NCBI RefSeq assembly: GCF_003268595.1
Contig: NZ_CP029797.1
Location: forward strand, 889,501-953,500
DNA from: Paraliobacillus zengyii
GTDB taxonomy: Bacteria > Bacillota > Bacilli > Bacillales > Amphibacillaceae
DNA: 64,000 nucleotides
Direction of reading: 5' to 3'
Positions 1 to 64,000 of the stretch are shown in pieces. Below the pieces are notes generated by a model, which saw only the letters and a list, made by a program, of their open reading frames with translations, did no database searches and had not been told where the DNA came from. Position 1 is the stretch's first letter. Each line of letters begins with the position of its first letter. The position numbers and the translations under genes were made by a program.

Positions 1-332
1 TATTAGCAACTGCAGTAGTTGCTATATATTTTTCGGATCATTTCATTTATATTTTAATCGTTTTTTTAATTGGAGGAGTTGGAATTGGTGTTGGATTGCC
101 ATGTTTAGATGCGATTATTACGGAAAGTATTGATAAAGAAGTGAGAGGAACAATCACTTGTTTCTATAGTTCAGCACGTTATTTAGGTGTAGCAGTCGGA
201 CCTCCAGCAACAGCTTTTTTAATGCGCTATGACGTAATTTGGATGGTAATAACATTCAGTGTGTTTATTGCAATTGCAATCTATTTTGCTTTAGTGAAGA
301 TAAAACCAAAGCGTAAAAGTTCATTATTTTAA
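1..332 (+). CDS. MFS transporter, C-terminal fragment
   Basis: This is the 3' end of a gene that begins before the window; it is open from base 3 to the TAA at 330-332 (about 109 residues). The product shows three hydrophobic stretches and ends in a short basic tail. The segment around ITESIDKEVRGT followed by a YLGVAVGPP stretch is typical of the late cytoplasmic loop and helices 10-12 of drug/H+ antiporters of the major facilitator superfamily. The substrate cannot be told from this piece. There is no internal start worth choosing, so the ATG/TTG-like codons inside should not be read as gene starts. Confidence 0.75.
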   Translation, partial: LATAVVAIYFSDHFIYILIVFLIGGVGIGVGLPCLDAIITESIDKEVRGTITCFYSSARYLGVAVGPPATAFLMRYDVIWMVITFSVFIAIAIYFALVKIKPKRKSSLF

Positions 333-454
333 TGTTTAATTATTTATATTCTGGGGTAATATTTAAATAAATATTCTGAAAATTGTGCGTTAAACTATTG
401 CATTTAAACCTGAAATCTAGGATAATGGAAAAAAGGGACTAGGAGGCGTGTTCC

Positions 455-700
455 ATGAAGAAGCAAAAAGTGAATTACACGTTGAGAGCATTTAATGGTA
501 AGAAAGACAAACCAATTGAAGCAAAACGAGAAATTTCATTTGAGATCAAACTTGCATCAACATTAATCTTGGATTCATTGGTTTCACAATGGAATAAATC
601 TAATTTAGAGAACAAAATTAATGATTCAATTGACAAGCAGGATAAAGAGACGTTTCTTCATTTAAGCAAAGAATACCAAGCATACTCATGGGAATATTAA
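455..700 (+). CDS. IDEAL-domain protein
   Basis: Small soluble protein of 81 residues with ATG behind AGGAGG (about 441-446). The C-terminal half (about residues 45-75) has the pattern of the IDEAL domain of Bacillaceae: a leucine-rich helix, then IDxxIDKQDKETFxxLSKE-like spacing (here INDSIDKQDKETFLHLSKE). IDEAL proteins in this family are small and mostly of unknown role; the domain is also found at the end of YpiB-type proteins. It is a single-gene unit, closed by a hairpin terminator directly downstream. The function is not inferred. Confidence 0.7.
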   Translation: MKKQKVNYTLRAFNGKKDKPIEAKREISFEIKLASTLILDSLVSQWNKSNLENKINDSIDKQDKETFLHLSKEYQAYSWEY

Positions 701-710
701 AATAGTCAGT

Positions 711-740
711 CCTTGTCCATTAATGACAGGGGCTTTTTTT
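711..740 (+). terminator. Rho-independent terminator after IDEAL-domain gene
   Basis: Stem CCTTGTC (711-717) with GACAGGG (725-731), then a run of seven T (734-740). Confidence 0.75.
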
Positions 741-836
741 GTGCAAAAAAAAATGCTTTAAATTTCCTCTCTCACGAATATTAGAATATGTTATAGTAAG
801 TAAGAATTTAAAATAGTAATCGAAGGGATTTTTAGT

Positions 837-1667
837 ATGCGTTTATGGTTATTTCCACTTATTTTATTTAGCCTTTTGTTTATTACTGCGTGTGAAGAGA
901 GTAATAACGAGCAAGAACCTATAACTCAAGATGATACAAATCAAAATGAAACTGTTCAAGAGGAACAAGAAGAGAATACGGTAGAGGAAGAAAACGATAG
1001 TATGGAAGAATTAGAAGAAGAGCAAGAAGATGAAGTAAATAAACATATAGCAGAGGTAGAAGATGACACAGGTCTACATGTAGTAGATAATCCGGAAAGT
1101 AACCAAGTTTATCTTAATAAACAACGTAAGCTTCCAGATGGTTATGAACCAGCTGATTTAGTTGTTCCAAATGTGCAACATTATGCAGCAGAAGGTGATC
1201 CAAAACGTCAAATGCGAGAAGAAGCGGCTAAGGCATTGGAATCATTATTTACCCGTGCTCAAGAACAAGGAATTGAACTAATTGCTGTATCAGGCTATCG
1301 TTCTTATGATCGACAGAAACAAATTTATGATAATAGTGTTGCAACTAATGGACAAGAATACGCTGATAAATACTCCGCTAGTCCTGGTACAAGTGAACAT
1401 CAAACAGGTTTAGCTATGGATATAGGTTCTTCGACCGAAACAGTGGCAACTTTATTAGAAGAATCATTTAAACAAACGAGTGAAGGAACATGGCTAGCAG
1501 AAAATGCCCACCAAGAGGGATTTATTATTAGATATCCAGAAGGAAAAAGTGAAATAACTGGATATAATTATGAACCATGGCATATTCGTTACGTTGGTAA
1601 GGAAATTGCTACTGAAATTCATGATCAAGATCTTACATTAGAAGAATATTTTGGTTATGACTATTAA
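837..1667 (+). CDS. D-alanyl-D-alanine carboxypeptidase lipoprotein, VanY/LdcB family (M15B)
   Basis: 276-residue exported lipoprotein. The N-terminus is a hydrophobic signal ending in a lipobox ITAC with Cys19 as the lipidated residue. Residues about 20-70 form a very acidic Glu/Gln-rich linker, typical of a surface tether in salt-tolerant bacilli. The catalytic domain (about 90-270) shows the M15B signatures SGYRSYDRQ, SEHQTGLAMDIG (zinc ligands His and Asp) and EPWHIRYVG (catalytic Glu and third ligand His). Family members trim peptidoglycan stem peptides (D,D- or L,D-carboxypeptidase); B. subtilis YodJ and LdcB are relatives. Which of the two activities applies is not decidable here. Start ATG follows GAAGGGA. 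Confidence 0.9.
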   Translation: MRLWLFPLILFSLLFITACEESNNEQEPITQDDTNQNETVQEEQEENTVEEENDSMEELEEEQEDEVNKHIAEVEDDTGLHVVDNPESNQVYLNKQRKLPDGYEPADLVVPNVQHYAAEGDPKRQMREEAAKALESLFTRAQEQGIELIAVSGYRSYDRQKQIYDNSVATNGQEYADKYSASPGTSEHQTGLAMDIGSSTETVATLLEESFKQTSEGTWLAENAHQEGFIIRYPEGKSEITGYNYEPWHIRYVGKEIATEIHDQDLTLEEYFGYDY

Positions 1668-1677
1668 TTTATAATGA

Positions 1678-1712
1678 AATCCTTTCTCAAAAATATGAGG
1701 AAGGATTTTTGT
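1678..1712 (+). terminator. Terminator after VanY-like gene
   Basis: Stem AATCCTTTCTC / GAGGAAGGATT with a loop of A/T, followed by TTTTTG. Confidence 0.7.
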
Positions 1713-1782
1713 GTGTAGTTATCAGAGAATAAACACGGTAGAATAGAAAGTAAATAGTGAATATAGAGGGAGTGTTGTTAAC

Positions 1783-3159
1783 GTGGATTACCGGGTAGAA
1801 AAAGATACATTAGGAGAGGTTAAAGTACCAATAGATAAATTTTGGGGAGCTCAAACACAACGAAGCATAGAGAACTTTCCAATTGGAACAGAGAAAATGC
1901 CAATAGAAATTATTACAGCTTTCGCATTATTAAAACGAAGCGCGGCCATTGCGAATCATAAATTAGGTATATTAGAAGCGGATAAAATGGAAGCGATTGT
2001 TTTTGCAACAGATAAAATAATTACCGGCGAGTTATCTGCTCACTTTCCATTAGTAGTATGGCAAACAGGCAGTGGAACGCAAACAAATATGAATATAAAT
2101 GAAGTAGTTGCCAATGTGGGAAACGAATGGTTACAGGCTAAAGATAGTAAATATACGATTCACCCAAATGATGATGTTAATAAATCACAAAGTTCAAATG
2201 ATACGTTCCCGACTGTTATGCATATAGCTGCTATTCAACAAATTGAAAACCAATTATTACCTAGTATAGACAATTTAATAACCACATTAGTGGGCAAGAT
2301 GGAAAAATATCAACACGTGATTAAAATTGGTCGAACGCATTTACAGGATGCAACACCATTAACATTTGGACAAGAGATAAGCGGTTGGCATCTTATGCTC
2401 ATCAAAACGAAAAAAATGATTGAAGATAGTAGTAGTTATTTATTAGAATTAGCAATTGGCGGTACAGCAGTAGGAACTGGCTTAAATGCACCTGATCAAT
2501 TCTCGGAAATTGTATGTGAAATTATTAGTGATTACACAAAAATACCATTTAAAGCAGCACCAAATAAGTTTCATGCATTAACAAGTCATGATCAAATTGT
2601 ACATACGCATGGAGCGCTAAAAGCATTAGCTGGTGATTTAATGAAAATCGCTAATGATATCCGTTGGCTAGGGAGTGGACCTCGAGCAGGTATAGGAGAA
2701 ATCAAACTTCCTGTTAATGAACCAGGAAGTTCGATTATGCCAGGTAAAGTAAATCCGACACAGGCTGAAGCAATGACGATGATCGTCTCGCAAGTAATGG
2801 GAAATGATACAACAATTGGCTTTGCAGCAAGTCAAGGTAACTTTCAGCTTAACGTATTTAAACCTGTAATCAGTTATAATTTTTGGCAATCTGTACGGTT
2901 ATTAGCTGATGGTGTGTCATCTTTTGATAAACGATGTATCCAAGGGATGGAGCCAATTGAAGCACAAATGGAGGCACATCTAAATAATTCTTTAATGCTT
3001 GTTACGGCATTAAATCCTCATATTGGTTATGAGAATGCAGCTAAAATAGCAAAAAAAGCCTTTCAAGACGAATTAACCTTAAAGGATGCGGCCGTAATGT
3101 TGAAAATAGTAACAGAGACTGATTTTGATAAATTTGTTGATCCAAAAAAAATGATTTAA
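1783..3159 (+). CDS. fumC: Class II fumarate hydratase
   Basis: 458 residues, the usual length for FumC/CitG. Catalyses reversible hydration of fumarate to L-malate in the TCA cycle as a cytoplasmic homotetramer without an iron-sulfur cluster. Visible are the fumarase/aspartase superfamily signature [11 protein letters not shown] (about residue 316), the [14 protein letters not shown] substrate loop (about 96-109), SSNDTFPT, and [12 protein letters not shown] carrying the catalytic His. The start is GTG at 1783: the reading [16 protein letters not shown] aligns with the N-terminus of CitG, and a GAGGGA sequence lies about 11 nt upstream. Monocistronic as far as can be seen. Confidence 0.97.
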
Positions 3160-3246
3160 CCAGTTAAGGTTAATTTTCCAGAAATTGAGTTTAATAAGAT
3201 TAGCGATTCTGTTTACACTATTTATTGTAGGAGGTGAACAGTTGAT

Positions 3247-3450
3247 ATGGCACAAAGTAACCAATCAAATCAATTACTAGTACCGGGAATCGAGCAAGCT
3301 CTTGACCAAATGAAATTTGAAATTGCACAAGAATTTGGTGTATCTCTAGGAGCTAACGAAACATCTAGAGCTAACGGTTCTGTAGGTGGCGAAATCACCA
3401 AGCGTTTAGTTCAACAAGCAGAACAACAATTTAACACTCCACAACAATAA
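3247..3450 (+). CDS. Alpha/beta-type small acid-soluble spore protein
   Basis: 67-residue DNA-binding protein that coats and protects spore DNA and is degraded at germination. The sequence has the two conserved SASP blocks: [10 protein letters not shown] (the GPR protease cleavage region, about residues 23-32) and [12 protein letters not shown] near the C-terminus, with a Gln/Asn-rich N-terminus. ATG start preceded by AGGAGGTGA with 9 nt spacing. Expected to be transcribed by sigma-G in the forespore; no confident sigma-G promoter was recognised upstream. A strong terminator follows. Confidence 0.95.
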
Positions 3451-3470
3451 TTAAATAAAATATGGCAGTA

Positions 3471-3499
3471 AAAAAGGGGCACATTATGTGCCCCTTTTA
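3471..3499 (+). terminator. Terminator after SASP gene
   Basis: Near-perfect stem AAAAGGGGCAC / TGTGCCCCTTTT ending in a T-rich run. Confidence 0.85.
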
Positions 3500-3544
3500 T
3501 TTTAAAATTGTTAAAACAAAAAAAAGGTTTTACGTTGACAGTAC

Positions 3545-3814
3545 TTGAAAGAAGTTGATAACTTGTATATGTGTCCTATCTGTAATGGATTAACAAAAAT
3601 TGATACGATTTGTTCAACATGTGACACACAAATGAATGAGAAAGGTCGTTTAATTGAACAGTTAGGTGATTATGCTCCTTACTTAGATAATGAAGGTATG
3701 AAACTCTTTGATGGAGATATTAAATCACAAGCTAATCATACCTGTGTACATGTATTTTTTTGTCCCACGTGTGAGAAAGAACAACTAAAATCGATTCAAG
3801 AAGTAATTATATAA
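3545..3814 (+). CDS. Small CxxC zinc-ribbon-like protein, function unknown
   Basis: Up to 89 residues with three CxxC pairs (CPIC, CSTC, CPTC) plus one single Cys, the layout of a small zinc-ribbon protein. I do not recognise a characterised family. The start is uncertain: TTG 3545, TTG 3563 and ATG 3569 are all in frame, none has a clear ribosome binding site, and a TTGACA (3535-3540) with 17 nt to ATAACT could be a promoter whose start site would fall near 3570. All candidate starts keep the first CxxC. It stands alone between the SASP terminator and the convergent msmX gene. Confidence 0.55.
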   Translation: MKEVDNLYMCPICNGLTKIDTICSTCDTQMNEKGRLIEQLGDYAPYLDNEGMKLFDGDIKSQANHTCVHVFFCPTCEKEQLKSIQEVII

Positions 3815-3865
3815 TGTAGAATAAGAACAAAAACATAACGGATTCGTAACAAACTTTTTACATGA

Positions 3866-3902
3866 AAAAAAAGCCTCGTTTAATTTAAACGAGGCTTTTT
3901 GT
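3866..3902. terminator. Bidirectional terminator between CxxC gene and msmX
   Basis: Long stem AAAAAGCCTCGTTTA with its complement, A-run on one side and T-run on the other, so it can serve both convergent genes. Confidence 0.85.
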
Positions 3903-3906
3903 TTTA

Positions 3907-5010
3907 TTATTTGATTCGTAATTCTGTTTCTTGATCAAAGAAATGTGCTTTGTGCATATCAAGTGCTAGTTCAATTGTTTCCCCACCATTTATGTCTGTA
4001 CGAGAATCGACACGAGCAACAAAATCTTGATTAGCTAATTTTGAATAAAGGAATGACTCTGCACCCATTAATTCTGCTACATCAATAACAGCAGATATCT
4101 TAGAGTTTGGATTAGCATCAATGAAGATTGGTTCATCATGCATATCTTCAGGACGAATACCTAAAGCTAATTCTTTTCCTACATATCCTTGTTCACGAAG
4201 AATTTTCATTTTACCTTCAGGAACATTAATTTTATTATCATCATTTATAGCAAATTGGCCGTCTTCCAATAAACCAGTAAAGAAGTTCATAGAAGGTGAA
4301 CCAATAAATCCACCAACAAAGATATTGTCAGGTTTGTCATATACTTCTTTAGGAGCACCAACTTGTTGTATGATACCATCTTTAAGGACAACAAGGCGTG
4401 TTGCCATCGTCATTGCTTCTGTTTGGTCGTGTGTTACATAAACAGTTGTTGTCTGTAAACGCTTGTGTAGCTTTTGTATCTCTGCACGCATCTGCACACG
4501 TAATTTTGCGTCTAAGTTAGACAAAGGTTCATCCATTAAGAAGACTTTAGCATCACGTACAATTGCACGTCCTAATGCTACACGTTGACGTTGTCCACCA
4601 GATAAAGCCTTTGGTTTACGATCTAAGTATGCTTCTAAGCCAAGTATCTTAGCTGCATTATTAACACGTTTTTCAATCTCGTCTTTTTTAAATTTACGAA
4701 GCTTAAGTCCAAAAGCCATATTGTCACGTACAGTCATATGTGGATACAATGCATAGTTTTGGAATACCATTGCAATATCGCGATCTTTAGGTGCTACATC
4801 GTTCATTAACGTATCATCGATGTAGAACTCGCCTGATGAAATTTCTTCCAATCCTGCAATCATTCGAAGTGTTGTTGATTTACCACAACCAGATGGACCA
4901 ACGAATACTACAAATTCCTTATCTTTTATTTCAAGATTAAAGTTATCAACTGCTTTTGCTGCATCTTTCTCGTAAATTTTATCAATATTTTTCAATGTTA
5001 GTTCAGCCAT
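3907..5010 (-). CDS. msmX: Multi-sugar ABC transporter ATP-binding protein (MsmX/UgpC type)
   Basis: 367 residues. Energy-coupling ATPase that in B. subtilis is shared by several carbohydrate ABC importers. Walker [10 protein letters not shown] (about 38-46), Q-loop [11 protein letters not shown], signature LSGGQRQR (about 134), Walker [14 protein letters not shown]-loop THDQTEA, then a C-terminal TOBE/OB regulatory region from about residue 240, as in CUT1-family ATPases. No permease or binding-protein gene is adjacent, which fits a shared ATPase. The PucR-type gene upstream on the same strand (115 nt away) matches the yxkF-msmX arrangement of B. subtilis. Cre-like sequences lie upstream. 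Confidence 0.93.
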
Positions 5011-5115
5011 GTGAAACCCTCCTGTTTTTGTAAGCGTTTTATCTTATGTGTATAGTCTACTGAATTAAGGCGTTTACGTAAATGGCAAACATGCACAAAA
5101 AAATGATGGCTTGTT

Positions 5116-5129
5116 TGTGCACGCTTACA
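5116..5129 (+). promoter_or_regulatory. Candidate cre (CcpA) site upstream of msmX
   Basis: TGTGCACGCTTACA fits the relaxed consensus TGWNANCGNTNWCA at 13 of 14 positions. It lies about 106-119 nt upstream of the msmX start and overlaps the 3' end of the PucR-type gene. A weaker 12/14 match (TGTAAGCGTTTTAT, 5029-5042) sits just before the msmX ribosome binding site. Carbon-catabolite control of a sugar ATPase would make sense, but the sites are inferred from the consensus only. Confidence 0.4.
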
Positions 5130-6027
5130 TACTTTGTTTTAATTTCTTTTTAAGTAAAAGTGTTAAGTACACAGATAGAGCTCCTTCAAATTGTTTCACA
5201 TCAATATTTGTTTTTTCGATAAATTTATCAATTCGATATTGTAAACTATTCCGATGCATGTACATTTTTTTTGCGGCTAAGGAGGTATTCGAATTGCATT
5301 CAAGAAATATTTGAATTGTTTTAAGCAATTCTTCATCTTGATCTGTATCTTGTAAAATGGAATCAATCATCATTATATAGTCAGTCTCTAATAATGAGGC
5401 ACTTACTAAATAAGGCACAGCTGTAACATAATTCATAACTGTCTTTTTCTCATATTGATGTACGGTATGAAAAGATTTTTTAATCCATTGATAGTAATGT
5501 GGACTCTTTTGTAAATCAGTAAAAAAAGGTCCAACATAAAAAAGGATATTAATGTAGAAGTCACTCATAAATACATCAATAATCTGATCGTATGATGTAT
5601 CCTCTTCCAATGTAGGTTTACTTTCTTCAATAATAACGCCTTCTTGCTGGTTTTCCCAAATAATAGGCACTTGATCTGGAAATAAACCATGTATTGCTTC
5701 TTGAAAAGCTAGTGGATCAATTGGTTCAGATAATGTGAAATAAACAAAACGATATGTATCAGGCGGGGCTTCCAATTTTTCTTTGTTATTTTCAAATAGC
5801 AATTGTATCCATTGTTTCTCCCTATTTGTGTTAGTAGGGGACTCATTACCGTAGTATGGGGTTAAAAAAGTATCAAGTAATTGCTTTTCTTTTGTATTTA
5901 TCTCTTTTTTATCTATACCAATTATTTCATTATTATTTGTAGTAAACCAAAGGTATCCTTTTTTAGGGGTTAGATCTTCCTTTCCCCAAAGTAAGGATGG
6001 GAATACTTCTTTTAATTTTTCTAACAT
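5125..6027 (-). CDS. yxkF: PucR/CdaR-type helix-turn-helix regulator (YxkF-like)
   Basis: 300-residue soluble protein. Only the C-terminal part is recognisable: about residues 240-297 form the PucR-family HTH_30 domain (LECNSNTSLAAKK, then MHRNSLQYRIDK), the same C-terminal fold found in CdaR and PucR regulators. The N-terminal 230 residues show no domain I recognise. Its place directly upstream of msmX equals that of yxkF in B. subtilis, so a regulatory role for carbohydrate uptake is plausible but not shown. Confidence 0.75.
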   Translation of the reverse strand: MLEKLKEVFPSLLWGKEDLTPKKGYLWFTTNNNEIIGIDKKEINTKEKQLLDTFLTPYYGNESPTNTNREKQWIQLLFENNKEKLEAPPDTYRFVYFTLSEPIDPLAFQEAIHGLFPDQVPIIWENQQEGVIIEESKPTLEEDTSYDQIIDVFMSDFYINILFYVGPFFTDLQKSPHYYQWIKKSFHTVHQYEKKTVMNYVTAVPYLVSASLLETDYIMMIDSILQDTDQDEELLKTIQIFLECNSNTSLAAKKMYMHRNSLQYRIDKFIEKTNIDVKQFEGALSVYLTLLLKKKLKQSM

Positions 6028-6247
6028 TTAGATACCTCACTTTCTATATTTGTTACTCTTATTATAACAAATTGAGTGATATAGAGTGTGATAACTTTTC
6101 ATGTAATTGAATTATCATTATAATGGTACAATATAAACTGAAACTTCAAGCAGCAGAGCTTTTTTTGCTCTACTACAATGTTAACAGCTTCGTTAGGGTT
6201 GTACAGCGGATAAAAGTATAATCATTCAGAAGGGAAGTTGGTGCACA

Positions 6248-7381
6248 ATGTCACCCATAGTAATAGTTTTAGTAATGATTGGAATTGGAGCTCTTATTGG
6301 TGGTATTACGAATTCCTTAGCGATCAGAATGCTATTTCGCCCACATGAGGCAAAATATATTGGTAAGTTTAAAGTTCCGTTCACTCCAGGCTTGATTCCA
6401 AAAAGAAAAGACGAGTTAGCCAAGCAATTAGGAAAGATGGTGGTGGAACATCTCATAACTGTTGAGGGCATACAAAATAAATTATTTCATGCTGATTTTA
6501 AAATTCAAGTGGAAAAGTGGTTAGCAAAAGAATTAGATACTTTGATGAATTCAGATCAGACTGTTCGTACATTCGTTAAAAAAGTGAATTTGAATATAGA
6601 CGAGGTGCAAATAAAACAAAGCTTACAAAACTGGCTACATAGGTATCAAAAGGATTGGATGCACAAAAATGGTTCGAAACAAATGAGTGAAATTATTGGT
6701 CAAGATATGCAAGATAAGGTAGAAGATTTCCTCACGGATAGTGCAACAATGATTCAAGAAAAGGTAAATCAATATATTGCAGGAAAAGCTGCTGCAAATA
6801 AAATGCAGGAGTTACTCGATACATACTTTGCTGACAAGGGATTTTTCGGGAATATGTTAGCTTCGGTCTTTGGCGGTAAAACAGTTGTGGATAAAATACA
6901 ACCGATATTCGTAAACTATACAAAATCTGATGATATGTATGAGGTAATTGAGAAGCTATTGCGAAAAGAATGGGAAAACGTGTTATTCCATTCTGCTAAT
7001 CAAGTCGAAGAAAAAATAGGACAAGATCGAATTACGACTGCGATCGATTACTTAGTTAATAATTATTTCCCAGTAAAAGAAATAGCAGATAAACCGATTC
7101 GGGTTTGGTTAAGCTCATTATCTCCTTTTGTCGATCAAATCGTCACAGGTGCTACGACTCAATTCTTACACGTTGTACAAAAAAGACTAGCTCCTTTACT
7201 ACATACCCTTGGTTTAGAAGAGATTGTTGAAAAGGAAGTTCAAGCATTTCCTTTGAAGAGAGTAGAAGAGCTCGTATTAAATATTTCACGTAAGGAATTG
7301 AAATTAATTACGTATTTAGGAGCATTGTTGGGTGGTTTAATTGGATTAATTCAAGGAATTATTATCGTATTGGTTGGATAA
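6248..7381 (+). CDS. yheB: DUF445 membrane protein YheB
   Basis: 377 residues. One transmembrane helix at the N-terminus (about 3-25, containing GIGALIGGITNSLAIRML) and one at the C-terminus (about 352-374, LGALLGGLIGLIQGIIIVL) flank a long helical region, which is the DUF445 layout. The motif FTPGLIPKRKDELA after the first helix is characteristic. Function is unknown in the family. ATG behind AGAAGGGA. It precedes yheA by 70 nt on the same strand, the same pairing as in B. subtilis. Confidence 0.9.
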   Translation: MSPIVIVLVMIGIGALIGGITNSLAIRMLFRPHEAKYIGKFKVPFTPGLIPKRKDELAKQLGKMVVEHLITVEGIQNKLFHADFKIQVEKWLAKELDTLMNSDQTVRTFVKKVNLNIDEVQIKQSLQNWLHRYQKDWMHKNGSKQMSEIIGQDMQDKVEDFLTDSATMIQEKVNQYIAGKAAANKMQELLDTYFADKGFFGNMLASVFGGKTVVDKIQPIFVNYTKSDDMYEVIEKLLRKEWENVLFHSANQVEEKIGQDRITTAIDYLVNNYFPVKEIADKPIRVWLSSLSPFVDQIVTGATTQFLHVVQKRLAPLLHTLGLEEIVEKEVQAFPLKRVEELVLNISRKELKLITYLGALLGGLIGLIQGIIIVLVG

Positions 7382-7451
7382 TTAATATAGGTTTGTTATA
7401 GTAAATGAGTGAGTAATAAAGAAGGATCAAACGTAGGAGGATTTTATAAAA

Positions 7452-7799
7452 ATGTCAAATATTCAAGATAGTGCACACGACTTAGAAAACGCAATACGAA
7501 ACAGTGAGGAATTTCAAGATTTAAAACAGGCATATGAAACTGTTATGGCGGATGAAGTTGCGAAAAAAATGTTTGAAGATTTTCGTAATACACAAATAGA
7601 GTTACAAGAAAAACAAATGCAAGGACAAGAAATTACAGAAGAAGAAGTTGAGAAAGCGCGTAAAGTTGTTGAAACTGTTCAACAACATGAGCAAATTTCT
7701 AAATTAATGGACCAAGAGCAACGTTTAAATGTTCTAATTAATGATGTTAGTAAAACAATCACGAAGCCTTTAGAAGAATTATACGGTGCACAAGAATAA
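7452..7799 (+). CDS. yheA: YlbF/YmcA-family protein YheA (UPF0342)
   Basis: 115-residue, almost entirely alpha-helical protein without Cys and without membrane segments. The pattern of charged heptads with the ending TKPLEELYG places it in the YheA branch of the YlbF/YmcA superfamily. Relatives YlbF and YmcA work with YaaT to adjust RNase Y; whether YheA does likewise is not known to me. AGGAGG with 9-nt spacing before ATG. Likely co-transcribed with yheB and ended by the terminator downstream. Confidence 0.9.
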   Translation: MSNIQDSAHDLENAIRNSEEFQDLKQAYETVMADEVAKKMFEDFRNTQIELQEKQMQGQEITEEEVEKARKVVETVQQHEQISKLMDQEQRLNVLINDVSKTITKPLEELYGAQE

Positions 7800-7809
7800 A
7801 TATAAGATT

Positions 7810-7842
7810 AAAAAAACTTGCTGATGACAGCAAGTTTTTTTA
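7810..7842 (+). terminator. Terminator after yheBA
   Basis: Stem AAAAAACTTGCTG / CAGCAAGTTTTTT with loop ATGA. Confidence 0.85.
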
Positions 7843-7987
7843 ATTGAGAAAGTATTGACAGTTTGCATATTTAACTACATTCTATAATACGTAAGATTAA
7901 AGCCATAGAAGATAATGTGAAACTTTTTTGAGTTTAGGCCGTATTAATAAGTAGACAGATTTTTAATAAGAGAGGAGAAATGAAATT

Positions 7988-8887
7988 ATGACGTTAAAGT
8001 TAGAACGAGTTACTAAAAAGTTTGGTGACTTTACTGCTGTTAATCAATTGTCAATAGAAATACCAGAAAAACAAATTTTTGGTTTTCTAGGAGCTAATGG
8101 TGCAGGTAAAACAACTACTTTCCGAATGATTCTTGGATTGATGGACGCTACTGAGGGAAAAGTTAGTTGGAATGGTGAAGCGATAGATTATAGTAAAAGT
8201 GATCAAATTGGCTATTTACCAGAAGAAAGAGGATTGTATCCCAAACTCACGGTAAAAGATCAAATTATTTATCTAGGAAAACTTCGAGGTATGCAAAAGA
8301 AAGCTATTGTTACTGAATTAGAAAAATGGTTAGAACGATTTAAAGTTCCTGAAAATATCGATAAAAAGATTGAAGAATTATCAAAGGGTAATCAACAGAA
8401 AATCCAGTTTATTTCTGCTGTCATACATAAACCTAAATTACTTATCCTGGATGAACCGTTTTCTGGATTAGACCCTGTTAATGTTGAAATGATGGTGCGC
8501 GCAGTTACTGATTTAAAAGAGCAAGGTACATCGATTGTCTTTTCTTCGCACCAGATGGAGGTAGTTGAAGAATTGTGTGAACACCTTTGTATTATGCAAC
8601 ATGGTAAACCAATTGTTCATGGCGCGTTAAAAGAAATTAAACGGTCATTTGGTAAGAAGAACTTATTTATTCACGCTGATTTTGATTTAGACTTTCTGAA
8701 AGATATTGCGGGTGTTCTCACACTAAAGAAATTTCCAGAAGGTTGTAAATTACAAATCGAAAATGAAGCAGTATCACAAACTGTTTTTGCAGCAATTCAA
8801 AATAAAGGCTTTGTTCGTAGGTTTGAGTTAGAAGAACCTTCTTTAAATGATATCTTTATTGAGAAAGCAGGTGAAGCATATGAATAA
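7988..8887 (+). CDS. yhaQ: ABC exporter ATP-binding protein YhaQ (NatA-like)
   Basis: 299 residues: Walker A GANGAGKTT (about 36-44), signature LSKGNQQKIQF (about 135), Walker B LLILDEPFSGLD, H-loop SSHQMEVVE, and a C-terminal extension of about 70 residues typical of ABC-2 drug/sodium exporters. Forms an exporter with the permease encoded by the overlapping next gene. Sodium extrusion has been suggested for NatAB-like pairs, but the substrate cannot be read here. A TATAAT at about 7891 with a roughly 90-nt leader precedes it; GAGAGGAG is the ribosome binding site. Confidence 0.88.
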   Translation: MTLKLERVTKKFGDFTAVNQLSIEIPEKQIFGFLGANGAGKTTTFRMILGLMDATEGKVSWNGEAIDYSKSDQIGYLPEERGLYPKLTVKDQIIYLGKLRGMQKKAIVTELEKWLERFKVPENIDKKIEELSKGNQQKIQFISAVIHKPKLLILDEPFSGLDPVNVEMMVRAVTDLKEQGTSIVFSSHQMEVVEELCEHLCIMQHGKPIVHGALKEIKRSFGKKNLFIHADFDLDFLKDIAGVLTLKKFPEGCKLQIENEAVSQTVFAAIQNKGFVRRFELEEPSLNDIFIEKAGEAYE

Positions 8888-10142
8888 ATTTTGGATTGTC
8901 TTAGGACATACGTACTGGACACGATTTAAATCAAAATCATTTATCATTACAACAGCCATTTTCCTTGTGTTTATTATTGGATTAGCCAATGTGCAATCGA
9001 TTATAGATTTATTTGATAGTGATAATGAGCAAGATGTAGTTGCAATAATTGATGAAACTGAGGAAGTATACAACCTACTTGCTGAAAATATGGCATCAGA
9101 TGATAGTCTAGAATTAGAGCTATTTAATGGAACAGTAGAAGAAGCGGAAGAAAGCGTACAAGAGGAAGTTTACGTTGGTGTATTAAACATTGAATTGGAT
9201 CAAGATAATTTGCCAATTGCAACATATCATACTGCGCAGCTATCCAACAATTCCATTCAAATGCAATTAGAAACGCAATTACAGCAAATTAAAGTTGCAT
9301 TAGCTACTAATCAAGCTGGTATTGATCAAACTGTCTTGGAATCTATTTATTCACCTGTCAGTTTTGATACAGTAGCAATTGAAACAGCAGATGGAACAAC
9401 AGCAAAAACAGAAGAAGAATTAAGTGGTGCGCGTGGTCTCGTTTATGTGATTCTTTTCTTGTTATACTTTGCAGTTATCACGTACGGCAATATGATAGCG
9501 CAAGATATAGCAAATGAAAAATCCTCTCGTGTAATGGAAATATTAATTTCTAGTTCATCACCAGTAAGTCAAATGTTTGCGAAAATAATTGGAATTGCAC
9601 TACTGGGCTTAACTCAAATTGGTTTGTTTATGGTAGTAGGTTTTGTCATGCTTCAACAAAAACAAGATGAACTAGCAGGTGGTTTTTTTGATGCCTTTGG
9701 CTTGTCAGACATTTCGATTGCAACCTTTGTCTATGCAATAGTTTTCTTTTTGTTAGGTTATTTACTATATGCAACTTTGTCAGCAATGCTAGGTTCACTA
9801 GTTAGTCGAATAGAAGATGTGCAGCAATTAATGACACCAGTCATTTTACTCATAGTGGTTGCATTTATGCTAGCAATGTTTGGTCTCAGTGTACCTGAAT
9901 CGACTGTAATTACGGTGACTTCTTATATTCCATTCTTTACACCAATGGTTATGTTTCTACGTGTAGGGATGTTGGATGTGGCATTCTGGGAAGTTGCTAT
10001 AAGCATTGGAATTATGGTTGTAACGATAGCAATTTTAGCGATTATCGGAGCTAGAGTTTATCGTGGCGGTGTTCTAATGTATGGTCGTAGCGCCTCGTTA
10101 AAAGATTTTAAAAAAGCTTTTCAATTATCAAAAAAAGAATAG
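8880..10142 (+). CDS. yhaP: ABC-2 exporter permease YhaP (NatB-like)
   Basis: 420 residues from ATG 8880, chosen because AGGTGA (8870-8875) is well placed and the start overlaps the yhaQ stop by 8 nt; a start at 8847 would add 11 residues inside yhaQ. One N-terminal membrane helix (about 20-42), a large extracytoplasmic domain rich in Glu/Gln (about 43-180), then five helices, as in NatB/ABC-2 permeases. A coupling-helix-like segment IANEKSSRVMEILISS precedes helix 3, a hallmark of this family. A strong terminator follows, closing the two-gene operon. Confidence 0.88.
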   Translation: MNKFWIVLGHTYWTRFKSKSFIITTAIFLVFIIGLANVQSIIDLFDSDNEQDVVAIIDETEEVYNLLAENMASDDSLELELFNGTVEEAEESVQEEVYVGVLNIELDQDNLPIATYHTAQLSNNSIQMQLETQLQQIKVALATNQAGIDQTVLESIYSPVSFDTVAIETADGTTAKTEEELSGARGLVYVILFLLYFAVITYGNMIAQDIANEKSSRVMEILISSSSPVSQMFAKIIGIALLGLTQIGLFMVVGFVMLQQKQDELAGGFFDAFGLSDISIATFVYAIVFFLLGYLLYATLSAMLGSLVSRIEDVQQLMTPVILLIVVAFMLAMFGLSVPESTVITVTSYIPFFTPMVMFLRVGMLDVAFWEVAISIGIMVVTIAILAIIGARVYRGGVLMYGRSASLKDFKKAFQLSKKE

Positions 10143-10145
10143 GTT

Positions 10146-10180
10146 AAAAAAGCTTGTAACTTTGTTGCAAGCTTTTTTTA
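10146..10180 (+). terminator. Terminator after yhaQP
   Basis: Stem AAAAAAGCTTGTAAC / GTTGCAAGCTTTTTT with a 3-nt loop. Confidence 0.85.
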
Positions 10181-10359
10181 TTAACTCAATTATCTCAGTT
10201 GGCTGATTTAAGCTTGGAGTATACCTACTATATTGTTCGGTAGTCTTAAAATAAGCTGTTTCTAAAAGACTATGTTTTATTACGAAGCATCCATAAAATC
10301 CAACATAATGTTCCATGTGTCAGATTTATCATCAACTACGACGTAACAATCTGGTATTA

Positions 10360-10770
10360 CTCGCTACGTCAGCAAATGGTTTCGCTTTCCGTGGGCACAA
10401 CCTCAGCTATCTATAGAAGCAAAGAACGCTTCTATAGAGGATCTTCGGTTCGTGCTATTCCCACAGGAGTCTCAACCATTTGCTTCCTTCGCTGATTAGT
10501 GGATTTATTTTTAAGTGTAAGACAGAATCATGTCGAAATATTTTCAAGAAACTAATGATTAATGTGTTTATTTGTAGTTCATAAAATGTTTAAAGACAAA
10601 ACTAGCGGATCAAGTGAAATGGGCGACACTCCTGCAGGAACAGCAAATGTTTTCGATGGGATGAGTAATCGCAATCCCACGGGCTGAAGATCCACTCGGA
10701 AGCTTTTTTTCTTCCGAGTTAGCTGAAGCCGTGCCTGCGGAAAGGGAGCCCATTTCGCTTGAGGAGCGGG
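10360..10770. repeat. Paired palindrome locus A (elements A1 and A2)
   Basis: A1 (arms at 10371-10381 and 10474-10484, AGCAAATGGTT / AACCATTTGCT) and A2 (arms at 10611-10623 and 10749-10761) are convergent palindromes 126 nt apart. Each has a box reading CTTTCCGTGGGCAC (or the related CTGCGG form) on one arm and CCCACAGGAGTC / CTCCTGCAGGAAC on the other, and an inner self-complementary hairpin. A2 also has the side hairpin with the conserved loop TGCGATTACTC on the minus strand. The locus lies between the yhaP terminator and yhaO and is a near-identical inverted copy of locus E. Short reading frames across it are not genes. Confidence 0.85.
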
Positions 10771-10954
10771 CATAAATTCTGTTGTATTGCAATTTATATA
10801 AAGAATGTTATGTCGCAGTTTCTATCCAATTTGCCAGAGGAGTTGCCATGTTGAGTGCGCAAATTAAACTTCAAATTTGGTTTTTGAGATTTTCTTGTTA
10901 TGTCAACACATATATATAAATTTCACTTTACGAAAGTTGCATATTTATAATAAA

Positions 10955-10968
10955 CGAACGTGCATTCG
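10955..10968 (+). promoter_or_regulatory. Candidate LexA (SOS) box upstream of yhaO
   Basis: CGAACGTGCATTCG fits the Bacillus LexA consensus CGAACRNRYGTTYG at 13 of 14 positions. It sits inside the longer near-palindrome AACGAACGTGCATTCGTT (10953-10970). It lies about 60 nt before the yhaO start and directly after a TATAATA stretch (about 10946). My recollection is that the B. subtilis yhaO operon is also in the SOS regulon. Confidence 0.6.
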
Positions 10969-11028
10969 TTCTGTCTGTCTGCTACAATAAAAGTAAAATT
11001 ACATGTAAAACTAGAGAGGAATTTTTTT

Positions 11029-12267
11029 ATGCAAGAAAACATTTCTTTTATCCATTGTGCGGATTTACATATAGATAGCCCGTTTGTGGGCCTAAGTTAT
11101 TTACCAGATAAACTTTTACAAGAAGTGAAAAAGAGTACATTTGACGCATTAAACCGCTTGGTTGAAACAGCTATTGCCAAACAAGTCGACTTTGTTCTAA
11201 TGGTTGGGGATATCTTTGATCAAACAGTGCAAAGTGTTTATGCACAAATGCAATTTTTGAAAGCATGTGAAGTTTTAGAAAAAGAGAATATTATGGTATA
11301 TGTTTCATTTGGAAACCATGATTATCTTAATCGTAATTTATTAACTTTCCAATTTCCAGATAATGTTCGATTGTTTACAGAAGAGAATGTTCAATCTTTT
11401 ATTTTTGAAAGAGACCAAAAACAAGTGGCGACTATATATGGATTCAGCTATTTGCAACGAGCCGTTATAGAGAACAAAACAGAGCAATATAAAATAGTAA
11501 GTGATACACCTTATCATATTGCCATGCTTCATGGTAGTGTGGCACAGCAAACAGACCATGATACGTACGCACCATTTCAATTAAGTGAATTGACGGAAAA
11601 GGGATTTGATTATTGGGCATTAGGTCATATACATAAACGGCAGCAACTTAAAAATGACCCGCCAGTAGTATATGCCGGAAATACACAAGGACGTTCTAAA
11701 AAAGAAACAGGAGAAAAAGGCTGTTACCATGTTGAATTAGGGGAAAACAGTAATTCCTTGACATTTTGCCCACTTCAAGTAATTCGTTTTGAAGATATTG
11801 AAGTTGATTTAAAAATGTGTACGAGCTTACAAGCTTTAGAGCAAATTGTTGATGAAGAAGTCCAGCAAATAGCTACTCTATTTGGAAAATCAGTTATTAG
11901 GTTGCGTTTTTATAATTACATAGAAGATGTGGAAACATGGTACTACGAAGAGATGTTAACAGATGTGATTGAGTTTATTAATGAGAAAATGATGAGTTAT
12001 CAAGACTGGGTGTGGATTCAAGAAGTTAAACTATCTAAACAGAATCGTACAGATAAGGAGAAATTGCGTCAAGGCGAGGATTTCCTAGGGGAATTATTGC
12101 GAACTTTTGACGAAGATAAGGATTTTGATGAAACAGTTAAATCTGTATGGAAACATCGTCAAGCAAGAAAATTCCTAGAAAAGTTAACAGACGAAGAAAA
12201 GATGGAAGTTAAGACAGAGGCAGAAAATCTGTTAATCTATCAACTGTTAAGGAAGGAAGAAAGATGA
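11029..12267 (+). CDS. yhaO: SbcD-like DNA exonuclease / metallophosphoesterase YhaO
   Basis: 412 residues from ATG 11029 (AGAGAGGA 8 nt upstream); an upstream in-frame start would place coding sequence over the SOS-like box. The five calcineurin-like motifs are present: HCADLHIDSP (residues 9-18), VGDIFD, SFGNHDY, LHGS and GHIHKR, which bind the two metals of Mre11/SbcD nucleases. The partner ATPase gene yhaN overlaps by 4 nt, so the two products should form an Mre11-Rad50-like complex acting on DNA ends. The SOS-like box upstream agrees with a repair role. Confidence 0.9.
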   Translation: MQENISFIHCADLHIDSPFVGLSYLPDKLLQEVKKSTFDALNRLVETAIAKQVDFVLMVGDIFDQTVQSVYAQMQFLKACEVLEKENIMVYVSFGNHDYLNRNLLTFQFPDNVRLFTEENVQSFIFERDQKQVATIYGFSYLQRAVIENKTEQYKIVSDTPYHIAMLHGSVAQQTDHDTYAPFQLSELTEKGFDYWALGHIHKRQQLKNDPPVVYAGNTQGRSKKETGEKGCYHVELGENSNSLTFCPLQVIRFEDIEVDLKMCTSLQALEQIVDEEVQQIATLFGKSVIRLRFYNYIEDVETWYYEEMLTDVIEFINEKMMSYQDWVWIQEVKLSKQNRTDKEKLRQGEDFLGELLRTFDEDKDFDETVKSVWKHRQARKFLEKLTDEEKMEVKTEAENLLIYQLLRKEER

Positions 12268-15206
12268 AAATATTAGAGGCAAATATATTTGGATTTGGCA
12301 AGTGGAAGCAAGTTACTTTTGATCTATCAGGTGCTTCTTTTATTGTAATTGCTGGACAAAATGAATCAGGGAAATCAACGTTAAGACAATTTATGCTATT
12401 TATCTTATTTGGAATGCCACCTAAACAGCGTAGTCAGTTTCTACCGAAAACTGGAGGGGAAATGGGTGGTACGTTAAAGATTCAGACAAAAGATGTAGGG
12501 GTTTTTACAATTGAGCGCATTCATGACCGAAACAAAGCACAGGCAACCTGTTATGATCAAGATGGTATGGTACATGGAGAAGAGTGGTTAAAAGAAAGAC
12601 TAAGTGGTGTGGATGCACAAACATTTGCTGATATTTTTTCTTTTGATTCTATTTCTCTTCAACGCTTACAACAAATAAAACAAACAGATATTGGCGAAGT
12701 ATTGCTAGGTGTTGGTATGACGGGAACGGATCAAATATATTGGACAGAAAAATGGTTAGATCAACAATTACAAGATTTGTTTAGGCCACAAGGAAAAAAA
12801 CCAGCGATGAATCAATTGATTGATACAATGGAAGAAAAAAGAAAACAGTTAGAACAAATGGAACAAGAGACACAACTTTATAAAGAGAAACAAAAAATTA
12901 AAGTATCTTTAGAAGAGACAGTAGCAATTTCCCAAGAAAAAAGTGAGCGTTTACGTAAAGAAAAGCAAAAAACGGAACAAAAACTACAGCTACATGAAGT
13001 GATTGAAGCTTTTCATCACACACAAAATAAGTTAAGCGATTTACCAGAAGAGATTTCTTTTCCAGAGAATGGCCTGGAACGTTATCAGCAGATAAAAGAA
13101 CAAATATTACCATTAAAAAGTGAGTTAACCGTAATAAACTTGAATATAGAAAAAGAGACAAAGCAACTCCAAGAGATAAATAATAAACAATTATCTACAG
13201 CCTCAATAGATGAATTAGAAAAGCTTAAGGACCAACGTTATGTGTATCATGAGAATTTAAACAAGTATTCATTTAACGTACAAGCACAAGAAGAATTAGC
13301 TAGACAGTTAACGCATGAAATGGAACAATTACAGATCGGTCTGACTTTGGAGCAATTATCAGATTTATCCTTACCGTTTGCTACAGAGGATATATGGCAG
13401 CATTTAAAAGAAGAACAAGAAGACGTAAGGGCAGGGTTAGCTCAGATAGAAACAGAATTAAAGGAGATCCAAGAGAATAAAGGATTATTAGAAAAAGAAC
13501 GAGAAACACTTGAAAATAAACAACTCGATCAAGCTACTATCAACGAATTGAACAAACAAATAGAGGATTATCAAAAATCACTGTCTAGCAATCAACAACA
13601 GAATAATAATTGGGAAACGCTTAGAAACAAGAGATTGAAGAGTACAAACCGTTTTAGTTTTTATAGTTTAATTCTACTAGTAATAAGCACTATAGCGGGA
13701 TTTCTATTATCTAATTACTATTTATATGCTATAAGTGCATTTTTTTTAGTAATTGGTTCGATACATCAGGTTTTTACACGTCAATCTATTCAGGCTATGG
13801 AACCGCTATTTGATCGTCATAAACAAGTGGATACCAATCATGCTAGTAGTACAGAGAATATTAAGGAAACAGAAAACGTGATAGCCGAACAAGTTGAATT
13901 GAACAAAAGATTAACAAAAATAAATGATAGTCTAAGAAATATTCAATTAGCAAAGTTAAAAGCAGATGAAAGAAGACAATTTTTCATACAAAGAAAAACT
14001 ATCTTAGAATCAAAAAGTAAGGAGCAAATGGAACAATTTCCTTTTCTAAAAGAAATATCAGTCGGTTATTGGTCAAAGCTTTTTAATCATCTAACAAAAG
14101 TAGTAGAAAAAGTAGACAACTTGGACAAACTAAATAAAGATATCTTGCAAGCAAGTAAGGATATTAATAATTATGAACAGTGGTTAGCGAATGTTTTTCA
14201 TTTGAATTATCAAACACAATCACATCAACCTACTAAAATGCTTGAGTTGATAATTGATGAAGTTGATAATCAAAAACACTTAAAACAAAGAGAAAAACTG
14301 TTACATAATAATAGAACAAATTTAATAACACAACGAGAAACAATTGAATCAAGAATCAAGCCATACGAGCATGAGATTAATCAATTATGGAATAAGGCAA
14401 ACGTAAGTGATGAAGAAAGTTATATAGCTAAAGGATATCAAAAGGAAGAATTAGTAAAAAAGAGTACAGATTTAAAGTCGTATGAACGGCAAATTAATAC
14501 GTTTTTATCTAAAGAAGAATGGGAAAGATTATTAGCAGGAGAGCAAATTCAAAAGCATGAGATAGAAAATGCACTATATCAAATTACAAATAAGTTAAAA
14601 GAAGTACAGAGTCAAATCGAAATGAATCAACAACGATTAGCAGACATTCATTCTGAAATAAGGCGGGTTGAAATATCGACGTCATTTCAAGATGAGAAAC
14701 ATCACTATTATGAGTTGAAAAATGAACTACAGGAACAGGCAAAACAATGGGCTACCTATCAATTAGCTAAGGAAAAATTACAAGAGACAAAAAATATTTA
14801 TCAACGCTCTTTTTTACCGAAAGTATTGGAACAAACAACCGAACACTTTAAAAAATTAACAGACGAAAAGTATAAAAGTGTTTTCCTTACAGATCAAGAG
14901 TCAATGTTACAAGTAGAAGATGTTTTAGGATTACGTTTTATCGTGACTGAGTTATCACAGGGAACAAGAGATCAATTGTATATTGCCTTGCGCATTGCTT
15001 TAAGTGAAATGATACAAAAAAAACAACAAATGCCATTTTTTATTGATGATGCATTTGTTCATTTCGATCCAAATCGTTTGGATAAGATGTATGCGATCTT
15101 TAAGCAACTAAGTACGAAACAACAAATTATCTTATTTACTAGTGACTATAATTGGAGTAGTGAAACAGTCTATGATGGGTATGACTTTCAATTGGTTCGA
15201 ATTTAA
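12264..15206 (+). CDS. yhaN: SbcC/Rad50-like ATPase YhaN with membrane hairpin in the coiled coil
   Basis: 980 residues. N-terminal Walker A GQNESGKST (about 31-39), two long coiled-coil stretches rich in Lys/Glu/Gln (about 185-455 and 520-870), then the ABC signature LSQGTRDQL (about 897) and Walker B FFIDDAFVHFD (about 928). Where Rad50/SbcC carries a zinc hook (CxxC), this protein instead has a hydrophobic hairpin (about 465-503, two segments separated by SNYYLY). This suggests that the coiled-coil tip sits in the membrane. ATG overlaps the yhaO stop (ATGA). It ends the operon; a hairpin follows. Confidence 0.9.
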   Translation: MKILEANIFGFGKWKQVTFDLSGASFIVIAGQNESGKSTLRQFMLFILFGMPPKQRSQFLPKTGGEMGGTLKIQTKDVGVFTIERIHDRNKAQATCYDQDGMVHGEEWLKERLSGVDAQTFADIFSFDSISLQRLQQIKQTDIGEVLLGVGMTGTDQIYWTEKWLDQQLQDLFRPQGKKPAMNQLIDTMEEKRKQLEQMEQETQLYKEKQKIKVSLEETVAISQEKSERLRKEKQKTEQKLQLHEVIEAFHHTQNKLSDLPEEISFPENGLERYQQIKEQILPLKSELTVINLNIEKETKQLQEINNKQLSTASIDELEKLKDQRYVYHENLNKYSFNVQAQEELARQLTHEMEQLQIGLTLEQLSDLSLPFATEDIWQHLKEEQEDVRAGLAQIETELKEIQENKGLLEKERETLENKQLDQATINELNKQIEDYQKSLSSNQQQNNNWETLRNKRLKSTNRFSFYSLILLVISTIAGFLLSNYYLYAISAFFLVIGSIHQVFTRQSIQAMEPLFDRHKQVDTNHASSTENIKETENVIAEQVELNKRLTKINDSLRNIQLAKLKADERRQFFIQRKTILESKSKEQMEQFPFLKEISVGYWSKLFNHLTKVVEKVDNLDKLNKDILQASKDINNYEQWLANVFHLNYQTQSHQPTKMLELIIDEVDNQKHLKQREKLLHNNRTNLITQRETIESRIKPYEHEINQLWNKANVSDEESYIAKGYQKEELVKKSTDLKSYERQINTFLSKEEWERLLAGEQIQKHEIENALYQITNKLKEVQSQIEMNQQRLADIHSEIRRVEISTSFQDEKHHYYELKNELQEQAKQWATYQLAKEKLQETKNIYQRSFLPKVLEQTTEHFKKLTDEKYKSVFLTDQESMLQVEDVLGLRFIVTELSQGTRDQLYIALRIALSEMIQKKQQMPFFIDDAFVHFDPNRLDKMYAIFKQLSTKQQIILFTSDYNWSSETVYDGYDFQLVRI

Positions 15207-15213
15207 CTTATTA

Positions 15214-15251
15214 TTACACATAATTTAATATTTTTATTAAATCATGTGTAA
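15214..15251 (+). terminator. Hairpin after yhaN
   Basis: Stem TTACACAT / ATGTGTAA, extended by ATTTAAT / ATTAAAT. There is no clean T-run after it, so its role as a terminator is likely but not certain. Confidence 0.5.
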
Positions 15252-15329
15252 ACTATTGGAAAAGTTAGCGTTTGCATTTAAGATAGGTAGTGTCAGATTA
15301 AAAATTTTCACATGTTGGAGGAGCAAATA

Positions 15330-15884
15330 GTGCCAAGTTATCAAGGTAAAGAGGAATGGATAGGTTATGAAGAGATAATGGATAAGTTTATCCAAGTAAT
15401 AGCAAAGAATATGAATCTTTATGGAATTACACCATCTGTTGGTCGTTTATATGGCACATTATATTTCAATGATGGTCCAATGACTTTGGATGAAATGCGT
15501 GATGCCTTAGAAATGAGTAAGACAAGTATGTCAACAGGTGTAAGAGCGTTGTCAGAAATGAAAATGGTTGAACCTGCATTTAAAAAAGGTGAAAGAAAGG
15601 ATTTATATAAATCTGAAGAAGACTGGTATAAATCATTCACATCTTTATTTGGTAACCGTTGGAGTCACCATACAGAATCAAACATTGAAGAAGCAGAAGA
15701 AACAATCCAAGCATTAGAACGGATTCGTCAACAGACAGATGAACAAGATTTAATTGATAAAATCACATTGGATATTGATCGTCTGCGCTATGCTCAAAAT
15801 TACTATAAATGGTTAATAAGGTTTATTAACGTTGTTGAATCTGGTGAAATTTTTAATTTTATACCAAAAGATGATATTGAGTGA
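15330..15884 (+). CDS. GbsR/MarR-family transcriptional regulator
   Basis: 184 residues from GTG 15330. GGAGGAG (15317-15323) is spaced 7 nt from this GTG, while the ATG at 15312 would lie inside that ribosome binding site. The winged-helix region (about 45-95: MTLDEMRDALEMSKTSMS, then KKGERKDLY) is that of the GbsR/OpcR branch of MarR proteins, which sense choline or compatible-solute state and repress glycine-betaine synthesis or uptake genes. Here no gbsAB or opu gene is adjacent; the gene is isolated between terminators. A paralogue lies at 19478-19981. Confidence 0.82.
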   Translation: MPSYQGKEEWIGYEEIMDKFIQVIAKNMNLYGITPSVGRLYGTLYFNDGPMTLDEMRDALEMSKTSMSTGVRALSEMKMVEPAFKKGERKDLYKSEEDWYKSFTSLFGNRWSHHTESNIEEAEETIQALERIRQQTDEQDLIDKITLDIDRLRYAQNYYKWLIRFINVVESGEIFNFIPKDDIE

Positions 15885-15933
15885 AAAAATAAAGTAGGTA
15901 AGGAAAAGGATCCTTAACCTACTTTATTTTTTC
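15884..15933. terminator. Bidirectional terminator between gbsR-like gene and yhaM
   Basis: About 20-bp stem with loop AAAGGA, A-run and T-run on either side. Confidence 0.9.
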
Positions 15934-17151
15934 AGTGTTTTCATAACGGCTGTCTAAATAATCAACGATGTGTATGATATAACCCTCCATTGTTTGCGGT
16001 TGTCTGACCGCAGCTCCCCATTCAGGTAAGCCATGGTGGCAAAGGATACAATGTGACATATTGTGGATTGCCTCAATAGGAACGACTATTTTATCCGTTT
16101 CAATTACTTTTGTAAGTAATAAGACACCATAAGGGATATGACCAACGAGAACACCTAATGGGTCCATCGTTATACCGGCCTGTTTTCGGTCTTGTGTAAT
16201 GCTCATATCCGCTGTCGGATACAAAAAGGAAAATGGATCAAACGATTTACCTGCATAATCATATTCTAATAATTTCCCTATATCATGATATAAAATACTT
16301 GTGATTAATAGATCAGCATTAAGTGGTGTTTCATGGTGCTTCATCATTCCTTGCAACATGTGATAAAGGTGGTCAATTGTATCTTTCCATACTGTAGCAT
16401 GTTGATTGTCTATTTCGTCTTGAAAGTTTGACCATAACTCATTTTTATAGGCCTTTTCCACAACATTAATTAATTTTATCGTTGCTTGAAAAGGATTGGC
16501 ATCCAATGTTGTAATATAACGTGCAAAACGCATTAACCCAACAGTATGTTTTAATAAGCCCCCTAAATAATTATGATGGTAGCCTTTTGCAGCAGGTGCC
16601 ATACGAAAGTCTTTCCAAAATCGTCGCAAAGCGGCAAATGCAATTTCCTTATATGGATCGGATAATTCAGATAAGTAAGCAAATAACTCTGTTGTTAAAT
16701 CTTCTAAGCTCTGTTGTGTGTAAGGTAAAAGCGTAAATGGATTTACTTCTTCTTTACATACTTGTATCTTTTGAATAGTGACCGATTTATTACCTAGGAA
16801 CGCATCAACAACTCCCTCAATGTCAAATACAGTATATTTTTCTAGAAGAGGTAGGTTCTCTGTGATTGCCCCTTGATTATCCCACATTTTAGCTTGTATC
16901 ATTCCGTTATTATTACTGAAAGATAAACGTAAATATTGTTTGTTTGTTTTCGTTAACTTCACCTCAAAATCATTTAACAACAAACGTTCTTTTACTTTAG
17001 TACCCTGTTCTTCTTCTTGGATATTGAAGAAAGACTCCCCATTAGGCAAATTAGGTGGGGGAAACGATTCAAGGATTTCTTGTTTCTTTTCTGCTGAAAT
17101 AGAATATGTTATTGGTACAAATTGATAAAAGTATGTTGTATCTTCTGGCAT
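15919..17151 (-). CDS. yhaM: 3'-5' exoribonuclease YhaM, enlarged form
   Basis: 410 residues, against about 314 for B. subtilis YhaM. An N-terminal extension of roughly 60 residues precedes an OB-fold nucleic-acid binding region (about 60-135). A C-terminal HD domain has HHNYLGGLLKHTVG (about 190-203), SILYHDIGKLLEYDYAG and a late CHHGLPEWG. There is also an insertion of about 45 residues between the first His motif and the HD motif. YhaM-family enzymes degrade RNA (and ssDNA) from the 3' end with a metal-dependent HD site. It sits next to prsA as in B. subtilis, but convergent to the gbsR-like gene instead of in the yhaON operon. Confidence 0.8.
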   Translation of the reverse strand: MPEDTTYFYQFVPITYSISAEKKQEILESFPPPNLPNGESFFNIQEEEQGTKVKERLLLNDFEVKLTKTNKQYLRLSFSNNNGMIQAKMWDNQGAITENLPLLEKYTVFDIEGVVDAFLGNKSVTIQKIQVCKEEVNPFTLLPYTQQSLEDLTTELFAYLSELSDPYKEIAFAALRRFWKDFRMAPAAKGYHHNYLGGLLKHTVGLMRFARYITTLDANPFQATIKLINVVEKAYKNELWSNFQDEIDNQHATVWKDTIDHLYHMLQGMMKHHETPLNADLLITSILYHDIGKLLEYDYAGKSFDPFSFLYPTADMSITQDRKQAGITMDPLGVLVGHIPYGVLLLTKVIETDKIVVPIEAIHNMSHCILCHHGLPEWGAAVRQPQTMEGYIIHIVDYLDSRYENTEKIK

Positions 17152-17314
17152 GCTCTATCACTCCATTATAAAAAAAGATCAGTAGTTCATTTTTGTGTTT
17201 AAATAAAAGCTAACATTAGAGTGGTTTAACAAAGACTAAACCCTTTTGAATTAGTGTAACTTCATTGTATCGTAATTAGAGACGATTGCGTAGAAAAATT
17301 GTAATAAGTAGAAA

Positions 17315-17350
17315 AAAGACTAGCATCATTTACTCTAATGCTAGTCTTTA
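17315..17350 (-). terminator. Terminator after prsA
   Basis: Stem AAAGACTAGCAT / ATGCTAGTCTTT; on the minus strand it is followed by a T-rich run. Confidence 0.8.
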
Positions 17351-17359
17351 GTCTTATAA

Positions 17360-18238
17360 TTATTCTGTAGCAGTTTCTTCTTCAGCTGTAAATAAGTCTT
17401 CGAATTCTTCGATTTTAACATCGATATCAGCGTCTTCCATTAATTGATCTAATTTCTCTTGTGCAGCTGTATCGTCAACCTTAGTTAAAGCAATTTCATC
17501 GCGAATATCATCACGAATGTCTTCTAAAGGTTCAGGAGCTTCTTCTGCATCACGCTTGTCCGTTACTTGAATGATGTGCCATCCATTAGTTGTTTCTACA
17601 GGGTCGCTGATTGCGTCAACTTCCATGCTGTAAGCAGCTTCCTCAAATTCTGCTACCATGTCGCCAGCAGTGAAGTAGCCTAAACTTCCACCTTCAGCAG
17701 CAGAAGCTGTATCGGTAGAATTTTCTTCAGCTAATGTAGCGAAGTCAGCACCATCATCTAATTGTGCTTTAATGTCAATTGCTGTTTCTTCATCAGCTAC
17801 TAAAATGTGACTTGCTTCAATTTCAGTTTGCATTCTCTCATAACGTTGCTCGATTTCTTCATCTGTAACTTCTATATCTTCAATTAAAGCCTCTTGTTGT
17901 AAAAGTTGAAGTTTTAAATCTTCACGAAAAGCCTCTTCATCAGCATAACCACTTGATGTTAAGATTGTTTCCCATTGATCGCCGTATTGATCTTTATATA
18001 CTTGTAATTGTTCATCTAACTGATCTTCATCTACTTCATAGTTGTCTTCTAAAATAGTTTGGGTTACCATCTGCTCTAAAACAGTACTTCCACTAAGTTC
18101 TTTTAACTCCTCATAAAAGGCCTCTTGAGTAATGTTACCTGAAGCTGTTTCTACTACTGTTTCGGAATCGTCGGATGAACATGCAGATAATGTGATCATC
18201 CCAGCTGCTATAGTTGCTGCGATAGCTAGTTTTTTCAT
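17360..18238 (-). CDS. prsA: PrsA foldase, peptidyl-prolyl isomerase lipoprotein
   Basis: 292 residues. Lipoprotein signal with lipobox LSAC (Cys20). A SurA-like N-terminal domain is followed by a parvulin domain (about 135-228; EASHILVADEE at its start, GGSLGYFTAGDMV and GWHIIQVTDK inside) and an acidic C-terminal helix region. Anchored on the outer face of the membrane, it assists folding of secreted proteins and penicillin-binding proteins. The sequence is very rich in Asp/Glu, in line with a salt-adapted secretome. Monocistronic, with its own terminator. Confidence 0.95.
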   Translation of the reverse strand: MKKLAIAATIAAGMITLSACSSDDSETVVETASGNITQEAFYEELKELSGSTVLEQMVTQTILEDNYEVDEDQLDEQLQVYKDQYGDQWETILTSSGYADEEAFREDLKLQLLQQEALIEDIEVTDEEIEQRYERMQTEIEASHILVADEETAIDIKAQLDDGADFATLAEENSTDTASAAEGGSLGYFTAGDMVAEFEEAAYSMEVDAISDPVETTNGWHIIQVTDKRDAEEAPEPLEDIRDDIRDEIALTKVDDTAAQEKLDQLMEDADIDVKIEEFEDLFTAEEETATE

Positions 18239-18433
18239 TCTATTACACTCCTAATCTCTATTCTAATTTTATATGGCTAATTAGTGCGCCCATGAGATAA
18301 TATAACACATTTCAAAAAAAAAAAAAACACTCTACATTGAAATTACTCACTTTTTACATATTTTAAAATCTTTGTCTATATACTACTGTGATCAACTTTA
18401 ACTAGAGGATAAAAGCGTATGTGATTTAAAAAT

Positions 18434-18471
18434 AGAAAGAGGACACGATAATTTATCGTGTCCTCTTTCTA
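18434..18471 (-). terminator. Terminator after small membrane gene
   Basis: Perfect 17-bp stem AGAAAGAGGACACGATA with its complement and a 3-nt loop, followed on the minus strand by ATTTTT. Confidence 0.85.
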
Positions 18472-18492
18472 TTTCATTATATAGAGTGATTG

Positions 18493-18672
18493 TCATGTGT
18501 ATATGATCTCTATGTACGAAGAAATTAATAAAATCGTAATTAATACATTAATAGTACGAAATACATTTGGTTGTTTTTCATTAGACATTTCCGTCTGTAA
18601 ACATAAACGATATGTCAAGGAATTGAACAAAAATAATATAAATAACGCAAAAGGAACGAAAAAGAATAACAT
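18493..18672 (-). CDS. Small two-helix membrane protein, unknown function
   Basis: 59 residues from the ATG at 18672, which has AAAGGAGG 8 nt upstream; a longer reading from 18720 lacks such a site. Two hydrophobic segments (about 2-19 and 40-57) flank a polar middle with SNEKQPNVFR. No family was recognised. Its position between prsA and the next membrane gene is where B. subtilis has yhaK, but homology cannot be claimed. The frame on the opposite strand at the same place has no ribosome binding site. Confidence 0.6.
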   Translation of the reverse strand: MLFFFVPFALFILFLFNSLTYRLCLQTEMSNEKQPNVFRTINVLITILLISSYIEIIYT

Positions 18673-18748
18673 ACCAAAAACCTCCTTTTTCTTGTATAAC
18701 AACTTTATCAAAAAAAACACGTTTTGAACAGTCTAAAGTATATAACAT

Positions 18749-18782
18749 AAAAAGTGTCTTTCAGTAGAGAAAGACACTTTAG
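18749..18782 (-). terminator. Terminator after DUF3267-like gene
   Basis: Stem AAAGTGTCTTTC / GAAAGACACTTT with a 6-nt loop. Confidence 0.8.
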
Positions 18783-18788
18783 TGATTA

Positions 18789-19325
18789 TTAAACCAAAAT
18801 ATCATAACCTGTTCCATCATTTTCAACCATACATTTTCTAGGTGCGCGGATGAATTTACTTGTATAGATGAAATCGGTATAGGAAATACCAATATTTACT
18901 GATGAGAATATTAGAAAATAAGCAAAGTAATCTATAAAAAGATAACTGGCTATAAGACCTGGTAAAGTTAGTAAAACAGTTGGCGCCAATAACGTGATAA
19001 TAGAAGTTCTTTTAGACATTCTTGCAATAGATAATACAGAAATTATCGGGAATTTCATTTTATTAAATCTAAATTTTAATTTAAACGAACGTTTGGTTAA
19101 TAATAATGGAATGAAATGAACTACTTTATGAATAATAGGTAATAAAGCCAAACCTAGAATTAAAGGGAATATTCCTTGATCTTTTAATGTATACCCTTGA
19201 TGAATGGAAGCAAATGGTAAGAACAAAAAGATAAATGATAATACGCCTACTAAAAATGATAGTAAATAAATTCGATTAATGCCTACTTCTTTCTGCACGT
19301 TTACAGATTTCCAACAATTCATCAT
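18789..19325 (-). CDS. Membrane protein, DUF3267 (putative zincin)-like; YhaJ position
   Basis: 178 residues with four hydrophobic segments (about 20-42, 53-68, 108-130 and 132-150). The motif IIHKVVHF at the second helix resembles the HExxH-like site of DUF3267 proteins, but the Glu is replaced by Lys, so peptidase activity is doubtful. The family assignment is tentative. The position next to prsA corresponds to yhaJ of B. subtilis. The start codon is the first of two adjacent ATGs, 5-8 nt after AGGGGG. Confidence 0.55.
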   Translation of the reverse strand: MMNCWKSVNVQKEVGINRIYLLSFLVGVLSFIFLFLPFASIHQGYTLKDQGIFPLILGLALLPIIHKVVHFIPLLLTKRSFKLKFRFNKMKFPIISVLSIARMSKRTSIITLLAPTVLLTLPGLIASYLFIDYFAYFLIFSSVNIGISYTDFIYTSKFIRAPRKCMVENDGTGYDILV

Positions 19326-19426
19326 GAAGCCCCCTAAAGCTAGTTAAGATAGTCTGAATATATCCTTCAATGACTATAGTATGATTTAGGAGAAAAGGCA
19401 ATAGTTTTCATAAAAAAGTAATACAA

Positions 19427-19459
19427 AAAAGCATAGTTTATGACATTACTATGCCTTTT
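19427..19459 (-). terminator. Terminator after OpcR-like gene
   Basis: Stem around GCATAGT / ACTATGC; on the minus strand it is followed by TTTTTT. Confidence 0.7.
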
Positions 19460-19477
19460 AAAATTATTTTATAAAAA

Positions 19478-19981
19478 TCACTGGTACTTTGTTTCAGGTT
19501 TCATTGATTGAAATGTATCTTTAATAAGTGTTTGAAACGTAATAATGTCAGTAAGTTTTTTTTCTAAAAGGGTGTGAGAATCTGTCACTGACTTTTCCTC
19601 ATTATTATCTTTTTGTATGTCGTGCGCAATTTCTTCTAATGATTGTAGTTGAGTCGATGCGTGATTAATCCATCTATGAATGTAGACATTCATAAATTTA
19701 CGATAAAGATTGGGATCTGTTGTATATAAATCTTTACGTACCCCTTTTTTCCAAACACGCTCTACAAGGTTCAGTTCTAATAATGTGCGAATTCCAGTAC
19801 TAACAGAAGTTTTACTTTTCCCTGATGCTACGCTCATTTCATCAAGAGTCATTGGAGAGTCTTCAATAAATAAGATGGAAAATAAACGCGCTTCAGACGA
19901 AGGTATATCAAACATCTCAATAGTTTTTGTGAATTCATTAATGATCAGCTGTTGCTTGCTTTCCTGTGCATTAATATCCAT
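19478..19981 (-). CDS. GbsR/OpcR-type repressor divergent from opuA
   Basis: 167 residues. Winged-helix domain of the GbsR family (about 25-95: SPMTLDEMSVASGKSKTSVS, then KKGVRKDLYTTD) and a C-terminal helical part. OpcR and GbsR repress compatible-solute uptake or synthesis genes in B. subtilis. This gene is divergent from the opuA operon 334 nt away, and two perfect palindromes lie in between, so it most likely controls that operon and perhaps itself. It is clearly a paralogue of the product of 15330-15884. ATG preceded by GAGGAGG. Confidence 0.85.
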   Translation of the reverse strand: MDINAQESKQQLIINEFTKTIEMFDIPSSEARLFSILFIEDSPMTLDEMSVASGKSKTSVSTGIRTLLELNLVERVWKKGVRKDLYTTDPNLYRKFMNVYIHRWINHASTQLQSLEEIAHDIQKDNNEEKSVTDSHTLLEKKLTDIITFQTLIKDTFQSMKPETKYQ

Positions 19982-20106
19982 AGTACCTCCTCTAAAATAA
20001 GAAGCTACACTAAGATTACACTAAAAGATAAAGGAATGGAAATAGGTGTTTCAGGAGATAATAGCAGTAAAATGGAGAAAAGGTAAGTAAATATTGATAC
20101 AACTTT

Positions 20107-20137
20107 GTACAGTTGAAACTGTACGTAAAATACGTAC
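20107..20137. promoter_or_regulatory. Two adjoining palindromes, candidate operator in the opcR-opuA intergenic region
   Basis: GTACAGTT-GA-AACTGTAC (20107-20124) is a perfect 8-bp inverted repeat. It shares its last four bases with a second perfect inverted repeat, GTACGTA-AAA-TACGTAC (20121-20137). The pair lies about mid-way in the 333-nt intergenic region, about 20 nt upstream of the best opuA promoter candidate and overlapping a weaker one (TTTGTA-16-TAAAAT). The GbsR-like neighbour is the obvious candidate ligand. Confidence 0.55.
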
Positions 20138-20158
20138 GAAATTAATGGTATTTATCGT

Positions 20159-20188
20159 TTGAATTTTATATCTTAAAAAGGATATAGT
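20159..20188 (+). promoter_or_regulatory. Candidate sigma-A promoter of opuA
   Basis: TTGAAT (20159-20164), 18-nt spacer, TATAGT (20183-20188); start site near 20195, leaving a leader of about 120 nt. Nothing else definite was recognised in the rest of the 19982-20314 gap. Confidence 0.45.
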
Positions 20189-20314
20189 ATTAAGGTAGCA
20201 TATTATGCTCGGAAATGTGCAGTATACAAATACAACTATAAAATGTTCAAATGTGGTTTGGATAGTCATAGTTAAAGGGTACTGTTAATTAATAAGTAAA
20301 AAGAGGTGAATGTA

Positions 20315-21514
20315 ATGCCGGTTATATCAGTAGAAGGCTTATCCAAAGTTTTTGGTAAAAATGCGAAAGAATCATTAAAGCTTTTAGATGATGGTAAGTC
20401 AAAAGATGAAATCTTAAAACAAACTGGTGATACAGTTGGGGTTAATCGGGTTTCCTTTGATGTGGAAGCTGGAGAGGTTTTTGTTATTATGGGTTTATCT
20501 GGAAGTGGTAAATCTACATTAGTAAGATTAATTAATCGTTTGATTGAACCTACTGAAGGAAGTGTATTGGTAGACGGTGAGAATTTAGCAACAATGAATA
20601 AAGACGATCTTCGTCGAGTTAGACGTGAGAAATTAAGTATGGTATTCCAAAGTTTCGGTTTATTTCCTCATAGAACTATATTAGAGAATGCTGAATTTGG
20701 TTTGGAAATACAAGGTATAGACAAAGAGGTAAGAAAAAAGAAGGCAAAAGAAGCGTTAGAAATGGTTGGCTTAGGTAATTATATCAATCAATTACCAGAG
20801 CAATTATCAGGTGGTATGCAACAACGCGTTGGTTTAGCTAGGGCGCTTGCAAATGATCCAACTGTACTATTAATGGATGAAGCATTTTCAGCATTAGACC
20901 CATTAATTCGTAAAGATATGCAGGATGAGTTATTAGAGTTACAAGAATCAATGCAAAAAACAATTTTGTTCATTACACACGATTTAGATGAGGCATTACG
21001 TATTGGTGATCGTATCGCTTTAATGAAAGATGGTGTAATTGTACAGATTGGTACACCAGAAGAAATTCTGATGAACCCTGCTAATGATTACGTAGAACGA
21101 TTTGTTGAAGATGTAGATCGTTCAAAAGTATTAACTGCTGAACATATTATGAAACGTCCAGAGACAATAAATATAGAAAAGCATGGACCGCGTGTTGCGT
21201 TAGAACGTATGCGTGAAGAAGGACTTTCTAGTATTTATGTAATTGATGGTAAACGTACTTTAAAAGGTTATGTTACCGCTGATGATGCCTCTGAAGCTCG
21301 TAAAAACGAGGTTAGAGACATTAAAGAAATTTTGAAGACAGATGTTCCAACAGTAACAAAAGATACACCGTTACATGATATTTTCGAGATTATCCACAAT
21401 TCACCAGTTCCTATTGCTGTGGTAGAAAATGAAAAGTTACTTGGGATTATTGTAAGAGGTGCTGTTATAGCAGCATTAGTAAGTGATAGTGAGGTGAATT
21501 TAGAAAATGCTTGA
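20315..21514 (+). CDS. opuAA: Glycine betaine ABC transporter ATP-binding protein
   Basis: 399 residues from ATG 20315; the GTG at 20306 belongs to the AGAGGTGA ribosome binding site. Walker [10 protein letters not shown] (about 58-66), signature LSGGMQQR, Walker [14 protein letters not shown]-loop THDLDEA, then two C-terminal CBS domains (about 280-395), which in OpuA sense ionic strength or cyclic-di-AMP. Energises uptake of glycine betaine (and related osmoprotectants). The next gene overlaps it by 8 nt. The gene set opuAA-AB-AC is complete. Confidence 0.95.
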
Positions 21515-22340
21515 TTTTATTTCAAAAATACCAATAGCCGAGGGAGTTAGTTCATTTACTGACTGGCTTACAAACACATTTGCGTTCCTATTTGATCCAA
21601 TAAAAAACCAGTTTGGTGATTTTATGGAGTTGGTTGCAGATAGTTTAGCTGCTGTTCCCCCAATTATAGTTATCTTAATCGTTGCTATTTTAGCATTTTT
21701 CGTTACTGGAAAAAAATATGGTTTAGCTGTATTTTCTATTGTAGGTTTGTGGTTAGTATATAACCAAGGCTTATGGGAAGAGTTAATGTATACTTTCTCC
21801 TTAGTTTTAATAGCAAGTGTATTATCGATTGTCATTGGTGTTCCAATTGGAATTCTAATGTCTAAAAGTAAGATTGCAGAAACAATTATTGAACCAATTC
21901 TTGATTTCATGCAGACAATGCCGGCATTTGTATACTTAATTCCTGCGGTTGCATTCTTTAGTATTGGAATGGTCCCAGGTATCTTTGCATCATTAATATT
22001 TGCTACACCACCGACAGTTCGTTTTACGAATCTAGGTATTAGACAAGTTTCTAAAGAATTGGTTGAAGCATCTGATGCATTTGGTAGTACTGGTTCGCAA
22101 AAGTTATTTAAAGTTGAACTGCCGATGGCAAGAGGAACGATTATGGCTGGGATTAACCAAACAGTTATGTTATCCTTGTCAATGGTTGTTATAGCATCGA
22201 TGATTGGTGCTCCAGGTTTAGGTCGTGAAGTATTATCTTCACTTCAACGTGCTCAAGTAGGTACTGGTTTTGTTGCTGGTATCGGAATAGTTATTTTAGC
22301 AATTATTATTGATCGCTTTACTCAAAACTTGAATAAGTAA
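21507..22340 (+). CDS. opuAB: Glycine betaine ABC transporter permease
   Basis: 277 residues, ATG 21507 behind AGGTGA (21491-21496). About seven to eight membrane helices; the binding-protein-dependent transport motif [20 protein letters not shown] (about 190-209) is the coupling loop that contacts OpuAA. No fused binding domain is present, so this is the B. subtilis OpuAB form, not the fused type of lactic acid bacteria. It begins inside the opuAA stop region, which implies translational coupling. Confidence 0.95.
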
Positions 22341-22423
22341 AGTAAAATAAGGTAGTTGGATCACTTTTCATTTTGAAGAGTTTACCATAAAAATATACAT
22401 TAAGGAAAAGGGGATTTTAGAAT

Positions 22424-23344
22424 ATGTTTAAATTAACATGGAAACATTTAGGCTTAGCACTTGTACTTATGCTTTCGTTAGTACTAGCTGCATGTGGCGG
22501 CGAAGAAGATGAAGAAACTACTGAAGATAGTGGTGATACAGAAGAAGCAACTGGTGCTGATTTAGGTAATGAAGAACTTGAATTAGTTTATGTAGAGTGG
22601 GATTCTGAAGTTGCATCTACAAACGTAATTGCACAAGTATTAGAATCACAAGGTTATGATGTCGATGTTACACCGATTGATAATGCAGTAATGTGGCAGT
22701 CAGTAGCTTCTGGCGATGCTGATGGTATGGTAGCTGCATGGTTACCTGCAACACACGGTGATTTATTTGATGAATTTGGTGATCAAGTAGAACAATTAGG
22801 TCCGAATTTAGAAGGCGCTAAAATTGGTTTAGTAGTACCTGAGTACATGGACATTTCTTCTATTGGTGAACTTGCTGATGTTGAAGGTCTTGACAATACA
22901 ATTACTGGTATTGAGCCTGGTGCTGGTGTAGTGCAAGCTGCAGAAACATCAGTTGAAGATTATGCTTTAGATGGTTGGGAAGTTCAAACATCTTCTAGTG
23001 GTGCAATGGCAACTGCTTTAGGTGAAGCGGTAGATAATGAAGAACCGATCGTAGTAACTGGTTGGACACCACACTGGATGTTTGCTGCATATGACCTTAA
23101 GTATCTAGAAGATCCTGAAGAGTCATTTGGTGGAGCAGAAACAATTGAAACAATGGTACGTCAAGGACTAGAAGAAGACAGTCCTGCAGCATATCAAATT
23201 CTTGATCAGTTTAACTGGGAAGCTTCTGATATGGAAGAAGTAATGTTAGAGGTTTATAATGGTACGGATATTGAAGAAGCAGCAGCTAACTGGATTGAAG
23301 CTAATCCAGATAAAGTTGACGAATGGGTTGCTGGCTTAGAATAA
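22424..23344 (+). CDS. opuAC: Glycine betaine-binding lipoprotein, lobe order permuted relative to B. subtilis OpuAC
   Basis: 306 residues; signal peptide with lipobox LAAC, then a strongly acidic linker. The ligand-binding Trp motifs of OpuAC are all present: VEWDSEVAS (about 55), AAWLPATHG (about 105) and TGWTPHWMF (about 210). Their order is WDSE - WLPATH - TGIEPGAG - GWTPHW, whereas B. subtilis OpuAC and the next protein here read TGIEPGAG - GWTPHW - WDSE - WLPATH. So the two lobes are swapped (circular permutation). It is 83 nt after opuAB and followed by a terminator. Function as the betaine receptor is well supported. Confidence 0.93.
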   Translation: MFKLTWKHLGLALVLMLSLVLAACGGEEDEETTEDSGDTEEATGADLGNEELELVYVEWDSEVASTNVIAQVLESQGYDVDVTPIDNAVMWQSVASGDADGMVAAWLPATHGDLFDEFGDQVEQLGPNLEGAKIGLVVPEYMDISSIGELADVEGLDNTITGIEPGAGVVQAAETSVEDYALDGWEVQTSSSGAMATALGEAVDNEEPIVVTGWTPHWMFAAYDLKYLEDPEESFGGAETIETMVRQGLEEDSPAAYQILDQFNWEASDMEEVMLEVYNGTDIEEAAANWIEANPDKVDEWVAGLE

Positions 23345-23363
23345 TAACTACATTTCGTTTTAT

Positions 23364-23408
23364 AAAGAGCTATCTTTTCATACTAAAGATAGCTCTTTAT
23401 TTTTTTTG
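23364..23408 (+). terminator. Terminator after opuAC
   Basis: Stem AAAGAGCTATCTTT / AAAGATAGCTCTTT followed by a run of T that reaches almost to the next ribosome binding site. It may separate or only attenuate expression of the second binding protein. Confidence 0.8.
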
Positions 23409-23425
23409 GAAAGGAATTGCTAAAA

Positions 23426-24316
23426 ATGATAAAACGAAATTACGTTGTTGGAATGTTAATATTATTGCTCCTTTTCATAACTGCTTGTGGGGAAGATGAG
23501 CAACAAGAACAAACAGTTGGAGAAAAATTGGATTACACGATTACGGGTATTGAACCTGGCGCTGGTGCAACATCATTAGCAAGAGAAGCTTTAGAAGATT
23601 ATGATAATCTCGCTGGATACACGTTAGAAGAAGCATCAACTGCAGCAATGGTAACAGCTTTAGGATCAGCAATTGATAATGAGGAACCAATCGTTGTAAC
23701 AGGATGGACACCACATTGGAAATTCGCGAAGTATGATTTAAAATTCTTAGAGGATCCAGAAGGTAGTTTCGGTGGTGCAGAAAATATTAATACAATAACG
23801 CGTCTTGGTCTTGAAGAAGAGATGCCCGAAGCCTACAGCATTTTAGATAATTTTATGTGGACAACAGATGATATGGAACAAGTTATGTTACTTACCCAAG
23901 ATGAAAATCTTTCATTTGAAGAAGCTGCAAAACAGTGGATTGGGGAAAATGAAGCTTTAGTTGCGAATTGGACAGATGGAGTAGAAGAGGTTGATGGAAC
24001 TAAGATTGAGATTGTATCAACTCCTTGGGATACTGAGCGGGCATCTACAGCTGTTATTGTAGAAGTTTTAACGAGACAAGGCTATGAAGTAACGGATACA
24101 CCTGTTGATCCATCTGTTATGTTCCAAGCAGTTGCGAGTAATGATGCTGATGCATCTGTTGCCCCGTGGTTACCTGCAACACACGGTGCCTTTTATGAGC
24201 AATATAAAGATGATATTGTAGATTTAGGTGAGAATCTTCAAGGTGCAAAAATTGGTATGGTGGTACCGACATATATGGATATTGACTCCATCGCAGATTT
24301 AGATCCTGCTAAATAA
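23426..24316 (+). CDS. Second glycine betaine-type binding lipoprotein, canonical OpuAC lobe order
   Basis: 296 residues from ATG 23426 (AAAGGA about 10 nt upstream); lipobox ITAC. Lobe I comes first (TGIEPGAG about 37, GWTPHWKF about 95), then lobe II (TPWDTERAS about 200, APWLPATHG about 248). All three Trp positions of the betaine cage are kept. Relative to the preceding gene the halves are in reverse order, although matching halves are plainly homologous. No further permease follows, so it probably supplies the same OpuA translocator with a second receptor, perhaps with a different affinity or substrate. That role is inference. Confidence 0.88.
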   Translation: MIKRNYVVGMLILLLLFITACGEDEQQEQTVGEKLDYTITGIEPGAGATSLAREALEDYDNLAGYTLEEASTAAMVTALGSAIDNEEPIVVTGWTPHWKFAKYDLKFLEDPEGSFGGAENINTITRLGLEEEMPEAYSILDNFMWTTDDMEQVMLLTQDENLSFEEAAKQWIGENEALVANWTDGVEEVDGTKIEIVSTPWDTERASTAVIVEVLTRQGYEVTDTPVDPSVMFQAVASNDADASVAPWLPATHGAFYEQYKDDIVDLGENLQGAKIGMVVPTYMDIDSIADLDPAK

Positions 24317-24321
24317 TAAGT

Positions 24322-24360
24322 AAAAAAACTTGCCCTAGAAACTAGTAGGGCAAGTTTTTT
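24322..24360. terminator. Bidirectional terminator between second binding protein and yhaH
   Basis: Stem AAAAAACTTGCCCT with its complement, A-run and T-run on either side. Confidence 0.85.
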
Positions 24361-24721
24361 ATGCGCGTTTGCTTGTTTGATCTTCTAACTCTTTTAGTCG
24401 TTCTTCAATTTGACCTAGATATTTTTGGATATTTTTTTGATGTGGCTCAATTGTATTCTTCCAACTTTCAATCGAGTTCTTTACATCATTCGATAATTCT
24501 TTAATTAGGGCTGCGCCTTCTTTAGAAGTATTTGCAATCTGTTCCGTTAACAGTTTCCCATCATCTTTAATTCGATCGAGTGAATGTACGATATCATCAC
24601 TACGCGTTTTAACATCTTCACGTAATTCTTTACCTGATTTTGGCGCGCTCAATAGTGTGGCAGCTGCACTAACAACCCCACCTGCTAAAAATCCGAATAA
24701 TAATGCTTTACCATTTGCCAT
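24359..24721 (-). CDS. yhaH: YtxH-domain protein YhaH
   Basis: 120 residues. A short hydrophobic N-terminus with GFLAGGVVSAAATLLSAPKSG (about 10-30) is the YtxH signature, followed by a long amphipathic helix region with Lys/Glu/Asp. Such proteins are small, stress- or growth-phase-linked surface-of-membrane proteins in Firmicutes; the molecular role is unknown. Its place before the tryptophan transporter gene matches yhaH-yhaG of B. subtilis. A TATAAT and AAAGGAGTG lie upstream. Confidence 0.88.
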   Translation of the reverse strand: MANGKALLFGFLAGGVVSAAATLLSAPKSGKELREDVKTRSDDIVHSLDRIKDDGKLLTEQIANTSKEGAALIKELSNDVKNSIESWKNTIEPHQKNIQKYLGQIEERLKELEDQTSKRA

Positions 24722-24810
24722 CGCTTACACTCCTTTCCCTTATATTATACTACTTTCTCTTCTTTTATCAGCTTCAAACATAAAAAAAGAATATTTTTTT
24801 TATATAAAGT

Positions 24811-24847
24811 AAAAAGTGCCTTCATATTTTTTATGAAAGCACTTTTA
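24811..24847 (-). terminator. Terminator after trpP
   Basis: Imperfect stem AAAAGTGCCTTCATA with its complement between yhaH and trpP. Confidence 0.75.
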
Positions 24848-24856
24848 TAAGATGTA

Positions 24857-25372
24857 TCAAACAGTAGATATTTGAGAACGTTTCATAATTTTTTGTAAAA
24901 TAGGATATAAAATGATAGTTAAGACAGTATTAATAACTATCGTTGGTAAGACAACTGTTACGAATAGTACGGAAAATGTACCTGGCATTTGTCCGAGTAC
25001 AAATATTGCCATAGTTAAAAATATAGTTCCACTTACAGCGGTACCAATCGCTACTAAAACAGGTGCAGTTATATTTTTGTTTACTTTGCTAGGTATTAAC
25101 AATAATAAAACAAAGAATATGAGTGCTGTAATCGGTTTATCTACTAAATTAGAAATTTGTCCGCCTGGAGCATTTGTCGTCATTGCTGAAATAATTCCAG
25201 TAGCAATTGCTAATAAGAAGACATATTGGACCTTTGGAAATAATATGATACCTAAGAACATCATGGTGAGCATGATATCTGGCTTGACCCCAAAAATTGG
25301 TGGTGAAACGATGTGTAGTACAGCGCCAATTGCAATAAATAAAGATAATAAAACTAATACTTTTGTCTTCAT
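24857..25372 (-). CDS. trpP: Tryptophan transporter TrpP (YhaG)
   Basis: 171 residues, about five hydrophobic helices, matching TrpP of B. subtilis (172 residues) in length and in the N-terminal pattern LSLFIAIGAVLHIVSPPIFG with a VKPDIMLTMMFLGI stretch after it. TrpP is the tryptophan uptake protein whose translation B. subtilis shuts off with TRAP. The start is the ATG at 25372, behind AGGAGAG; the reading from 25393 begins upstream of that site. Six regularly spaced (G/U)AG triplets overlap the ribosome binding site, which itself supports the identification. Confidence 0.9.
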   Translation of the reverse strand: MKTKVLVLLSLFIAIGAVLHIVSPPIFGVKPDIMLTMMFLGIILFPKVQYVFLLAIATGIISAMTTNAPGGQISNLVDKPITALIFFVLLLLIPSKVNKNITAPVLVAIGTAVSGTIFLTMAIFVLGQMPGTFSVLFVTVVLPTIVINTVLTIILYPILQKIMKRSQISTV

Positions 25373-25378
25373 ACATTT

Positions 25379-25406
25379 CTCTCCTCTGCTCAACTAAGCT
25401 AAACTA
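25379..25406 (-). promoter_or_regulatory. TRAP-binding site overlapping the trpP ribosome binding site
   Basis: On the minus strand the mRNA reads UAG-uu-UAG-cu-UAG-uu-GAG-ca-GAG-ga-GAG: six (G/U)AG triplets, each separated by exactly two nucleotides. A further GAG lies 8 nt upstream. The last triplets contain the GGAG of the ribosome binding site. The 5-nt period is that required by the 11-subunit TRAP ring, so tryptophan-loaded TRAP should block trpP translation, as in B. subtilis. Confidence 0.88.
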
Positions 25407-25552
25407 TTATATTACTCCCAGTCGTGCACTATTGCCGAATGCGAAGTATCTAATTATTATAACAAATCTAGTATTGAATAAACAGATTAAATTTACGTTC
25501 TTTCGCGAAATTGTTCCTTTTACTATTCGAACTTGATAAAAACTTAGACTTT

Positions 25553-26005
25553 ATTACCCGCTACGCTCCACAAGTAAAATGGGCTCGCTTTCCGTGGGCA
25601 AGGCTTCAGCTAACTCGGATAAGCAAAAGTCGCTTTCCGAGTGGATCTTCAACTTGTGGGATTGCAATTACTCATCCCACCCTAAAACATTTGCTGTTCC
25701 CGCAGGAGTGTCATCCGTTTTCTTCCTTCGCTGGACAGAACAAATATAATACAAAATACGATATCTACTGGCTCCGAAATTTTTAATACGCTTATGATAG
25801 TGTTTAGTTAGAATATCATAAAAGGCCTGTTATCGTTGATGAAGCAAATTCATCAATAAACATATCACCGACTAGCGATAAAATATACGACGACTCCTGC
25901 AGGAACAGCGCGATCTGAAGATCCACTTCGTAAAGTGCTTTTTCTTTACGAAGTTAGCTGAAGACGTGCCTGCGGAAAGCGTCGTGTATTTTTAGAGCGA
26001 GTAGT
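25553..26005. repeat. Paired palindrome locus B (elements B1 and B2)
   Basis: B1 (about 25570-25733) carries the CTTTCCGTGGGCA box, inner hairpin, side hairpin with loop TGCAATTACTC, and CCCGCAGGAGTG box. B2 (25881-25991) is a shorter convergent element with arms AAATATACGACG / CGTCGTGTATTT and no side hairpin. B1 arms have decayed on the right. The 148-nt spacer shares blocks (CTACTGG, AAATTTTTAAT, CGCTTATGA) with the spacers of loci C and D. The locus lies between trpP and hit, both on the minus strand. Confidence 0.8.
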
Positions 26006-26164
26006 AGATGGTAATTCAGAAGCAATTTTTAAGAGTGTAGAGTAGTTATTTGAGGGTGATATCTAATTTAAATACTATTCAGTTCAATTCGGTCTTTATC
26101 TCTTGGGGAAATCTTACACGCTTGTGGTCAGGAACTTCGTCGTATTAATAGAAAGAATTAGATA

Positions 26165-26195
26165 ATAAAAATACACCTGAATCAATTCAGATGCA
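26165..26195 (-). terminator. Terminator after hit
   Basis: Minus-strand stem CATCTGAAT / ATTCAGGTG followed by TATTTTTAT. Confidence 0.6.
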
Positions 26196-26204
26196 TTCCT
26201 ATAA

Positions 26205-26630
26205 TTAAATATTACTGTTTATATCTTGTGAGATTGCAATAAGATCATCTTGGCTATAAGCATCACCGTTTGTTTTCCAAACCGGGTTAAAGCCGTCGTC
26301 TTTTCCATACCGTGGAATTAAATGCATATGTAAGTGAAAGACGGACTGGCCTGCAGCTTCACCGGTATTACTGAGCATATTAATGCCAAGCGGATGAAAG
26401 GTCTCTTTAATAGCCTTTGCGATTTTAGGTACACGAGCAAATAGGTCGCCTGCAATCTCATCTGAAGTTTCATAAATATCTTTTGTGTGTGTTTTAGGAA
26501 TTACTAGGGTGTGGCCTTTTGTAACCTGACCTAAGTCTAGAAAGGCGTATACAACATCATCTTCATACACTTTAGAAGAAGGAATCTCTCCTGCAATTAT
26601 TTTACAAAATATACAATCAGTATGTTCCAT
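26205..26630 (-). CDS. hit: HIT-family nucleotide-binding protein
   Basis: 141 residues from ATG 26630 (AAAGGAG and GAGG both lie within 6-14 nt upstream); the longer frame to 26708 has no site. N-terminal CIFCKIIAGEIPSSKVYEDD and the active-site histidine triad HLHMHLIPR (about 98-106) define the HINT/HIT hydrolase family, which cleaves nucleoside phosphoramidates or dinucleotides. The location next to ecsA is conserved in bacilli. Physiological substrate unknown. Confidence 0.95.
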   Translation of the reverse strand: MEHTDCIFCKIIAGEIPSSKVYEDDVVYAFLDLGQVTKGHTLVIPKTHTKDIYETSDEIAGDLFARVPKIAKAIKETFHPLGINMLSNTGEAAGQSVFHLHMHLIPRYGKDDGFNPVWKTNGDAYSQDDLIAISQDINSNI

Positions 26631-26696
26631 TATATCCTCAGCTCCTTTTTTTGAATTGATCTTTATTTTATCATTGTAAAGAGGAGAATAGCAAAA

Positions 26697-26996
26697 GACA
26701 AAAAACAAGTGGGTTGCCTGTCACAATTAAGCCTACAAAAGACTCTCTTGTTTCTAGACAACCCACCTGCCGAAGGAGTAGGATAGATACTATTTCGTTA
26801 AAAAGAATCAGGGGAATGATTCAAACGATTTTGCTAAAAAACAACCAATGTCAACACCTCATTTAATGTTGTTTTACCTTTCGATGGAAAGGGGGGTTAG
26901 TTTTAAAAGCGTAGTATATCTTTCACCGACACCTCATTTCGTAGTAAACCACTATTTCATGTTGTGTTGTAAAAGTGTTAATCCTAACTCCTTCTA
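26697..26996 (-). ncRNA. Candidate structured small RNA between hit and ecsA
   Basis: No reading frame fits this 300-nt stretch, but it folds well. A 13-bp closing stem pairs 26987-26994 and 26981-26985 with 26772-26784 (GAAGGAGT + AGGAT, one bulge). Inside are a 6-bp hairpin 26805-26822 (GAATCA / TGATTC), a 6-bp hairpin 26877-26892 (CCTTTC / GAAAGG) and an 8-bp stem 26838-26845 / 26868-26875. On the minus strand it ends in a terminator-like hairpin (CAACCCAC 26759-26766 with GTGGGTTG 26709-26716, then T-rich). A CATACT at 27008-27003 would start transcription at about 26996, right at the closing stem. The ecsA promoter lies downstream of it, so it is not the ecsA leader. I could not match it to a known RNA class. 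Confidence 0.45.
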
Positions 26997-27039
26997 AAGT
27001 CTAGTATGAACATTTTATAAAAAAATATACGATATATTT

Positions 27040-27068
27040 TTGGATTTATTATAAGAAGATGGTAAAAT
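27040..27068 (+). promoter_or_regulatory. Candidate sigma-A promoter of ecsAB
   Basis: TTGGAT (27040-27045), 17-nt spacer, TAAAAT (27063-27068); predicted start near 27075, a leader of about 40 nt. Confidence 0.6.
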
Positions 27069-27115
27069 TTGATTAAGTGATAAATCAATAGATGAACGCC
27101 AGGAGGTTAATGGAA

Positions 27116-27862
27116 TTGAATCCGTTATTACATATTGAAAATTTAGAAGGTGGCTATACAAATAAAAACGTTTTACATGGTGTCTCTTTTAATGTTTATC
27201 CAAATGAGATTGTTGGTTTAATTGGTTTAAATGGAGCCGGAAAGAGTACAACAATTAAACACATTATTGGGTTAATGCAAGCAAAAAAAGGTAAGGTTGA
27301 GATTAAAGGCAAGACATTTAACGATTCACCTGAAACATATAGACAACATTTTTCTTATATACCTGAAATGCCATTATTGTATGATGAATTAACACTTTAT
27401 GAGCATTTGCGATTAACGGCTATGGCCTATAATATTGATGAGCAAACTTTCGAAAAAAGATTGCAACCATTATTGAAATCTTTCCGCTTAGAGAAAAAAC
27501 TAAAATGGTTTCCCATCCACTTTTCAAAAGGAATGAAACAAAAAGTAATGATTATGTGTGCATTCTTAGTTGAGCCAGCTCTGTATATTGTTGATGAACC
27601 TTTCGTTGGATTAGACCCATTAGGCATCAAAGCATATTTAGAATTAATGGAAAGTCAGAAGAAAAATGGTGCAGGTATATTAATGTCAACACATATATTA
27701 GCAACTGCTGAACGATATTGTGATCGATTTATTATTTTACATGAAGGAAAAATAAAAGCACTTGGAACCCTTGACGATCTTCGTGAAGAGTTTGGTATGA
27801 GAAATGCTTCGTTAGATGATCTATATATTCAGTTGACAAAGGAAGCAGATTATCATGTTTAA
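27116..27862 (+). CDS. ecsA: ABC transporter ATP-binding protein EcsA
   Basis: 248 residues from TTG 27116: AGGAGG (27101-27106) is 9 nt away from it but only 3 nt from the ATG at 27110, and the reading MNPLLHIENLEGGY lines up with the EcsA N-terminus. Walker A GLNGAGKST (about 37-45), signature FSKGMKQK, Walker B LYIVDEPFVGLD, H-loop STHILATAE. EcsA with EcsB affects exoprotein secretion, regulated intramembrane proteolysis via RasP and peptide-pheromone handling in bacilli; the transported substrate is not settled. ecsB overlaps its stop by 8 nt. Confidence 0.93.
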   Translation: MNPLLHIENLEGGYTNKNVLHGVSFNVYPNEIVGLIGLNGAGKSTTIKHIIGLMQAKKGKVEIKGKTFNDSPETYRQHFSYIPEMPLLYDELTLYEHLRLTAMAYNIDEQTFEKRLQPLLKSFRLEKKLKWFPIHFSKGMKQKVMIMCAFLVEPALYIVDEPFVGLDPLGIKAYLELMESQKKNGAGILMSTHILATAERYCDRFIILHEGKIKALGTLDDLREEFGMRNASLDDLYIQLTKEADYHV

Positions 27863-29069
27863 TGCTAATCACTTGTTTAGAGAACGTTTCCGTGCGTATC
27901 TAAAAGAGACGAGCAGATATATACAATATATGTTGAATGGGCATACTGCGATTGCGATTCTGTTTTTTATTTCTGCAGGTGCATATTATTATCAGCAGAT
28001 ATTAGCAGATTTACCAGCTGACTTTCCAACTGCATGGTTAATGGCGATGTTTTTTTCGCTGGTAGCAACTTACAGTCCTAATCAGACTTTTTTAAAAGAG
28101 GCTGATCTTGTCTTTATACTGCCAGCGGAGCATCGAATGGGTGTATATTTTAGAAATGCACTCCTCTATAGTTATATCGTTCAACTTTATCTTGTTGTTC
28201 TAGTCCTTGCGGCGTTGGCTCCGTTGTATTTCACTAGCTTTCCTGCGCAAACTGGTAGTACTTATATGTTATTTGTATTGGTACTATTAATAATAAAGGC
28301 GTGGAATTTAATAGCAAGTTGGTGGATGTTAAAAATTAGAGATAAAAAGAGTCGTTTAATCGATCATTTCGCTCGATTTTCCGTTCAGCTTGTTTTGTTT
28401 TATTTCTTTATTAATGGCGAACATATTTATGCTGCGATTACAACAATAATCCTTTTTGGCGTATTTGCTTATGATTTTTATTTATCAAACAGACAAAATG
28501 TCCTGGCATGGGATTTATTAGTGGAAAAGGATCGTATGCGCATGCGGAGCTTTTATCGACTAGCAAATATGTTTACGGATGTACCTCATTTAAAGACACA
28601 GGTTAAAAAAAGACATGCCCTTGCCTTCTTCCTTACAAGATGGTTACCCTTTAAACAAGTAAAGACGTATGATTACTTATACCGTATTACGAGTGTCCGC
28701 AGCGGCGATTACTTTGGCATGTACGTCAGACTCTTGATTATTGGTGGGGTGGTGCTTTATTACGTTCCAAACCAATGGATGGCAATCCTATTTGGTGTCC
28801 TATTTTTATACTTAACAGGACTACAACTTATGGCCATGTGGCGTCATCACCGAACGATACTATGGATGGACTTATATCCGGTAACAAAAGCCGTACGCAA
28901 ACGGTCATTTATTACCTGGTTATATCAATTAATGGTTATTCAAATAATCATATATGCACTTGTATTTGTTTTGTTAACAGACATTACTAGTATGGTTATG
29001 ATGTTAGTCGGGGGAGTTGCGTTTTCAATTTTATTTGTACATGGCTATGTTAAAAACAAACTAATATAA
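27855..29069 (+). CDS. ecsB: ABC transporter permease EcsB
   Basis: 404 residues with about nine hydrophobic helices in two groups separated by a long cytoplasmic stretch containing RDKKSRLIDHFARF and the basic block KTQVKKRHALAFF. Length and layout equal EcsB. ATG 27855 lies inside the ecsA end and follows AAAGGAAG, so the two are translationally coupled. No ecsC is present downstream, unlike B. subtilis; the operon is closed by a strong terminator. Confidence 0.92.
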   Translation: MFNANHLFRERFRAYLKETSRYIQYMLNGHTAIAILFFISAGAYYYQQILADLPADFPTAWLMAMFFSLVATYSPNQTFLKEADLVFILPAEHRMGVYFRNALLYSYIVQLYLVVLVLAALAPLYFTSFPAQTGSTYMLFVLVLLIIKAWNLIASWWMLKIRDKKSRLIDHFARFSVQLVLFYFFINGEHIYAAITTIILFGVFAYDFYLSNRQNVLAWDLLVEKDRMRMRSFYRLANMFTDVPHLKTQVKKRHALAFFLTRWLPFKQVKTYDYLYRITSVRSGDYFGMYVRLLIIGGVVLYYVPNQWMAILFGVLFLYLTGLQLMAMWRHHRTILWMDLYPVTKAVRKRSFITWLYQLMVIQIIIYALVFVLLTDITSMVMMLVGGVAFSILFVHGYVKNKLI

Positions 29070-29070
29070 C

Positions 29071-29111
29071 AAAAAGTCCAAGTTACGATTTAAATCGCAA
29101 CTTGGACTTTT
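29071..29111. terminator. Bidirectional terminator between ecsB and yhaA
   Basis: Long stem AAAAAGTCCAAGTT-CGATTT with its complement; A-run and T-run on either side. Confidence 0.88.
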
Positions 29112-29116
29112 ATATA

Positions 29117-30280
29117 TTATTGGTATTTTTTTATCAATTCTATAAATGTTTTTGCTGCGATAACCATTGCCCGTTCGTCTATATCAAATTTAGGATGATG
29201 ATGTGGTTGGAAATCATTTTCTTTTTGAGCTCCAGTAAAGAAGAAGGCGCCTGGTTTTTCTAATAGGTAGTAAGCGAAATCTTCTCCGGTCATACTGGGT
29301 TCAACAAGTTCAGCTTTTGTTACTTCTTCCACTTGATTTGCTGCCTCTATTACCATAGTAGCTTCGGTTGGATGGTTAACTACTGGCGGATATCCCTTGT
29401 CATATTCAAATGAATAGGTTGCGCCATAACTTTGGCAAGTTCCTTCAGTAATAGTCTCCATTTCATCAATGATTTGGGTTTGTAAGTCCTTGTCAAATGT
29501 CCGAACTGTACCTGTAATCGTCGCTGTATCCGCTATAATATTAAATGTATTTCCAGCATGGAATGTACCAATGGTTAATACTGCTGTTTGTAGCGGATCA
29601 ATTCTTCTGCTAATAATTTGTTGTAAGTTTGTCACTAGCTGAGAGCCGATTACAATGGCGTCTTTGGTTTGATGAGGCATCGCACCATGTCCACCTCTTC
29701 CTTGAATGGTAATACTAAAACGGTCTGCGCCAGCCATGAATTCTTTTGGCGCTGTTTGAACAGTTCCGTATGGTGTGTTCGTCCATAGATGCGTACCAAA
29801 TACGAGATCGACATCATCTAAAATCCCGCTATCAATAATTGGCTTTGCTCCACCAGGTGCTAGTTCTTCAGCATGTTGATGAATGAACACAATTGTACCA
29901 GCTAATTCTTCTTGGTAATCTTTTAGTTTTTCAGCTACTGTTAGAAGGGTAGTGGTATGTCCGTCGTGTCCACAAGCATGCATAACGCCAGGTACGTTTG
30001 ATTTATAAGGTACTTCTTTTTCATCTTGAATCGGAAGTGCATCAAAATCAGCTCGTAAGGCAATAGTCTTTCCGGGTTTCCCGCCAACTAGACGAGCAAC
30101 AACTCCATTTCCTCCAACTTTTGCTTGATAAGGAATACCTAATGATTCATATGTATTAGCAATAAACTTCGCTGTATTTTCTTCTTGAAATGATAATTCA
30201 GGATTTTGATGTAAGAAACGCCTCATTTTTACCATGTCATCATAGTGTTGATCGATGTTATTGATGATATCAGTCCACAT
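29117..30280 (-). CDS. yhaA: M20-family amidohydrolase YhaA
   Basis: 387 residues. Metal-binding motifs of the M20D/amidohydrolase group: ALRADFDALPIQDE (about 78-91), HACGHDGHTTTLL (about 102-114), HQHAEELAPGGA (about 136), and MTGEDFAYYL near the end. A dimerisation domain (about 185-295) interrupts the catalytic domain. Relatives include N-acetyl-L-aminoacid and N-acetylcysteine deacetylases and hippurate hydrolases; the exact substrate cannot be read. ATG behind AGGAGG. In B. subtilis yhaA also follows the ecs genes. Confidence 0.87.
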   Translation of the reverse strand: MWTDIINNIDQHYDDMVKMRRFLHQNPELSFQEENTAKFIANTYESLGIPYQAKVGGNGVVARLVGGKPGKTIALRADFDALPIQDEKEVPYKSNVPGVMHACGHDGHTTTLLTVAEKLKDYQEELAGTIVFIHQHAEELAPGGAKPIIDSGILDDVDLVFGTHLWTNTPYGTVQTAPKEFMAGADRFSITIQGRGGHGAMPHQTKDAIVIGSQLVTNLQQIISRRIDPLQTAVLTIGTFHAGNTFNIIADTATITGTVRTFDKDLQTQIIDEMETITEGTCQSYGATYSFEYDKGYPPVVNHPTEATMVIEAANQVEEVTKAELVEPSMTGEDFAYYLLEKPGAFFFTGAQKENDFQPHHHPKFDIDERAMVIAAKTFIELIKKYQ

Positions 30281-30341
30281 AAAAAAACCTCCTATAATTA
30301 TTACCTTATTATATCATATAGGCATTCGAAATCTTAAAAAG

Positions 30342-30372
30342 AAAGACCTTCAAAATCTGAAGGTCTTTAACT
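30342..30372 (-). terminator. Terminator after ferritin-like gene
   Basis: Stem AAAGACCTTCA / TGAAGGTCTTT; T-rich on the minus strand. Confidence 0.8.
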
Positions 30373-30384
30373 TAATACACTGAT

Positions 30385-30849
30385 TTAGTTAGAAAAAGCA
30401 CTATCTTTTAAAAGTCGAGCTAATTCTTCTTTATGTCCTGTCTCGTCTTCAATCATGTCATCTAAATGGATTGCCAATTCAGATAAGCCAAGTTTTTCAG
30501 CCTGCTCTTTTCTTTCTTCATAACGTTTAATGGTATCTTCCTCTGCTTTCACGGCAGATTCTAACATTTCTTTTGGATCATTAAATTGATCTACTTTTGC
30601 TGGTGTTGTAGTAGGGGTTCCACCAAGAATTTTTATCTTATTTGATAAATATAAGGCGTGGCCCATTTCATCTGTAATCTCACCTTCAAAAAAAGGTTTA
30701 AGAATCGGACGATACATTCCTTCAATTACTGAAGCGTTGTACGTGTACATAATAGCAGCTGAATATTCATTGGCTAGGTCTACGTTTAGTCCATTAATTA
30801 AATTTTCTAATTCATCGTTTGTTTTCATTTGTCTAACATTGTCTCCCAT
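30385..30849 (-). CDS. Ferritin-like / bacterioferritin-type (Dps-related) protein
   Basis: 154 residues from ATG 30849, which has AAAGGA 8 nt upstream; the ATG at 30858 is part of that site. Four-helix-bundle pattern with candidate iron ligands ANEYSAAIMY (Glu, helix A), EGEITDEMGHAL (Glu and His, helix B), EEDTIKRYEERKEQ (helix C) and EDETGHKEEL (Glu and His, helix D). That pairing of ExxH-type motifs in helices B and D is of the bacterioferritin/ferritin type rather than classic Dps. Likely an iron store and oxidative-stress protein. A sigma-B-type promoter lies upstream, in line with general-stress induction. Confidence 0.8.
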   Translation of the reverse strand: MGDNVRQMKTNDELENLINGLNVDLANEYSAAIMYTYNASVIEGMYRPILKPFFEGEITDEMGHALYLSNKIKILGGTPTTTPAKVDQFNDPKEMLESAVKAEEDTIKRYEERKEQAEKLGLSELAIHLDDMIEDETGHKEELARLLKDSAFSN

Positions 30850-30897
30850 AAAAAACATCCTTTCGTTTTTTTATAAAAAGCTCGCTCTATAAATACA

Positions 30898-30922
30898 ATT
30901 CCCGAATCTACTTTTTTAAAAC
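30898..30922 (-). promoter_or_regulatory. Candidate sigma-B promoter of the ferritin-like gene
   Basis: On the minus strand GTTTTA (30922-30917), 13-nt spacer, GGGAAT (30903-30898). This fits the sigma-B consensus GTTTAA-N12-15-GGGWAW with a single mismatch in the -35 box. The predicted start site is about 40 nt upstream of the ATG. Confidence 0.65.
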
Positions 30923-31019
30923 ATCTATACATAGTTCACGTATCTTTAACGTATATGTTGTTAAGGATAAAGATTGTTTCAAAATAAATAACATGAGAAA
31001 CTATAGTGGAGGTGATAAC

Positions 31020-31691
31020 GTGAAGAAACATAGTAAGGGTAAAATAGTAACATTTTTGTCCTTTCTTATTACTGCTTTGATCGTCTTCTGGGTTACAACG
31101 AGTGTTCAATCTAATCGAATGCCTGCAGTAGACAGTTGGTCTGCTCCTATAGTGGAAGAATTAAATCATAATGGTGTGTTCATGTTCTTTCGTTGGATTA
31201 CAGAATTAGGATCAGGCACATTTGTTAGCCCATTTATTAGTGTATTTGCTATTGTATTTTTTCTATTTACTCGGAACTGGCTTGCTGGTTTAATAATACC
31301 ATTAGGATCATTCTTAGGTTATCGATTGAATTATTGGATAAAGCTTTTTGTTGAAAGGGAGCGACCTAGTCTATTTCCAGAGGCAGAAGGTGTTGGTTTT
31401 AGTTTTCCATCTGGCCATGCGATGGGTGCAATGATCACATATGGTTTAGTTGTTTATTTCTTAACAATTTATATGAAAGAGGGGAACCGTCGATTAACTG
31501 TTCAGCTCTTTTTTGTGATACTGATTTTATTAATTGGAATGAGCAGATATATGATTCAAGTCCATTATCTGACAGACGTTGTAGCTGGTTATGGATATGG
31601 TTTCTTGTTTTTAGTTTTATGGATTTTGTTGTATCATTTTATAAACAAATTGATAACAAGAAAAAAGCGCATGTCTCCGCCTAAAGTCTGA
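31020..31691 (+). CDS. PAP2-family membrane phosphatase
   Basis: 223 residues from GTG 31020 behind GGAGGTGA (31008-31015). Six membrane helices; the three PAP2 phosphatase motifs are KLFVERERPSLF (about 107), PSGHAMG (about 128) and SRYMIQVHYLTDVVAGY (about 175-191). Enzymes of this type in bacilli dephosphorylate undecaprenyl pyrophosphate (BcrC/YwoA) or phosphatidylglycerol phosphate. It is followed at once by the LiaFSR genes, which suggests, but does not prove, a role in the lipid-II cycle and bacitracin tolerance. It has its own terminator. Confidence 0.88.
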   Translation: MKKHSKGKIVTFLSFLITALIVFWVTTSVQSNRMPAVDSWSAPIVEELNHNGVFMFFRWITELGSGTFVSPFISVFAIVFFLFTRNWLAGLIIPLGSFLGYRLNYWIKLFVERERPSLFPEAEGVGFSFPSGHAMGAMITYGLVVYFLTIYMKEGNRRLTVQLFFVILILLIGMSRYMIQVHYLTDVVAGYGYGFLFLVLWILLYHFINKLITRKKRMSPPKV

Positions 31692-31700
31692 GACGAAACC

Positions 31701-31734
31701 AAACTGTCGTAGGTTACCAATCGACAGTTTTTTC
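31701..31734 (+). terminator. Terminator after PAP2 gene
   Basis: Stem AAACTGTCG / CGACAGTTT followed by TTTTCT. Confidence 0.82.
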
Positions 31735-31812
31735 TATATAATAAGAAGATAGTGATGCATATTTTATTAAAAATTTAAATTCTAATATAATTAGATAAGG
31801 ATGATAGAAGTA

Positions 31813-32589
31813 ATGAAAAATAATTTCTTTCGTAATATACTAGCGATTATTGTTATTTTACTAGGTATTGCTTTAATACTAACGAATATCGACGTAGTTA
31901 CTTGGGAGTTTGCAGAAACATGGTATTATATTTATCCCGCGTTTTTAATCATATTAGGGATAAAATGTTGTTGGGATGGGCTAAAAGGACAAGGTGGTAT
32001 TAAGTCAGGATCGTTTCTTGTTATTTTCGGTTCGCTATTGTTGCTGGATAGGTTTGAATTGATTAATTTTACATTTTGGGACTTTTATAGATTATGGCCT
32101 TTATTAATTGTTTATATTGGATTTAGTTTCCTAGGAACTCCTAATAAAAAAAAGAAAAAGAAAAATTTCCAAATTATATTTGATTCAGACGATCATAAGA
32201 ATAGTGAAACCATGTACACAGGTAAAAAACAAAAATTTATGATAGGCGATCACAAATTTAACACACCAAATTGGAAAGTAGAACCAATGGAACTTTGGAA
32301 TGCGGTTGGTGACTATCATATAGACTTTACGAAAGCATTTATACCTGATAAAAATGTACCGATTCAAATCCATGGTTGGGCTGGTGATATTCAAATATTG
32401 ATGCCTGAAAATATTGAATTCTCTGTAGAAGCAGAGGTTAAAGCAGGTGATATTATCGTATTTGATCAGACATCTGAGGGAATTGGACGCCATCTTTCTT
32501 ATGAGTCAGAAAATTATCAAGAAGCAACACGAAAGCTAACAATGGATTTTAAATTAAAAGCTGGTTCGATACGAATCGATCGGGTTTAA
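31813..32589 (+). CDS. liaF: LiaF-type inhibitor of the envelope-stress system
   Basis: 258 residues from ATG 31813; ATG 31801 is also possible but overlaps the AAGGA site. Four membrane helices in the first 120 residues, a run of six Lys (about 118-123), then a C-terminal soluble domain (about 135-258) of the LiaF/DUF2154 type. In B. subtilis LiaF keeps the sensor kinase LiaS inactive until cell-wall antibiotics act on the lipid-II cycle. It heads the three-gene operon liaF-liaS-liaR. A TATAAT (about 31784) lies upstream. No liaI, liaH or liaG is nearby. Confidence 0.85.
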   Translation: MKNNFFRNILAIIVILLGIALILTNIDVVTWEFAETWYYIYPAFLIILGIKCCWDGLKGQGGIKSGSFLVIFGSLLLLDRFELINFTFWDFYRLWPLLIVYIGFSFLGTPNKKKKKKNFQIIFDSDDHKNSETMYTGKKQKFMIGDHKFNTPNWKVEPMELWNAVGDYHIDFTKAFIPDKNVPIQIHGWAGDIQILMPENIEFSVEAEVKAGDIIVFDQTSEGIGRHLSYESENYQEATRKLTMDFKLKAGSIRIDRV

Positions 32590-32603
32590 GAGGAGGGTTG
32601 GTT

Positions 32604-33641
32604 TTGTTACAACAATTGAATTCAATCCGCTATACGTATATTCGATCACATTTACATGCTTTACTATTAACAGCACTAACCTTGTTAGCAATGTTGTTGA
32701 CGATTCATGTAGTTTTCGATCCTAATTGGTTAAGTACTGCTAGTATATTTATCTTTATTGGTACATATTTTGTCATAGCGTTTCTTTTTTCACTATATGT
32801 TGGTTTCAGATCAAGTGGTGATATTAAAACGAGAATGGATTATCTTTCTGTCTTGATTGCGCAAATGTCACGGGGGAATTATACAACAAAAGTTTATGAT
32901 ATTGGTGATGACGAAATTGCCCGGATTGGTGAAGAATTAAATGAACTGGGTCAAAAAATGCAAAGTCAAGTAAAGTCTTTACAGCGACTAGCAGATGAAA
33001 AGGCTGAGTTTGCAAAATCAGCACATAAGGCAGCAACCATTGAAGAAAGACAGCGATTAGCGCGGGATCTACATGATGCTGTTAGTCAACAATTATTTGC
33101 CTTAGCAATGATGTCACAGACAACTGTACGTTTAGTAGAGAAGAATCCAATAAAAGCTAAAGAACAAATTAGAGAAATAGCTGATACAGCTTTAAAAGCA
33201 CAAACTGAAATGCGTGCTTTATTATTGCATTTACGTCCTGTTCACCTTTCTGGGGATCGATTGCCAATTGGTGTTAATCAGTTAGTAACAGAATTAGAAC
33301 AGAAATGTCCAATAAAATTTCAATTACATATTGATGAGATTGATGGGTTATCTGAAACGACGGAAGAGCACTTATTTCGAATTGTCCAGGAGTCCTTATC
33401 AAACACATTAAGACACGCAGATGCATCAGAAGTAACAATTGAAATACAGCAACATCAACGCGATGTTTTTTTACATATAGCTGATAATGGAAAAGGTTTT
33501 GATCTGGCGGCAGATGAAGATAAAATGGCGTCTTATGGATTGAAAACAATGAAAGAACGTAGTGAGGAAATTGGTGGAACATTTGCAATCCGCTCTAAAC
33601 AAGGAGAAGGAACGCATATTGATATTCGAATTCCATTGTAA
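32604..33641 (+). CDS. liaS: Sensor histidine kinase LiaS
   Basis: 345 residues from TTG 32604, 7 nt after AGGAGG; the TTG at 32598 would touch that site. Two membrane helices with a very short outside loop (about 17-38 and 46-68), as in intramembrane-sensing kinases, a HAMP domain (about 70-120), a HisKA_3 dimerisation domain with the phospho-acceptor motif RDLHDAVSQQL (about 152-162), and an HATPase domain (NTLRHADAS, DNGKGFD, GLKTMKER). It should autophosphorylate on that His and pass the phosphate to the product of the next gene. Confidence 0.92.
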   Translation: MLQQLNSIRYTYIRSHLHALLLTALTLLAMLLTIHVVFDPNWLSTASIFIFIGTYFVIAFLFSLYVGFRSSGDIKTRMDYLSVLIAQMSRGNYTTKVYDIGDDEIARIGEELNELGQKMQSQVKSLQRLADEKAEFAKSAHKAATIEERQRLARDLHDAVSQQLFALAMMSQTTVRLVEKNPIKAKEQIREIADTALKAQTEMRALLLHLRPVHLSGDRLPIGVNQLVTELEQKCPIKFQLHIDEIDGLSETTEEHLFRIVQESLSNTLRHADASEVTIEIQQHQRDVFLHIADNGKGFDLAADEDKMASYGLKTMKERSEEIGGTFAIRSKQGEGTHIDIRIPL

Positions 33642-33659
33642 CTGAGGAGGATGGTCAGT

Positions 33660-34292
33660 ATGATTCGTGTCGTGGTAATTGATGATCATGATATTGTTCG
33701 AAAAGGTATAATTGCTTATTTGGAAACTGAAGATGAACTAGATATTGTTGGAGAAGCTTCAAGTGGAAATGAAGGTGCAAAGATGGTCTTGGAATTAAGA
33801 CCTGATGTAGTACTAATGGATTTAATTATGGAAAACGGTAATGGTATTGATGCTACTAAAGTGATCATGCAGCAACTATCAGACTGTAAGGTTATCATAT
33901 TAACAAGTTATTATGATGATGAACAAGTATTTCCTGCTTTAGAGGCGGGTGCTTTTAGTTATATGTTGAAAACCTCTTCTGCGGAGGAAATTGCTTTAGC
34001 TATTCATAAAGCCCATCGAGGAGATACAGTGATAGAAGCGAAAGTCGCTAATAAAATGATGACAAGTTTTCGTGGTCAACAAGATAAACCACATAAACAA
34101 TTAACAGATAGAGAACTTGAGGTATTAATGTGTATTGGAGAAGGATCAACAAATCAAGAGATTGGTGATCAGTTATTTATTGGAATTAAAACAGTTAAAA
34201 CGCACGTTAGTAATATCTTGAGTAAACTTAGTGTGCACGACCGTACACAAGCAGCAGTTTATGCACATCGAAATGGACTAATTCGCAAATAA
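33660..34292 (+). CDS. liaR: Response regulator LiaR (NarL/FixJ family)
   Basis: 210 residues from ATG 33660; AGGAGG (33645-33650) is 9 nt away from it and directly abuts the ATG at 33651. Receiver domain with acidic pair VIDDHD (about 8-13), phospho-acceptor Asp in VVLMDLIM (about 54), and Lys in MLKTSS (about 104). A LuxR-type HTH follows at the C-terminus (about 145-205: LTDRELEVLMCIGEG to KTVKTHVSNIL). Completes the LiaFSR system. Its targets are not visible here, and no LiaR-type operator was recognised in front of the PAP2 gene. Confidence 0.93.
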   Translation: MIRVVVIDDHDIVRKGIIAYLETEDELDIVGEASSGNEGAKMVLELRPDVVLMDLIMENGNGIDATKVIMQQLSDCKVIILTSYYDDEQVFPALEAGAFSYMLKTSSAEEIALAIHKAHRGDTVIEAKVANKMMTSFRGQQDKPHKQLTDRELEVLMCIGEGSTNQEIGDQLFIGIKTVKTHVSNILSKLSVHDRTQAAVYAHRNGLIRK

Positions 34293-34330
34293 TTAAATCG
34301 CTACACTTTTCATAAACTGATATTTTTAAG

Positions 34331-34745
34331 ATGTCGCAGTAGATAGAAACTGTGACGTAGATTCCTTACCCGCTCCACAATTGAAATGGGATCGCTTTCC
34401 GTGGGCACGGCTTCAGCTAACTCGGATAAGCATAATTCGCTTTCCGAGTGGATCTTCAGCCCGCGCAGTTCCCACTGGAGTCTCACCCATTTCAATTGCT
34501 CCGCTGGATAGGCGTTAAAAGTGATACATCGTCTACTGGTCATAAATTTTAATTGCGCTTATGAAAACAGCTATTCACGTTATGCTCATTGATTGTAGCG
34601 TAGGACAGTCGACTCCTGCGGGAAAAGCAACAGCTGAAAATCCCGCAGGAAGCGCTTTTTGCTTCCGAGGAAGTTGAAGCGTTGGGTCTGCGATTACTCG
34701 ACCCATCGAAAAGACTTGCCCGCGGAAAGCGACTGACCGAAGCGA
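34331..34745. repeat. Paired palindrome locus C (elements C1 and C2)
   Basis: C1 (arms 34378-34391 and 34486-34498, CAATTGAAATGGG with its complement) and C2 (about 34602-34738) converge with a 104-nt spacer. C1 lacks the side-hairpin block (about 34 nt) that its twin D2 still has. C2 has the side hairpin in the covarying form TGGGTC - loop TGCGATTACTC - GACCCA. A small extra hairpin (GTCGCAGT / AACTGTGAC, about 34333-34354) precedes the unit. The whole is a near-identical inverted copy of locus D and sits between convergent liaR and hmoB. Confidence 0.85.
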
Positions 34746-34836
34746 AAATCAACATGGCGTTTTACGACATAGCTGATGATAAAAGTGATGTAAGACTCGA
34801 TATTTGGGCGGAATATATCAAGTTTTTCTAAAAATC

Positions 34837-34875
34837 AAAAACGTAGAGGTAATCTAAATTACTTCTACGTTTTTT
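34837..34875. terminator. Bidirectional terminator before hmoB 3' end
   Basis: Stem AAAAACGTAGAGGTAAT with its complement; T-runs on both strands. Confidence 0.85.
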
Positions 34876-34891
34876 AAAATTGATTTTAGTT

Positions 34892-35413
34892 TTAATCTTT
34901 GTCTTGTTCTCGCTCTTTTTTAACTTCATCCCAATCTACCATTTTATAAGTCGTTCGAAAAGACTTTCCTGCACGATATTTCGGTTTAATATCCTTACCA
35001 TAATTTTGGTTATAAACATCAGAGTCTCTCCATACTTGATATCTCTGTTCACTATCCCACTGAATAAGAAGAACATACGTGTTTCCATGTAATGGTCGTA
35101 ATACTCGAAATGCATAAAATCCCGGAACTTTTTCAATTCTATCAGCACGTTGTTTGAATTCAGATTCGAAAATTGGTTTGCCATCATCCGTAACGGGAAT
35201 GTGATTCATTACGACATAACCATCCTCTTGTATGCTACCTCTGTCGGAAATAACTGTATAGCTTCTAGCTTCTTGAAATATTGGTGCACTTGTATCTTCA
35301 TAATAAACGGTAGTAGATGTATTATTACGCATGAAATGCATTGTGATAGCAGGATGGTTATCTTTTATTTGTTCTAAATACTCTAATGTACCATTTGTCA
35401 TATAAGCTTTCAC
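34892..35413 (-). CDS. hmoB: Heme-degrading monooxygenase HmoB (YhgC)
   Basis: 173 residues from GTG 35413: the reading MKAYMTNGTLEYLEQI lines up with HmoB, and AGGAG lies 8-9 nt upstream; the GTG at 35422 is too close to that site. The C-terminal half (about 75-165) is an antibiotic-biosynthesis-monooxygenase (ABM) ferredoxin-like fold with the segments FESEFKQRADRIEKVPGF and FRVLRPLHGNTYVLLIQW, as in IsdG-like heme oxygenases. It likely opens heme to release iron. Close to pbpF and hemEHY, as in B. subtilis. Confidence 0.88.
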   Translation of the reverse strand: MKAYMTNGTLEYLEQIKDNHPAITMHFMRNNTSTTVYYEDTSAPIFQEARSYTVISDRGSIQEDGYVVMNHIPVTDDGKPIFESEFKQRADRIEKVPGFYAFRVLRPLHGNTYVLLIQWDSEQRYQVWRDSDVYNQNYGKDIKPKYRAGKSFRTTYKMVDWDEVKKEREQDKD

Positions 35414-35602
35414 CCTAATCACTCCTAGATAACTTTTCTTACCATTTTAAAACTTTTCTTTTGTTTTGTATACGATTTTGAATTAAATGAGCCAATATAT
35501 ATATATTTCTTTATGTAAAAGTATAACTGTCGTATAATGGTGCGATGATAGCAAGAGTTTGTCGAAATATAGTTATTCTGAAATAACTAAAGAGGTGAAG
35601 AT

Positions 35603-37774
35603 ATGAAGAAGTATCGATTGAATTTAAAGAAATTTACCGCTAATCCTTGGATCAAGTGGCCATTATTAATCGTCGGAACAATCATTTTACTTGGAATAAT
35701 TGGATTTTTATTTATTATATATGGAGGTCGATTGGTTGTAGATGAGAAGCAACTTATTTTACCAGCTACAACAACTGTAGAAACAGATGATGGTTTAGTA
35801 GTAGGAAAGTTATATGAAGAAAATCGGGAACTTGTATCGATTGATCAAGTACCTACACATGTCCAAAATGCATTTATTGCTGTTGAGGATGTCCGTTTCT
35901 TGGATCATGCTGGAGTGGATTTTCAATCTGTTATGCGTGCGGTTTATCGAGACATAATTGCGCTAGATAAGGTCGAAGGGGCCAGTACGATCACACAACA
36001 ATTAGCAAAGAATTTATTTTTAGCTAATGATAAAACATTTATGCGAAAAACGAAAGAAGTTATGGCATCAATTTATTTAGAAAGACATTTCAGTAAAAAA
36101 GAGATATTAGAGTTATATGTAAATAAAATCTATTTTGCACATGGAATATATGGTATCGGTACAGCGGCGGAATATTATTTTGATAAGCCTGTGGAAGAAT
36201 TGACGGTGTCAGAAGGGGCAATGCTTGCTGGTTTAGTTAAGGCACCCAATAATTATTCACCTTATATAGATGAAGATAGTGCAAAAGAGCGACGTGATAT
36301 TGTGCTAGCACAAATGGGCAGAGCAGGCATGTTAGAAACAGAGGAAATGTTGACACTTCAAGGTAATACATTAGGTATTACTGAACAAACTACAGAAGAG
36401 GAACCATGGTTAGACGATTATCTTGATATAGTCATTCGTGAGGCAGCAGAGAAGTATCAATTAACAACTGCAGAGTTAAAGCGCGGAGGTTATCGTATTA
36501 CTGTTCATCTTAATGAAGGTGCACAGCAGATTGCCTATGAGACCTTACAGAATGAAGAATATTATAGTGGTTCACAACCTGGTGTAGAGGCATCGTTTGT
36601 GTTAATGGAACAAGAGACCGGTGAATTAGAAGCTGTAATAGGTGGGCGTGATTTTCAAATTGGTGACTCTCAACGTGCACTAGTAAAACGACAGCCTGGT
36701 TCGGTGATGAAACCATTAGCGGTTTATGGACCGGCGATGATGGATGATTATCAACCGTATGATTTTTTAGAAGATGTTGCACAGGAATATGACGGTTACA
36801 TTGCAACCAATGTCGACGGTCAGTATAGCCAAGAGGTTACCATGTACGACGCGATACAAGATTCGAAAAATGCTCCAGCTGTTTGGTTATTAGATCAAAT
36901 TGGCATTCCATATAGTAAGGAATATTTAGAGAAAATGGAAATAGCACTGGAAGATGATGGTTTGGCAATTGCACTAGGAGGATTAGAGACTGGTATTACA
37001 CCGATGCAAGTTGTGCAAGGATATCGGACATTTATTCATGAGGGATCATTTATTGAAGCACATACTATTGCTGAAATTAAAAATCGAAATGGTGAGGTAA
37101 TAGGGGAAGCTGATACAGAAGAGACTACAATTTTCTCAAAACAAGTCGCATGGAATATGATACGTATGCTAGAAAATGTTGTAGAGAACGGAACTGCTCA
37201 ATCTGGGTCTTATCAAAAGGCGTTAGCAGGCAAGACTGGTTCCACACAACATCCCACTGTAGAAGGACAAGTAAAAGATGCTTGGTTTGCAGGGATAACG
37301 CCTGAATATGTGACAGCTTTATGGATGGGCTATGATAAAACAGACGAAGCACATTATTTAACAGAAGGTAGTGCAGCACCTACTCGTGCTACAAAGGCAA
37401 TTTTGGAAAGTTTAGATCAACAACAAGAACTAGCTAGTTCCTTTATAAAACCAAGCGGTGTTGAAGAACTAGAGGATCCTATTTCTTTGCCAACTATTAC
37501 AAATTTAGAAGGCTCTTATAAAATAGGTGGTTGGTCTCTTGTACAAGGGGAGTTAAATTGGAAAGCTGCGACTGATGATCGTGTAATATATCGTATTTAC
37601 CAAGTGACAGAAACAGGTGATAATAAAATAGGAGAAGTTACTGGGAAAGGAGAATATTTATTGACAGAGGTCTCTTTATTTCAGTCTTCCACGTATTATG
37701 TTGTTCCCTATAATAAGCTTACAAAAAAAGAAGGAGAACCTTCGAATCAAATTACTTTATCATTTGGTAGGTAA
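35603..37774 (+). CDS. pbpF: Class A penicillin-binding protein PbpF (1A family)
   Basis: 723 residues. Short cytoplasmic basic tail, one membrane anchor (about 18-42), glycosyltransferase domain GT51 (about 55-240) with EDVRFLDHAGVDFQSVMRA and STITQQLAKNL, and transpeptidase domain with the active-site Ser in PGSVMKPL (about residue 370), DSKN and AGKTGST (about 540). The C-terminal 90 residues look like a fibronectin type III domain. It polymerises and cross-links peptidoglycan outside the membrane; PbpF of B. subtilis contributes to spore outgrowth or germ cell wall. AGAGGTGAAG before ATG. Confidence 0.93.
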   Translation: MKKYRLNLKKFTANPWIKWPLLIVGTIILLGIIGFLFIIYGGRLVVDEKQLILPATTTVETDDGLVVGKLYEENRELVSIDQVPTHVQNAFIAVEDVRFLDHAGVDFQSVMRAVYRDIIALDKVEGASTITQQLAKNLFLANDKTFMRKTKEVMASIYLERHFSKKEILELYVNKIYFAHGIYGIGTAAEYYFDKPVEELTVSEGAMLAGLVKAPNNYSPYIDEDSAKERRDIVLAQMGRAGMLETEEMLTLQGNTLGITEQTTEEEPWLDDYLDIVIREAAEKYQLTTAELKRGGYRITVHLNEGAQQIAYETLQNEEYYSGSQPGVEASFVLMEQETGELEAVIGGRDFQIGDSQRALVKRQPGSVMKPLAVYGPAMMDDYQPYDFLEDVAQEYDGYIATNVDGQYSQEVTMYDAIQDSKNAPAVWLLDQIGIPYSKEYLEKMEIALEDDGLAIALGGLETGITPMQVVQGYRTFIHEGSFIEAHTIAEIKNRNGEVIGEADTEETTIFSKQVAWNMIRMLENVVENGTAQSGSYQKALAGKTGSTQHPTVEGQVKDAWFAGITPEYVTALWMGYDKTDEAHYLTEGSAAPTRATKAILESLDQQQELASSFIKPSGVEELEDPISLPTITNLEGSYKIGGWSLVQGELNWKAATDDRVIYRIYQVTETGDNKIGEVTGKGEYLLTEVSLFQSSTYYVVPYNKLTKKEGEPSNQITLSFGR

Positions 37775-37801
37775 TCGGGTATAATTACAAGTGTTATTTG
37801 T

Positions 37802-37816
37802 TTATAATAATTATAA
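37802..37816. promoter_or_regulatory. Perfect PerR-box sequence upstream of hemEHY
   Basis: TTATAATAATTATAA is an exact match to the Bacillus Per box (TTATAATnATTATAA, 7-1-7 palindrome). It differs from the Fur (TGATAAT...) and Zur (TCGTAAT...) boxes at the outer positions. It lies about 130 nt before hemE and includes two overlapping TATAAT hexamers, so bound PerR would cover a promoter; no convincing -35 box was found. Confidence 0.65.
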
Positions 37817-37943
37817 TTTGGCGATTTAGTGACAATATGTTAAAACCACTATTCAATTAAGAAAGACATCGGTATAGTAGTGTTTGGATGAAGATTACGA
37901 CTAGAAACACAAGAATTATTGTGATGTAAAGGGTGAAAGTGTA

Positions 37944-38975
37944 GTGAGAGAAAAGAATGAGACGATTTTAAAAGCGTTTAGGGGAGAAAAAACAGATTAT
38001 ACACCTGCATGGTTTATGCGGCAGGCAGGAAGATCTCAACCAGAATATCGTAAGTTAAAGGAAAAGTATTCTTTGTTTGAGATTACACATCAACCAGAGC
38101 TATGCGCTTATGTTACACGTTTGCCAGTAGAACAGTACGGTGTTGATGCTGCAATATTGTATAAAGATATTATGTCACCTTTGCCAGCTATAGGTGTGGA
38201 TGTTGAGATTAAATCGGGGATTGGACCAGTAATTGATAATACGATTAAATCGTTAGCTGATGTCGAGAAATTAGGTGTAATTAATCCTGAATCAGATGTT
38301 CCATATGTATTGGATACTATTCGGTTGCTAACAAAAGAACAATTAGATGTTCCGTTGATCGGTTTTAGTGGAGCGCCATTCACTTTAGCTAGCTACATGA
38401 TTGAAGGCGGTCCATCAAAAAATTATCATCAAACAAAAGCAATGATGTATCGCGATCCTGCTACATGGTTTGCTTTGATGGACAAACTAGCAGATATGAC
38501 AATCACCTATGTAAGAGCACAAATCAAAGCAGGAGCACAAGCCATACAAATTTTTGATTCATGGGTTGGTTCACTGTCTGTAACCGATTATCGCTATTAC
38601 ATTAAGCCGATAATGGAGCGTATTTTTACTACACTCAAAGAAGAAAATGTTCCTCTTATATTGTTTGGGGTTGGAGCAAGTCATTTAATCATGGAATGGA
38701 ATGATCTTCCGGTTGATGTCATTGGAATTGATTGGAGAATCTCAATTAAAGAGGCAAGAGATCTTGGTATTACTAAGCCATTACAAGGTAATCTAGACCC
38801 TGCATTCTTATTATCAGATTGGAAAACAATTGAAGCTCGAACAAAAGAAATTATTGATCAAGGAAGAGAAATGCCTGCACATATATTTAATCTAGGGCAT
38901 GGTGTTACACCTGAAATATCCCCTGCTACATTGAAAAAAGTAACAGATTTAGTTCATCAGTATTCAAAGAAATAG
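37944..38975 (+). CDS. hemE: Uroporphyrinogen decarboxylase
   Basis: 343 residues, GTG start about 8 nt after AAAGGGTGA. Converts uroporphyrinogen III into coproporphyrinogen III by removing four carboxyl groups. Signatures: [11 protein letters not shown] (about 20-30, carrying the substrate-binding Arg residues), [13 protein letters not shown] (about 140), and the [12 protein letters not shown] segment near the C-terminus. First gene of the hemE-hemH-hemY operon with 15-nt and overlapping junctions. The Per-box sequence upstream suggests peroxide or iron/manganese-linked control. Confidence 0.97.
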
Positions 38976-38990
38976 AAAGGGTGCTTTAAA

Positions 38991-39935
38991 TTGACAAAGA
39001 AAAAGGTAGGATTACTAATCATGGCGTATGGTACACCATACGAAGAGGCAGATATAGAAAGGTATTACACAGACATCAGACATGGACGTAAACCAACTCC
39101 AGAAATGTTACAAGACTTAACGGATCGTTATCGTGCGATTGGTGGTATTTCACCACTTGCAGAAATGACAGAACTACAAAAAGAGGCAATTACAAAAAAA
39201 GCGAATGAAACACAAAGTGAAGTTGAATTCGTTCCATACTTAGGTTTAAAACATATTGAACCGTCTATTGAAGAAGCGGTTCAACAAATGGTTGATGACG
39301 GAATTGAAGAAGCAGTATCACTTGTACTTGCGCCTCATTATTCAACATTTAGTGTCAAGGCTTATAATGGACGTGCCCAAGCAGAAGCTGAAAAATTGGG
39401 TAAACCTGTTATCAATTCTGTAGAAAGTTGGTATGACGCACCTGGTTTTATTGACTATTGGAAGAAAGCAATTTTAGGTGAGTATGCGAAAATGTCTACA
39501 GATGAAAAAGACAAAGCAGTTCTTGTTATATCTGCCCACAGCTTACCAGAGAAGATTTTAAAAGACGGTGACCCGTATCCAGAACAATTAAAAACTACTG
39601 CAAAATTGATTTCAGAGGCTACCGGAATTGAGAATTATGAAATTGGATGGCAGAGTGAAGGGAATACACCTGATCCATGGTTGGGACCAGATGTACAAGA
39701 CCTAACAAGAACGTTATATCATGAAAAAGGCTACCGTACATTTGTGTATGCACCAGTTGGTTTTATTGTCGATCACTTAGAAGTACGTTATGACAATGAT
39801 TATGAATGTAAAGTAGTTTGTGATGAACTTGGAGCAGGTTATTATCGACCACCAATGCCTAATGTTTCTGAACAGTTTATTGAAACATTAGCAAAGGTTG
39901 TTGTGAATAAATACAAAAGTACGGATAAGGCATGA
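38991..39935 (+). CDS. hemH: Coproporphyrin III ferrochelatase (CpfC/HemH)
   Basis: 314 residues, TTG start 15 nt after hemE, with AAAGGGTG about 7 nt upstream. Inserts ferrous iron into the porphyrin; in Gram-positive bacteria the substrate is coproporphyrin III. Visible are [29 protein letters not shown] with the metal-binding His (about 183), and [16 protein letters not shown] with the second catalytic region (about 255). No Fe-S cluster Cys cluster is present at the C-terminus. Cytoplasmic, acts between hemE/hemY products. Confidence 0.96.
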
Positions 39936-41341
39936 GTAAACAGAAAAAAATTGCAATTATTGGTGGCGGAATAACAGGTTTAACCGCTGCCTATTATTTG
40001 CAAAAAGAGATTAAAACAAATAATTTACCATATAAGATAGATTTAATAGAGTCTTCTGACAAGCTAGGTGGAAAAATGGAGACTATTAAACAAGATGGTT
40101 TTACCATTGAACGAGGCCCAGATTCTTTCTTGATTCGTAAGGAATCTGCAGCACGTTTGGCACATGAAGTTGGAATTGATCATGATCTGGTTAAAAATGG
40201 AACTGGTAAAGCTTATGTTTTAGTTGGAGATAAACTTCATGAAATGCCAAAAGGTTCGTTTATGGGAATCCCTACGCAATTGGCACCATTTTTACTATCA
40301 AATATGTTTTCTTTAAAGGGTAAGGTTCGAATGTTATCTGATTTCGTATTACCTAAAAGCACGATCCAGTCAGATCAATCAGTTGGAGAATTCTTTCGGA
40401 GACGTTTCGGTAATGAGCTATTAGAGAATTTAATTGAACCGCTCTTATCTGGAATTTATGCTGGAAACATTGATCAACTTAGTTTAATGGCTACTTTCCC
40501 TCAATTCTATCAGATGGAGCAAAAACATCGTAGTTTAATAAAAGGCTCGCGTGAGACATTACCGAAGAAAAAGGATAGACCAGTCAATAAGACGAGTAAG
40601 TTTTATTCACTGCGGGGTGGGTTGCAGTCTTTTATTGACGTAATTGAAAAGGAATTGGATCCGGCTATTGTCTCTATACATAAGGCAACATCGGTTGATC
40701 ATATTGAGAAAAAAACAGAAGACTATCACTTGTTATTAGATAATGGGGAAGTAAATAAAGCGGATAGTCTGATTCTTACAACCGCATTTCCAGTTGTGAA
40801 ACGTATTTTCAGTCAATATGACTTTTGGCAGGTTTTTGGTGAAACAAAAGCTACCTCAGTTGCTAATGTTGTATTAACTTTTGATGTAGATTCGATTCCT
40901 AGTAATTTAGATGGCACAGGATTTGTCGTATCACGTAATAGTAATTATCGTATTACCGCGTGTACGTGGACACATAAAAAGTGGCCGAACACAACACCTG
41001 AGGGAAAAGCAATGTTAAGATGTTATGTTGGTCGCCCAGGTGATGAAGGTGTTGTTGATTTAAGTGATGCAGAAATTGCAGAAATTGCTTTAAAAGATTT
41101 GAAAAAAATCATGGGAATATCAGGAAAACCTGATTTTCATGTTGTGACACGTTGGCGAGATGCAATGCCGCAGTATACAGTTGGGCATCTTGATCGACTT
41201 AACGATCTAAGAGTTCAAATGGAAAAAGAGTTACCTGGTGTCTTGTTAGCTGGCAGTGGTTATCAAGGAATTGGTATTCCTGATTGTATTGATCAAGGGG
41301 AACGAGCAGTCGCAGATATCTTGGAATTTTTACAAAAATAA
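39932..41341 (+). CDS. hemY: Coproporphyrinogen III oxidase, FAD-dependent (HemY/CgoX)
   Basis: 469 residues; ATG overlaps the hemH stop by 4 nt (ATGA). N-terminal FAD-binding motif [15 protein letters not shown] (about 9-23), [11 protein letters not shown], and C-terminal [13 protein letters not shown], which closes the FAD site. In Firmicutes this enzyme oxidises coproporphyrinogen III to coproporphyrin III with oxygen and makes peroxide, which would give meaning to a PerR site on the operon. Ends with a terminator. Confidence 0.96.
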
Positions 41342-41363
41342 GCTGTTTTAAAATTTGATGCTG

Positions 41364-41411
41364 CACCCTTTAAGATAGAGATGAAAACTCTACTTAAAGG
41401 GTGTTTTTTTG
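41364..41411 (+). terminator. Terminator after hemEHY
   Basis: Stem CACCCTTTAAG / CTTAAAGGGTG followed by seven T. Confidence 0.88.
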
Positions 41412-41508
41412 GCTTGTGATCATTTTAGCTGAAGTTTTACTTTATTAAGTAATTAATGGAATTATGTTACACTATTTTTACCGAATAAAGTTTAGTAGAG
41501 GTGACGAA

Positions 41509-42240
41509 ATGAAAGTAACGGTTGTTGGTTTTTGGGGTGCATATCCGGAAATAGGAGAGGCCACGTCTAGCTTTTTGTTAGAAAAAGATGATTTTAGCTG
41601 TTTAATTGACTGTGGGAGTGGTGTATTAGCTCAATTACCAAAGTATACGGACCCGATGGAACTAGATGCGGTTATCTTATCTCATTATCATAACGATCAT
41701 ATTGCAGATATAGGAGTCCTGCAGTACAATTGGCTTGTCCAAAATCAAATTCATAATACAAGTGACATTTTACCGATCTATGGTCACACGGATGACAAGA
41801 CTGCTTTTGAAAAACTTACGCATCATTTTACCGAAGGAATTGGTTATGATCCGGAAAGAACGTTACAGGTTGGACCATTTACGATTACATTTTTGAAAAC
41901 TGAGCATCCAGTTACTTGTTACGCAATGCGGATTACCGATGGGGACAAGGTTATTGTCTATACTGCGGATTCCAGTTATATGCGACAATTCATTTCATTT
42001 AGCAAGAACGCGAATCTGCTTATTGCGGATTGTAGTTTCTATCAAGGACAGGATGGATCAAAAGCGGGTCATATGAACAGTTTAGAGTGTGCCACAATCG
42101 CAGAAGCGGCTGGCGTACGTCAATTATTATTAAGCCATCATCCACACTTTGGTGATCGAACGGACTTAGTTAAAGAGGCAAAGCAAAAGTATTCGGGAAT
42201 TATCGCGTTAGCGCGTTCCAGTTATATCTGGGACGTATAG
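41509..42240 (+). CDS. yhfI: MBL-fold metallohydrolase YhfI
   Basis: 243 residues from ATG 41509 with AGAGGTGA 4-6 nt upstream; the earlier ATG at 41464 precedes that site. Metallo-beta-lactamase fold: SHYHNDHIAD motif (about 62-71), further ligand His in KTEHP, Asp in YTADSSY (about 148-154) and a late LLSHHPHF. The layout is nearer to RNase Z/PQQB-like and YhfI proteins than to beta-lactamases. Probably a phosphodiesterase or hydrolase; substrate unknown. Next to lplJ, as in B. subtilis. Confidence 0.88.
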   Translation: MKVTVVGFWGAYPEIGEATSSFLLEKDDFSCLIDCGSGVLAQLPKYTDPMELDAVILSHYHNDHIADIGVLQYNWLVQNQIHNTSDILPIYGHTDDKTAFEKLTHHFTEGIGYDPERTLQVGPFTITFLKTEHPVTCYAMRITDGDKVIVYTADSSYMRQFISFSKNANLLIADCSFYQGQDGSKAGHMNSLECATIAEAAGVRQLLLSHHPHFGDRTDLVKEAKQKYSGIIALARSSYIWDV

Positions 42241-42306
42241 ATTGTAAAATTGCCTTTTTATCAGGAATATTTTACACTAGTAATTAGAAAAAAGGAGGTT
42301 GTTCAC

Positions 42307-43302
42307 ATGAAATTTATTGATAATGAAGGTGTAACAGATCCACACATTAACTTAGCAATTGAAGAATATATATTAAATAATTTCGGTGAAGAGGATACAT
42401 ATTTATTGTTTTACATTAATAAGCCATCGATTATTATTGGAAAAAACCAAAATACGATTGAAGAAATTAACACAAAGTATGTTGATGAAAAGGGCATTAA
42501 AGTAGTTCGAAGATTATCTGGTGGTGGCGCAGTTTACCATGATGAAGGAAATTTGAATTTCAGTTTTATCACAAAAGATGATGGCGATAGCTTCCATAAC
42601 TTTGCGAAGTTCACGAAACCTGTTGTTGATGCGTTACAGAAGTTGGGTGTTCCGGCAGAGTTGAGTGGTCGTAATGATCTGATTGCTGAAGGACGTAAAA
42701 TATCTGGTAATGCACAATTTACTACACGTGGTCGCATGTTTAGTCACGGTACATTGATGTATGATTCTGAAATTGAACATGTGGTGTCAGCTTTAAACGT
42801 AAATGCAGAAAAAATTAAATCAAAAGGTATAAAGTCAATCCGCAGTAGAGTTGCAAATATTTCTGAATACATGGAAGAAAAATTACCAATGGATGCGTTT
42901 AAATCATATATCCTAAAATACATTTTTGATACAGAAAATGTTGAGGATGTTCCACGCTACCAGTTAACAGAAGAAGATTGGAAAAACATTCATCAGCTTT
43001 CAGAGGACCGTTATCAGCAATGGGATTGGAATTTTGGTAAATCCCCTAAATTCGACATTCAAAAGTCGCATAAGTTTGATGCAGGTTTAGTTGATGTTCG
43101 GATGGACGTATCAAAAGGTATCATTAAAGATTGTAAGATTTATGGCGATTTCTTTGGTATTGGTGATGTGAATATTATTGCAGAACAATTGGTCGACACA
43201 CGCTATCAGCGTCAAGCGCTAGAAGAAGCACTAGACGACATAGATGTTCCACACTATCTTGGTAAAATAACAAGAGAACAATTAATTGATTTAATTTATT
43301 AA
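42307..43302 (+). CDS. lplJ: Lipoate-protein ligase LplJ
   Basis: 331 residues from ATG 42307, behind AAGGAGG with 8-nt spacing. Attaches free lipoate, via lipoyl-AMP, to GcvH or E2 subunits. Motifs: KPSIIIGKNQNTIEEIN (about 40), VRRLSGGGAVYHDEGNLNF (about 68-86), GRNDLIAEGRKISGNAQ (about 121-137) with the catalytic Lys, and a C-terminal accessory domain (about 250-331). Cytoplasmic. A terminator follows. Confidence 0.94.
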   Translation: MKFIDNEGVTDPHINLAIEEYILNNFGEEDTYLLFYINKPSIIIGKNQNTIEEINTKYVDEKGIKVVRRLSGGGAVYHDEGNLNFSFITKDDGDSFHNFAKFTKPVVDALQKLGVPAELSGRNDLIAEGRKISGNAQFTTRGRMFSHGTLMYDSEIEHVVSALNVNAEKIKSKGIKSIRSRVANISEYMEEKLPMDAFKSYILKYIFDTENVEDVPRYQLTEEDWKNIHQLSEDRYQQWDWNFGKSPKFDIQKSHKFDAGLVDVRMDVSKGIIKDCKIYGDFFGIGDVNIIAEQLVDTRYQRQALEEALDDIDVPHYLGKITREQLIDLIY

Positions 43303-43316
43303 ATTTAGTAAATGGA

Positions 43317-43361
43317 AAACTATCCTTATCTTATTTAACAAATGATAGGGATAGTTTTTAT
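43317..43361 (+). terminator. Terminator after lplJ
   Basis: Imperfect stem AAAACTATCC ... GGGATAGTTTTT. Confidence 0.7.
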
Positions 43362-43386
43362 ATCGAATAAATTGGAGCGGTAAAAT

Positions 43387-44568
43387 GTGAAAAAAATACT
43401 CTTGTCTTACTTCGTCTATCTTGTTGTTGTGTTTGGTTATTTTCTTTTTTTGTATCCACTACAGATACTTAGTGAAACTAAGTATGCAGCAATTGCCCAT
43501 GCGATATTCTTTGGTAAGTTACCACTAATTTTCATCCTATTATATGGTGTTATTACATATGAATGGATTCGTAAGTGGCAGGGAGTATTTCAGTGGCGTA
43601 ATCACTTCATAGAAACTGGTTTCGTTGGATTGTTCCTCTTATTCATTTATCAATTCATTCAATTACCATTCGATCTCGTTTGGTTTTATGTAACACATGC
43701 TGTCGGAACAAGTAATCAATCACTAGTAGATTGGATTTGGGAGTTAACGCTTGATTTATTCTTTTTATGGATAGGTTTAACTTTACTTTTATTAGCATTT
43801 CAGTGGTTGGTTAAAAAACGAAAAAAAAGTTGGCCTGTTATTCTGTGGCTTATGACGATTCCTGTGGCTGTCTTTGTTGTGTATATTCAACCGGTATGGA
43901 TTGATCCGTTATATGAGAATTTCACTCCGCTAGCAGAAGGAGAATTACGTCAGGCAATTGAAGCATTAACAACAGATGCTGGTTTACAGGATGCGACATT
44001 GTTGCAAGTGAATATGAGTGAAAAGGTAACAACCTTTAATGCTTATGTAACAGGTATCTTTGGAAATGCTCGTATAGTATTATGGGATACAACATTAGAA
44101 GGTATGAATCAGTCGGAGATTTTGTTTATCTTAGCACACGAAATTGGTCATTATGTTATGCACCATGTTTATTATGGTGTTATAGGTTATTTGGTGTTTG
44201 CGCTTGTTTTAATTTTATTAATTGCTTATTTTTATCGTCGTATTATGTACCGGAAATTTCGGCAAATGGAACTATTTGATATTCGAGCAATACCAGTTCT
44301 TCTTTTTATAACCATGTTCTTCTTAACGATTAGCCAGCCATTGACATTGTTTGTTTCGCGGCAAATGGAGGAACAAGCAGATGCCTATGCTGTTGCACAC
44401 ACCGAAGACTTGGAACCGGCTATTGAAGGGTTTGTTCGTATGTCTATCCAATCTAAAAGTGATATCAATCCAGCTTTTTGGGTGAAGTGGATGCGCTATA
44501 GTCATCCTCCGATGCAGGAACGGATTGATAATATCGAACGTGTCATGAAAGAACGTGAATTAGAATAG
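43387..44568 (+). CDS. yhfN: M48-family membrane metalloprotease YhfN (Ste24-like)
   Basis: 393 residues, GTG start (the overlapping ATG at 43385 is followed at once by a stop in its frame); GGAG lies about 9 nt upstream. Five N-terminal helices, then the zinc site LAHEIGHYVMHH (about 248-259) and a second Glu region EEQADAYAVAHT (about 330-341) of CAAX-prenyl-protease/HtpX-type M48 peptidases, between further helices. Substrates in bacteria are not known. Position corresponds to yhfN upstream of comK in B. subtilis, with the aprE and yhfO-yhfW genes missing in between. Confidence 0.9.
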   Translation: MKKILLSYFVYLVVVFGYFLFLYPLQILSETKYAAIAHAIFFGKLPLIFILLYGVITYEWIRKWQGVFQWRNHFIETGFVGLFLLFIYQFIQLPFDLVWFYVTHAVGTSNQSLVDWIWELTLDLFFLWIGLTLLLLAFQWLVKKRKKSWPVILWLMTIPVAVFVVYIQPVWIDPLYENFTPLAEGELRQAIEALTTDAGLQDATLLQVNMSEKVTTFNAYVTGIFGNARIVLWDTTLEGMNQSEILFILAHEIGHYVMHHVYYGVIGYLVFALVLILLIAYFYRRIMYRKFRQMELFDIRAIPVLLFITMFFLTISQPLTLFVSRQMEEQADAYAVAHTEDLEPAIEGFVRMSIQSKSDINPAFWVKWMRYSHPPMQERIDNIERVMKERELE

Positions 44569-44582
44569 GTAGTATCTGTTTA

Positions 44583-44619
44583 GGGGATATCCAAGTTTCA
44601 AAGTGGATATTCCCTTTTT
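44583..44619. terminator. Terminator between yhfN and the convergent gene
   Basis: Stem GGGGATATCCA / TGGATATTCCC and TTTTT. Confidence 0.8.
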
Positions 44620-44624
44620 GTTGG

Positions 44625-45095
44625 TTAATTTGGTCGTATATTCGTAATGAGGTTTTCTTCATCGGTTATATAGAATTCTTCATGAGGACGATAATTCAAT
44701 AGGTGTAGTTTTTCTAATTTATGATAACTTACTTTATGATAAGGGTCACCATGAATAATAGGTAGCTCGTTTGTTTGCTGGATGTACGCATCAACTGCAC
44801 GTTGGACGTTATCAAAGTACTCAGCTAACTGTTGATCTTGTTCTTCAAATAATTGATATGTTTCGATTGACATGTAGTAGGTTCTGCTAGGTATACCATT
44901 TAAAACGGGAGCAAGTAATTCGTAATCAATGCTTAAGTCATCATTTATTAAAATACTTAAAGGAATTTCTTTTGGAAGAGCCATTCCATATTCATGGATG
45001 GCATGTTTTAGTTCTGCTAATGAAATATCTATGATTGGATAATGTCTTTTTTTCTTAGGTTCCTGTGCCTGTTTTTTTTTGAATAGATGCCACAT
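44625..45095 (-). CDS. Conserved hypothetical protein, DUF3939/YhfM-like
   Basis: 156 residues, soluble, with a basic Lys-rich N-terminus (KKKQAQEPKKKRH). No catalytic motif is visible. The general look (short basic start, then helices with many acidic residues and a C-terminal beta-rich part) recalls the DUF3939 proteins of bacilli, and the neighbourhood of yhfN/comK fits YhfM, but I am unsure. ATG has AAGGAGTG 6 nt upstream. Divergent from comK. Confidence 0.6.
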   Translation of the reverse strand: MWHLFKKKQAQEPKKKRHYPIIDISLAELKHAIHEYGMALPKEIPLSILINDDLSIDYELLAPVLNGIPSRTYYMSIETYQLFEEQDQQLAEYFDNVQRAVDAYIQQTNELPIIHGDPYHKVSYHKLEKLHLLNYRPHEEFYITDEENLITNIRPN

Positions 45096-45180
45096 AAATT
45101 CACTCCTTCCTCTTAATAATTTATATGTTCAGTATAACAAAAGAAGGCTTTGGATACACAAATGTGACAAATTTAGGTAC

Positions 45181-45231
45181 AAATGGCTATTTTAGTACAC
45201 AAATTTACATTTTGGTAGTATATTCTATTTA
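45181..45231 (+). promoter_or_regulatory. K-box-like ComK site and promoter of comK
   Basis: Two AT-boxes of the same form AAAT-N5-TTTT lie at 45181-45193 and 45201-45213, 20 bp centre to centre (7 nt between them). This is close to the two-turn spacing of ComK K-boxes (A4-N5-T4 twice). The second box overlaps a -35 candidate TTTACA (45204-45209) paired at 16 nt with TATTTA (45226-45231). This fits direct ComK autostimulation. Confidence 0.55.
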
Positions 45232-45288
45232 TGTTTTTGAATAATTGAGATTATTCTTAAACAAAATTGAATAAAGGAGTGGATGAAT

Positions 45289-45807
45289 ATGGAGAAGGAT
45301 TATGAAATTAATCCGGTAACTATAGCTATTATTGCAGAGAAATTGAATGGTATTTATGTTTCTAGAGTGTTAGAAATTAGTGAGGATGCTCCCTATTATA
45401 TTAAGGGATCACCTTGTAAGTTAATTGATGCTGCTTGTAAATACTTTGGTAGTAGTTTGAAAGGAAGGCAGGAAGGAGCACGTACTGTTTGTGGAATTAA
45501 ACATAAAGTACCAATATCGATTGATCCTTCAAGTGGTATGTACTTTTTCCCTACTTCTTCACCTCAGAATCCTTATTGCTCATGGATTTCACACACACAT
45601 ATTGACCGCATACGTAAAGCTCCAGATCGGGGGACAGAATTTATTTTTAAGAATGGTATGACTCTCATCTTAGAAGTTTCTTATGGCTCGATGATTAATC
45701 AACTACAACGAACAGCACAATTCCGCTACCTACTAGAAAAAAGAATAAACCCAACTCCACCACGACCAGACAAAAGAAAAGATGATGACTTTTTCGTCCT
45801 TACTTAA
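45289..45807 (+). CDS. comK: Competence transcription factor ComK
   Basis: 172 residues from ATG 45289, 9 nt after AAAGGAG; ATG 45283 is too close to it. ComK features: YEINPVTIAIIAEKLNG at the start, CKYFGSSLKGRQEGA (about 47-61), ISHTHIDRIRKA, and SYGSMINQLQRTAQFR (about 138-153). B. subtilis ComK has 192 residues; this copy has a shorter C-terminal tail, which in B. subtilis contains the MecA-binding degradation region, so turnover control may differ. Activates DNA-uptake genes; addBA downstream is a known type of target. Confidence 0.9.
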   Translation: MEKDYEINPVTIAIIAEKLNGIYVSRVLEISEDAPYYIKGSPCKLIDAACKYFGSSLKGRQEGARTVCGIKHKVPISIDPSSGMYFFPTSSPQNPYCSWISHTHIDRIRKAPDRGTEFIFKNGMTLILEVSYGSMINQLQRTAQFRYLLEKRINPTPPRPDKRKDDDFFVLT

Positions 45808-45879
45808 TTCAGATTGATCAAGATAGTTGTTTATGTTTCTTGCGTATGAGTTTAATTACGAGACAACCGCCATGTTGAT

Positions 45880-46320
45880 TTTTGCTTCAGTCAGTCGCTT
45901 TCCGCGGGCAAGTCTTTTCGATGGGTCGAGTAATCGCAGACCCAACGCTTCAACTTCCTCGGAAGCAAAGTGCGCTTCCTGCGGGATTTTCAGCTGTTGC
46001 TTTTCCCGCAGGAGTCGACTGTCCTACGCTACAATCAATCAGCATAACGTGAACAACTGTCATAAGCACAATAAAAATTTTGACCAGTAGACAATATATC
46101 ACTTTTAACACCTATCCAGCGGAGCAATTGAAATGGGTGAGACTCCAGTGGGAACAGCAAATGTTTTCGATGGGATGAGTAATCGCAATCCCACAGGCTG
46201 AAGATCCACTCGGAAAGCGGTTTTTGCTTATCCGAGTTAGCTGAAGTCGTGCCCACGGAAAGCGATCCCATTTCAATTGTGGAGCGGGTAAGGAATCTAT
46301 GTCACAGTTTCTCTCAATTT
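45880..46320. repeat. Paired palindrome locus D (elements D1 and D2)
   Basis: D1 (45889-46024) and D2 (46125-46279) converge with a 101-nt spacer. Both carry a side hairpin: D1 in the GACCCA form, D2 in the TCCCA form, each with the complement of loop TGCGATTACTC on this strand. Outer arms CAATTGAAATGGG (D2) are identical with C1. The unit including spacer and the small CACAGTTT hairpin remnant at its right is a near-identical inverted copy of locus C. Located between convergent comK and yhjD. A frame of 87 codons here recurs in locus C and is an artefact of the repeat. Confidence 0.85.
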
Positions 46321-46375
46321 CGAATATTGAAAAGCAACAATATTTGCGAAAAGAGGATTAATTTAAAATGTAAAC

Positions 46376-46412
46376 AATGAAGGAACTCATTTAATGATGG
46401 GTTCCTTCATTA
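46376..46412 (-). terminator. Terminator after yhjD
   Basis: Stem AATGAAGGAACTCAT with its complement (one G-T pair), loop TTAA. Confidence 0.82.
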
Positions 46413-46434
46413 TTTAGTGAAACGGGGATAATTA

Positions 46435-46821
46435 TTAGCTTGTTAGTGTATGGTTTGAAGGTGTATGGACGCTTTCCATCAACTCACGAATTATTTTTTC
46501 TACATTTTTCCGAATGGTAGGATTAAAGTAATTCCGCTTCTCTTCTCGTCCTTGGCAAAGGTATAAATAGGATGAGAAGGTATCCGTTTTTTCCAAAGCA
46601 ATTACTTGTAACTTTTTCTGTACCATATATTTACGTAGTTGCTGTCTTTCTGCTACAGCTCTTTTTTCCATTCTTTGAAGCAATTCCAAATAAGGTTCTT
46701 TTATCTTAAATCCTTTTTCCTTTTCAATCTGTACTAAATCCTTTTGTATGACGACAATTGCCATGGATAAGAATAAAAACCGGGATCCTAATGCATATTC
46801 TGAATCATGTAAATAGCGCAT
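46435..46821 (-). CDS. yhjD: Conserved hypothetical YhjD
   Basis: 128 residues, predicted helical and soluble with one moderately hydrophobic helix (about 13-27, RFLFLSMAIVVIQKD). No known domain. Length and position between comK and the yhjE-sipV genes correspond to yhjD of B. subtilis (about 120 residues). ATG behind AAAGGAGG. A SOS box sits directly downstream of its -10 box, so it is likely induced by DNA damage. Confidence 0.72.
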   Translation of the reverse strand: MRYLHDSEYALGSRFLFLSMAIVVIQKDLVQIEKEKGFKIKEPYLELLQRMEKRAVAERQQLRKYMVQKKLQVIALEKTDTFSSYLYLCQGREEKRNYFNPTIRKNVEKIIRELMESVHTPSNHTLTS

Positions 46822-46838
46822 CTTTGCCCTCCTTTATA

Positions 46839-46881
46839 GAACGTTTGTTCTTATTATAACCTAATTTAATTGAAATTCAAA
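46839..46881 (-). promoter_or_regulatory. yhjD promoter with SOS (LexA) box
   Basis: On the minus strand TTTGAA (46881-46876), 17-nt spacer, TATAAT (46858-46853), followed within 3 nt by the perfect core GAAC-AAAC-GTTC (46850-46839; arms extend to AGAAC/GTTCT). The core equals the Cheo box GAAC-N4-GTTC of Bacillus LexA/DinR; the outer C and G of the full consensus are missing. Confidence 0.65.
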
Positions 46882-47001
46882 TGGATAGTTTAAAACTTTA
46901 TTGGTAAAAAACGAAATAATAGGAAAAATCGGTGTTTTACATTAAGATAGAAAGTGTAAACTAAGTATAAGTAACTGTTTCAATAGAGGAGTCCGTCAAC
47001 G

Positions 47002-47649
47002 ATGATTTTATTTAATACAATAAATTTGAATATAAATTCTATGCAAGAATTAATTGAAGATAATCAATTCGATACACTTTTAAAACAGCTATTGAAAACG
47101 TATGAAAGTTTTGGGCCTTTACCTGGTTTACTTTTACCGTTCATTGAGGCATTTCTTCCTTTCCTTCCATTGGTAGTATTTGTTATAACGAATGCAGCAG
47201 CTTATGGTTTATTAGAAGGGTTTTTACTTTCTTGGGCTGGTGCAAGTGCTGGGGCAATAGCTGTATTCTTTATTGTCCGTAGGTTAGGCGATAAACGCTT
47301 TTTTGTTTGGATACGTCATAATAAACAAGTTAAACGTGTTACGCATTGGTTAGAACGTCACGGATTCGGTCCATTATTTTTATTGATGTGCTTTCCTTTT
47401 TCTCCGTCGGCTATTATTAATACAGTAGCTGCCTTGTCAAAAATCAGTATGTATCAATTTGTCCTAGCTGTGTTGTTAGGGAAAACAGTTATGATTTTTT
47501 CTATTGCTTATGTAGGCAGCAGTATCGCATCTTTTGCGCAAAATCCTGTTAAAGCCATTGTAGTAGGTATTAGTATTTCGTTATTTTGGTTACTTGGTAA
47601 ATTTATTGAAAGATTCCTACATAGAAGAGGAAAAATGGGCGCTAAATAG
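47002..47649 (+). CDS. yhjE: TVP38/TMEM64-family membrane protein YhjE
   Basis: 215 residues with about five hydrophobic helices. The SNARE-associated/DedA-like pattern is present: PLPGLLLPFIEAFLPFLP, then a re-entrant GASAGAIAVFFIVRRLGDK and MCFPFSPSAIINTVAALSKIS (about 133-153). The family has scramblase or transporter roles in membrane lipid handling. GAGGAG lies 10 nt before ATG. Directly upstream of the signal peptidase gene, like yhjE-sipV. Confidence 0.87.
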   Translation: MILFNTINLNINSMQELIEDNQFDTLLKQLLKTYESFGPLPGLLLPFIEAFLPFLPLVVFVITNAAAYGLLEGFLLSWAGASAGAIAVFFIVRRLGDKRFFVWIRHNKQVKRVTHWLERHGFGPLFLLMCFPFSPSAIINTVAALSKISMYQFVLAVLLGKTVMIFSIAYVGSSIASFAQNPVKAIVVGISISLFWLLGKFIERFLHRRGKMGAK

Positions 47650-47718
47650 GAATGAAAAAGGATTAAATTTCCTACCTCCTGGGTATAATAGTATAAGTAA
47701 TACCTTGGAGGAATCCAG

Positions 47719-48273
47719 ATGAAACGAAAAAAATGGAATCGTTGGATTGTGTTGCGAACAATTTTAATTGCAGTAATCTTTGCTATGTTTTTTCGTTCTT
47801 ATTTATTTGCAAGTTATGTAGTAGATGGAAAATCAATGGAGCCAACATTGTATGATGGTAATTTAATTATGGTAAATCAAGTATTATATGATTTTTCAGA
47901 TGTGTCCCGTTTTGATGTTATTGTGTTTCATGCAAATGATAAAGAAGATTATGTGAAACGGGTAATTGGAGAACCGGGAGATCAAATTAGAGTAAAAGAT
48001 GATAAATTGTATATTAACGAAGAATATGTCGAAGAAGCTTATTTGCAGGCATTTCGTGATCGAGTAACAGGAACATTAACAAAAGATTTTACTTTAGAAG
48101 AAGTAACAGGTGAAAATCAGGTACCTGAAGGGAAACTATTTGTACTAGGCGATAATAGAGGGAATAGCTTGGATAGTCGTTATTTTGGTTTTATTGATCA
48201 AGAGACAGTTGTGGGAAAAGTTGATATTCGGTATTGGCCTGTTTCCCAAGTAGGATTTCATTTTACAGATTAG
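47719..48273 (+). CDS. sipV: Type I signal peptidase (SipV position)
   Basis: 184 residues. One N-terminal membrane anchor (about 11-30), then the catalytic Ser in GKSMEPTL (about 39-46) and catalytic Lys in YVKRVIGEPGD (about 77-87), followed by GDNRGNSLDSRYFG (about 143-156). Cleaves signal peptides of secreted preproteins outside the membrane. Single-anchor form as in Bacillus SipS/T/U/V. ATG behind TTGGAGGA. The placement between yhjE and addB equals sipV. Confidence 0.92.
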   Translation: MKRKKWNRWIVLRTILIAVIFAMFFRSYLFASYVVDGKSMEPTLYDGNLIMVNQVLYDFSDVSRFDVIVFHANDKEDYVKRVIGEPGDQIRVKDDKLYINEEYVEEAYLQAFRDRVTGTLTKDFTLEEVTGENQVPEGKLFVLGDNRGNSLDSRYFGFIDQETVVGKVDIRYWPVSQVGFHFTD

Positions 48274-48279
48274 GTTAAA

Positions 48280-48315
48280 GTGTGGACACAAATAGGTGTC
48301 CACACTCTTTTTTTT
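48280..48315 (+). terminator. Terminator after signal peptidase gene
   Basis: Perfect 10-bp stem GTGTGGACAC / GTGTCCACAC, then eight T. Confidence 0.9.
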
Positions 48316-48370
48316 GGGGCAGACATGTTAAAATAGATTTAGTCGATCCAATGATAGGAGAGAAGAAATT

Positions 48371-51300
48371 ATGGGAATACGATTTCTATTAGGGAATGCA
48401 ACAACTTCAAAGAGCAATCAATGCTTAGCTGAAATAAAAAACAAGTTAAAAAGTGACCCGATGGGCCCAGCAATTATATATTTAGTTCCAGATCAAATGA
48501 CATTTCAACAAGAATATGCATTAATACAGGATGAAGCAGTTAGTGGAAGCATTCGTGCACAAGTTTTTAGTTTTTCTAGACTTGCTTGGCGTGTTCTCCA
48601 GGAAACTGGTGGTGCGACGAAGCAATTTATTAGTTCGATTGGTGTACAGATGATGCTTCGGAAAATTATAGAAGAACGGACAACTGATTGGCAAATGTTT
48701 CAGAAGTCAATTGAGAAACAGGGTTTTATTGATCAAATGGAAACAATGATTACGGAGTTTAAACGCTATTGTATTACACCAGACATGCTATCTGTGCAAA
48801 TAAGCGAAATGGATCGTTTTCACCATCTCGAACCAAATGAAATAGGACTTAAACAAAAATTAGAGGATTTACATTATATTTATGATAAGTTATCAAACGT
48901 ATTATATGGAAAGTATATTGATAGTGAAGACCAATTAGCTTTATTGGCAGAGAAAATAGCAGAAACAACTTTTTTAGAAGATGCTGTTGTATATATAGAC
49001 GGTTTTCATCGATTCACGCCACAAGAGCAATTGGTTTTAGAAGCAATTATGAAAAAAAGTGACGATGTAACAGTAACATTAACAATGGATCAGGCTACAG
49101 ATGAAACAGTCTCCCAATTTGATTTATTTTCTCAAACAAAAGAGACATATCAAACATTAAACCAATTGGCAGATAATCTAGCAATCACAAAAAAAGTTGA
49201 ATTAGTCAAGCCAAAAGAAGGAGAGATAGCCCCTTACTTTGCCCATTTAGAAAAATATTTCGATAAACGTCCTGCTCCTGCTTATCATGCTGAAGTACCG
49301 ATTCAAATAGCCCAAGCTGTACATCCACGAGCAGAAGTAGAAGGAGCAGCACAAGAAATTCTTCGATTAGTCAGAGAAGAAGGTTATCGTTATCAAGATA
49401 TGGTTGTATTAGTTCGAGAAACCGCGATCTATCATGACTTGATTGCTACGATTTTTCAAGATTATCAGATTCCCGCATTTATTGATGAGAAACGAACGAT
49501 GCTTCACCATCCATTGATTGAATTAATACGTTCTGCATTGGATGTTGTGAGCGGAAATTGGCGTTATGATGCGGTTTTTCGTTTGTTGAAGACGGGGTTA
49601 ATTCCTGCCCAAAATCAAAAAGATCCCTTAGATGAGAATGCTGTTGATACATTAGAGAACTATGTGTTGGAATATGGTATACGTGGAAGAAAGCAGTGGC
49701 TTGGCGAAAAGCCTTGGATTTTCCAACGTTTTCGTGGGTTTGATCATGCGACACAAACAGATCAAGAAAGACAAATGCAGCAACAAATTAACCACTATCG
49801 CAAACAAATTATCCAGACAATGAAACCATTAGATGATAGCTTACGAGCAGCAAAGACGATTGAAGAAAGGGCTATCATTTTGTTTGCATGGCTAGAATCA
49901 TTAGATATTACCAAACAACTAGAAGAAATTCGCGATCAATTAGATGAAAACGGTCAGATTGAAGCAGCGCGTGAGCAAGGACAAGTATGGGATGCTGTTA
50001 TGCAATTGCTTGATGAAATGGTCGAGATTACAGGGGATGAAAAGATTTCCTTACAGTTGTTCCAACAAAGTTTAGAAACGGGATTTGAAACGTTAAAATT
50101 TTCCCATGTTCCACCTAGTATTGATCATGTCGTGATAGGAACAATCGATCGGTCACGGGTAAGTGGAATTAAGTCCGCCTTTTTACTTGGGGTCAATGAA
50201 GGTACGTGGCCGATGAAGCCAAGTATTGATGGAATGTTATCAGAAGAGGATCGGAATGCTTTAGAAGAGCATGGATTAAAATTAGCGGATGGAGAAAAGC
50301 AACAATTATTAGATGATTGGTTTTATGTTTATTTAGCTTTCACTGTAGCAACAGAGAGGCTATGGATCAGTTATCCACTTAGTGATGCGGAAGGAAAGGG
50401 CAAGATGCCATCTTCTTTGGTCAAACGAATAAATGACTTATTTCCTGCAAATTCTGAAAGTATTTTATTACCTGATCCAGAGGAAATGACCGATTCTGAT
50501 CGATTTGTTGCAACACCAACAAAAACGAGATCAGCTTTAACAGCTCAATTGGCAAAGTATCAACGTGCTTATCCAATTGATCCAATTTGGTGGAGTGTGT
50601 TTAATTGGTTTGTTATAAACCATGATCAACATAGTAAAACAAATACGATTCTAAAAAGTTTATTTTATCAAAATAGCACAACGAATTTATCAAAAGAAAC
50701 TGTTGAAGCATTATATCCAAAACAAATAAAAGCAAGTGTATCGCGGATGGAAATGTATCATCGATGTTCTTACCAACACTTTGCTCAATATAGCTTAGGT
50801 TTGGAAGAAAGACGAACATATAAATTAGATGCACCTGATATCGGTCAATTATTTCACGAAGCGCTCAAGCAAATCACCGATTGGATTCAAAAAGAAGGTC
50901 GTGGGTTTGTAGATGTTTATCAATCAGAAGCAGATCAATATGCACAGCGAGCTGTGAAGCAACTTGCTCCGATCTTACAACATCAAATTTTACAAAGTTC
51001 GAATCGTTACGAATATATGAAAACAAAATTAGAGCGAATTATTTCACGAGCAACGTATGTCTTAAGTGAACAATCGAGAAAGAGTAACTTTTCTCCTATT
51101 GGATTGGAAATGGGCTTCGGATTACCCGAAAGTCAATTAGATCCCTTGCAATTAGACTTACCAAATGGACATGAGCTCGTTTTACGTGGAAGAATCGATC
51201 GCGTGGACCGCGCTAATATAAAAGATGCCCTTTATTTGCGAATCATTGATTATAAATCAAGTGCTCAAGGGCTGAATTTGGTAGAAGTGTATTATGGCTT

Positions 51301-51856
51301 ATCCCTACAAATGCTTGCATATTTGGATGTTATTTTAGCGAATTCAGAAAAATGGTTAGGAATTCAAGCTACTCCAGCTGGGGTTTTGTATTTTCATGTT
51401 CATAATCCAATCATATCAGAAACAAAAGCATTAGATGAGCAATCACTTGAGGAAAATTTATTCAAGAAGTTTAAGATGCAAGGCTTGTTAATCGAGGATG
51501 AAGAAGTGGTCCAACTGATGGACACAGATTTAGAAACAGGTATGAGTCCAGTTATTCCAGCAGGATTGAAAAAGGATGGAACGTTTAGAAGTGGTTCCCA
51601 AATTACATCCAATGAAAACTTTAGTCATCTACAAGGCTATGTTCGGCAATTAATGACTGAAGCGGGTGTTGATATAACAAATGGTGGTGTTCATTTAAAT
51701 CCGTATCAACAAAAGCAACAAACAGCATGTAGCTTTTGCTCATTCCGCTCTGTTTGTCAATTCGATGCAACGTTACCAGAGAACAATTATAGAAGATTGC
51801 AAACGTATAAAGAAGAGGAAGTATTACAAAAAATCATCACAAAGGGGGAATTCTAA
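48371..51856 (+). CDS. addB: ATP-dependent helicase/nuclease subunit B (AddB), degenerate Walker A
   Basis: 1161 residues, normal length. Partner of AddA in double-strand-break resection and Chi recognition (RecBCD equivalent). N-terminal LVPDQMTF follows the nucleotide-binding loop, which reads GNATTSKS (residues 8-15) instead of the usual GxxGxGKS/T. The C-terminal RecB-like nuclease has GRIDRVDR and IDYKSS (about 960). The four cysteines of the Fe-S cluster are present: one in MYHRCSYQHF (about 799) and three in TACSFCSFRSVCQF (about 1117-1130). The stop overlaps the addA start by one base. Confidence 0.95.
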   Translation: MGIRFLLGNATTSKSNQCLAEIKNKLKSDPMGPAIIYLVPDQMTFQQEYALIQDEAVSGSIRAQVFSFSRLAWRVLQETGGATKQFISSIGVQMMLRKIIEERTTDWQMFQKSIEKQGFIDQMETMITEFKRYCITPDMLSVQISEMDRFHHLEPNEIGLKQKLEDLHYIYDKLSNVLYGKYIDSEDQLALLAEKIAETTFLEDAVVYIDGFHRFTPQEQLVLEAIMKKSDDVTVTLTMDQATDETVSQFDLFSQTKETYQTLNQLADNLAITKKVELVKPKEGEIAPYFAHLEKYFDKRPAPAYHAEVPIQIAQAVHPRAEVEGAAQEILRLVREEGYRYQDMVVLVRETAIYHDLIATIFQDYQIPAFIDEKRTMLHHPLIELIRSALDVVSGNWRYDAVFRLLKTGLIPAQNQKDPLDENAVDTLENYVLEYGIRGRKQWLGEKPWIFQRFRGFDHATQTDQERQMQQQINHYRKQIIQTMKPLDDSLRAAKTIEERAIILFAWLESLDITKQLEEIRDQLDENGQIEAAREQGQVWDAVMQLLDEMVEITGDEKISLQLFQQSLETGFETLKFSHVPPSIDHVVIGTIDRSRVSGIKSAFLLGVNEGTWPMKPSIDGMLSEEDRNALEEHGLKLADGEKQQLLDDWFYVYLAFTVATERLWISYPLSDAEGKGKMPSSLVKRINDLFPANSESILLPDPEEMTDSDRFVATPTKTRSALTAQLAKYQRAYPIDPIWWSVFNWFVINHDQHSKTNTILKSLFYQNSTTNLSKETVEALYPKQIKASVSRMEMYHRCSYQHFAQYSLGLEERRTYKLDAPDIGQLFHEALKQITDWIQKEGRGFVDVYQSEADQYAQRAVKQLAPILQHQILQSSNRYEYMKTKLERIISRATYVLSEQSRKSNFSPIGLEMGFGLPESQLDPLQLDLPNGHELVLRGRIDRVDRANIKDALYLRIIDYKSSAQGLNLVEVYYGLSLQMLAYLDVILANSEKWLGIQATPAGVLYFHVHNPIISETKALDEQSLEENLFKKFKMQGLLIEDEEVVQLMDTDLETGMSPVIPAGLKKDGTFRSGSQITSNENFSHLQGYVRQLMTEAGVDITNGGVHLNPYQQKQQTACSFCSFRSVCQFDATLPENNYRRLQTYKEEEVLQKIITKGEF

Positions 51857-54800
51857 TGCCACAATGGACGAAGGAACAAGAAGATGCCATTTACACACAT
51901 GGTAGCGATACGCTAGTAGCAGCCGCGGCAGGATCAGGGAAAACAGCAGTTCTAGTAGAGCGTATTATTCAAAAATTGTTGAACCAGGATAAGCCTATTG
52001 ATATAGATTCCCTACTAGTTGTGACGTTTACAAATGCTGCTGCACAAGAAATGCGAAATCGTGTTGCAGAAGCACTTGAGAAAGCATTAGAAGATAACCC
52101 TGAATCGTTCCATTTGAAAAAACAATTATCTTTACTACAACAAGCGTCGATTCAAACATTGCACTCTTTTTGTATGGATTTAATCCGTCGCAATTCTTAT
52201 TTACTGGATATTGATCCAGGTTTTCGAATTGCTGATAGTGTCGAAGGGGATTTGATGCGTCAAGAGGTATTAGAAGATTTGTTTGAGGAGTGGTATGGCA
52301 AAGAGCCAGCTGAACAGGATGCATTTTTTGAAGTAATTGATCGTTTCTCTAGTGATCGTAGTGACTTAGAAGTAGAAGCGCTTGTCTTAAAATTGTATAA
52401 TTTTGCAATGCAAAATCCTTGGCCAGAACAGTGGTTAGACAATCTTGCGGCAATGTACCAAGTTAGTCCAGATACAGATGAGAGTCAAATTAATTGGTTA
52501 CAGATCTTAAAAAGAGATGTAAAAAGTCAGCTTTTTGCGATGCGTTCAGAGGCGGAGTCAGCTCTTGCGTTAACAAGAGAAAGTGATGGCCCTTACCATT
52601 ATGCAGATGCAATTGATGCTGATTTGGCTATGATTCAAGAAGCGAGTACTCAATTGGAAATGGGCTGGGACATGGTCCAAGCAATATTTAAAAATTCAAA
52701 GTTCACCGCATTATCCCGTAAGAAAGCGGATTTTGATGAAGCTAAAAAGGAAAAAGTGAAAGAAATACGAGCTAAATATAAAAAACGCTGGAATGACCTT
52801 GCCACAGACTGGTTTTCGCGAGAACTTTCTAGTTATTTAACCGATATGCAGCACTTGTATCCAACGATGAAGCAACTCGTGATCCTTGTAAAGGAATTTA
52901 AACAAAATTATGCTATCTTAAAAAAAGAAAAGGCGCTCGTCGACTTTTCTGACTTAGAACATTATGCTCTAGCGATTTTATTAGCAGAGGAATCAACGGA
53001 AGTTGAAGCAAAACCGTCAGAAGTAGCCCATGCGCTACAAGCGAAATTCTCAGAAGTCTTAGTAGATGAATATCAAGATACGAACTTAGTACAAGAAACG
53101 TTATTAACATTAGTTACGCAAAAAGATCCTGGTAATATGTTTATGGTTGGGGATGTGAAACAAAGTATTTATCGTTTTCGTCATGCGGAGCCATCTTTGT
53201 TTATTAATAAGTACAACCAATTTGCTGCAAAGAGCCATCCAGCACACCGAATTGACTTAGCGCGAAATTTCAGGAGTAGAAAAGAAGTACTGTCAGCAAC
53301 AAACTATATTTTCAGGCAGCTAATAGATGAAGAAGTTGGCGAGATCGCCTATGAAGATGATGCAGCTTTAATTTATGCAAACCTTATGTATGATGATATT
53401 GCTCTAATGGACGCAGATGCGGAAGTTGTAATTATTGATCGTGAAACACAAGAAGATCCAAACGAAGAACAAGCAGAGAGTTTAGAAGACTTAGAAAAAG
53501 CACAGATCGAAGCGCGTGCTTATGCAACACGGATTCAGGGATGGATTGGAAATAAAGACACACCACCAATGCAAGTAATTGATAAAGCAACAGGAGCGAA
53601 ACGAAATATTGAATATCGTGATATCGTGATATTAATGCGGTCAATGACATGGGCATCTACCATAATGGAAGAACTTAAACAACAAGGGATTCCAGTTTAT
53701 GCGGAGCTAGCAACGGGTTACTTAGAAGCAATTGAAATTAAGATTATGCTTAGTCTATTAAAAGTAATTGATAATCCAAAACAAGATATCCCTCTAGCTA
53801 GTGTATTGCGCTCTCCAATTGTTGGACTTAATGAAGAAGATCTTGCCCAAATTCGGTTATCTAAAAAACGAACAAGTTATTATGAAGCATTACAAACGTT
53901 TGTTAACCAGACAACTTCAGACGTGAAAAGAGCCCAAATTGAATTGTTTTTGACACAGTTAAAAGATTGGCGTTTGCAAGCACGTCAAGGTGCTTTAGCA
54001 GAATTGATTTGGCAGATTTATCGTGACACAGGTTATTATGATTTTGTTGGTGGCATACCTGGTGGACGACAAAGACAGGCTAACCTACGTGCCTTATATG
54101 ATCGAGCACGCGGGTATGAAGCGACATCCTTCCGTGGGTTATTCCGATTTTTACGCTTTATTGATCGCATGGAAGAAAATGGAGATGATTTAGGTGCAGC
54201 ACGTGCATTAGGTGAACAAGAAGACGTCGTACGCATTATGACGGTCCATAAAAGTAAGGGATTAGAGTTTCCAGTCGTTATTTTAGGGGCAATGGATAAG
54301 CAATTTAATCAACAAGATTTACGTCAGAAATACCTTTTGCACAAAGATCTAGGTTTTGGTAGTAAATATATTGATCCTGAAAAGAGAATCATGTATCCAA
54401 CACTTGCTTATCATGCATTAAAACAGCAAATGCAGCGAGAGTTATGGGCTGAAGAAATGCGTGTTTTATATGTTGCATTAACACGTGCAAAAGAGAAACT
54501 TGTTATGATAGGAACGATAGCTTCTTTTGAGAAAAAACAAGCGAAGTGGCAAGAAATAACAGAACATAGCGAACTAGTTTTGCCAGCACATTATCGTTTG
54601 GAAACGAACACGTATCTTGATTGGGTAGCCTCAACATTAATCAGACACCAACAGGCTACGGTCTTACGTGATACTGAATTGAGTGAGAAAATTCCGCTTG
54701 TAATTCAAAACGATGAATCAAAGTGGAAAATACAAGTAGAGAATGCCGATGTTTACCGAACAATTGTAGAAAAGAAAGAAACGGCTTCAGTGGATTTGAT

Positions 54801-55572
54801 TGATAAAATCAAGAATTGGCAAACGATTCCTACTACAGATGAAGATTTAGATGTGAAAGTGCGGGATCGTTTGAATTTCACTTATCCCCACAAACAAGCA
54901 GCAAGTTATCGTGCGAAACAGACGGTAACAGAAATTAAAAGACAACATGAAGTAAAAGATGATTATAGTGATACCAAGCTAGTTGAAACTTTCCAAACAC
55001 CAATTATGAGACGACCAGCTTTTATGCAAAAAGAAAAAAAGTTGAGTGCAGCAGAAGTCGGAACAGCAATGCACACGGTAATGCAACATTTTCCATTTAC
55101 AAAACAGTGGCAAGAAGCGGAACTTGCTGAAGAGGTACAAAAAATGGTCGTAAGGGAAATCTTAACACAAGATCAAGCTGATGTTATTAATTTACCTGCT
55201 ATTCTTAATTTTTTCCAAACGTCTATTGGTAAGCAAGTAGTAGAGACGGAGACGTCAGCGATGCATCGTGAAGTACCGTTTAGTTTGACTGTAGATGCAA
55301 GTGAGATTTATCCTGATTGGAATAAGGAAGAAAAGGAACGTATATTCATTCAGGGTGTAATGGATTTATTGATACCTTTGGATGATGGTTGGATATTAAT
55401 TGATTATAAAACAGATAAGATCCAAGGAGATGTAGATGAAAAGGTATTACTTGAACGCTATAAAGTTCAAATGAATTTATATTCACGTGCATTAGAAGAA
55501 ATTTGGAAAAAGCCAGTCAAAGCAAAATATCTATACTTCTTCGATAAAGCAATAGTAATCGAAGTGACATAA
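51856..55572 (+). CDS. addA: ATP-dependent helicase/nuclease subunit A (AddA)
   Basis: 1238 residues. UvrD/RecB-type helicase plus C-terminal nuclease. Motif I AAAGSGKTAVLVERI (about 18-32), motif Ia TFTNAAAQEMRNR, motif II VDEYQDTN (about 404), motif III VGDVKQSIYRFR, motif V TVHKSKGLEFP, motif VI VLYVALTRAKEKL. The nuclease domain has GVMDLLIPL and IDYKTDKI (about 1190). ATG overlaps the last base of the addB stop, behind AAAGGGGG. Acts with AddB on DNA ends. No sbcDC genes follow, unlike B. subtilis. Confidence 0.97.
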   Translation: MPQWTKEQEDAIYTHGSDTLVAAAAGSGKTAVLVERIIQKLLNQDKPIDIDSLLVVTFTNAAAQEMRNRVAEALEKALEDNPESFHLKKQLSLLQQASIQTLHSFCMDLIRRNSYLLDIDPGFRIADSVEGDLMRQEVLEDLFEEWYGKEPAEQDAFFEVIDRFSSDRSDLEVEALVLKLYNFAMQNPWPEQWLDNLAAMYQVSPDTDESQINWLQILKRDVKSQLFAMRSEAESALALTRESDGPYHYADAIDADLAMIQEASTQLEMGWDMVQAIFKNSKFTALSRKKADFDEAKKEKVKEIRAKYKKRWNDLATDWFSRELSSYLTDMQHLYPTMKQLVILVKEFKQNYAILKKEKALVDFSDLEHYALAILLAEESTEVEAKPSEVAHALQAKFSEVLVDEYQDTNLVQETLLTLVTQKDPGNMFMVGDVKQSIYRFRHAEPSLFINKYNQFAAKSHPAHRIDLARNFRSRKEVLSATNYIFRQLIDEEVGEIAYEDDAALIYANLMYDDIALMDADAEVVIIDRETQEDPNEEQAESLEDLEKAQIEARAYATRIQGWIGNKDTPPMQVIDKATGAKRNIEYRDIVILMRSMTWASTIMEELKQQGIPVYAELATGYLEAIEIKIMLSLLKVIDNPKQDIPLASVLRSPIVGLNEEDLAQIRLSKKRTSYYEALQTFVNQTTSDVKRAQIELFLTQLKDWRLQARQGALAELIWQIYRDTGYYDFVGGIPGGRQRQANLRALYDRARGYEATSFRGLFRFLRFIDRMEENGDDLGAARALGEQEDVVRIMTVHKSKGLEFPVVILGAMDKQFNQQDLRQKYLLHKDLGFGSKYIDPEKRIMYPTLAYHALKQQMQRELWAEEMRVLYVALTRAKEKLVMIGTIASFEKKQAKWQEITEHSELVLPAHYRLETNTYLDWVASTLIRHQQATVLRDTELSEKIPLVIQNDESKWKIQVENADVYRTIVEKKETASVDLIDKIKNWQTIPTTDEDLDVKVRDRLNFTYPHKQAASYRAKQTVTEIKRQHEVKDDYSDTKLVETFQTPIMRRPAFMQKEKKLSAAEVGTAMHTVMQHFPFTKQWQEAELAEEVQKMVVREILTQDQADVINLPAILNFFQTSIGKQVVETETSAMHREVPFSLTVDASEIYPDWNKEEKERIFIQGVMDLLIPLDDGWILIDYKTDKIQGDVDEKVLLERYKVQMNLYSRALEEIWKKPVKAKYLYFFDKAIVIEVT

Positions 55573-55576
55573 TTTT

Positions 55577-55613
55577 AAGCTGATGCGATAATAATGCATC
55601 AGCTTTTCTTTTT
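55577..55613 (+). terminator. Terminator after addBA
   Basis: Stem AAGCTGATGC / GCATCAGCTT with T-rich tail. Confidence 0.82.
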
Positions 55614-55619
55614 CAAATT

Positions 55620-56100
55620 CGCAGTAGATCGAAACTGCGACGTAGTTAGACTTTATTACCCGCTACGCTCCACAAGTGAAATGGACTCGCTTTCCGTGGG
55701 CACGGCTTCAGCTAACTCGGATAAGCAAAGACCGCTTTCCGAGTGGATCTTCAGCCCGTGGGATTGCGATTACTCATCCCATCGAAAACATTTGCTGTTC
55801 CTGCAGGAGTGTCGCCCATTTCACTTGATCCACTGGTTTTGTCTTTAAACATTTTATGAACTACAAATAAACACATTAATCATTAGTTTCTTGAAAATAT
55901 TTCGACATGATTCTGTCTTACACTTAAAAATAAATCCACTAATCAGCGAAGGAAGCAAATGGTTGAGACTCCTGTGGGAATAGCACGAACCGAAGATCCT
56001 CTATAGAAGCGTTCTTTGCTTCTATAGATAGCTGAGGTTGTGCCCACGGAAAGCGAAACTATTTGCTGACGTAGCGAGTAAGACCAGATTGTTACGTCTT
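55620..56100. repeat. Paired palindrome locus E (elements E1 and E2)
   Basis: E1 (arms 55673-55684 and 55815-55827, CAAGTGAAATGG with its complement) holds the side hairpin with loop TGCGATTACTC. E2 (arms 55954-55964 and 56057-56067) is the short type with inner stem CTATAGAAGC / GCTTCTATAG. Convergent, 127-nt spacer. From about 55670 to 56112 it is a near-identical inverted copy of locus A, spacer included; they differ mainly in the inner hairpin of E1/A2. A small hairpin TCGCAGT / AACTGCGA (about 55619-55639) precedes it. It lies between convergent addA and gerPF. Confidence 0.88.
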
Positions 56101-56189
56101 AGTTGATGGTTATTCGGCGATGATCTAGTTGGGTTTATCGTTTTGTTTAATAATTAATTGTTATGTAAAAGTGGGGTTCCCCACTTATT

Positions 56190-56405
56190 TTATGCGTTAC
56201 CACTAACTACTTGATCTACGACATCTGGATCAATTGCATTTGTTGCGTTAAAGCCAGTGTTTGTATTGATAAAGTCTCCAGTGTTAAAAGCCCCAGAACC
56301 AGCAGCTGTTTTGGAGGCGCTCTTTGGTGCTAAATAAAAACTATCACCGAAATTAATTACACCACCAACTTCGTTAATTTTAATCGGTCCAACAATCGAC
56401 GGCAT
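56190..56405 (-). CDS. gerPF: Spore germination protein GerPF
   Basis: 71 residues from the ATG at 56405 (AGGTGTG about 7 nt upstream), giving MPSIVGPIKINEVGG, the usual GerPF start. Middle SGAFNTGDFINT and acidic C-terminus as in the family, also related to GerPA. GerP proteins are inner-coat components that let germinants pass through the spore coat. Last gene of the gerPA-gerPF operon on the minus strand, 47 nt after gerPE. Confidence 0.95.
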   Translation of the reverse strand: MPSIVGPIKINEVGGVINFGDSFYLAPKSASKTAAGSGAFNTGDFINTNTGFNATNAIDPDVVDQVVSGNA

Positions 56406-56452
56406 TTTGACACACCTACTTTTTCGTGTATTTATCATATCGTATGCATATA

Positions 56453-56824
56453 TTATTTGTTTGTTCCTTGTAGAATCCGAATATGCTTTATCCTTGCCTC
56501 AGATTGGATTGATTTTAGATTTCCTACTTGCATAACGGAAGAAGCACTTAGCCCTGTAACGTCAACAGAATTCACTGTAATCATTGCTTTGTGATTGGTT
56601 GTTCTTCTTATTACTGGTGTTCCAGGTGTAAATGAAGGGGACGGTCTTTCAAATATAGGGAAATCCGAAAACGCGATTCCTTCATCTGATTGTATGTCAC
56701 TTTCCCTCTGAATAGCGATCGCTTTACTTGTCTGTTTGGAACGTTTTGCATCACCAATTTCTAGAATAGAAGAATAACCAATAGAATTGACACGTACTAG
56801 CTTGACATTACTCGTGTGTAACAT
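56453..56824 (-). CDS. gerPE: Spore germination protein GerPE
   Basis: 123 residues from ATG 56824, which has TTGGAGA 5-6 nt upstream; the longer frame to 56932 runs into gerPD. The N-terminal VKLVRVNSIGYSSILEIGD and the AIQRESD block are characteristic of GerPE, and a second VNSVDVTGLSASSVMQVG repeat lies near the C-terminus, so the protein seems built of two related beta-rich units shared with GerPB/PD. Overlaps gerPD by 17 nt. Confidence 0.93.
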   Translation of the reverse strand: MLHTSNVKLVRVNSIGYSSILEIGDAKRSKQTSKAIAIQRESDIQSDEGIAFSDFPIFERPSPSFTPGTPVIRRTTNHKAMITVNSVDVTGLSASSVMQVGNLKSIQSEARIKHIRILQGTNK

Positions 56825-57014
56825 TATTTTCTCCAACATCCATTCGACTAAGTGGCAACAATGAGCCAACAATATAGGAGTCTGGTGGTGTATCGTAATA
56901 CGATTGGAGTTGCATCGAATCATTGTCTCCAACTAAGAAAACGGATGAAGAAGATATTGCTGTGATATCTACATTACCAACGTGTAATTTCCAATTATGC
57001 ACTTCAAAATTCAT
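56808..57014 (-). CDS. gerPD: Spore germination protein GerPD
   Basis: 68 residues, a little longer than the 58 of B. subtilis GerPD because of the C-terminal tail DVGENNVTHE that overlaps gerPE. Core motif ISSSSVFLVGDNDSM and YDTPPDSYIVGSLLPL match GerPD. ATG preceded by AAAGGAGA. Inner spore coat. Confidence 0.92.
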   Translation of the reverse strand: MNFEVHNWKLHVGNVDITAISSSSVFLVGDNDSMQLQSYYDTPPDSYIVGSLLPLSRMDVGENNVTHE

Positions 57015-57019
57015 AAGAA

Positions 57020-57583
57020 CTAATCTCCTTTATTTGTTTTTTTCTCAAAATAGAGACGTAAGGAATGTGGAATTTCAGCTTGAATTTGTTGCTGAATGTA
57101 AGTCTCTAATTGTTGATTATTTTTAATTTGTTGCTTTATTCCTTCCTGTTCATAGTAAGTTACACGTCCTGGTAGTTGTTTTCGAATATCTTCTAAAAGC
57201 AACTGTCTGTTAGACTCATCTAGTTGGTACTGATATTCATGAACGAGTTGTTGCAACATCGTATCTCCTTCACGTGTTAGATAATTATCTAATTCATGGA
57301 TTAACTGTTGATGATTTTGTTTTTGACTGCGAAGTGGAAGTGAAAAATTATCCATTTTAGTGAAGTCTTCTGGTGCTAAACCAATATGCAATGTGCCGTC
57401 CATCCGTTCAATTTTTAATTGATCGAAATGATATTCTAACTTTTCAATTGTAGTTTGTTGGTTTGTGGGTTGTTGATATTCCATTTGATCAAGTCTTTCT
57501 GTAAGTGTTTGAATTTTTTTATCTTGTTCTATTATATGTTGATGCAGTTGCTGAATGTATTCATACCATGCGGGATCGTTCAC
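57020..57583 (-). CDS. gerPC: Spore germination protein GerPC
   Basis: 187 residues, GTG start. The N-terminal part is a Gln-rich coiled coil (about 8-60), then KIERMDGTLHIGLAPEDF and a long helical C-terminus ending in PHSLRLYFEKK, as in GerPC, the one larger member of the gerP set. Gene order PB-PC-PD is as in B. subtilis. Confidence 0.92.
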   Translation of the reverse strand: MNDPAWYEYIQQLHQHIIEQDKKIQTLTERLDQMEYQQPTNQQTTIEKLEYHFDQLKIERMDGTLHIGLAPEDFTKMDNFSLPLRSQKQNHQQLIHELDNYLTREGDTMLQQLVHEYQYQLDESNRQLLLEDIRKQLPGRVTYYEQEGIKQQIKNNQQLETYIQQQIQAEIPHSLRLYFEKKTNKGD

Positions 57584-57658
57584 ACCTTACCCCTCCTCGC
57601 TACAAGTCAAGTGTATAGTTATCTTCTACTAATATATGTGTCAGTAGCCCAATTGTGC

Positions 57659-57868
57659 TTACGATGGGGGAATAAGTGGTACTAGTGGTGTATCTACACC
57701 AGGCTGTAATTCAGCGGGTTCAGCGAGATCTTGGTATTCACCTGTGTTATAGAGCTGGGATGAGGCTTGGATTGATCCAGCGCTTCCAATTTGAAGAACA
57801 GAAGAGTTTGAAATACTGCCGATCTTCAACATATGAATAGCTATTGATTGATGAACGGTTAAATCCAC
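57659..57868 (-). CDS. gerPB: Spore germination protein GerPB
   Basis: 69 residues, GTG start at 57868 behind GAGGTGTGA. Core HMLKIGSISNSSVLQIGSAGSIQ followed by a Pro/Glu-rich tail is the GerPB type (motif given in part). The gene lies 17 nt after gerPA. The C-terminal PLVPLIPPS is also typical. Confidence 0.92.
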   Translation of the reverse strand: MDLTVHQSIAIHMLKIGSISNSSVLQIGSAGSIQASSQLYNTGEYQDLAEPAELQPGVDTPLVPLIPPS

Positions 57869-57885
57869 TTCTCACACCTCAATCT

Positions 57886-58104
57886 TTATAAACTCGATAT
57901 CACTTGATCGAATTTGTCTTGGTCATTTATTGTTGTATTCGTTTGATCTAACTGAATGGTAATACCGTCTCCAGTGTTAAAGGAACCACCACCTGCAAAA
58001 GTTTTTGCACTAGAATTGGGTTGCATCATGTAAACATCACCTATATGAAAAATACTTGATGTACCAATCGTTATTACTTTCACAGCGCCGACTATAGCAG
58101 GCAT
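57886..58104 (-). CDS. gerPA: Spore germination protein GerPA
   Basis: 72 residues; MPAIVGAVKVITIG start, SSIFHIGDVY and SFNTGDG motifs mark GerPA. First gene of the operon, ATG behind AAAGGAGGAG. A weak sigma-K-like promoter can be drawn on the minus strand (an AC about 16 nt before CATAAACTG, the -10 having one mismatch to CATAnnnTA), which would agree with late mother-cell expression; I give that site low weight. Confidence 0.94.
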   Translation of the reverse strand: MPAIVGAVKVITIGTSSIFHIGDVYMMQPNSSAKTFAGGGSFNTGDGITIQLDQTNTTINDQDKFDQVISSL

Positions 58105-58140
58105 TTTAACTCCTCCTTTTTTAGCAGTTTATGAAACTGA

Positions 58141-58169
58141 TTCAATTCTGTGTCATTTTCCTATACAAT
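58141..58169 (+). promoter_or_regulatory. Candidate sigma-A promoter of the DUF418 gene
   Basis: TTCAAT (58141-58146), 17-nt spacer, TACAAT (58164-58169); start near 58176, leader about 35 nt. Confidence 0.5.
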
Positions 58170-58210
58170 AGAATGTATGACAGTTTAGATGATTAGGGAG
58201 AGGCGATTTT

Positions 58211-59380
58211 ATGAATCAACAGGTATCACCTTTAACAGAAAAAAAGCGATTAACCTGGATTGATGCAGCAAGAGGATTTGCTATTCTTGGAATATTTATG
58301 GTCAATGTACCTGCTTTTAATGCTCCTTATTTTTTGTATGGTGGGGAGGATACCTTTTGGACATCTGGTATCGATCAAAGCATTCAAGTATTTATTGATA
58401 TTTTTTTTCAGGCTAGTTTTTATACGTTATTTTCCTTTTTATTTGGATTTGGAATTCAAGTAATAGTTGAAAATATCAAACGAAGAGAGCAGCCTGTTAA
58501 CAAACTGATTTTTCGACGTTTAGTCATACTAATTGGTTTCGGTTTGATTCATGCGTTTTTAATCTGGCATGGGGATATTCTGCTTACATATGGCATTATT
58601 GGTATGTTTCTGTTTTTATTCTTTAAAAGATCGAATCGGACATTGATTGCCTGGGCAATTAGCTTATTAACCATTCCGACGTTGTTATACACGTGGGCTT
58701 TGTATCCTTTTCGTGACCAATTGGGTGGCTATAACCTCACTGCGATCGAAGAAGCAGTTAATCGCTATGGATCAGGAAGTTTACTAGATATATGGGCACA
58801 GAATTTGCAAGATTGGTCTTACAGCAATGGTGTTTTCACTTACTTTATCTTAGCATGTAATCTGTTACCGTTATTTTTACTAGGAATGGTAACAGCTCGA
58901 AAGAAATGGTTGCATAATGTTGAAGCACACCAATCATTTTTGCATAAAGTCTGGTTCGTTTCCTTGGTATTGTTTGTTGGCATAAAAGCAGGATTATATA
59001 TATGGGGGAATCCAGCATGGTTATCCATGATTCAAGATAGTATTGGTGGGTCAGCATCAGCGATCTTTTACTTGACGACAATTACATTAGCGTATCAACG
59101 AACATTCTGGCAAAAAGTATTTAAGCCATTTACGTATGTAGGTCGAATGTCATTATCGAATTATATCTTCCAATCAATTGTATGCTTTTTCTTGTTTTAT
59201 TCGACTGGATTTGGGTTATATGGTAATATAAAACCACTTGGAAGTATCGGTATCGTATGCGCAGTTTACCTTGTTCAGATCTTGCTCAGCAGTATCTATG
59301 TGAAACGCTATCGTTTTGGTCCAATTGAGTGGGTATGGCGTCGTTTCATGTACATGGAGAAGTTACCGAACAAACGATAA
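58211..59380 (+). CDS. DUF418-family membrane protein (YeiB-like)
   Basis: 389 residues with about ten hydrophobic helices. The N-terminal RLTWIDAARGFAILGIFMVN and the C-terminal DUF418 domain (about 230-385, with TYVGRMSLSNYIFQS and RFGPIEWVWRRFMY) place it in the YeiB/DUF418 group, thought to be related to acyltransferase-like membrane proteins. Substrate unknown. GGGAGAGG before ATG. Divergent from the gerP operon. Confidence 0.88.
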   Translation: MNQQVSPLTEKKRLTWIDAARGFAILGIFMVNVPAFNAPYFLYGGEDTFWTSGIDQSIQVFIDIFFQASFYTLFSFLFGFGIQVIVENIKRREQPVNKLIFRRLVILIGFGLIHAFLIWHGDILLTYGIIGMFLFLFFKRSNRTLIAWAISLLTIPTLLYTWALYPFRDQLGGYNLTAIEEAVNRYGSGSLLDIWAQNLQDWSYSNGVFTYFILACNLLPLFLLGMVTARKKWLHNVEAHQSFLHKVWFVSLVLFVGIKAGLYIWGNPAWLSMIQDSIGGSASAIFYLTTITLAYQRTFWQKVFKPFTYVGRMSLSNYIFQSIVCFFLFYSTGFGLYGNIKPLGSIGIVCAVYLVQILLSSIYVKRYRFGPIEWVWRRFMYMEKLPNKR

Positions 59381-59406
59381 ATCTATAGTATAGGAGGAAA
59401 AAAGAA

Positions 59407-59791
59407 ATGATTCATTTACACATCACAGCATGGGTTCTAGCACTTATTTTATTTGCAGTTACCTTTTCATTCTACAAAAACAAAAAACAAAAAACAAAAA
59501 CCAGCGAAAATAATGCATATGATTACAAGACTTACCTATCTATTAATCTTATATTCTGGAGGCGACTTATTCTATAATTATATTGTCTCAGGTACTTGGA
59601 ATAGTTATATGGCGGAGTTGATTATCAAAGCTGCTGCAGGACTATGGGTAATCGCTTGCTTGGAAATCCTGTTAGTTCGATATGCAAAAGGGAAACCGAC
59701 GAAAGGATTCATGGTCCAATTAGCTGTCTCATTAGTAATTGTGCTTGCATTAGGGTTTGGCCGATTACCATGGGGATTTTTACCCTTATAA
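59407..59791 (+). pseudogene. yisL: yisL (UPF0344) disrupted by a 7-bp repeat expansion
   Basis: Starting at ATG 59407 (behind AGGAGG, about 59392), frame 1 reads MIHLHITAWVLALILFAV..., the YisL N-terminus, but continues into an unrelated peptide and stops near 59577. The rest of YisL (KIMHMITRLTYLLILYSGG onward, to 59791) is in frame 2. The change of frame falls in a run of CAAAAA(A) units. Deleting one 7-bp unit restores a single frame whose linker has the same length as in B. subtilis YisL. YisL is a four-helix membrane protein of unknown role. This may be a true disruption, a reversible switch, or a sequencing error. Confidence 0.8.
59475..59502 (+). repeat. Heptamer-like tandem repeat inside yisL
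   Basis: Four units C-A5, C-A6, C-A6, C-A5 followed by CC. Two are exact 7-bp copies (CAAAAAA, 59481-59487 and 59488-59494). Gain or loss of one unit moves the reading frame by one. Confidence 0.85.
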
Positions 59792-59865
59792 GATTGGAAG
59801 AAGAGAGAGTTTTACTCGTATTATATGAGTGGAACTCTTTTTATTTTGTTTCTATTAATTTTTCT

Positions 59866-59949
59866 GAAAGGTGCATATAATTTGCGGAAGGGATCATATA
59901 TTTCGCTGAAGGACGCATATAATTATCTAACGGCTCATATATTCCTTAT
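59866..59949 (+). repeat. Four degenerate 21-bp tandem repeats upstream of asnO
   Basis: Units start at 59866, 59887, 59908 and 59929. Each is 21 bp and has a purine-rich GAAGG-like start (AACGG in unit 4) and CATATAATT or CATATATT in the middle at the same offset. The last units also take part in a 12-bp inverted repeat (59919-59930 with 59950-59961) and an 8-bp one (59932-59939 with 59959-59966) that cannot form fully at the same time. The remainder of 59792-60055 shows nothing else I can name. Confidence 0.65.
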
Positions 59950-60055
59950 TTAGATAATTATGAGCCTTTAATAGTTGGCACATTCCCCGCCGCCCATCAT
60001 ATAAATAGACATAAGATTTATTTTTCAATATGCGAGAGGATGTGGTGATCAAATT

Positions 60056-61903
60056 ATGTGCGGTATAACAGGATGGATTGATTATCAAAAGGATTTAACT
60101 AAGTCCGAGCAAACAATAAAAAATATGGCAAATGCCTTGCAACATAGAGGGCCAGATGAACAAAAAGAGTGGATCGATACACATGTAGCGTTTGGACATA
60201 AGCGTTTGGTTGTTGTTGATCCTGCTGGTGGAAAGCAACCAATGCATTGTCTAAAAGAAGATAATGATTATGTGCTTGTTTATAACGGAGAACTCTATAA
60301 TACCGAGGATATCCGAACTGAATTACAAACACGCGGGTGGCACTTTGATTCACATTCTGATACAGAGGTATTGTTGAAAAGCTATATCGAGTGGAAGGAA
60401 GAGTGTGTAGAGAAATTTAATGGGATCTTTGCATTTGCTATTTGGGATTCTAAGAATGAAAAACTTTTTCTCGCTCGTGATCGTTTAGGTGTTAAACCAT
60501 TATTTTATACCGAAAAAAATGGTTCATTTCTTTTTGCTTCGGAAATCAAAGGACTACTAGCACATGAAGACGTAAAAGCCGTTCTAGATCAAGATGGAGT
60601 GAGTGAACTGTTAGCTCTTGGACCATCTAGAACACCTGGTAATGGCGTCTTTAAGGGTATTAATGAATTAAAAGCTGCACATGTTGGTATAGTCGACCGT
60701 AACGGTTTTCGTACAAAAAGGTATTGGAACGTTAAAAGCAAAGCCCATAAAGATAGTCTTGAGGAAACGGCAAAGCAAATACGTTTCTTACTTACAGATG
60801 CAGTAGAACGCCAACTCGTTTCTGATGTTCCAATTGGGACTTTTTTATCTGGTGGTGTTGATTCAAGTGCAATTACAGCAATTGCAGCAAATTATCTAAA
60901 AAAAGAAAAGCAGCAAACTCTCCCAACTTTTTCAATCGATTATGAAGATAATGCACGTTATTTTAAGAAAAGCACCTTCCAGCCAAACAGTGATGCAGAT
61001 TTTATAGGGAAAATGGTTGATGCATGCAAAACAGAACAGCATACGTATGTACTCGATAATGAAACGCTAGCCGACTTATTAAAAAATGCAGTTGAATACC
61101 GTGATCTTCCTGGAATGGCGGATGTTGATAGTTCACTGTATTGGTTCTGTGGAAAAACAAAAGAAGAGATAACAGTTGCGCTTTCCGGAGAATGTGCGGA
61201 TGAGATATTTGGTGGGTATCCCTGGTTTTACAGGGAAGAAGATTTAGATCGTGAAGGCTTCCCTTGGATTCGATCAGCAGATGTTCGAACCGGTTTACTA
61301 ACAAAAGAATGGCAAGATAAACTAGACCTACATGAATATATGCTCGCTCGTTACCAAGAAACAGTTGACGAAACACCTGTTTATGATGGTGAAAGTGAAA
61401 TCGATAAGAAGAGAAGACAAATGTTCTATTTGAATATGCATTGGTTTATGCCAACATTATTAGATCGAAAAGATCGTATGAGCATGGGGGCAAGTTTCGA
61501 AGCGCGCGTCCCGTTTAGTGATCACCGTTTAGTTGAATATGTATGGAATATTCCGTGGGAAATGAAGACATATCAAGGTAGAGAAAAGGGCATTCTAAGA
61601 AAAGCTTTAGAAGGGTTACTTCCAGATGAAATTTTATATCGAAAGAAAAGTCCATATCCGAAGACACATCACCCTGCTTATACAGCTGCGGTTGTAGGAT
61701 GGATGAATCAAATTATTGCTGATCCAAATGCGCGATTATTTGATTTATTTGATAAAGAATCAATTAAAAAACTTGTCGCTAGTGAAGGAAAAGAAATTGA
61801 TACACCATGGTTTGGTCAACTTATGCGAGGGCCTCAATTACTAGCTTATTTAGGGCAAGTAGATTACTGGTTACGGAAATATGATATTGAAATAGAAAAG
61901 TAA
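60056..61903 (+). CDS. asnO: Glutamine-hydrolysing asparagine synthetase (AsnO/AsnB type)
   Basis: 615 residues, as AsnO (YisO) of B. subtilis. N-terminal class II amidotransferase domain with nucleophile Cys2 (MCGITGW), NGELYN (about 78) and GDSHTDTEV-like SHSDTEVLL; C-terminal synthetase domain with the PP-loop SGGVDSSAI (about 269-277) and GECADEIFGGYPWF (about 380-393). Makes Asn from Asp, ATP and Gln. AsnO in B. subtilis is linked to sporulation; its place beside yisL and the MATE gene matches yisL-yisO-yisQ. ATG about 6 nt after GGTGATC. Confidence 0.93.
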   Translation: MCGITGWIDYQKDLTKSEQTIKNMANALQHRGPDEQKEWIDTHVAFGHKRLVVVDPAGGKQPMHCLKEDNDYVLVYNGELYNTEDIRTELQTRGWHFDSHSDTEVLLKSYIEWKEECVEKFNGIFAFAIWDSKNEKLFLARDRLGVKPLFYTEKNGSFLFASEIKGLLAHEDVKAVLDQDGVSELLALGPSRTPGNGVFKGINELKAAHVGIVDRNGFRTKRYWNVKSKAHKDSLEETAKQIRFLLTDAVERQLVSDVPIGTFLSGGVDSSAITAIAANYLKKEKQQTLPTFSIDYEDNARYFKKSTFQPNSDADFIGKMVDACKTEQHTYVLDNETLADLLKNAVEYRDLPGMADVDSSLYWFCGKTKEEITVALSGECADEIFGGYPWFYREEDLDREGFPWIRSADVRTGLLTKEWQDKLDLHEYMLARYQETVDETPVYDGESEIDKKRRQMFYLNMHWFMPTLLDRKDRMSMGASFEARVPFSDHRLVEYVWNIPWEMKTYQGREKGILRKALEGLLPDEILYRKKSPYPKTHHPAYTAAVVGWMNQIIADPNARLFDLFDKESIKKLVASEGKEIDTPWFGQLMRGPQLLAYLGQVDYWLRKYDIEIEK

Positions 61904-61904
61904 A

Positions 61905-61932
61905 AGAAGCAGAGGATTACTCCTCTGCTTCT
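61905..61932. terminator. Bidirectional terminator between asnO and yisQ
   Basis: Perfect stem AGAAGCAGAGGA / TCCTCTGCTTCT with loop TTAC. Confidence 0.88.
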
Positions 61933-63278
61933 TTAGTATAAACAAATGATTTGCGGATCCAAACTTTTGAACGCCACCGACCAAGCATTAAAATTCCGCG
62001 AAGCCATTCGTCAGCAATAAAGCCAATCCAAACACCGACTAGTCCAAGCTCTAAAAATATTCCGAAAAACCATGCGAAAGTAACACTGACTCCCCACATA
62101 GATAAAACGCCAACAAATACAGGGAATTTAACATCACCAGCTGCACGCAAGGAATTAATCACAACTAAATTAAAAGCACGTCCTGGCTCTAGAATGATTG
62201 TTATGAGTAGGAGCAATGCACCTGATTCAATAATAGAGTCATTATTAGTGAAAATACCGAGTAAAAAATCACTAGAAAAATAGACAACAACGGCTGCAAA
62301 AGTACTTACTACAATCGCAATTTGGAGACTTCTAATTCCACGTTTGTATGCAGAATCAATGTCACCCGCACCAATCATATGACCAATTAATATTTGAGTT
62401 CCTTGCCCGATTGCAATCGAAAACAAGAGAATAAACATCATAATATTTTGGACATATACTTTCGTTGTAATTGCTGCTGTACCGAGCTGTGCGATGAAAT
62501 AAGTGATTACCATTTGGCTACCATTATAAGATAATTGCTCTCCAGCTGAAGGAATACCAATGTTTAATAAGTGTCTCACGTTTGCTTTTTCATATTTATA
62601 AAAGGATTGAAACGGTAAGGTTCCTTTATTTCGTTTCACTAAAATAACAAGTAGTAGTAGAAATCCTAAAAATCTACTAATGATCGTGGAATAGGCAACT
62701 CCTTCCACGCCAAGAACTGGGAAATCAAACGGTCCAAAAATCACAAAATAATTTCCAATAATATTAATGATATTCATACCGATTGTTACGTACATAGTAT
62801 CCTTAGTAAATCCGTAACTACGCAAGATTGCAGCAACGGTCATAATCAAAGCTTGCACAAAGATTAAACCACCAACAATATTCATATAGGCATCTGCATC
62901 GGCCATTAACTCATTAGGTAAGTCCATAAGGTTAAGTAACGAGCGGCTAAATATAAATAAGCCAAGACTTAATAATAAGGAAAAAATTAAATTAAGGCTA
63001 ATTGATGTGACTGCAATTTTGCCAGCGACAAGTGCATTATCAGCACCAAGATTCTGTGCAATCAGTATTGCAGCACCAGCCGCAACAAAACCAAACATAA
63101 CAATCACAACAGATAATATTTGATTTGAGACGCCGACTGCTGCAACAGCATTATCTGAGTATTGACTGAGCATTAAGGTATCAGCGTTTCCCATCAACAT
63201 ATGAAGTAGAATTTCAATGAAAATTGGCCAGGTTAAAGCGTATAAGGTCATTTTTTGAGGTGTATTCGATTTATTCAA
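61917..63278 (-). CDS. yisQ: MATE-family multidrug/Na+ exporter YisQ
   Basis: 453 residues from TTG 63278, which has AAAGGAG 7 nt upstream; the longer frame to 63446 would add 56 mostly polar residues and pass the ribosome binding site. Twelve membrane helices in two homologous halves; motifs NADTLMLSQYSDNAVAAVGV (helix 1-2) and GQGTQILIGHMIGAGD (helix 8 region) are typical of NorM/DinF MATE exporters that expel cations or drugs against Na+ or H+. Convergent with asnO. Confidence 0.9.
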   Translation of the reverse strand: MNKSNTPQKMTLYALTWPIFIEILLHMLMGNADTLMLSQYSDNAVAAVGVSNQILSVVIVMFGFVAAGAAILIAQNLGADNALVAGKIAVTSISLNLIFSLLLSLGLFIFSRSLLNLMDLPNELMADADAYMNIVGGLIFVQALIMTVAAILRSYGFTKDTMYVTIGMNIINIIGNYFVIFGPFDFPVLGVEGVAYSTIISRFLGFLLLLVILVKRNKGTLPFQSFYKYEKANVRHLLNIGIPSAGEQLSYNGSQMVITYFIAQLGTAAITTKVYVQNIMMFILLFSIAIGQGTQILIGHMIGAGDIDSAYKRGIRSLQIAIVVSTFAAVVVYFSSDFLLGIFTNNDSIIESGALLLLITIILEPGRAFNLVVINSLRAAGDVKFPVFVGVLSMWGVSVTFAWFFGIFLELGLVGVWIGFIADEWLRGILMLGRWRSKVWIRKSFVYTKEAEE

Positions 63279-63439
63279 AAAATCACTCCTTTTCCGTAAA
63301 AAAAATAAAAAGTTAACGTTTTCATAAAACCACACGATAATAACTTTACTTCTCCATGAAGGAAAAGGCAATCTTTTTTTAAGGTTTTTGCAAACAACGT
63401 TGCTTTCACTATTCGAATTTGAGAGGAACTCTGTCGTAA

Positions 63440-63860
63440 GATGCATAAAGTTTTAACTCGCTCCTCAAATGAAAGTGACTCTCTTTCCGTAGGCACGGCT
63501 TCAGCTAATTCGGTAAAGAAAACCGCTTTACAGAATGGATTTTCAGCCCGTGGGATTGCGATTATTCATCCCATCGGAAACATGTGCTGTTCCTAATGGA
63601 GTCTCGTCAATTTCATTTGATATGCTAGTATTGGTCTATAACTGTATGACAGGTTATCCTTTTTCGAACTGAGTTGAAATCACCAGCAACTTTTTACTAA
63701 TTCTAAATATTGCTCTTTTCAACGAAGGAAGCAAAGGGTTGAGACTCCTGTGGGAACAGCACAAACCGAAGATCCTCTATTGAAGCGAACTTTGCTTCGA
63801 TAGATAGCTGAGGTTGTGTCCACGGAAAGCGAAACCCTTTGCTGACGCAGTGAGATCAAA
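63440..63860. repeat. Paired palindrome locus F (elements F1 and F2)
   Basis: F1 (arms 63465-63478 and 63607-63620) has the side hairpin with loop TGCGATTATTC. F2 (arms 63730-63740 and 63833-63843, AGCAAAGGGTT / AACCCTTTGCT) is the short type. Convergent, 110-nt spacer unlike that of the other loci. F2 arms differ from those of A1/E2 by a paired change (AT-pair to GC-pair), so pairing is kept. Located upstream of yisQ. Same overall orientation as locus E, but clearly more diverged. Confidence 0.82.
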
Positions 63861-63932
63861 CACGTTACGTTAGAGTATATGTTAATTTAGTCATAAACAA
63901 AAATTTCCAAACGACAGCCTTTTTAAAAGAAA

Positions 63933-63959
63933 AAGCAGGACTCCAAAGGAATCCTGCTT
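63933..63959 (-). terminator. Terminator after the SDR gene
   Basis: Stem AAGCAGGACTCC with its complement (one G-T pair); T-rich on the minus strand. Confidence 0.75.
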
Positions 63960-63963
63960 CTAA

Positions 63964-64000
63964 TCAGCCATTTACGATAACGCCACCATTAACGTGAATC
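63964..64000 (-). CDS. Short-chain dehydrogenase/reductase, C-terminal fragment
   Basis: Only the last 11 codons are in the window: the minus strand reads IHVNGGVIVNG then TGA (63966-63964). The IHVNGG ending is a hallmark of SDR oxidoreductases such as glucose-1-dehydrogenase-like and YhxC/YhxD-like proteins. The rest lies beyond base 64000. The substrate cannot be named. Confidence 0.7.
   Translation of the reverse strand, partial: IHVNGGVIVNG

Follow-up and report, generated by a model that had tools for sequence, protein, structure and literature searches.

Hairpin doublets copied between loci of Paraliobacillus zengyii, a possible non-autonomous foldback-type mobile element

The repeats at six loci (A to F) of the window, the 64-kb (64,000-nucleotide) stretch of Paraliobacillus zengyii DNA analyzed here, belong to one family, in which a unit running from an X end to a Y end has recently been copied between loci without the outer frame that surrounds some of the copies. 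The unit measures about 460-520 bp, with fixed polarity and distinct X and Y ends, and holds two convergent hairpin halves. We regard it as close to an even call that the loci are copies of a non-autonomous foldback-type mobile element defined by these ends and halves. New copies would arise by insertion at fresh sites, the conversion of old copies being the rival; the halves would work as folded DNA, and the folded halves would be what a putative trans-acting enzyme recognizes. An IS4/ISPepr1-type MITE may have carried some copies inside its frame.

Self-comparison of the window revealed 98% identity between A and E over 379 nt, in inverted orientation (91% for E against A over the whole unit), and 96% identity between C and D over 196 nt. 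The first-pass annotation had described two convergent palindromes at each locus, and two convergent outer boxes were indeed found at all six (Table 1). The edges first assigned had to be widened: the halves belong to one unit which reaches up to 66 nt beyond them. The placement of three of the six loci between convergent genes was borne out by the ORFs flanking C, D and E, and the claim that the elements always lie between genes needs amending at F, where the X end overlaps the opening bases of an ORF from the mechanical list (61917-63446). Units are denser in the window, with six in 64 kb, than in the genome at large, where a minimum of about 90 loci were found in 3.73 Mb.

Table 1. Units, hairpin halves and cores of the 34-nt insert (M1) located in the window
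Feature	Position	Strand	Remarks
Unit A, 522 bp	10315..10836	-	Y end left, X end right; repeat comparison and convergent pair
Unit B, 519 bp	25523..26041	+	ends untyped, placed by default offsets; repeat and box pair
Unit C, 462 bp	34332..34793	+	no frame recognized; orthologous P. quinghaiensis site without unit
Unit D, 491 bp	45835..46325	-	X end framed (z 4.7); Y end untyped
Unit E, 507 bp	55617..56123	+	no frame recognized
Unit F, 490 bp	63411..63900	+	X end typed; Y end not typed by scan
X half of E	55666..55834	+	outer box at 55679; carries M1 insert
Y half of E	55944..56080	-	DNA fold is one hairpin (z -3.6)
X half of C	34372..34505	+	DNA fold is one hairpin (z -5.2)
Y half of C	34610..34745	-	c-type arms; M1 within outer box
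M1 hairpin core in A	10658..10679	+	
M1 hairpin core in B	25657..25678	-	one mismatch to pattern
M1 hairpin core in C	34683..34704	-	
M1 hairpin core in D, Y half	45923..45944	+	
M1 hairpin core in D, X half	46172..46193	+	
M1 hairpin core in E	55759..55780	-	
M1 hairpin core in F	63551..63572	-	one mismatch to pattern

We then compared near-identical copies across the genome. Among 66 elements, 10 pairs of units were at least 90% identical, and this near-identity stopped near X and Y; 11 elements, grouped in four clusters, make up all of these pairs, which are therefore not independent. The 110-nt flanks on both sides tested as unrelated in all 10 pairs (z <3 against shuffles), which supports the view that copying acts on the doublet together with its spacer, in the manner of a REPIN. 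Six pairs, from three of the four clusters, combine a copy framed at both ends with a copy that has no frame. For three further pairs (2136606-3504795, 2637783-2674087 and 899874-3447842), MITE frame sequence was recognized on the same side of each copy; the flanks there count as diverged, not as unrelated, and gene conversion of the inner block is the simpler reading for them. These 3 of 10 pairs weaken the case for the foldback-type element and strengthen that for its rival, the whole MITE. A closer cut of the flanks gave one pair with related Y flanks (0.69 vs 0.54 shuffled), two near-identical alignments extend 89-117 nt beyond the boxes, and the identity of A and E begins inside a half, as expected of a conversion tract. 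The intergenic gap at the site of locus C measures 132 nt in P. quinghaiensis, which leaves no room for a unit, compared with about 620 nt here, 462 nt of them unit. The absence of C in P. quinghaiensis could also reflect a loss there. An offset scan gave no convincing target duplication for the frameless units (best 3/16 over many offsets), so the unit ends are fixed only to about 10 nt. No autonomous version of the X-to-Y unit was found.

A frame was recognized on at least one side in 31 of the 66 elements, with the TIR CTCAACTTTCGCAC and 7-bp target duplications; around unit A it is decayed and present on both sides (zX 12.5, zY 11.0). Seven elements of the genome have convergent TIRs (CTCAACTTTC[GT]CAC-like) at both ends, three of them with a perfect 7-bp duplication, and the identity of their flanks (36/49) exceeds the shuffled mean of 28.8 and not the shuffled maximum of 38. 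When related genomes were included, 12 of 26 TIR pairs had a perfect 7-bp duplication (shuffled mean 0.81, maximum 6). In other genera we found an autonomous IS of 1529 bp that shares its ends with the frame. Its IS4 transposase reading frame, 467 codons long, matches NF049925 at 610 bits (cut-off 250) and contains a YREK motif, identified by eye. Four of its seven copies have a 7-bp DR, two a DR of 6 bp and one none. This IS fits the ISPepr1 subgroup in its YREK motif, its length (1500-1600 bp), its CT ends and its DR (7-8). Halves were also contained in MITEs with perfect duplications in two genomes (G014 and G099).

These observations bear on another reading, in which the mobile unit is the entire IS4/ISPepr1-type MITE of 650-750 bp, its halves homogenized by gene conversion while the frames decay. 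The duplications, the matching IS, the half-bearing MITEs and the frame sequence kept by nearly half of the elements are all in its favor, as are the three near-identical pairs in which both copies have a frame on the same side and these frames have diverged. However, six near-identical pairs join a framed to an unframed copy, the leftover sequence at C is too small for a frame, and the seven TIR pairs of the genome do not by themselves exceed the shuffled maximum. Moreover, neither a PF01609 search (32 of 32 candidates scored) nor tblastn on the fetched loci revealed an IS4_4-type transposase as autonomous partner in this genome, where the PF01609 matches are 7 IS231-like, 22 IS1182-like and 1 other. 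We consider this reading possible, if short of probable. The MITE from TIR to TIR had also been a candidate for the recently copied unit, and was given up in part, as near-identity stops near X and Y, often between a framed and an unframed copy. A known MITE that has its own terminal repeats and target duplications, which the first-pass annotation had named as one challenger of its reading, accounts for a subset of the copies.

To return to the X-to-Y unit, its halves measure 85-150 nt and consist of a core of about 86 nt plus arms, with conserved unpaired boxes and variable arms. Covariation supports a predicted hairpin within each half: 23 of 35 base pairs vary on both sides, and the fraction of paired cells is 88%, compared with 37-42% when the arms are slid. 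The arm cells comprise 774 Watson-Crick, 11 G-T, 33 A-C and 75 other combinations. Because the arm changes are almost only to Watson-Crick pairs, they point to probable folding at the DNA level, and such a scarcity of G-T intermediates in covarying arms would be a readable comparative sign of DNA, not RNA, hairpins. One-sided differences were not rare in the paired columns (1333 vs 3422 two-sided in the copy-by-copy comparison); in the structure test two of 13 arm pairs were mostly unpaired, and further pair types showed no excess (45 vs 47.3 shuffled). The DNA fold of unit E reached -98.3 kcal/mol (z -10.1), and whole-unit folds favor pairing of half to half. For the X-end hairpin of E, z was -2.4; no fold was obtained at the Y end of A (z +1.3).

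The motif AACTGCGACGTAA is common to the X and Y ends, inverted in one relative to the other, and all 35 convergent pairs with both ends typed, out of 68 pairs, combine an X with a Y. The two halves of one unit mostly have different arm types, with about three same-type pairs (arm classes set by hand). Between copies, the half cores are 77% and 72% identical (shuffled 48% and 47%; 28 and 31 of 34 halves, those recognizable). The spacer of about 110 nt is not conserved (47%, shuffled 44%), and the outside flanks are likewise near background (55% and 56%, shuffled 53%). Conserved cores next to frames and spacers near background would also be expected if selection kept the halves for a chromosomal or RNA role (terminator, insulator or protein-binding hairpin), mobility being secondary; the location between genes, for three of six loci between convergent ones, and the presence of a half in 112 of 120 sampled family genomes agree with such a role. 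Against it, no Rfam family matched the window at gathering score (the best by E-value of four weak matches at unit E was tsr24, 22.2 of 50 bits), G-U pairs are few (11 of 785 standard pairs) and C is absent in the one genus mate examined. We judge a selected role of this kind quite improbable.

For the foldback-type element, the association of halves was further analyzed in 392,683 bases fetched around matches, a part of the 3.73 Mb genome. A convergent outer-box pair was present in 70 of 96 box clusters. Several copies found later stand outside these clusters, and the copy numbers are minimum values (best 40 of 129-139 and best 150 of 1618 candidates scored). By BLAST we re-examined 24 of the 26 other clusters, all but one split by an IS (884288) and one whose two boxes point the same way (68501). 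Nine of them look like single halves, because their similarity covers less than 290 nt and they are not IS-split pieces; cluster 3465968 is a doubtful tenth, and the others either retain a decayed partner or are fragments of pairs that an IS has split. The first-pass annotation had reported no single element, which holds for the window, where we found no single half. In the sequence fetched from this genome, pairs outnumber these roughly ten single-looking clusters.

Most of the family's genera that were sampled contain relatives of the hairpins (best 30 candidates scored per genome, so that copy numbers are lower bounds). In other genera, a box search found a convergent partner box at 48 of 98 half matches with enough sequence (reversed control, 1). 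The box model, which missed a second half type outside Paraliobacillus, gave only 28 of 121 paired. There, halves also lie within IS1182-type MITEs; both IS1182-type ends flank only 6 of 121 half matches, and further frames of this type were read by eye.

The halves themselves receive guests. M1, an insert of 34 nt with 71 matches, would have a fixed target after GC. All seven IS231-like copies of the genome adjoin outer boxes; they are guests of the hairpins, not the mobilizer. With the insert nested in a hairpin, the hairpin in a doublet and the doublet at times in a MITE, the rules of insertion can be read from the sequence.

Inverted, hairpin-forming doublets copied as a unit are also what a genuine REPIN/BIME family mobilized by a RAYT would present, and the initial REPIN/BIME-like label stands in this respect. 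Membership does not follow: a search of the genome for Y1_Tnp (PF01797), with 8 of 8 candidates scored, gave no match, whereas it was positive in 5 of 14 control genomes, and the halves, with boxes of their own, are several times longer than REPs. We hold RAYT mobilization to be highly improbable. Rather unlikely, on our estimate, is the broader proposal of an undescribed class of mobile DNA: a large box-bearing hairpin doublet that would be recognized as folded DNA, with no RAYT and no detectable target duplication, halves in nearly all sampled genera of the family, unrelated DDE-type MITEs (IS4 and IS1182) as occasional vehicles, and parasitized by the 34-nt insert and IS231. A literature search covering few subscription journals gave no description of these repeats, and the main text of PMC12112907, as available, has no mention of "repeat", "insertion sequence" or "transpos". 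Copying of the doublet as the replicator, an idea taken from REPINs, would thereby reach Gram-positive bacteria that lack any RAYT found so far, and the many copies in sequenced sister species would provide material for finding the enzyme.

Several known systems resemble these units in part. REPINs are described in the available text of PMC3116915 as replicative non-autonomous units of inverted palindromic parts and a variable spacer, intergenic and predicted to fold as single-stranded DNA. The units here share the two inverted palindromic parts, the variable spacer, the non-autonomous nature and the intergenic location, but their halves are 85-150 nt long instead of 20-40 nt (PMC3116915), and they differ from REPINs in their distinct X and Y ends, their mostly different arm types, the lack of a Y1_Tnp match and the occurrence of some copies in DDE-type MITEs. 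The frame resembles the ISPepr1 subgroup of IS4 as outlined in PMC2266710, its CT ends matching YT-AA-YTT---A and its 7-bp duplications being AT-rich; unlike in ISPepr1-type MITEs, recent copying involved a unit within the frame, and in 6 of 10 pairs the frame was left behind. The ends of the seven IS231-like copies fit CAT-------AA--TAA of the IS231 subgroup of IS4 by eye. Finally, bcr1 and Bhal-1 of Bacillus, compared by description only and listed at 167 and 74 bp (PMC2267715), are likewise intergenic stem-loop repeats of Bacillaceae present in tens of copies.

Each half, i.e., one box-bearing hairpin, begins with an outer arm followed by CTTTCC, the stem GYRGGCACGG, CTTCAGCTAACT, a hairpin and GGATCTTC, and continues with the stem partner carrying a CTGTT bulge and CCCAC, then AGGAGT and the inner arm. 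The first-pass annotation had claimed two convergent palindromes per locus with variable yet self-complementary arms, and both points were borne out. All six loci of the window (A-F) possess two convergent halves. Among 26 halves free of the 34-nt insert M1, aligned without structure, we observed two-sided changes at 23 of 35 pairs, and 88% of the cells paired compared to 37-42% with the partner slid. The arms are maintained as complementary. Further pair types showed no excess over shuffles in this set (45 vs. 47.3), and two arm pairs were mostly unpaired. The tally of cells, which draws on related and hence not independent copies, gave 774 Watson-Crick, 33 A-C, 11 G-T and 75 other combinations. 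Since G-T is scarce and no more favoured than A-C, these results suggest pairing as DNA rather than as RNA from this strand. The same arm type in both halves of a unit was rare in the P. zengyii genome (about three among 68 convergent pairs), which may reflect the instability of long perfect palindromes. Separately, the window gave a weak Rfam match to tsr24 of S. aureus, with E 0.009 and 22.2 bits against a gathering cut-off of 50.

The P. zengyii genome is a single contig of 3,728,451 bp containing the window (889501-953500), and searching it with a covariance model built from the half yielded at least 142 matches (150 of 1618 candidates scored). Using box models on stretches fetched around hits, outer boxes were paired convergently in 70 of 96 clusters. 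Re-examination of 24 of the 26 others revealed nine apparently single halves and one doubtful case, the remainder being IS-split pieces or retaining a degraded partner; in these stretches the proposed count of singles against pairs came out on the side of pairs. Typed ends carry AACTGCGACGTAA about 35-80 nt outside the box, as GAGAGAAACTGCGACGTA at the X end and ATCATCAACTGCGACGTA at the opposite, Y end of a unit. This polarity was found in 35/35 convergent pairs with both ends typed, at least one end being untyped in the other 33 of 68.

Some copies have terminal inverted repeats (TIRs) beyond the unit ends (CTCAACTTTCGCAC on the X side, CTCAACTTTCTCAC on the Y side), and 7-bp duplications such as TTAATAA, TGATTAA and TAAATTA flank the TIRs of some. 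A MITE with terminal repeats and duplications, envisaged earlier as a competing explanation, is seen around part of the elements: among 66 in P. zengyii, this outer frame was present on both sides in 13 and on one side in 18, but 35 have none. Inner units at least 90% identical formed 10 pairs (11 elements, four clusters), and the 110-nt flanks on both sides tested as unrelated in 10/10, a closer flank cut giving one related Y flank. Six pairs combine a copy framed on both sides with a fully unframed one, and another pair consists of two unframed copies. In the remaining three, both copies matched the frame on a shared side, and for pairs with both copies framed the simpler reading is gene conversion. 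The halves are conserved beyond the frames. Their cores have mean identities of 77% and 72%, compared to shuffled values of 48% and 47%; outside frames reach 55% and 56% against 53% after shuffling, and spacers 47% against 44%, both near background. At locus C, the flanking genes align to P. quinghaiensis with a gap of 132 nt there vs. about 620 nt here, 462 nt of which are unit C. Taken together, the near-identical units with unrelated flanks, the framed-unframed pairs, core conservation and locus C identify the X-to-Y doublet as the copied unit; locus C and the framed-unframed pairs favour insertion over conversion.

Halves also host guests. M1, a hairpin insert (AAATGTTTTCGATGGGNNGAGTAATCGCANNCCC), had 71 matches in P. 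zengyii with up to three mismatches (reversed pattern 0), seven of them in the window; it also occurs in P. quinghaiensis and, in a diverged form, in G014. By eye, nearly all of 66 matches in context were preceded by GC at one of several different half sites and shared one orientation, with no evident target duplication. Each of the seven IS231-like copies found in the genome has a half's outer box next to one or both of its ends.

Positions of features in the P. zengyii genome
Feature	Sequence	Position	Relation
IS231-like copy	G000:C1	near 884752	adjoins outer box
IS231-like copy	G000:C1	near 290794	adjoins outer box
IS231-like copy	G000:C1	near 1018394	adjoins outer box
IS231-like copy	G000:C1	near 1542500	adjoins outer box
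IS231-like copy	G000:C1	near 2979600	adjoins outer box
IS231-like copy	G000:C1	near 3289720	adjoins outer box
IS231-like copy	G000:C1	near 3311324	adjoins outer box
M1 (example)	window	55759-55780	
tsr24 match	window	55851-56095	

Across the family Amphibacillaceae, the half was present in 112 of 120 sampled genomes (44/46 genera), and a convergent partner box was found at 48 of 98 half matches with enough sequence (control 1). Amphibacillus jilinensis possesses a 303-bp IS1182-type MITE whose IS1182-type ends enclose one half. It occupies seven loci (L208-L214), complete at six and partial at the seventh; its copies, about 98-100% identical, are evidently recent. By eye, we also noted single halves bearing an IS1182-type end or frame in G078, G018, G035, G042 and G066; Sediminibacillus terrae has a second, differently built half about 430 nt further on.

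The X-to-Y doublet is thus copied as one unit; we propose that folded DNA would be the form recognised by an enzyme acting in trans on the halves, and that the outer frame may serve some copies as a vehicle. The DDE_Tnp_1 search of the P. zengyii genome detected seven IS231-like, 22 IS1182-like (NF033551 for the one copy tested) and one other match, and no IS4_4-type transposase. The exact TIR pattern occurs in 33/120 family genomes and 21/46 genera, many genomes having one match only (reversed pattern, four matches in all). In G099, a 1.3-kb element (L251) with IS4-type TIRs and a perfect 7-bp duplication encloses repeats of the AACTGCGCATT type in a long array; they resemble the X/Y motif. 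Ends identical to the frame TIRs bound a 1529-bp IS in G071, G075 and G093, which has a 467-codon open frame (NCBIfam IS4_4, 610 bits) that is interrupted in some copies. The ends, length, duplication and YREK motif of this IS agree with the description of the ISPepr1 subgroup in PMC2266710.
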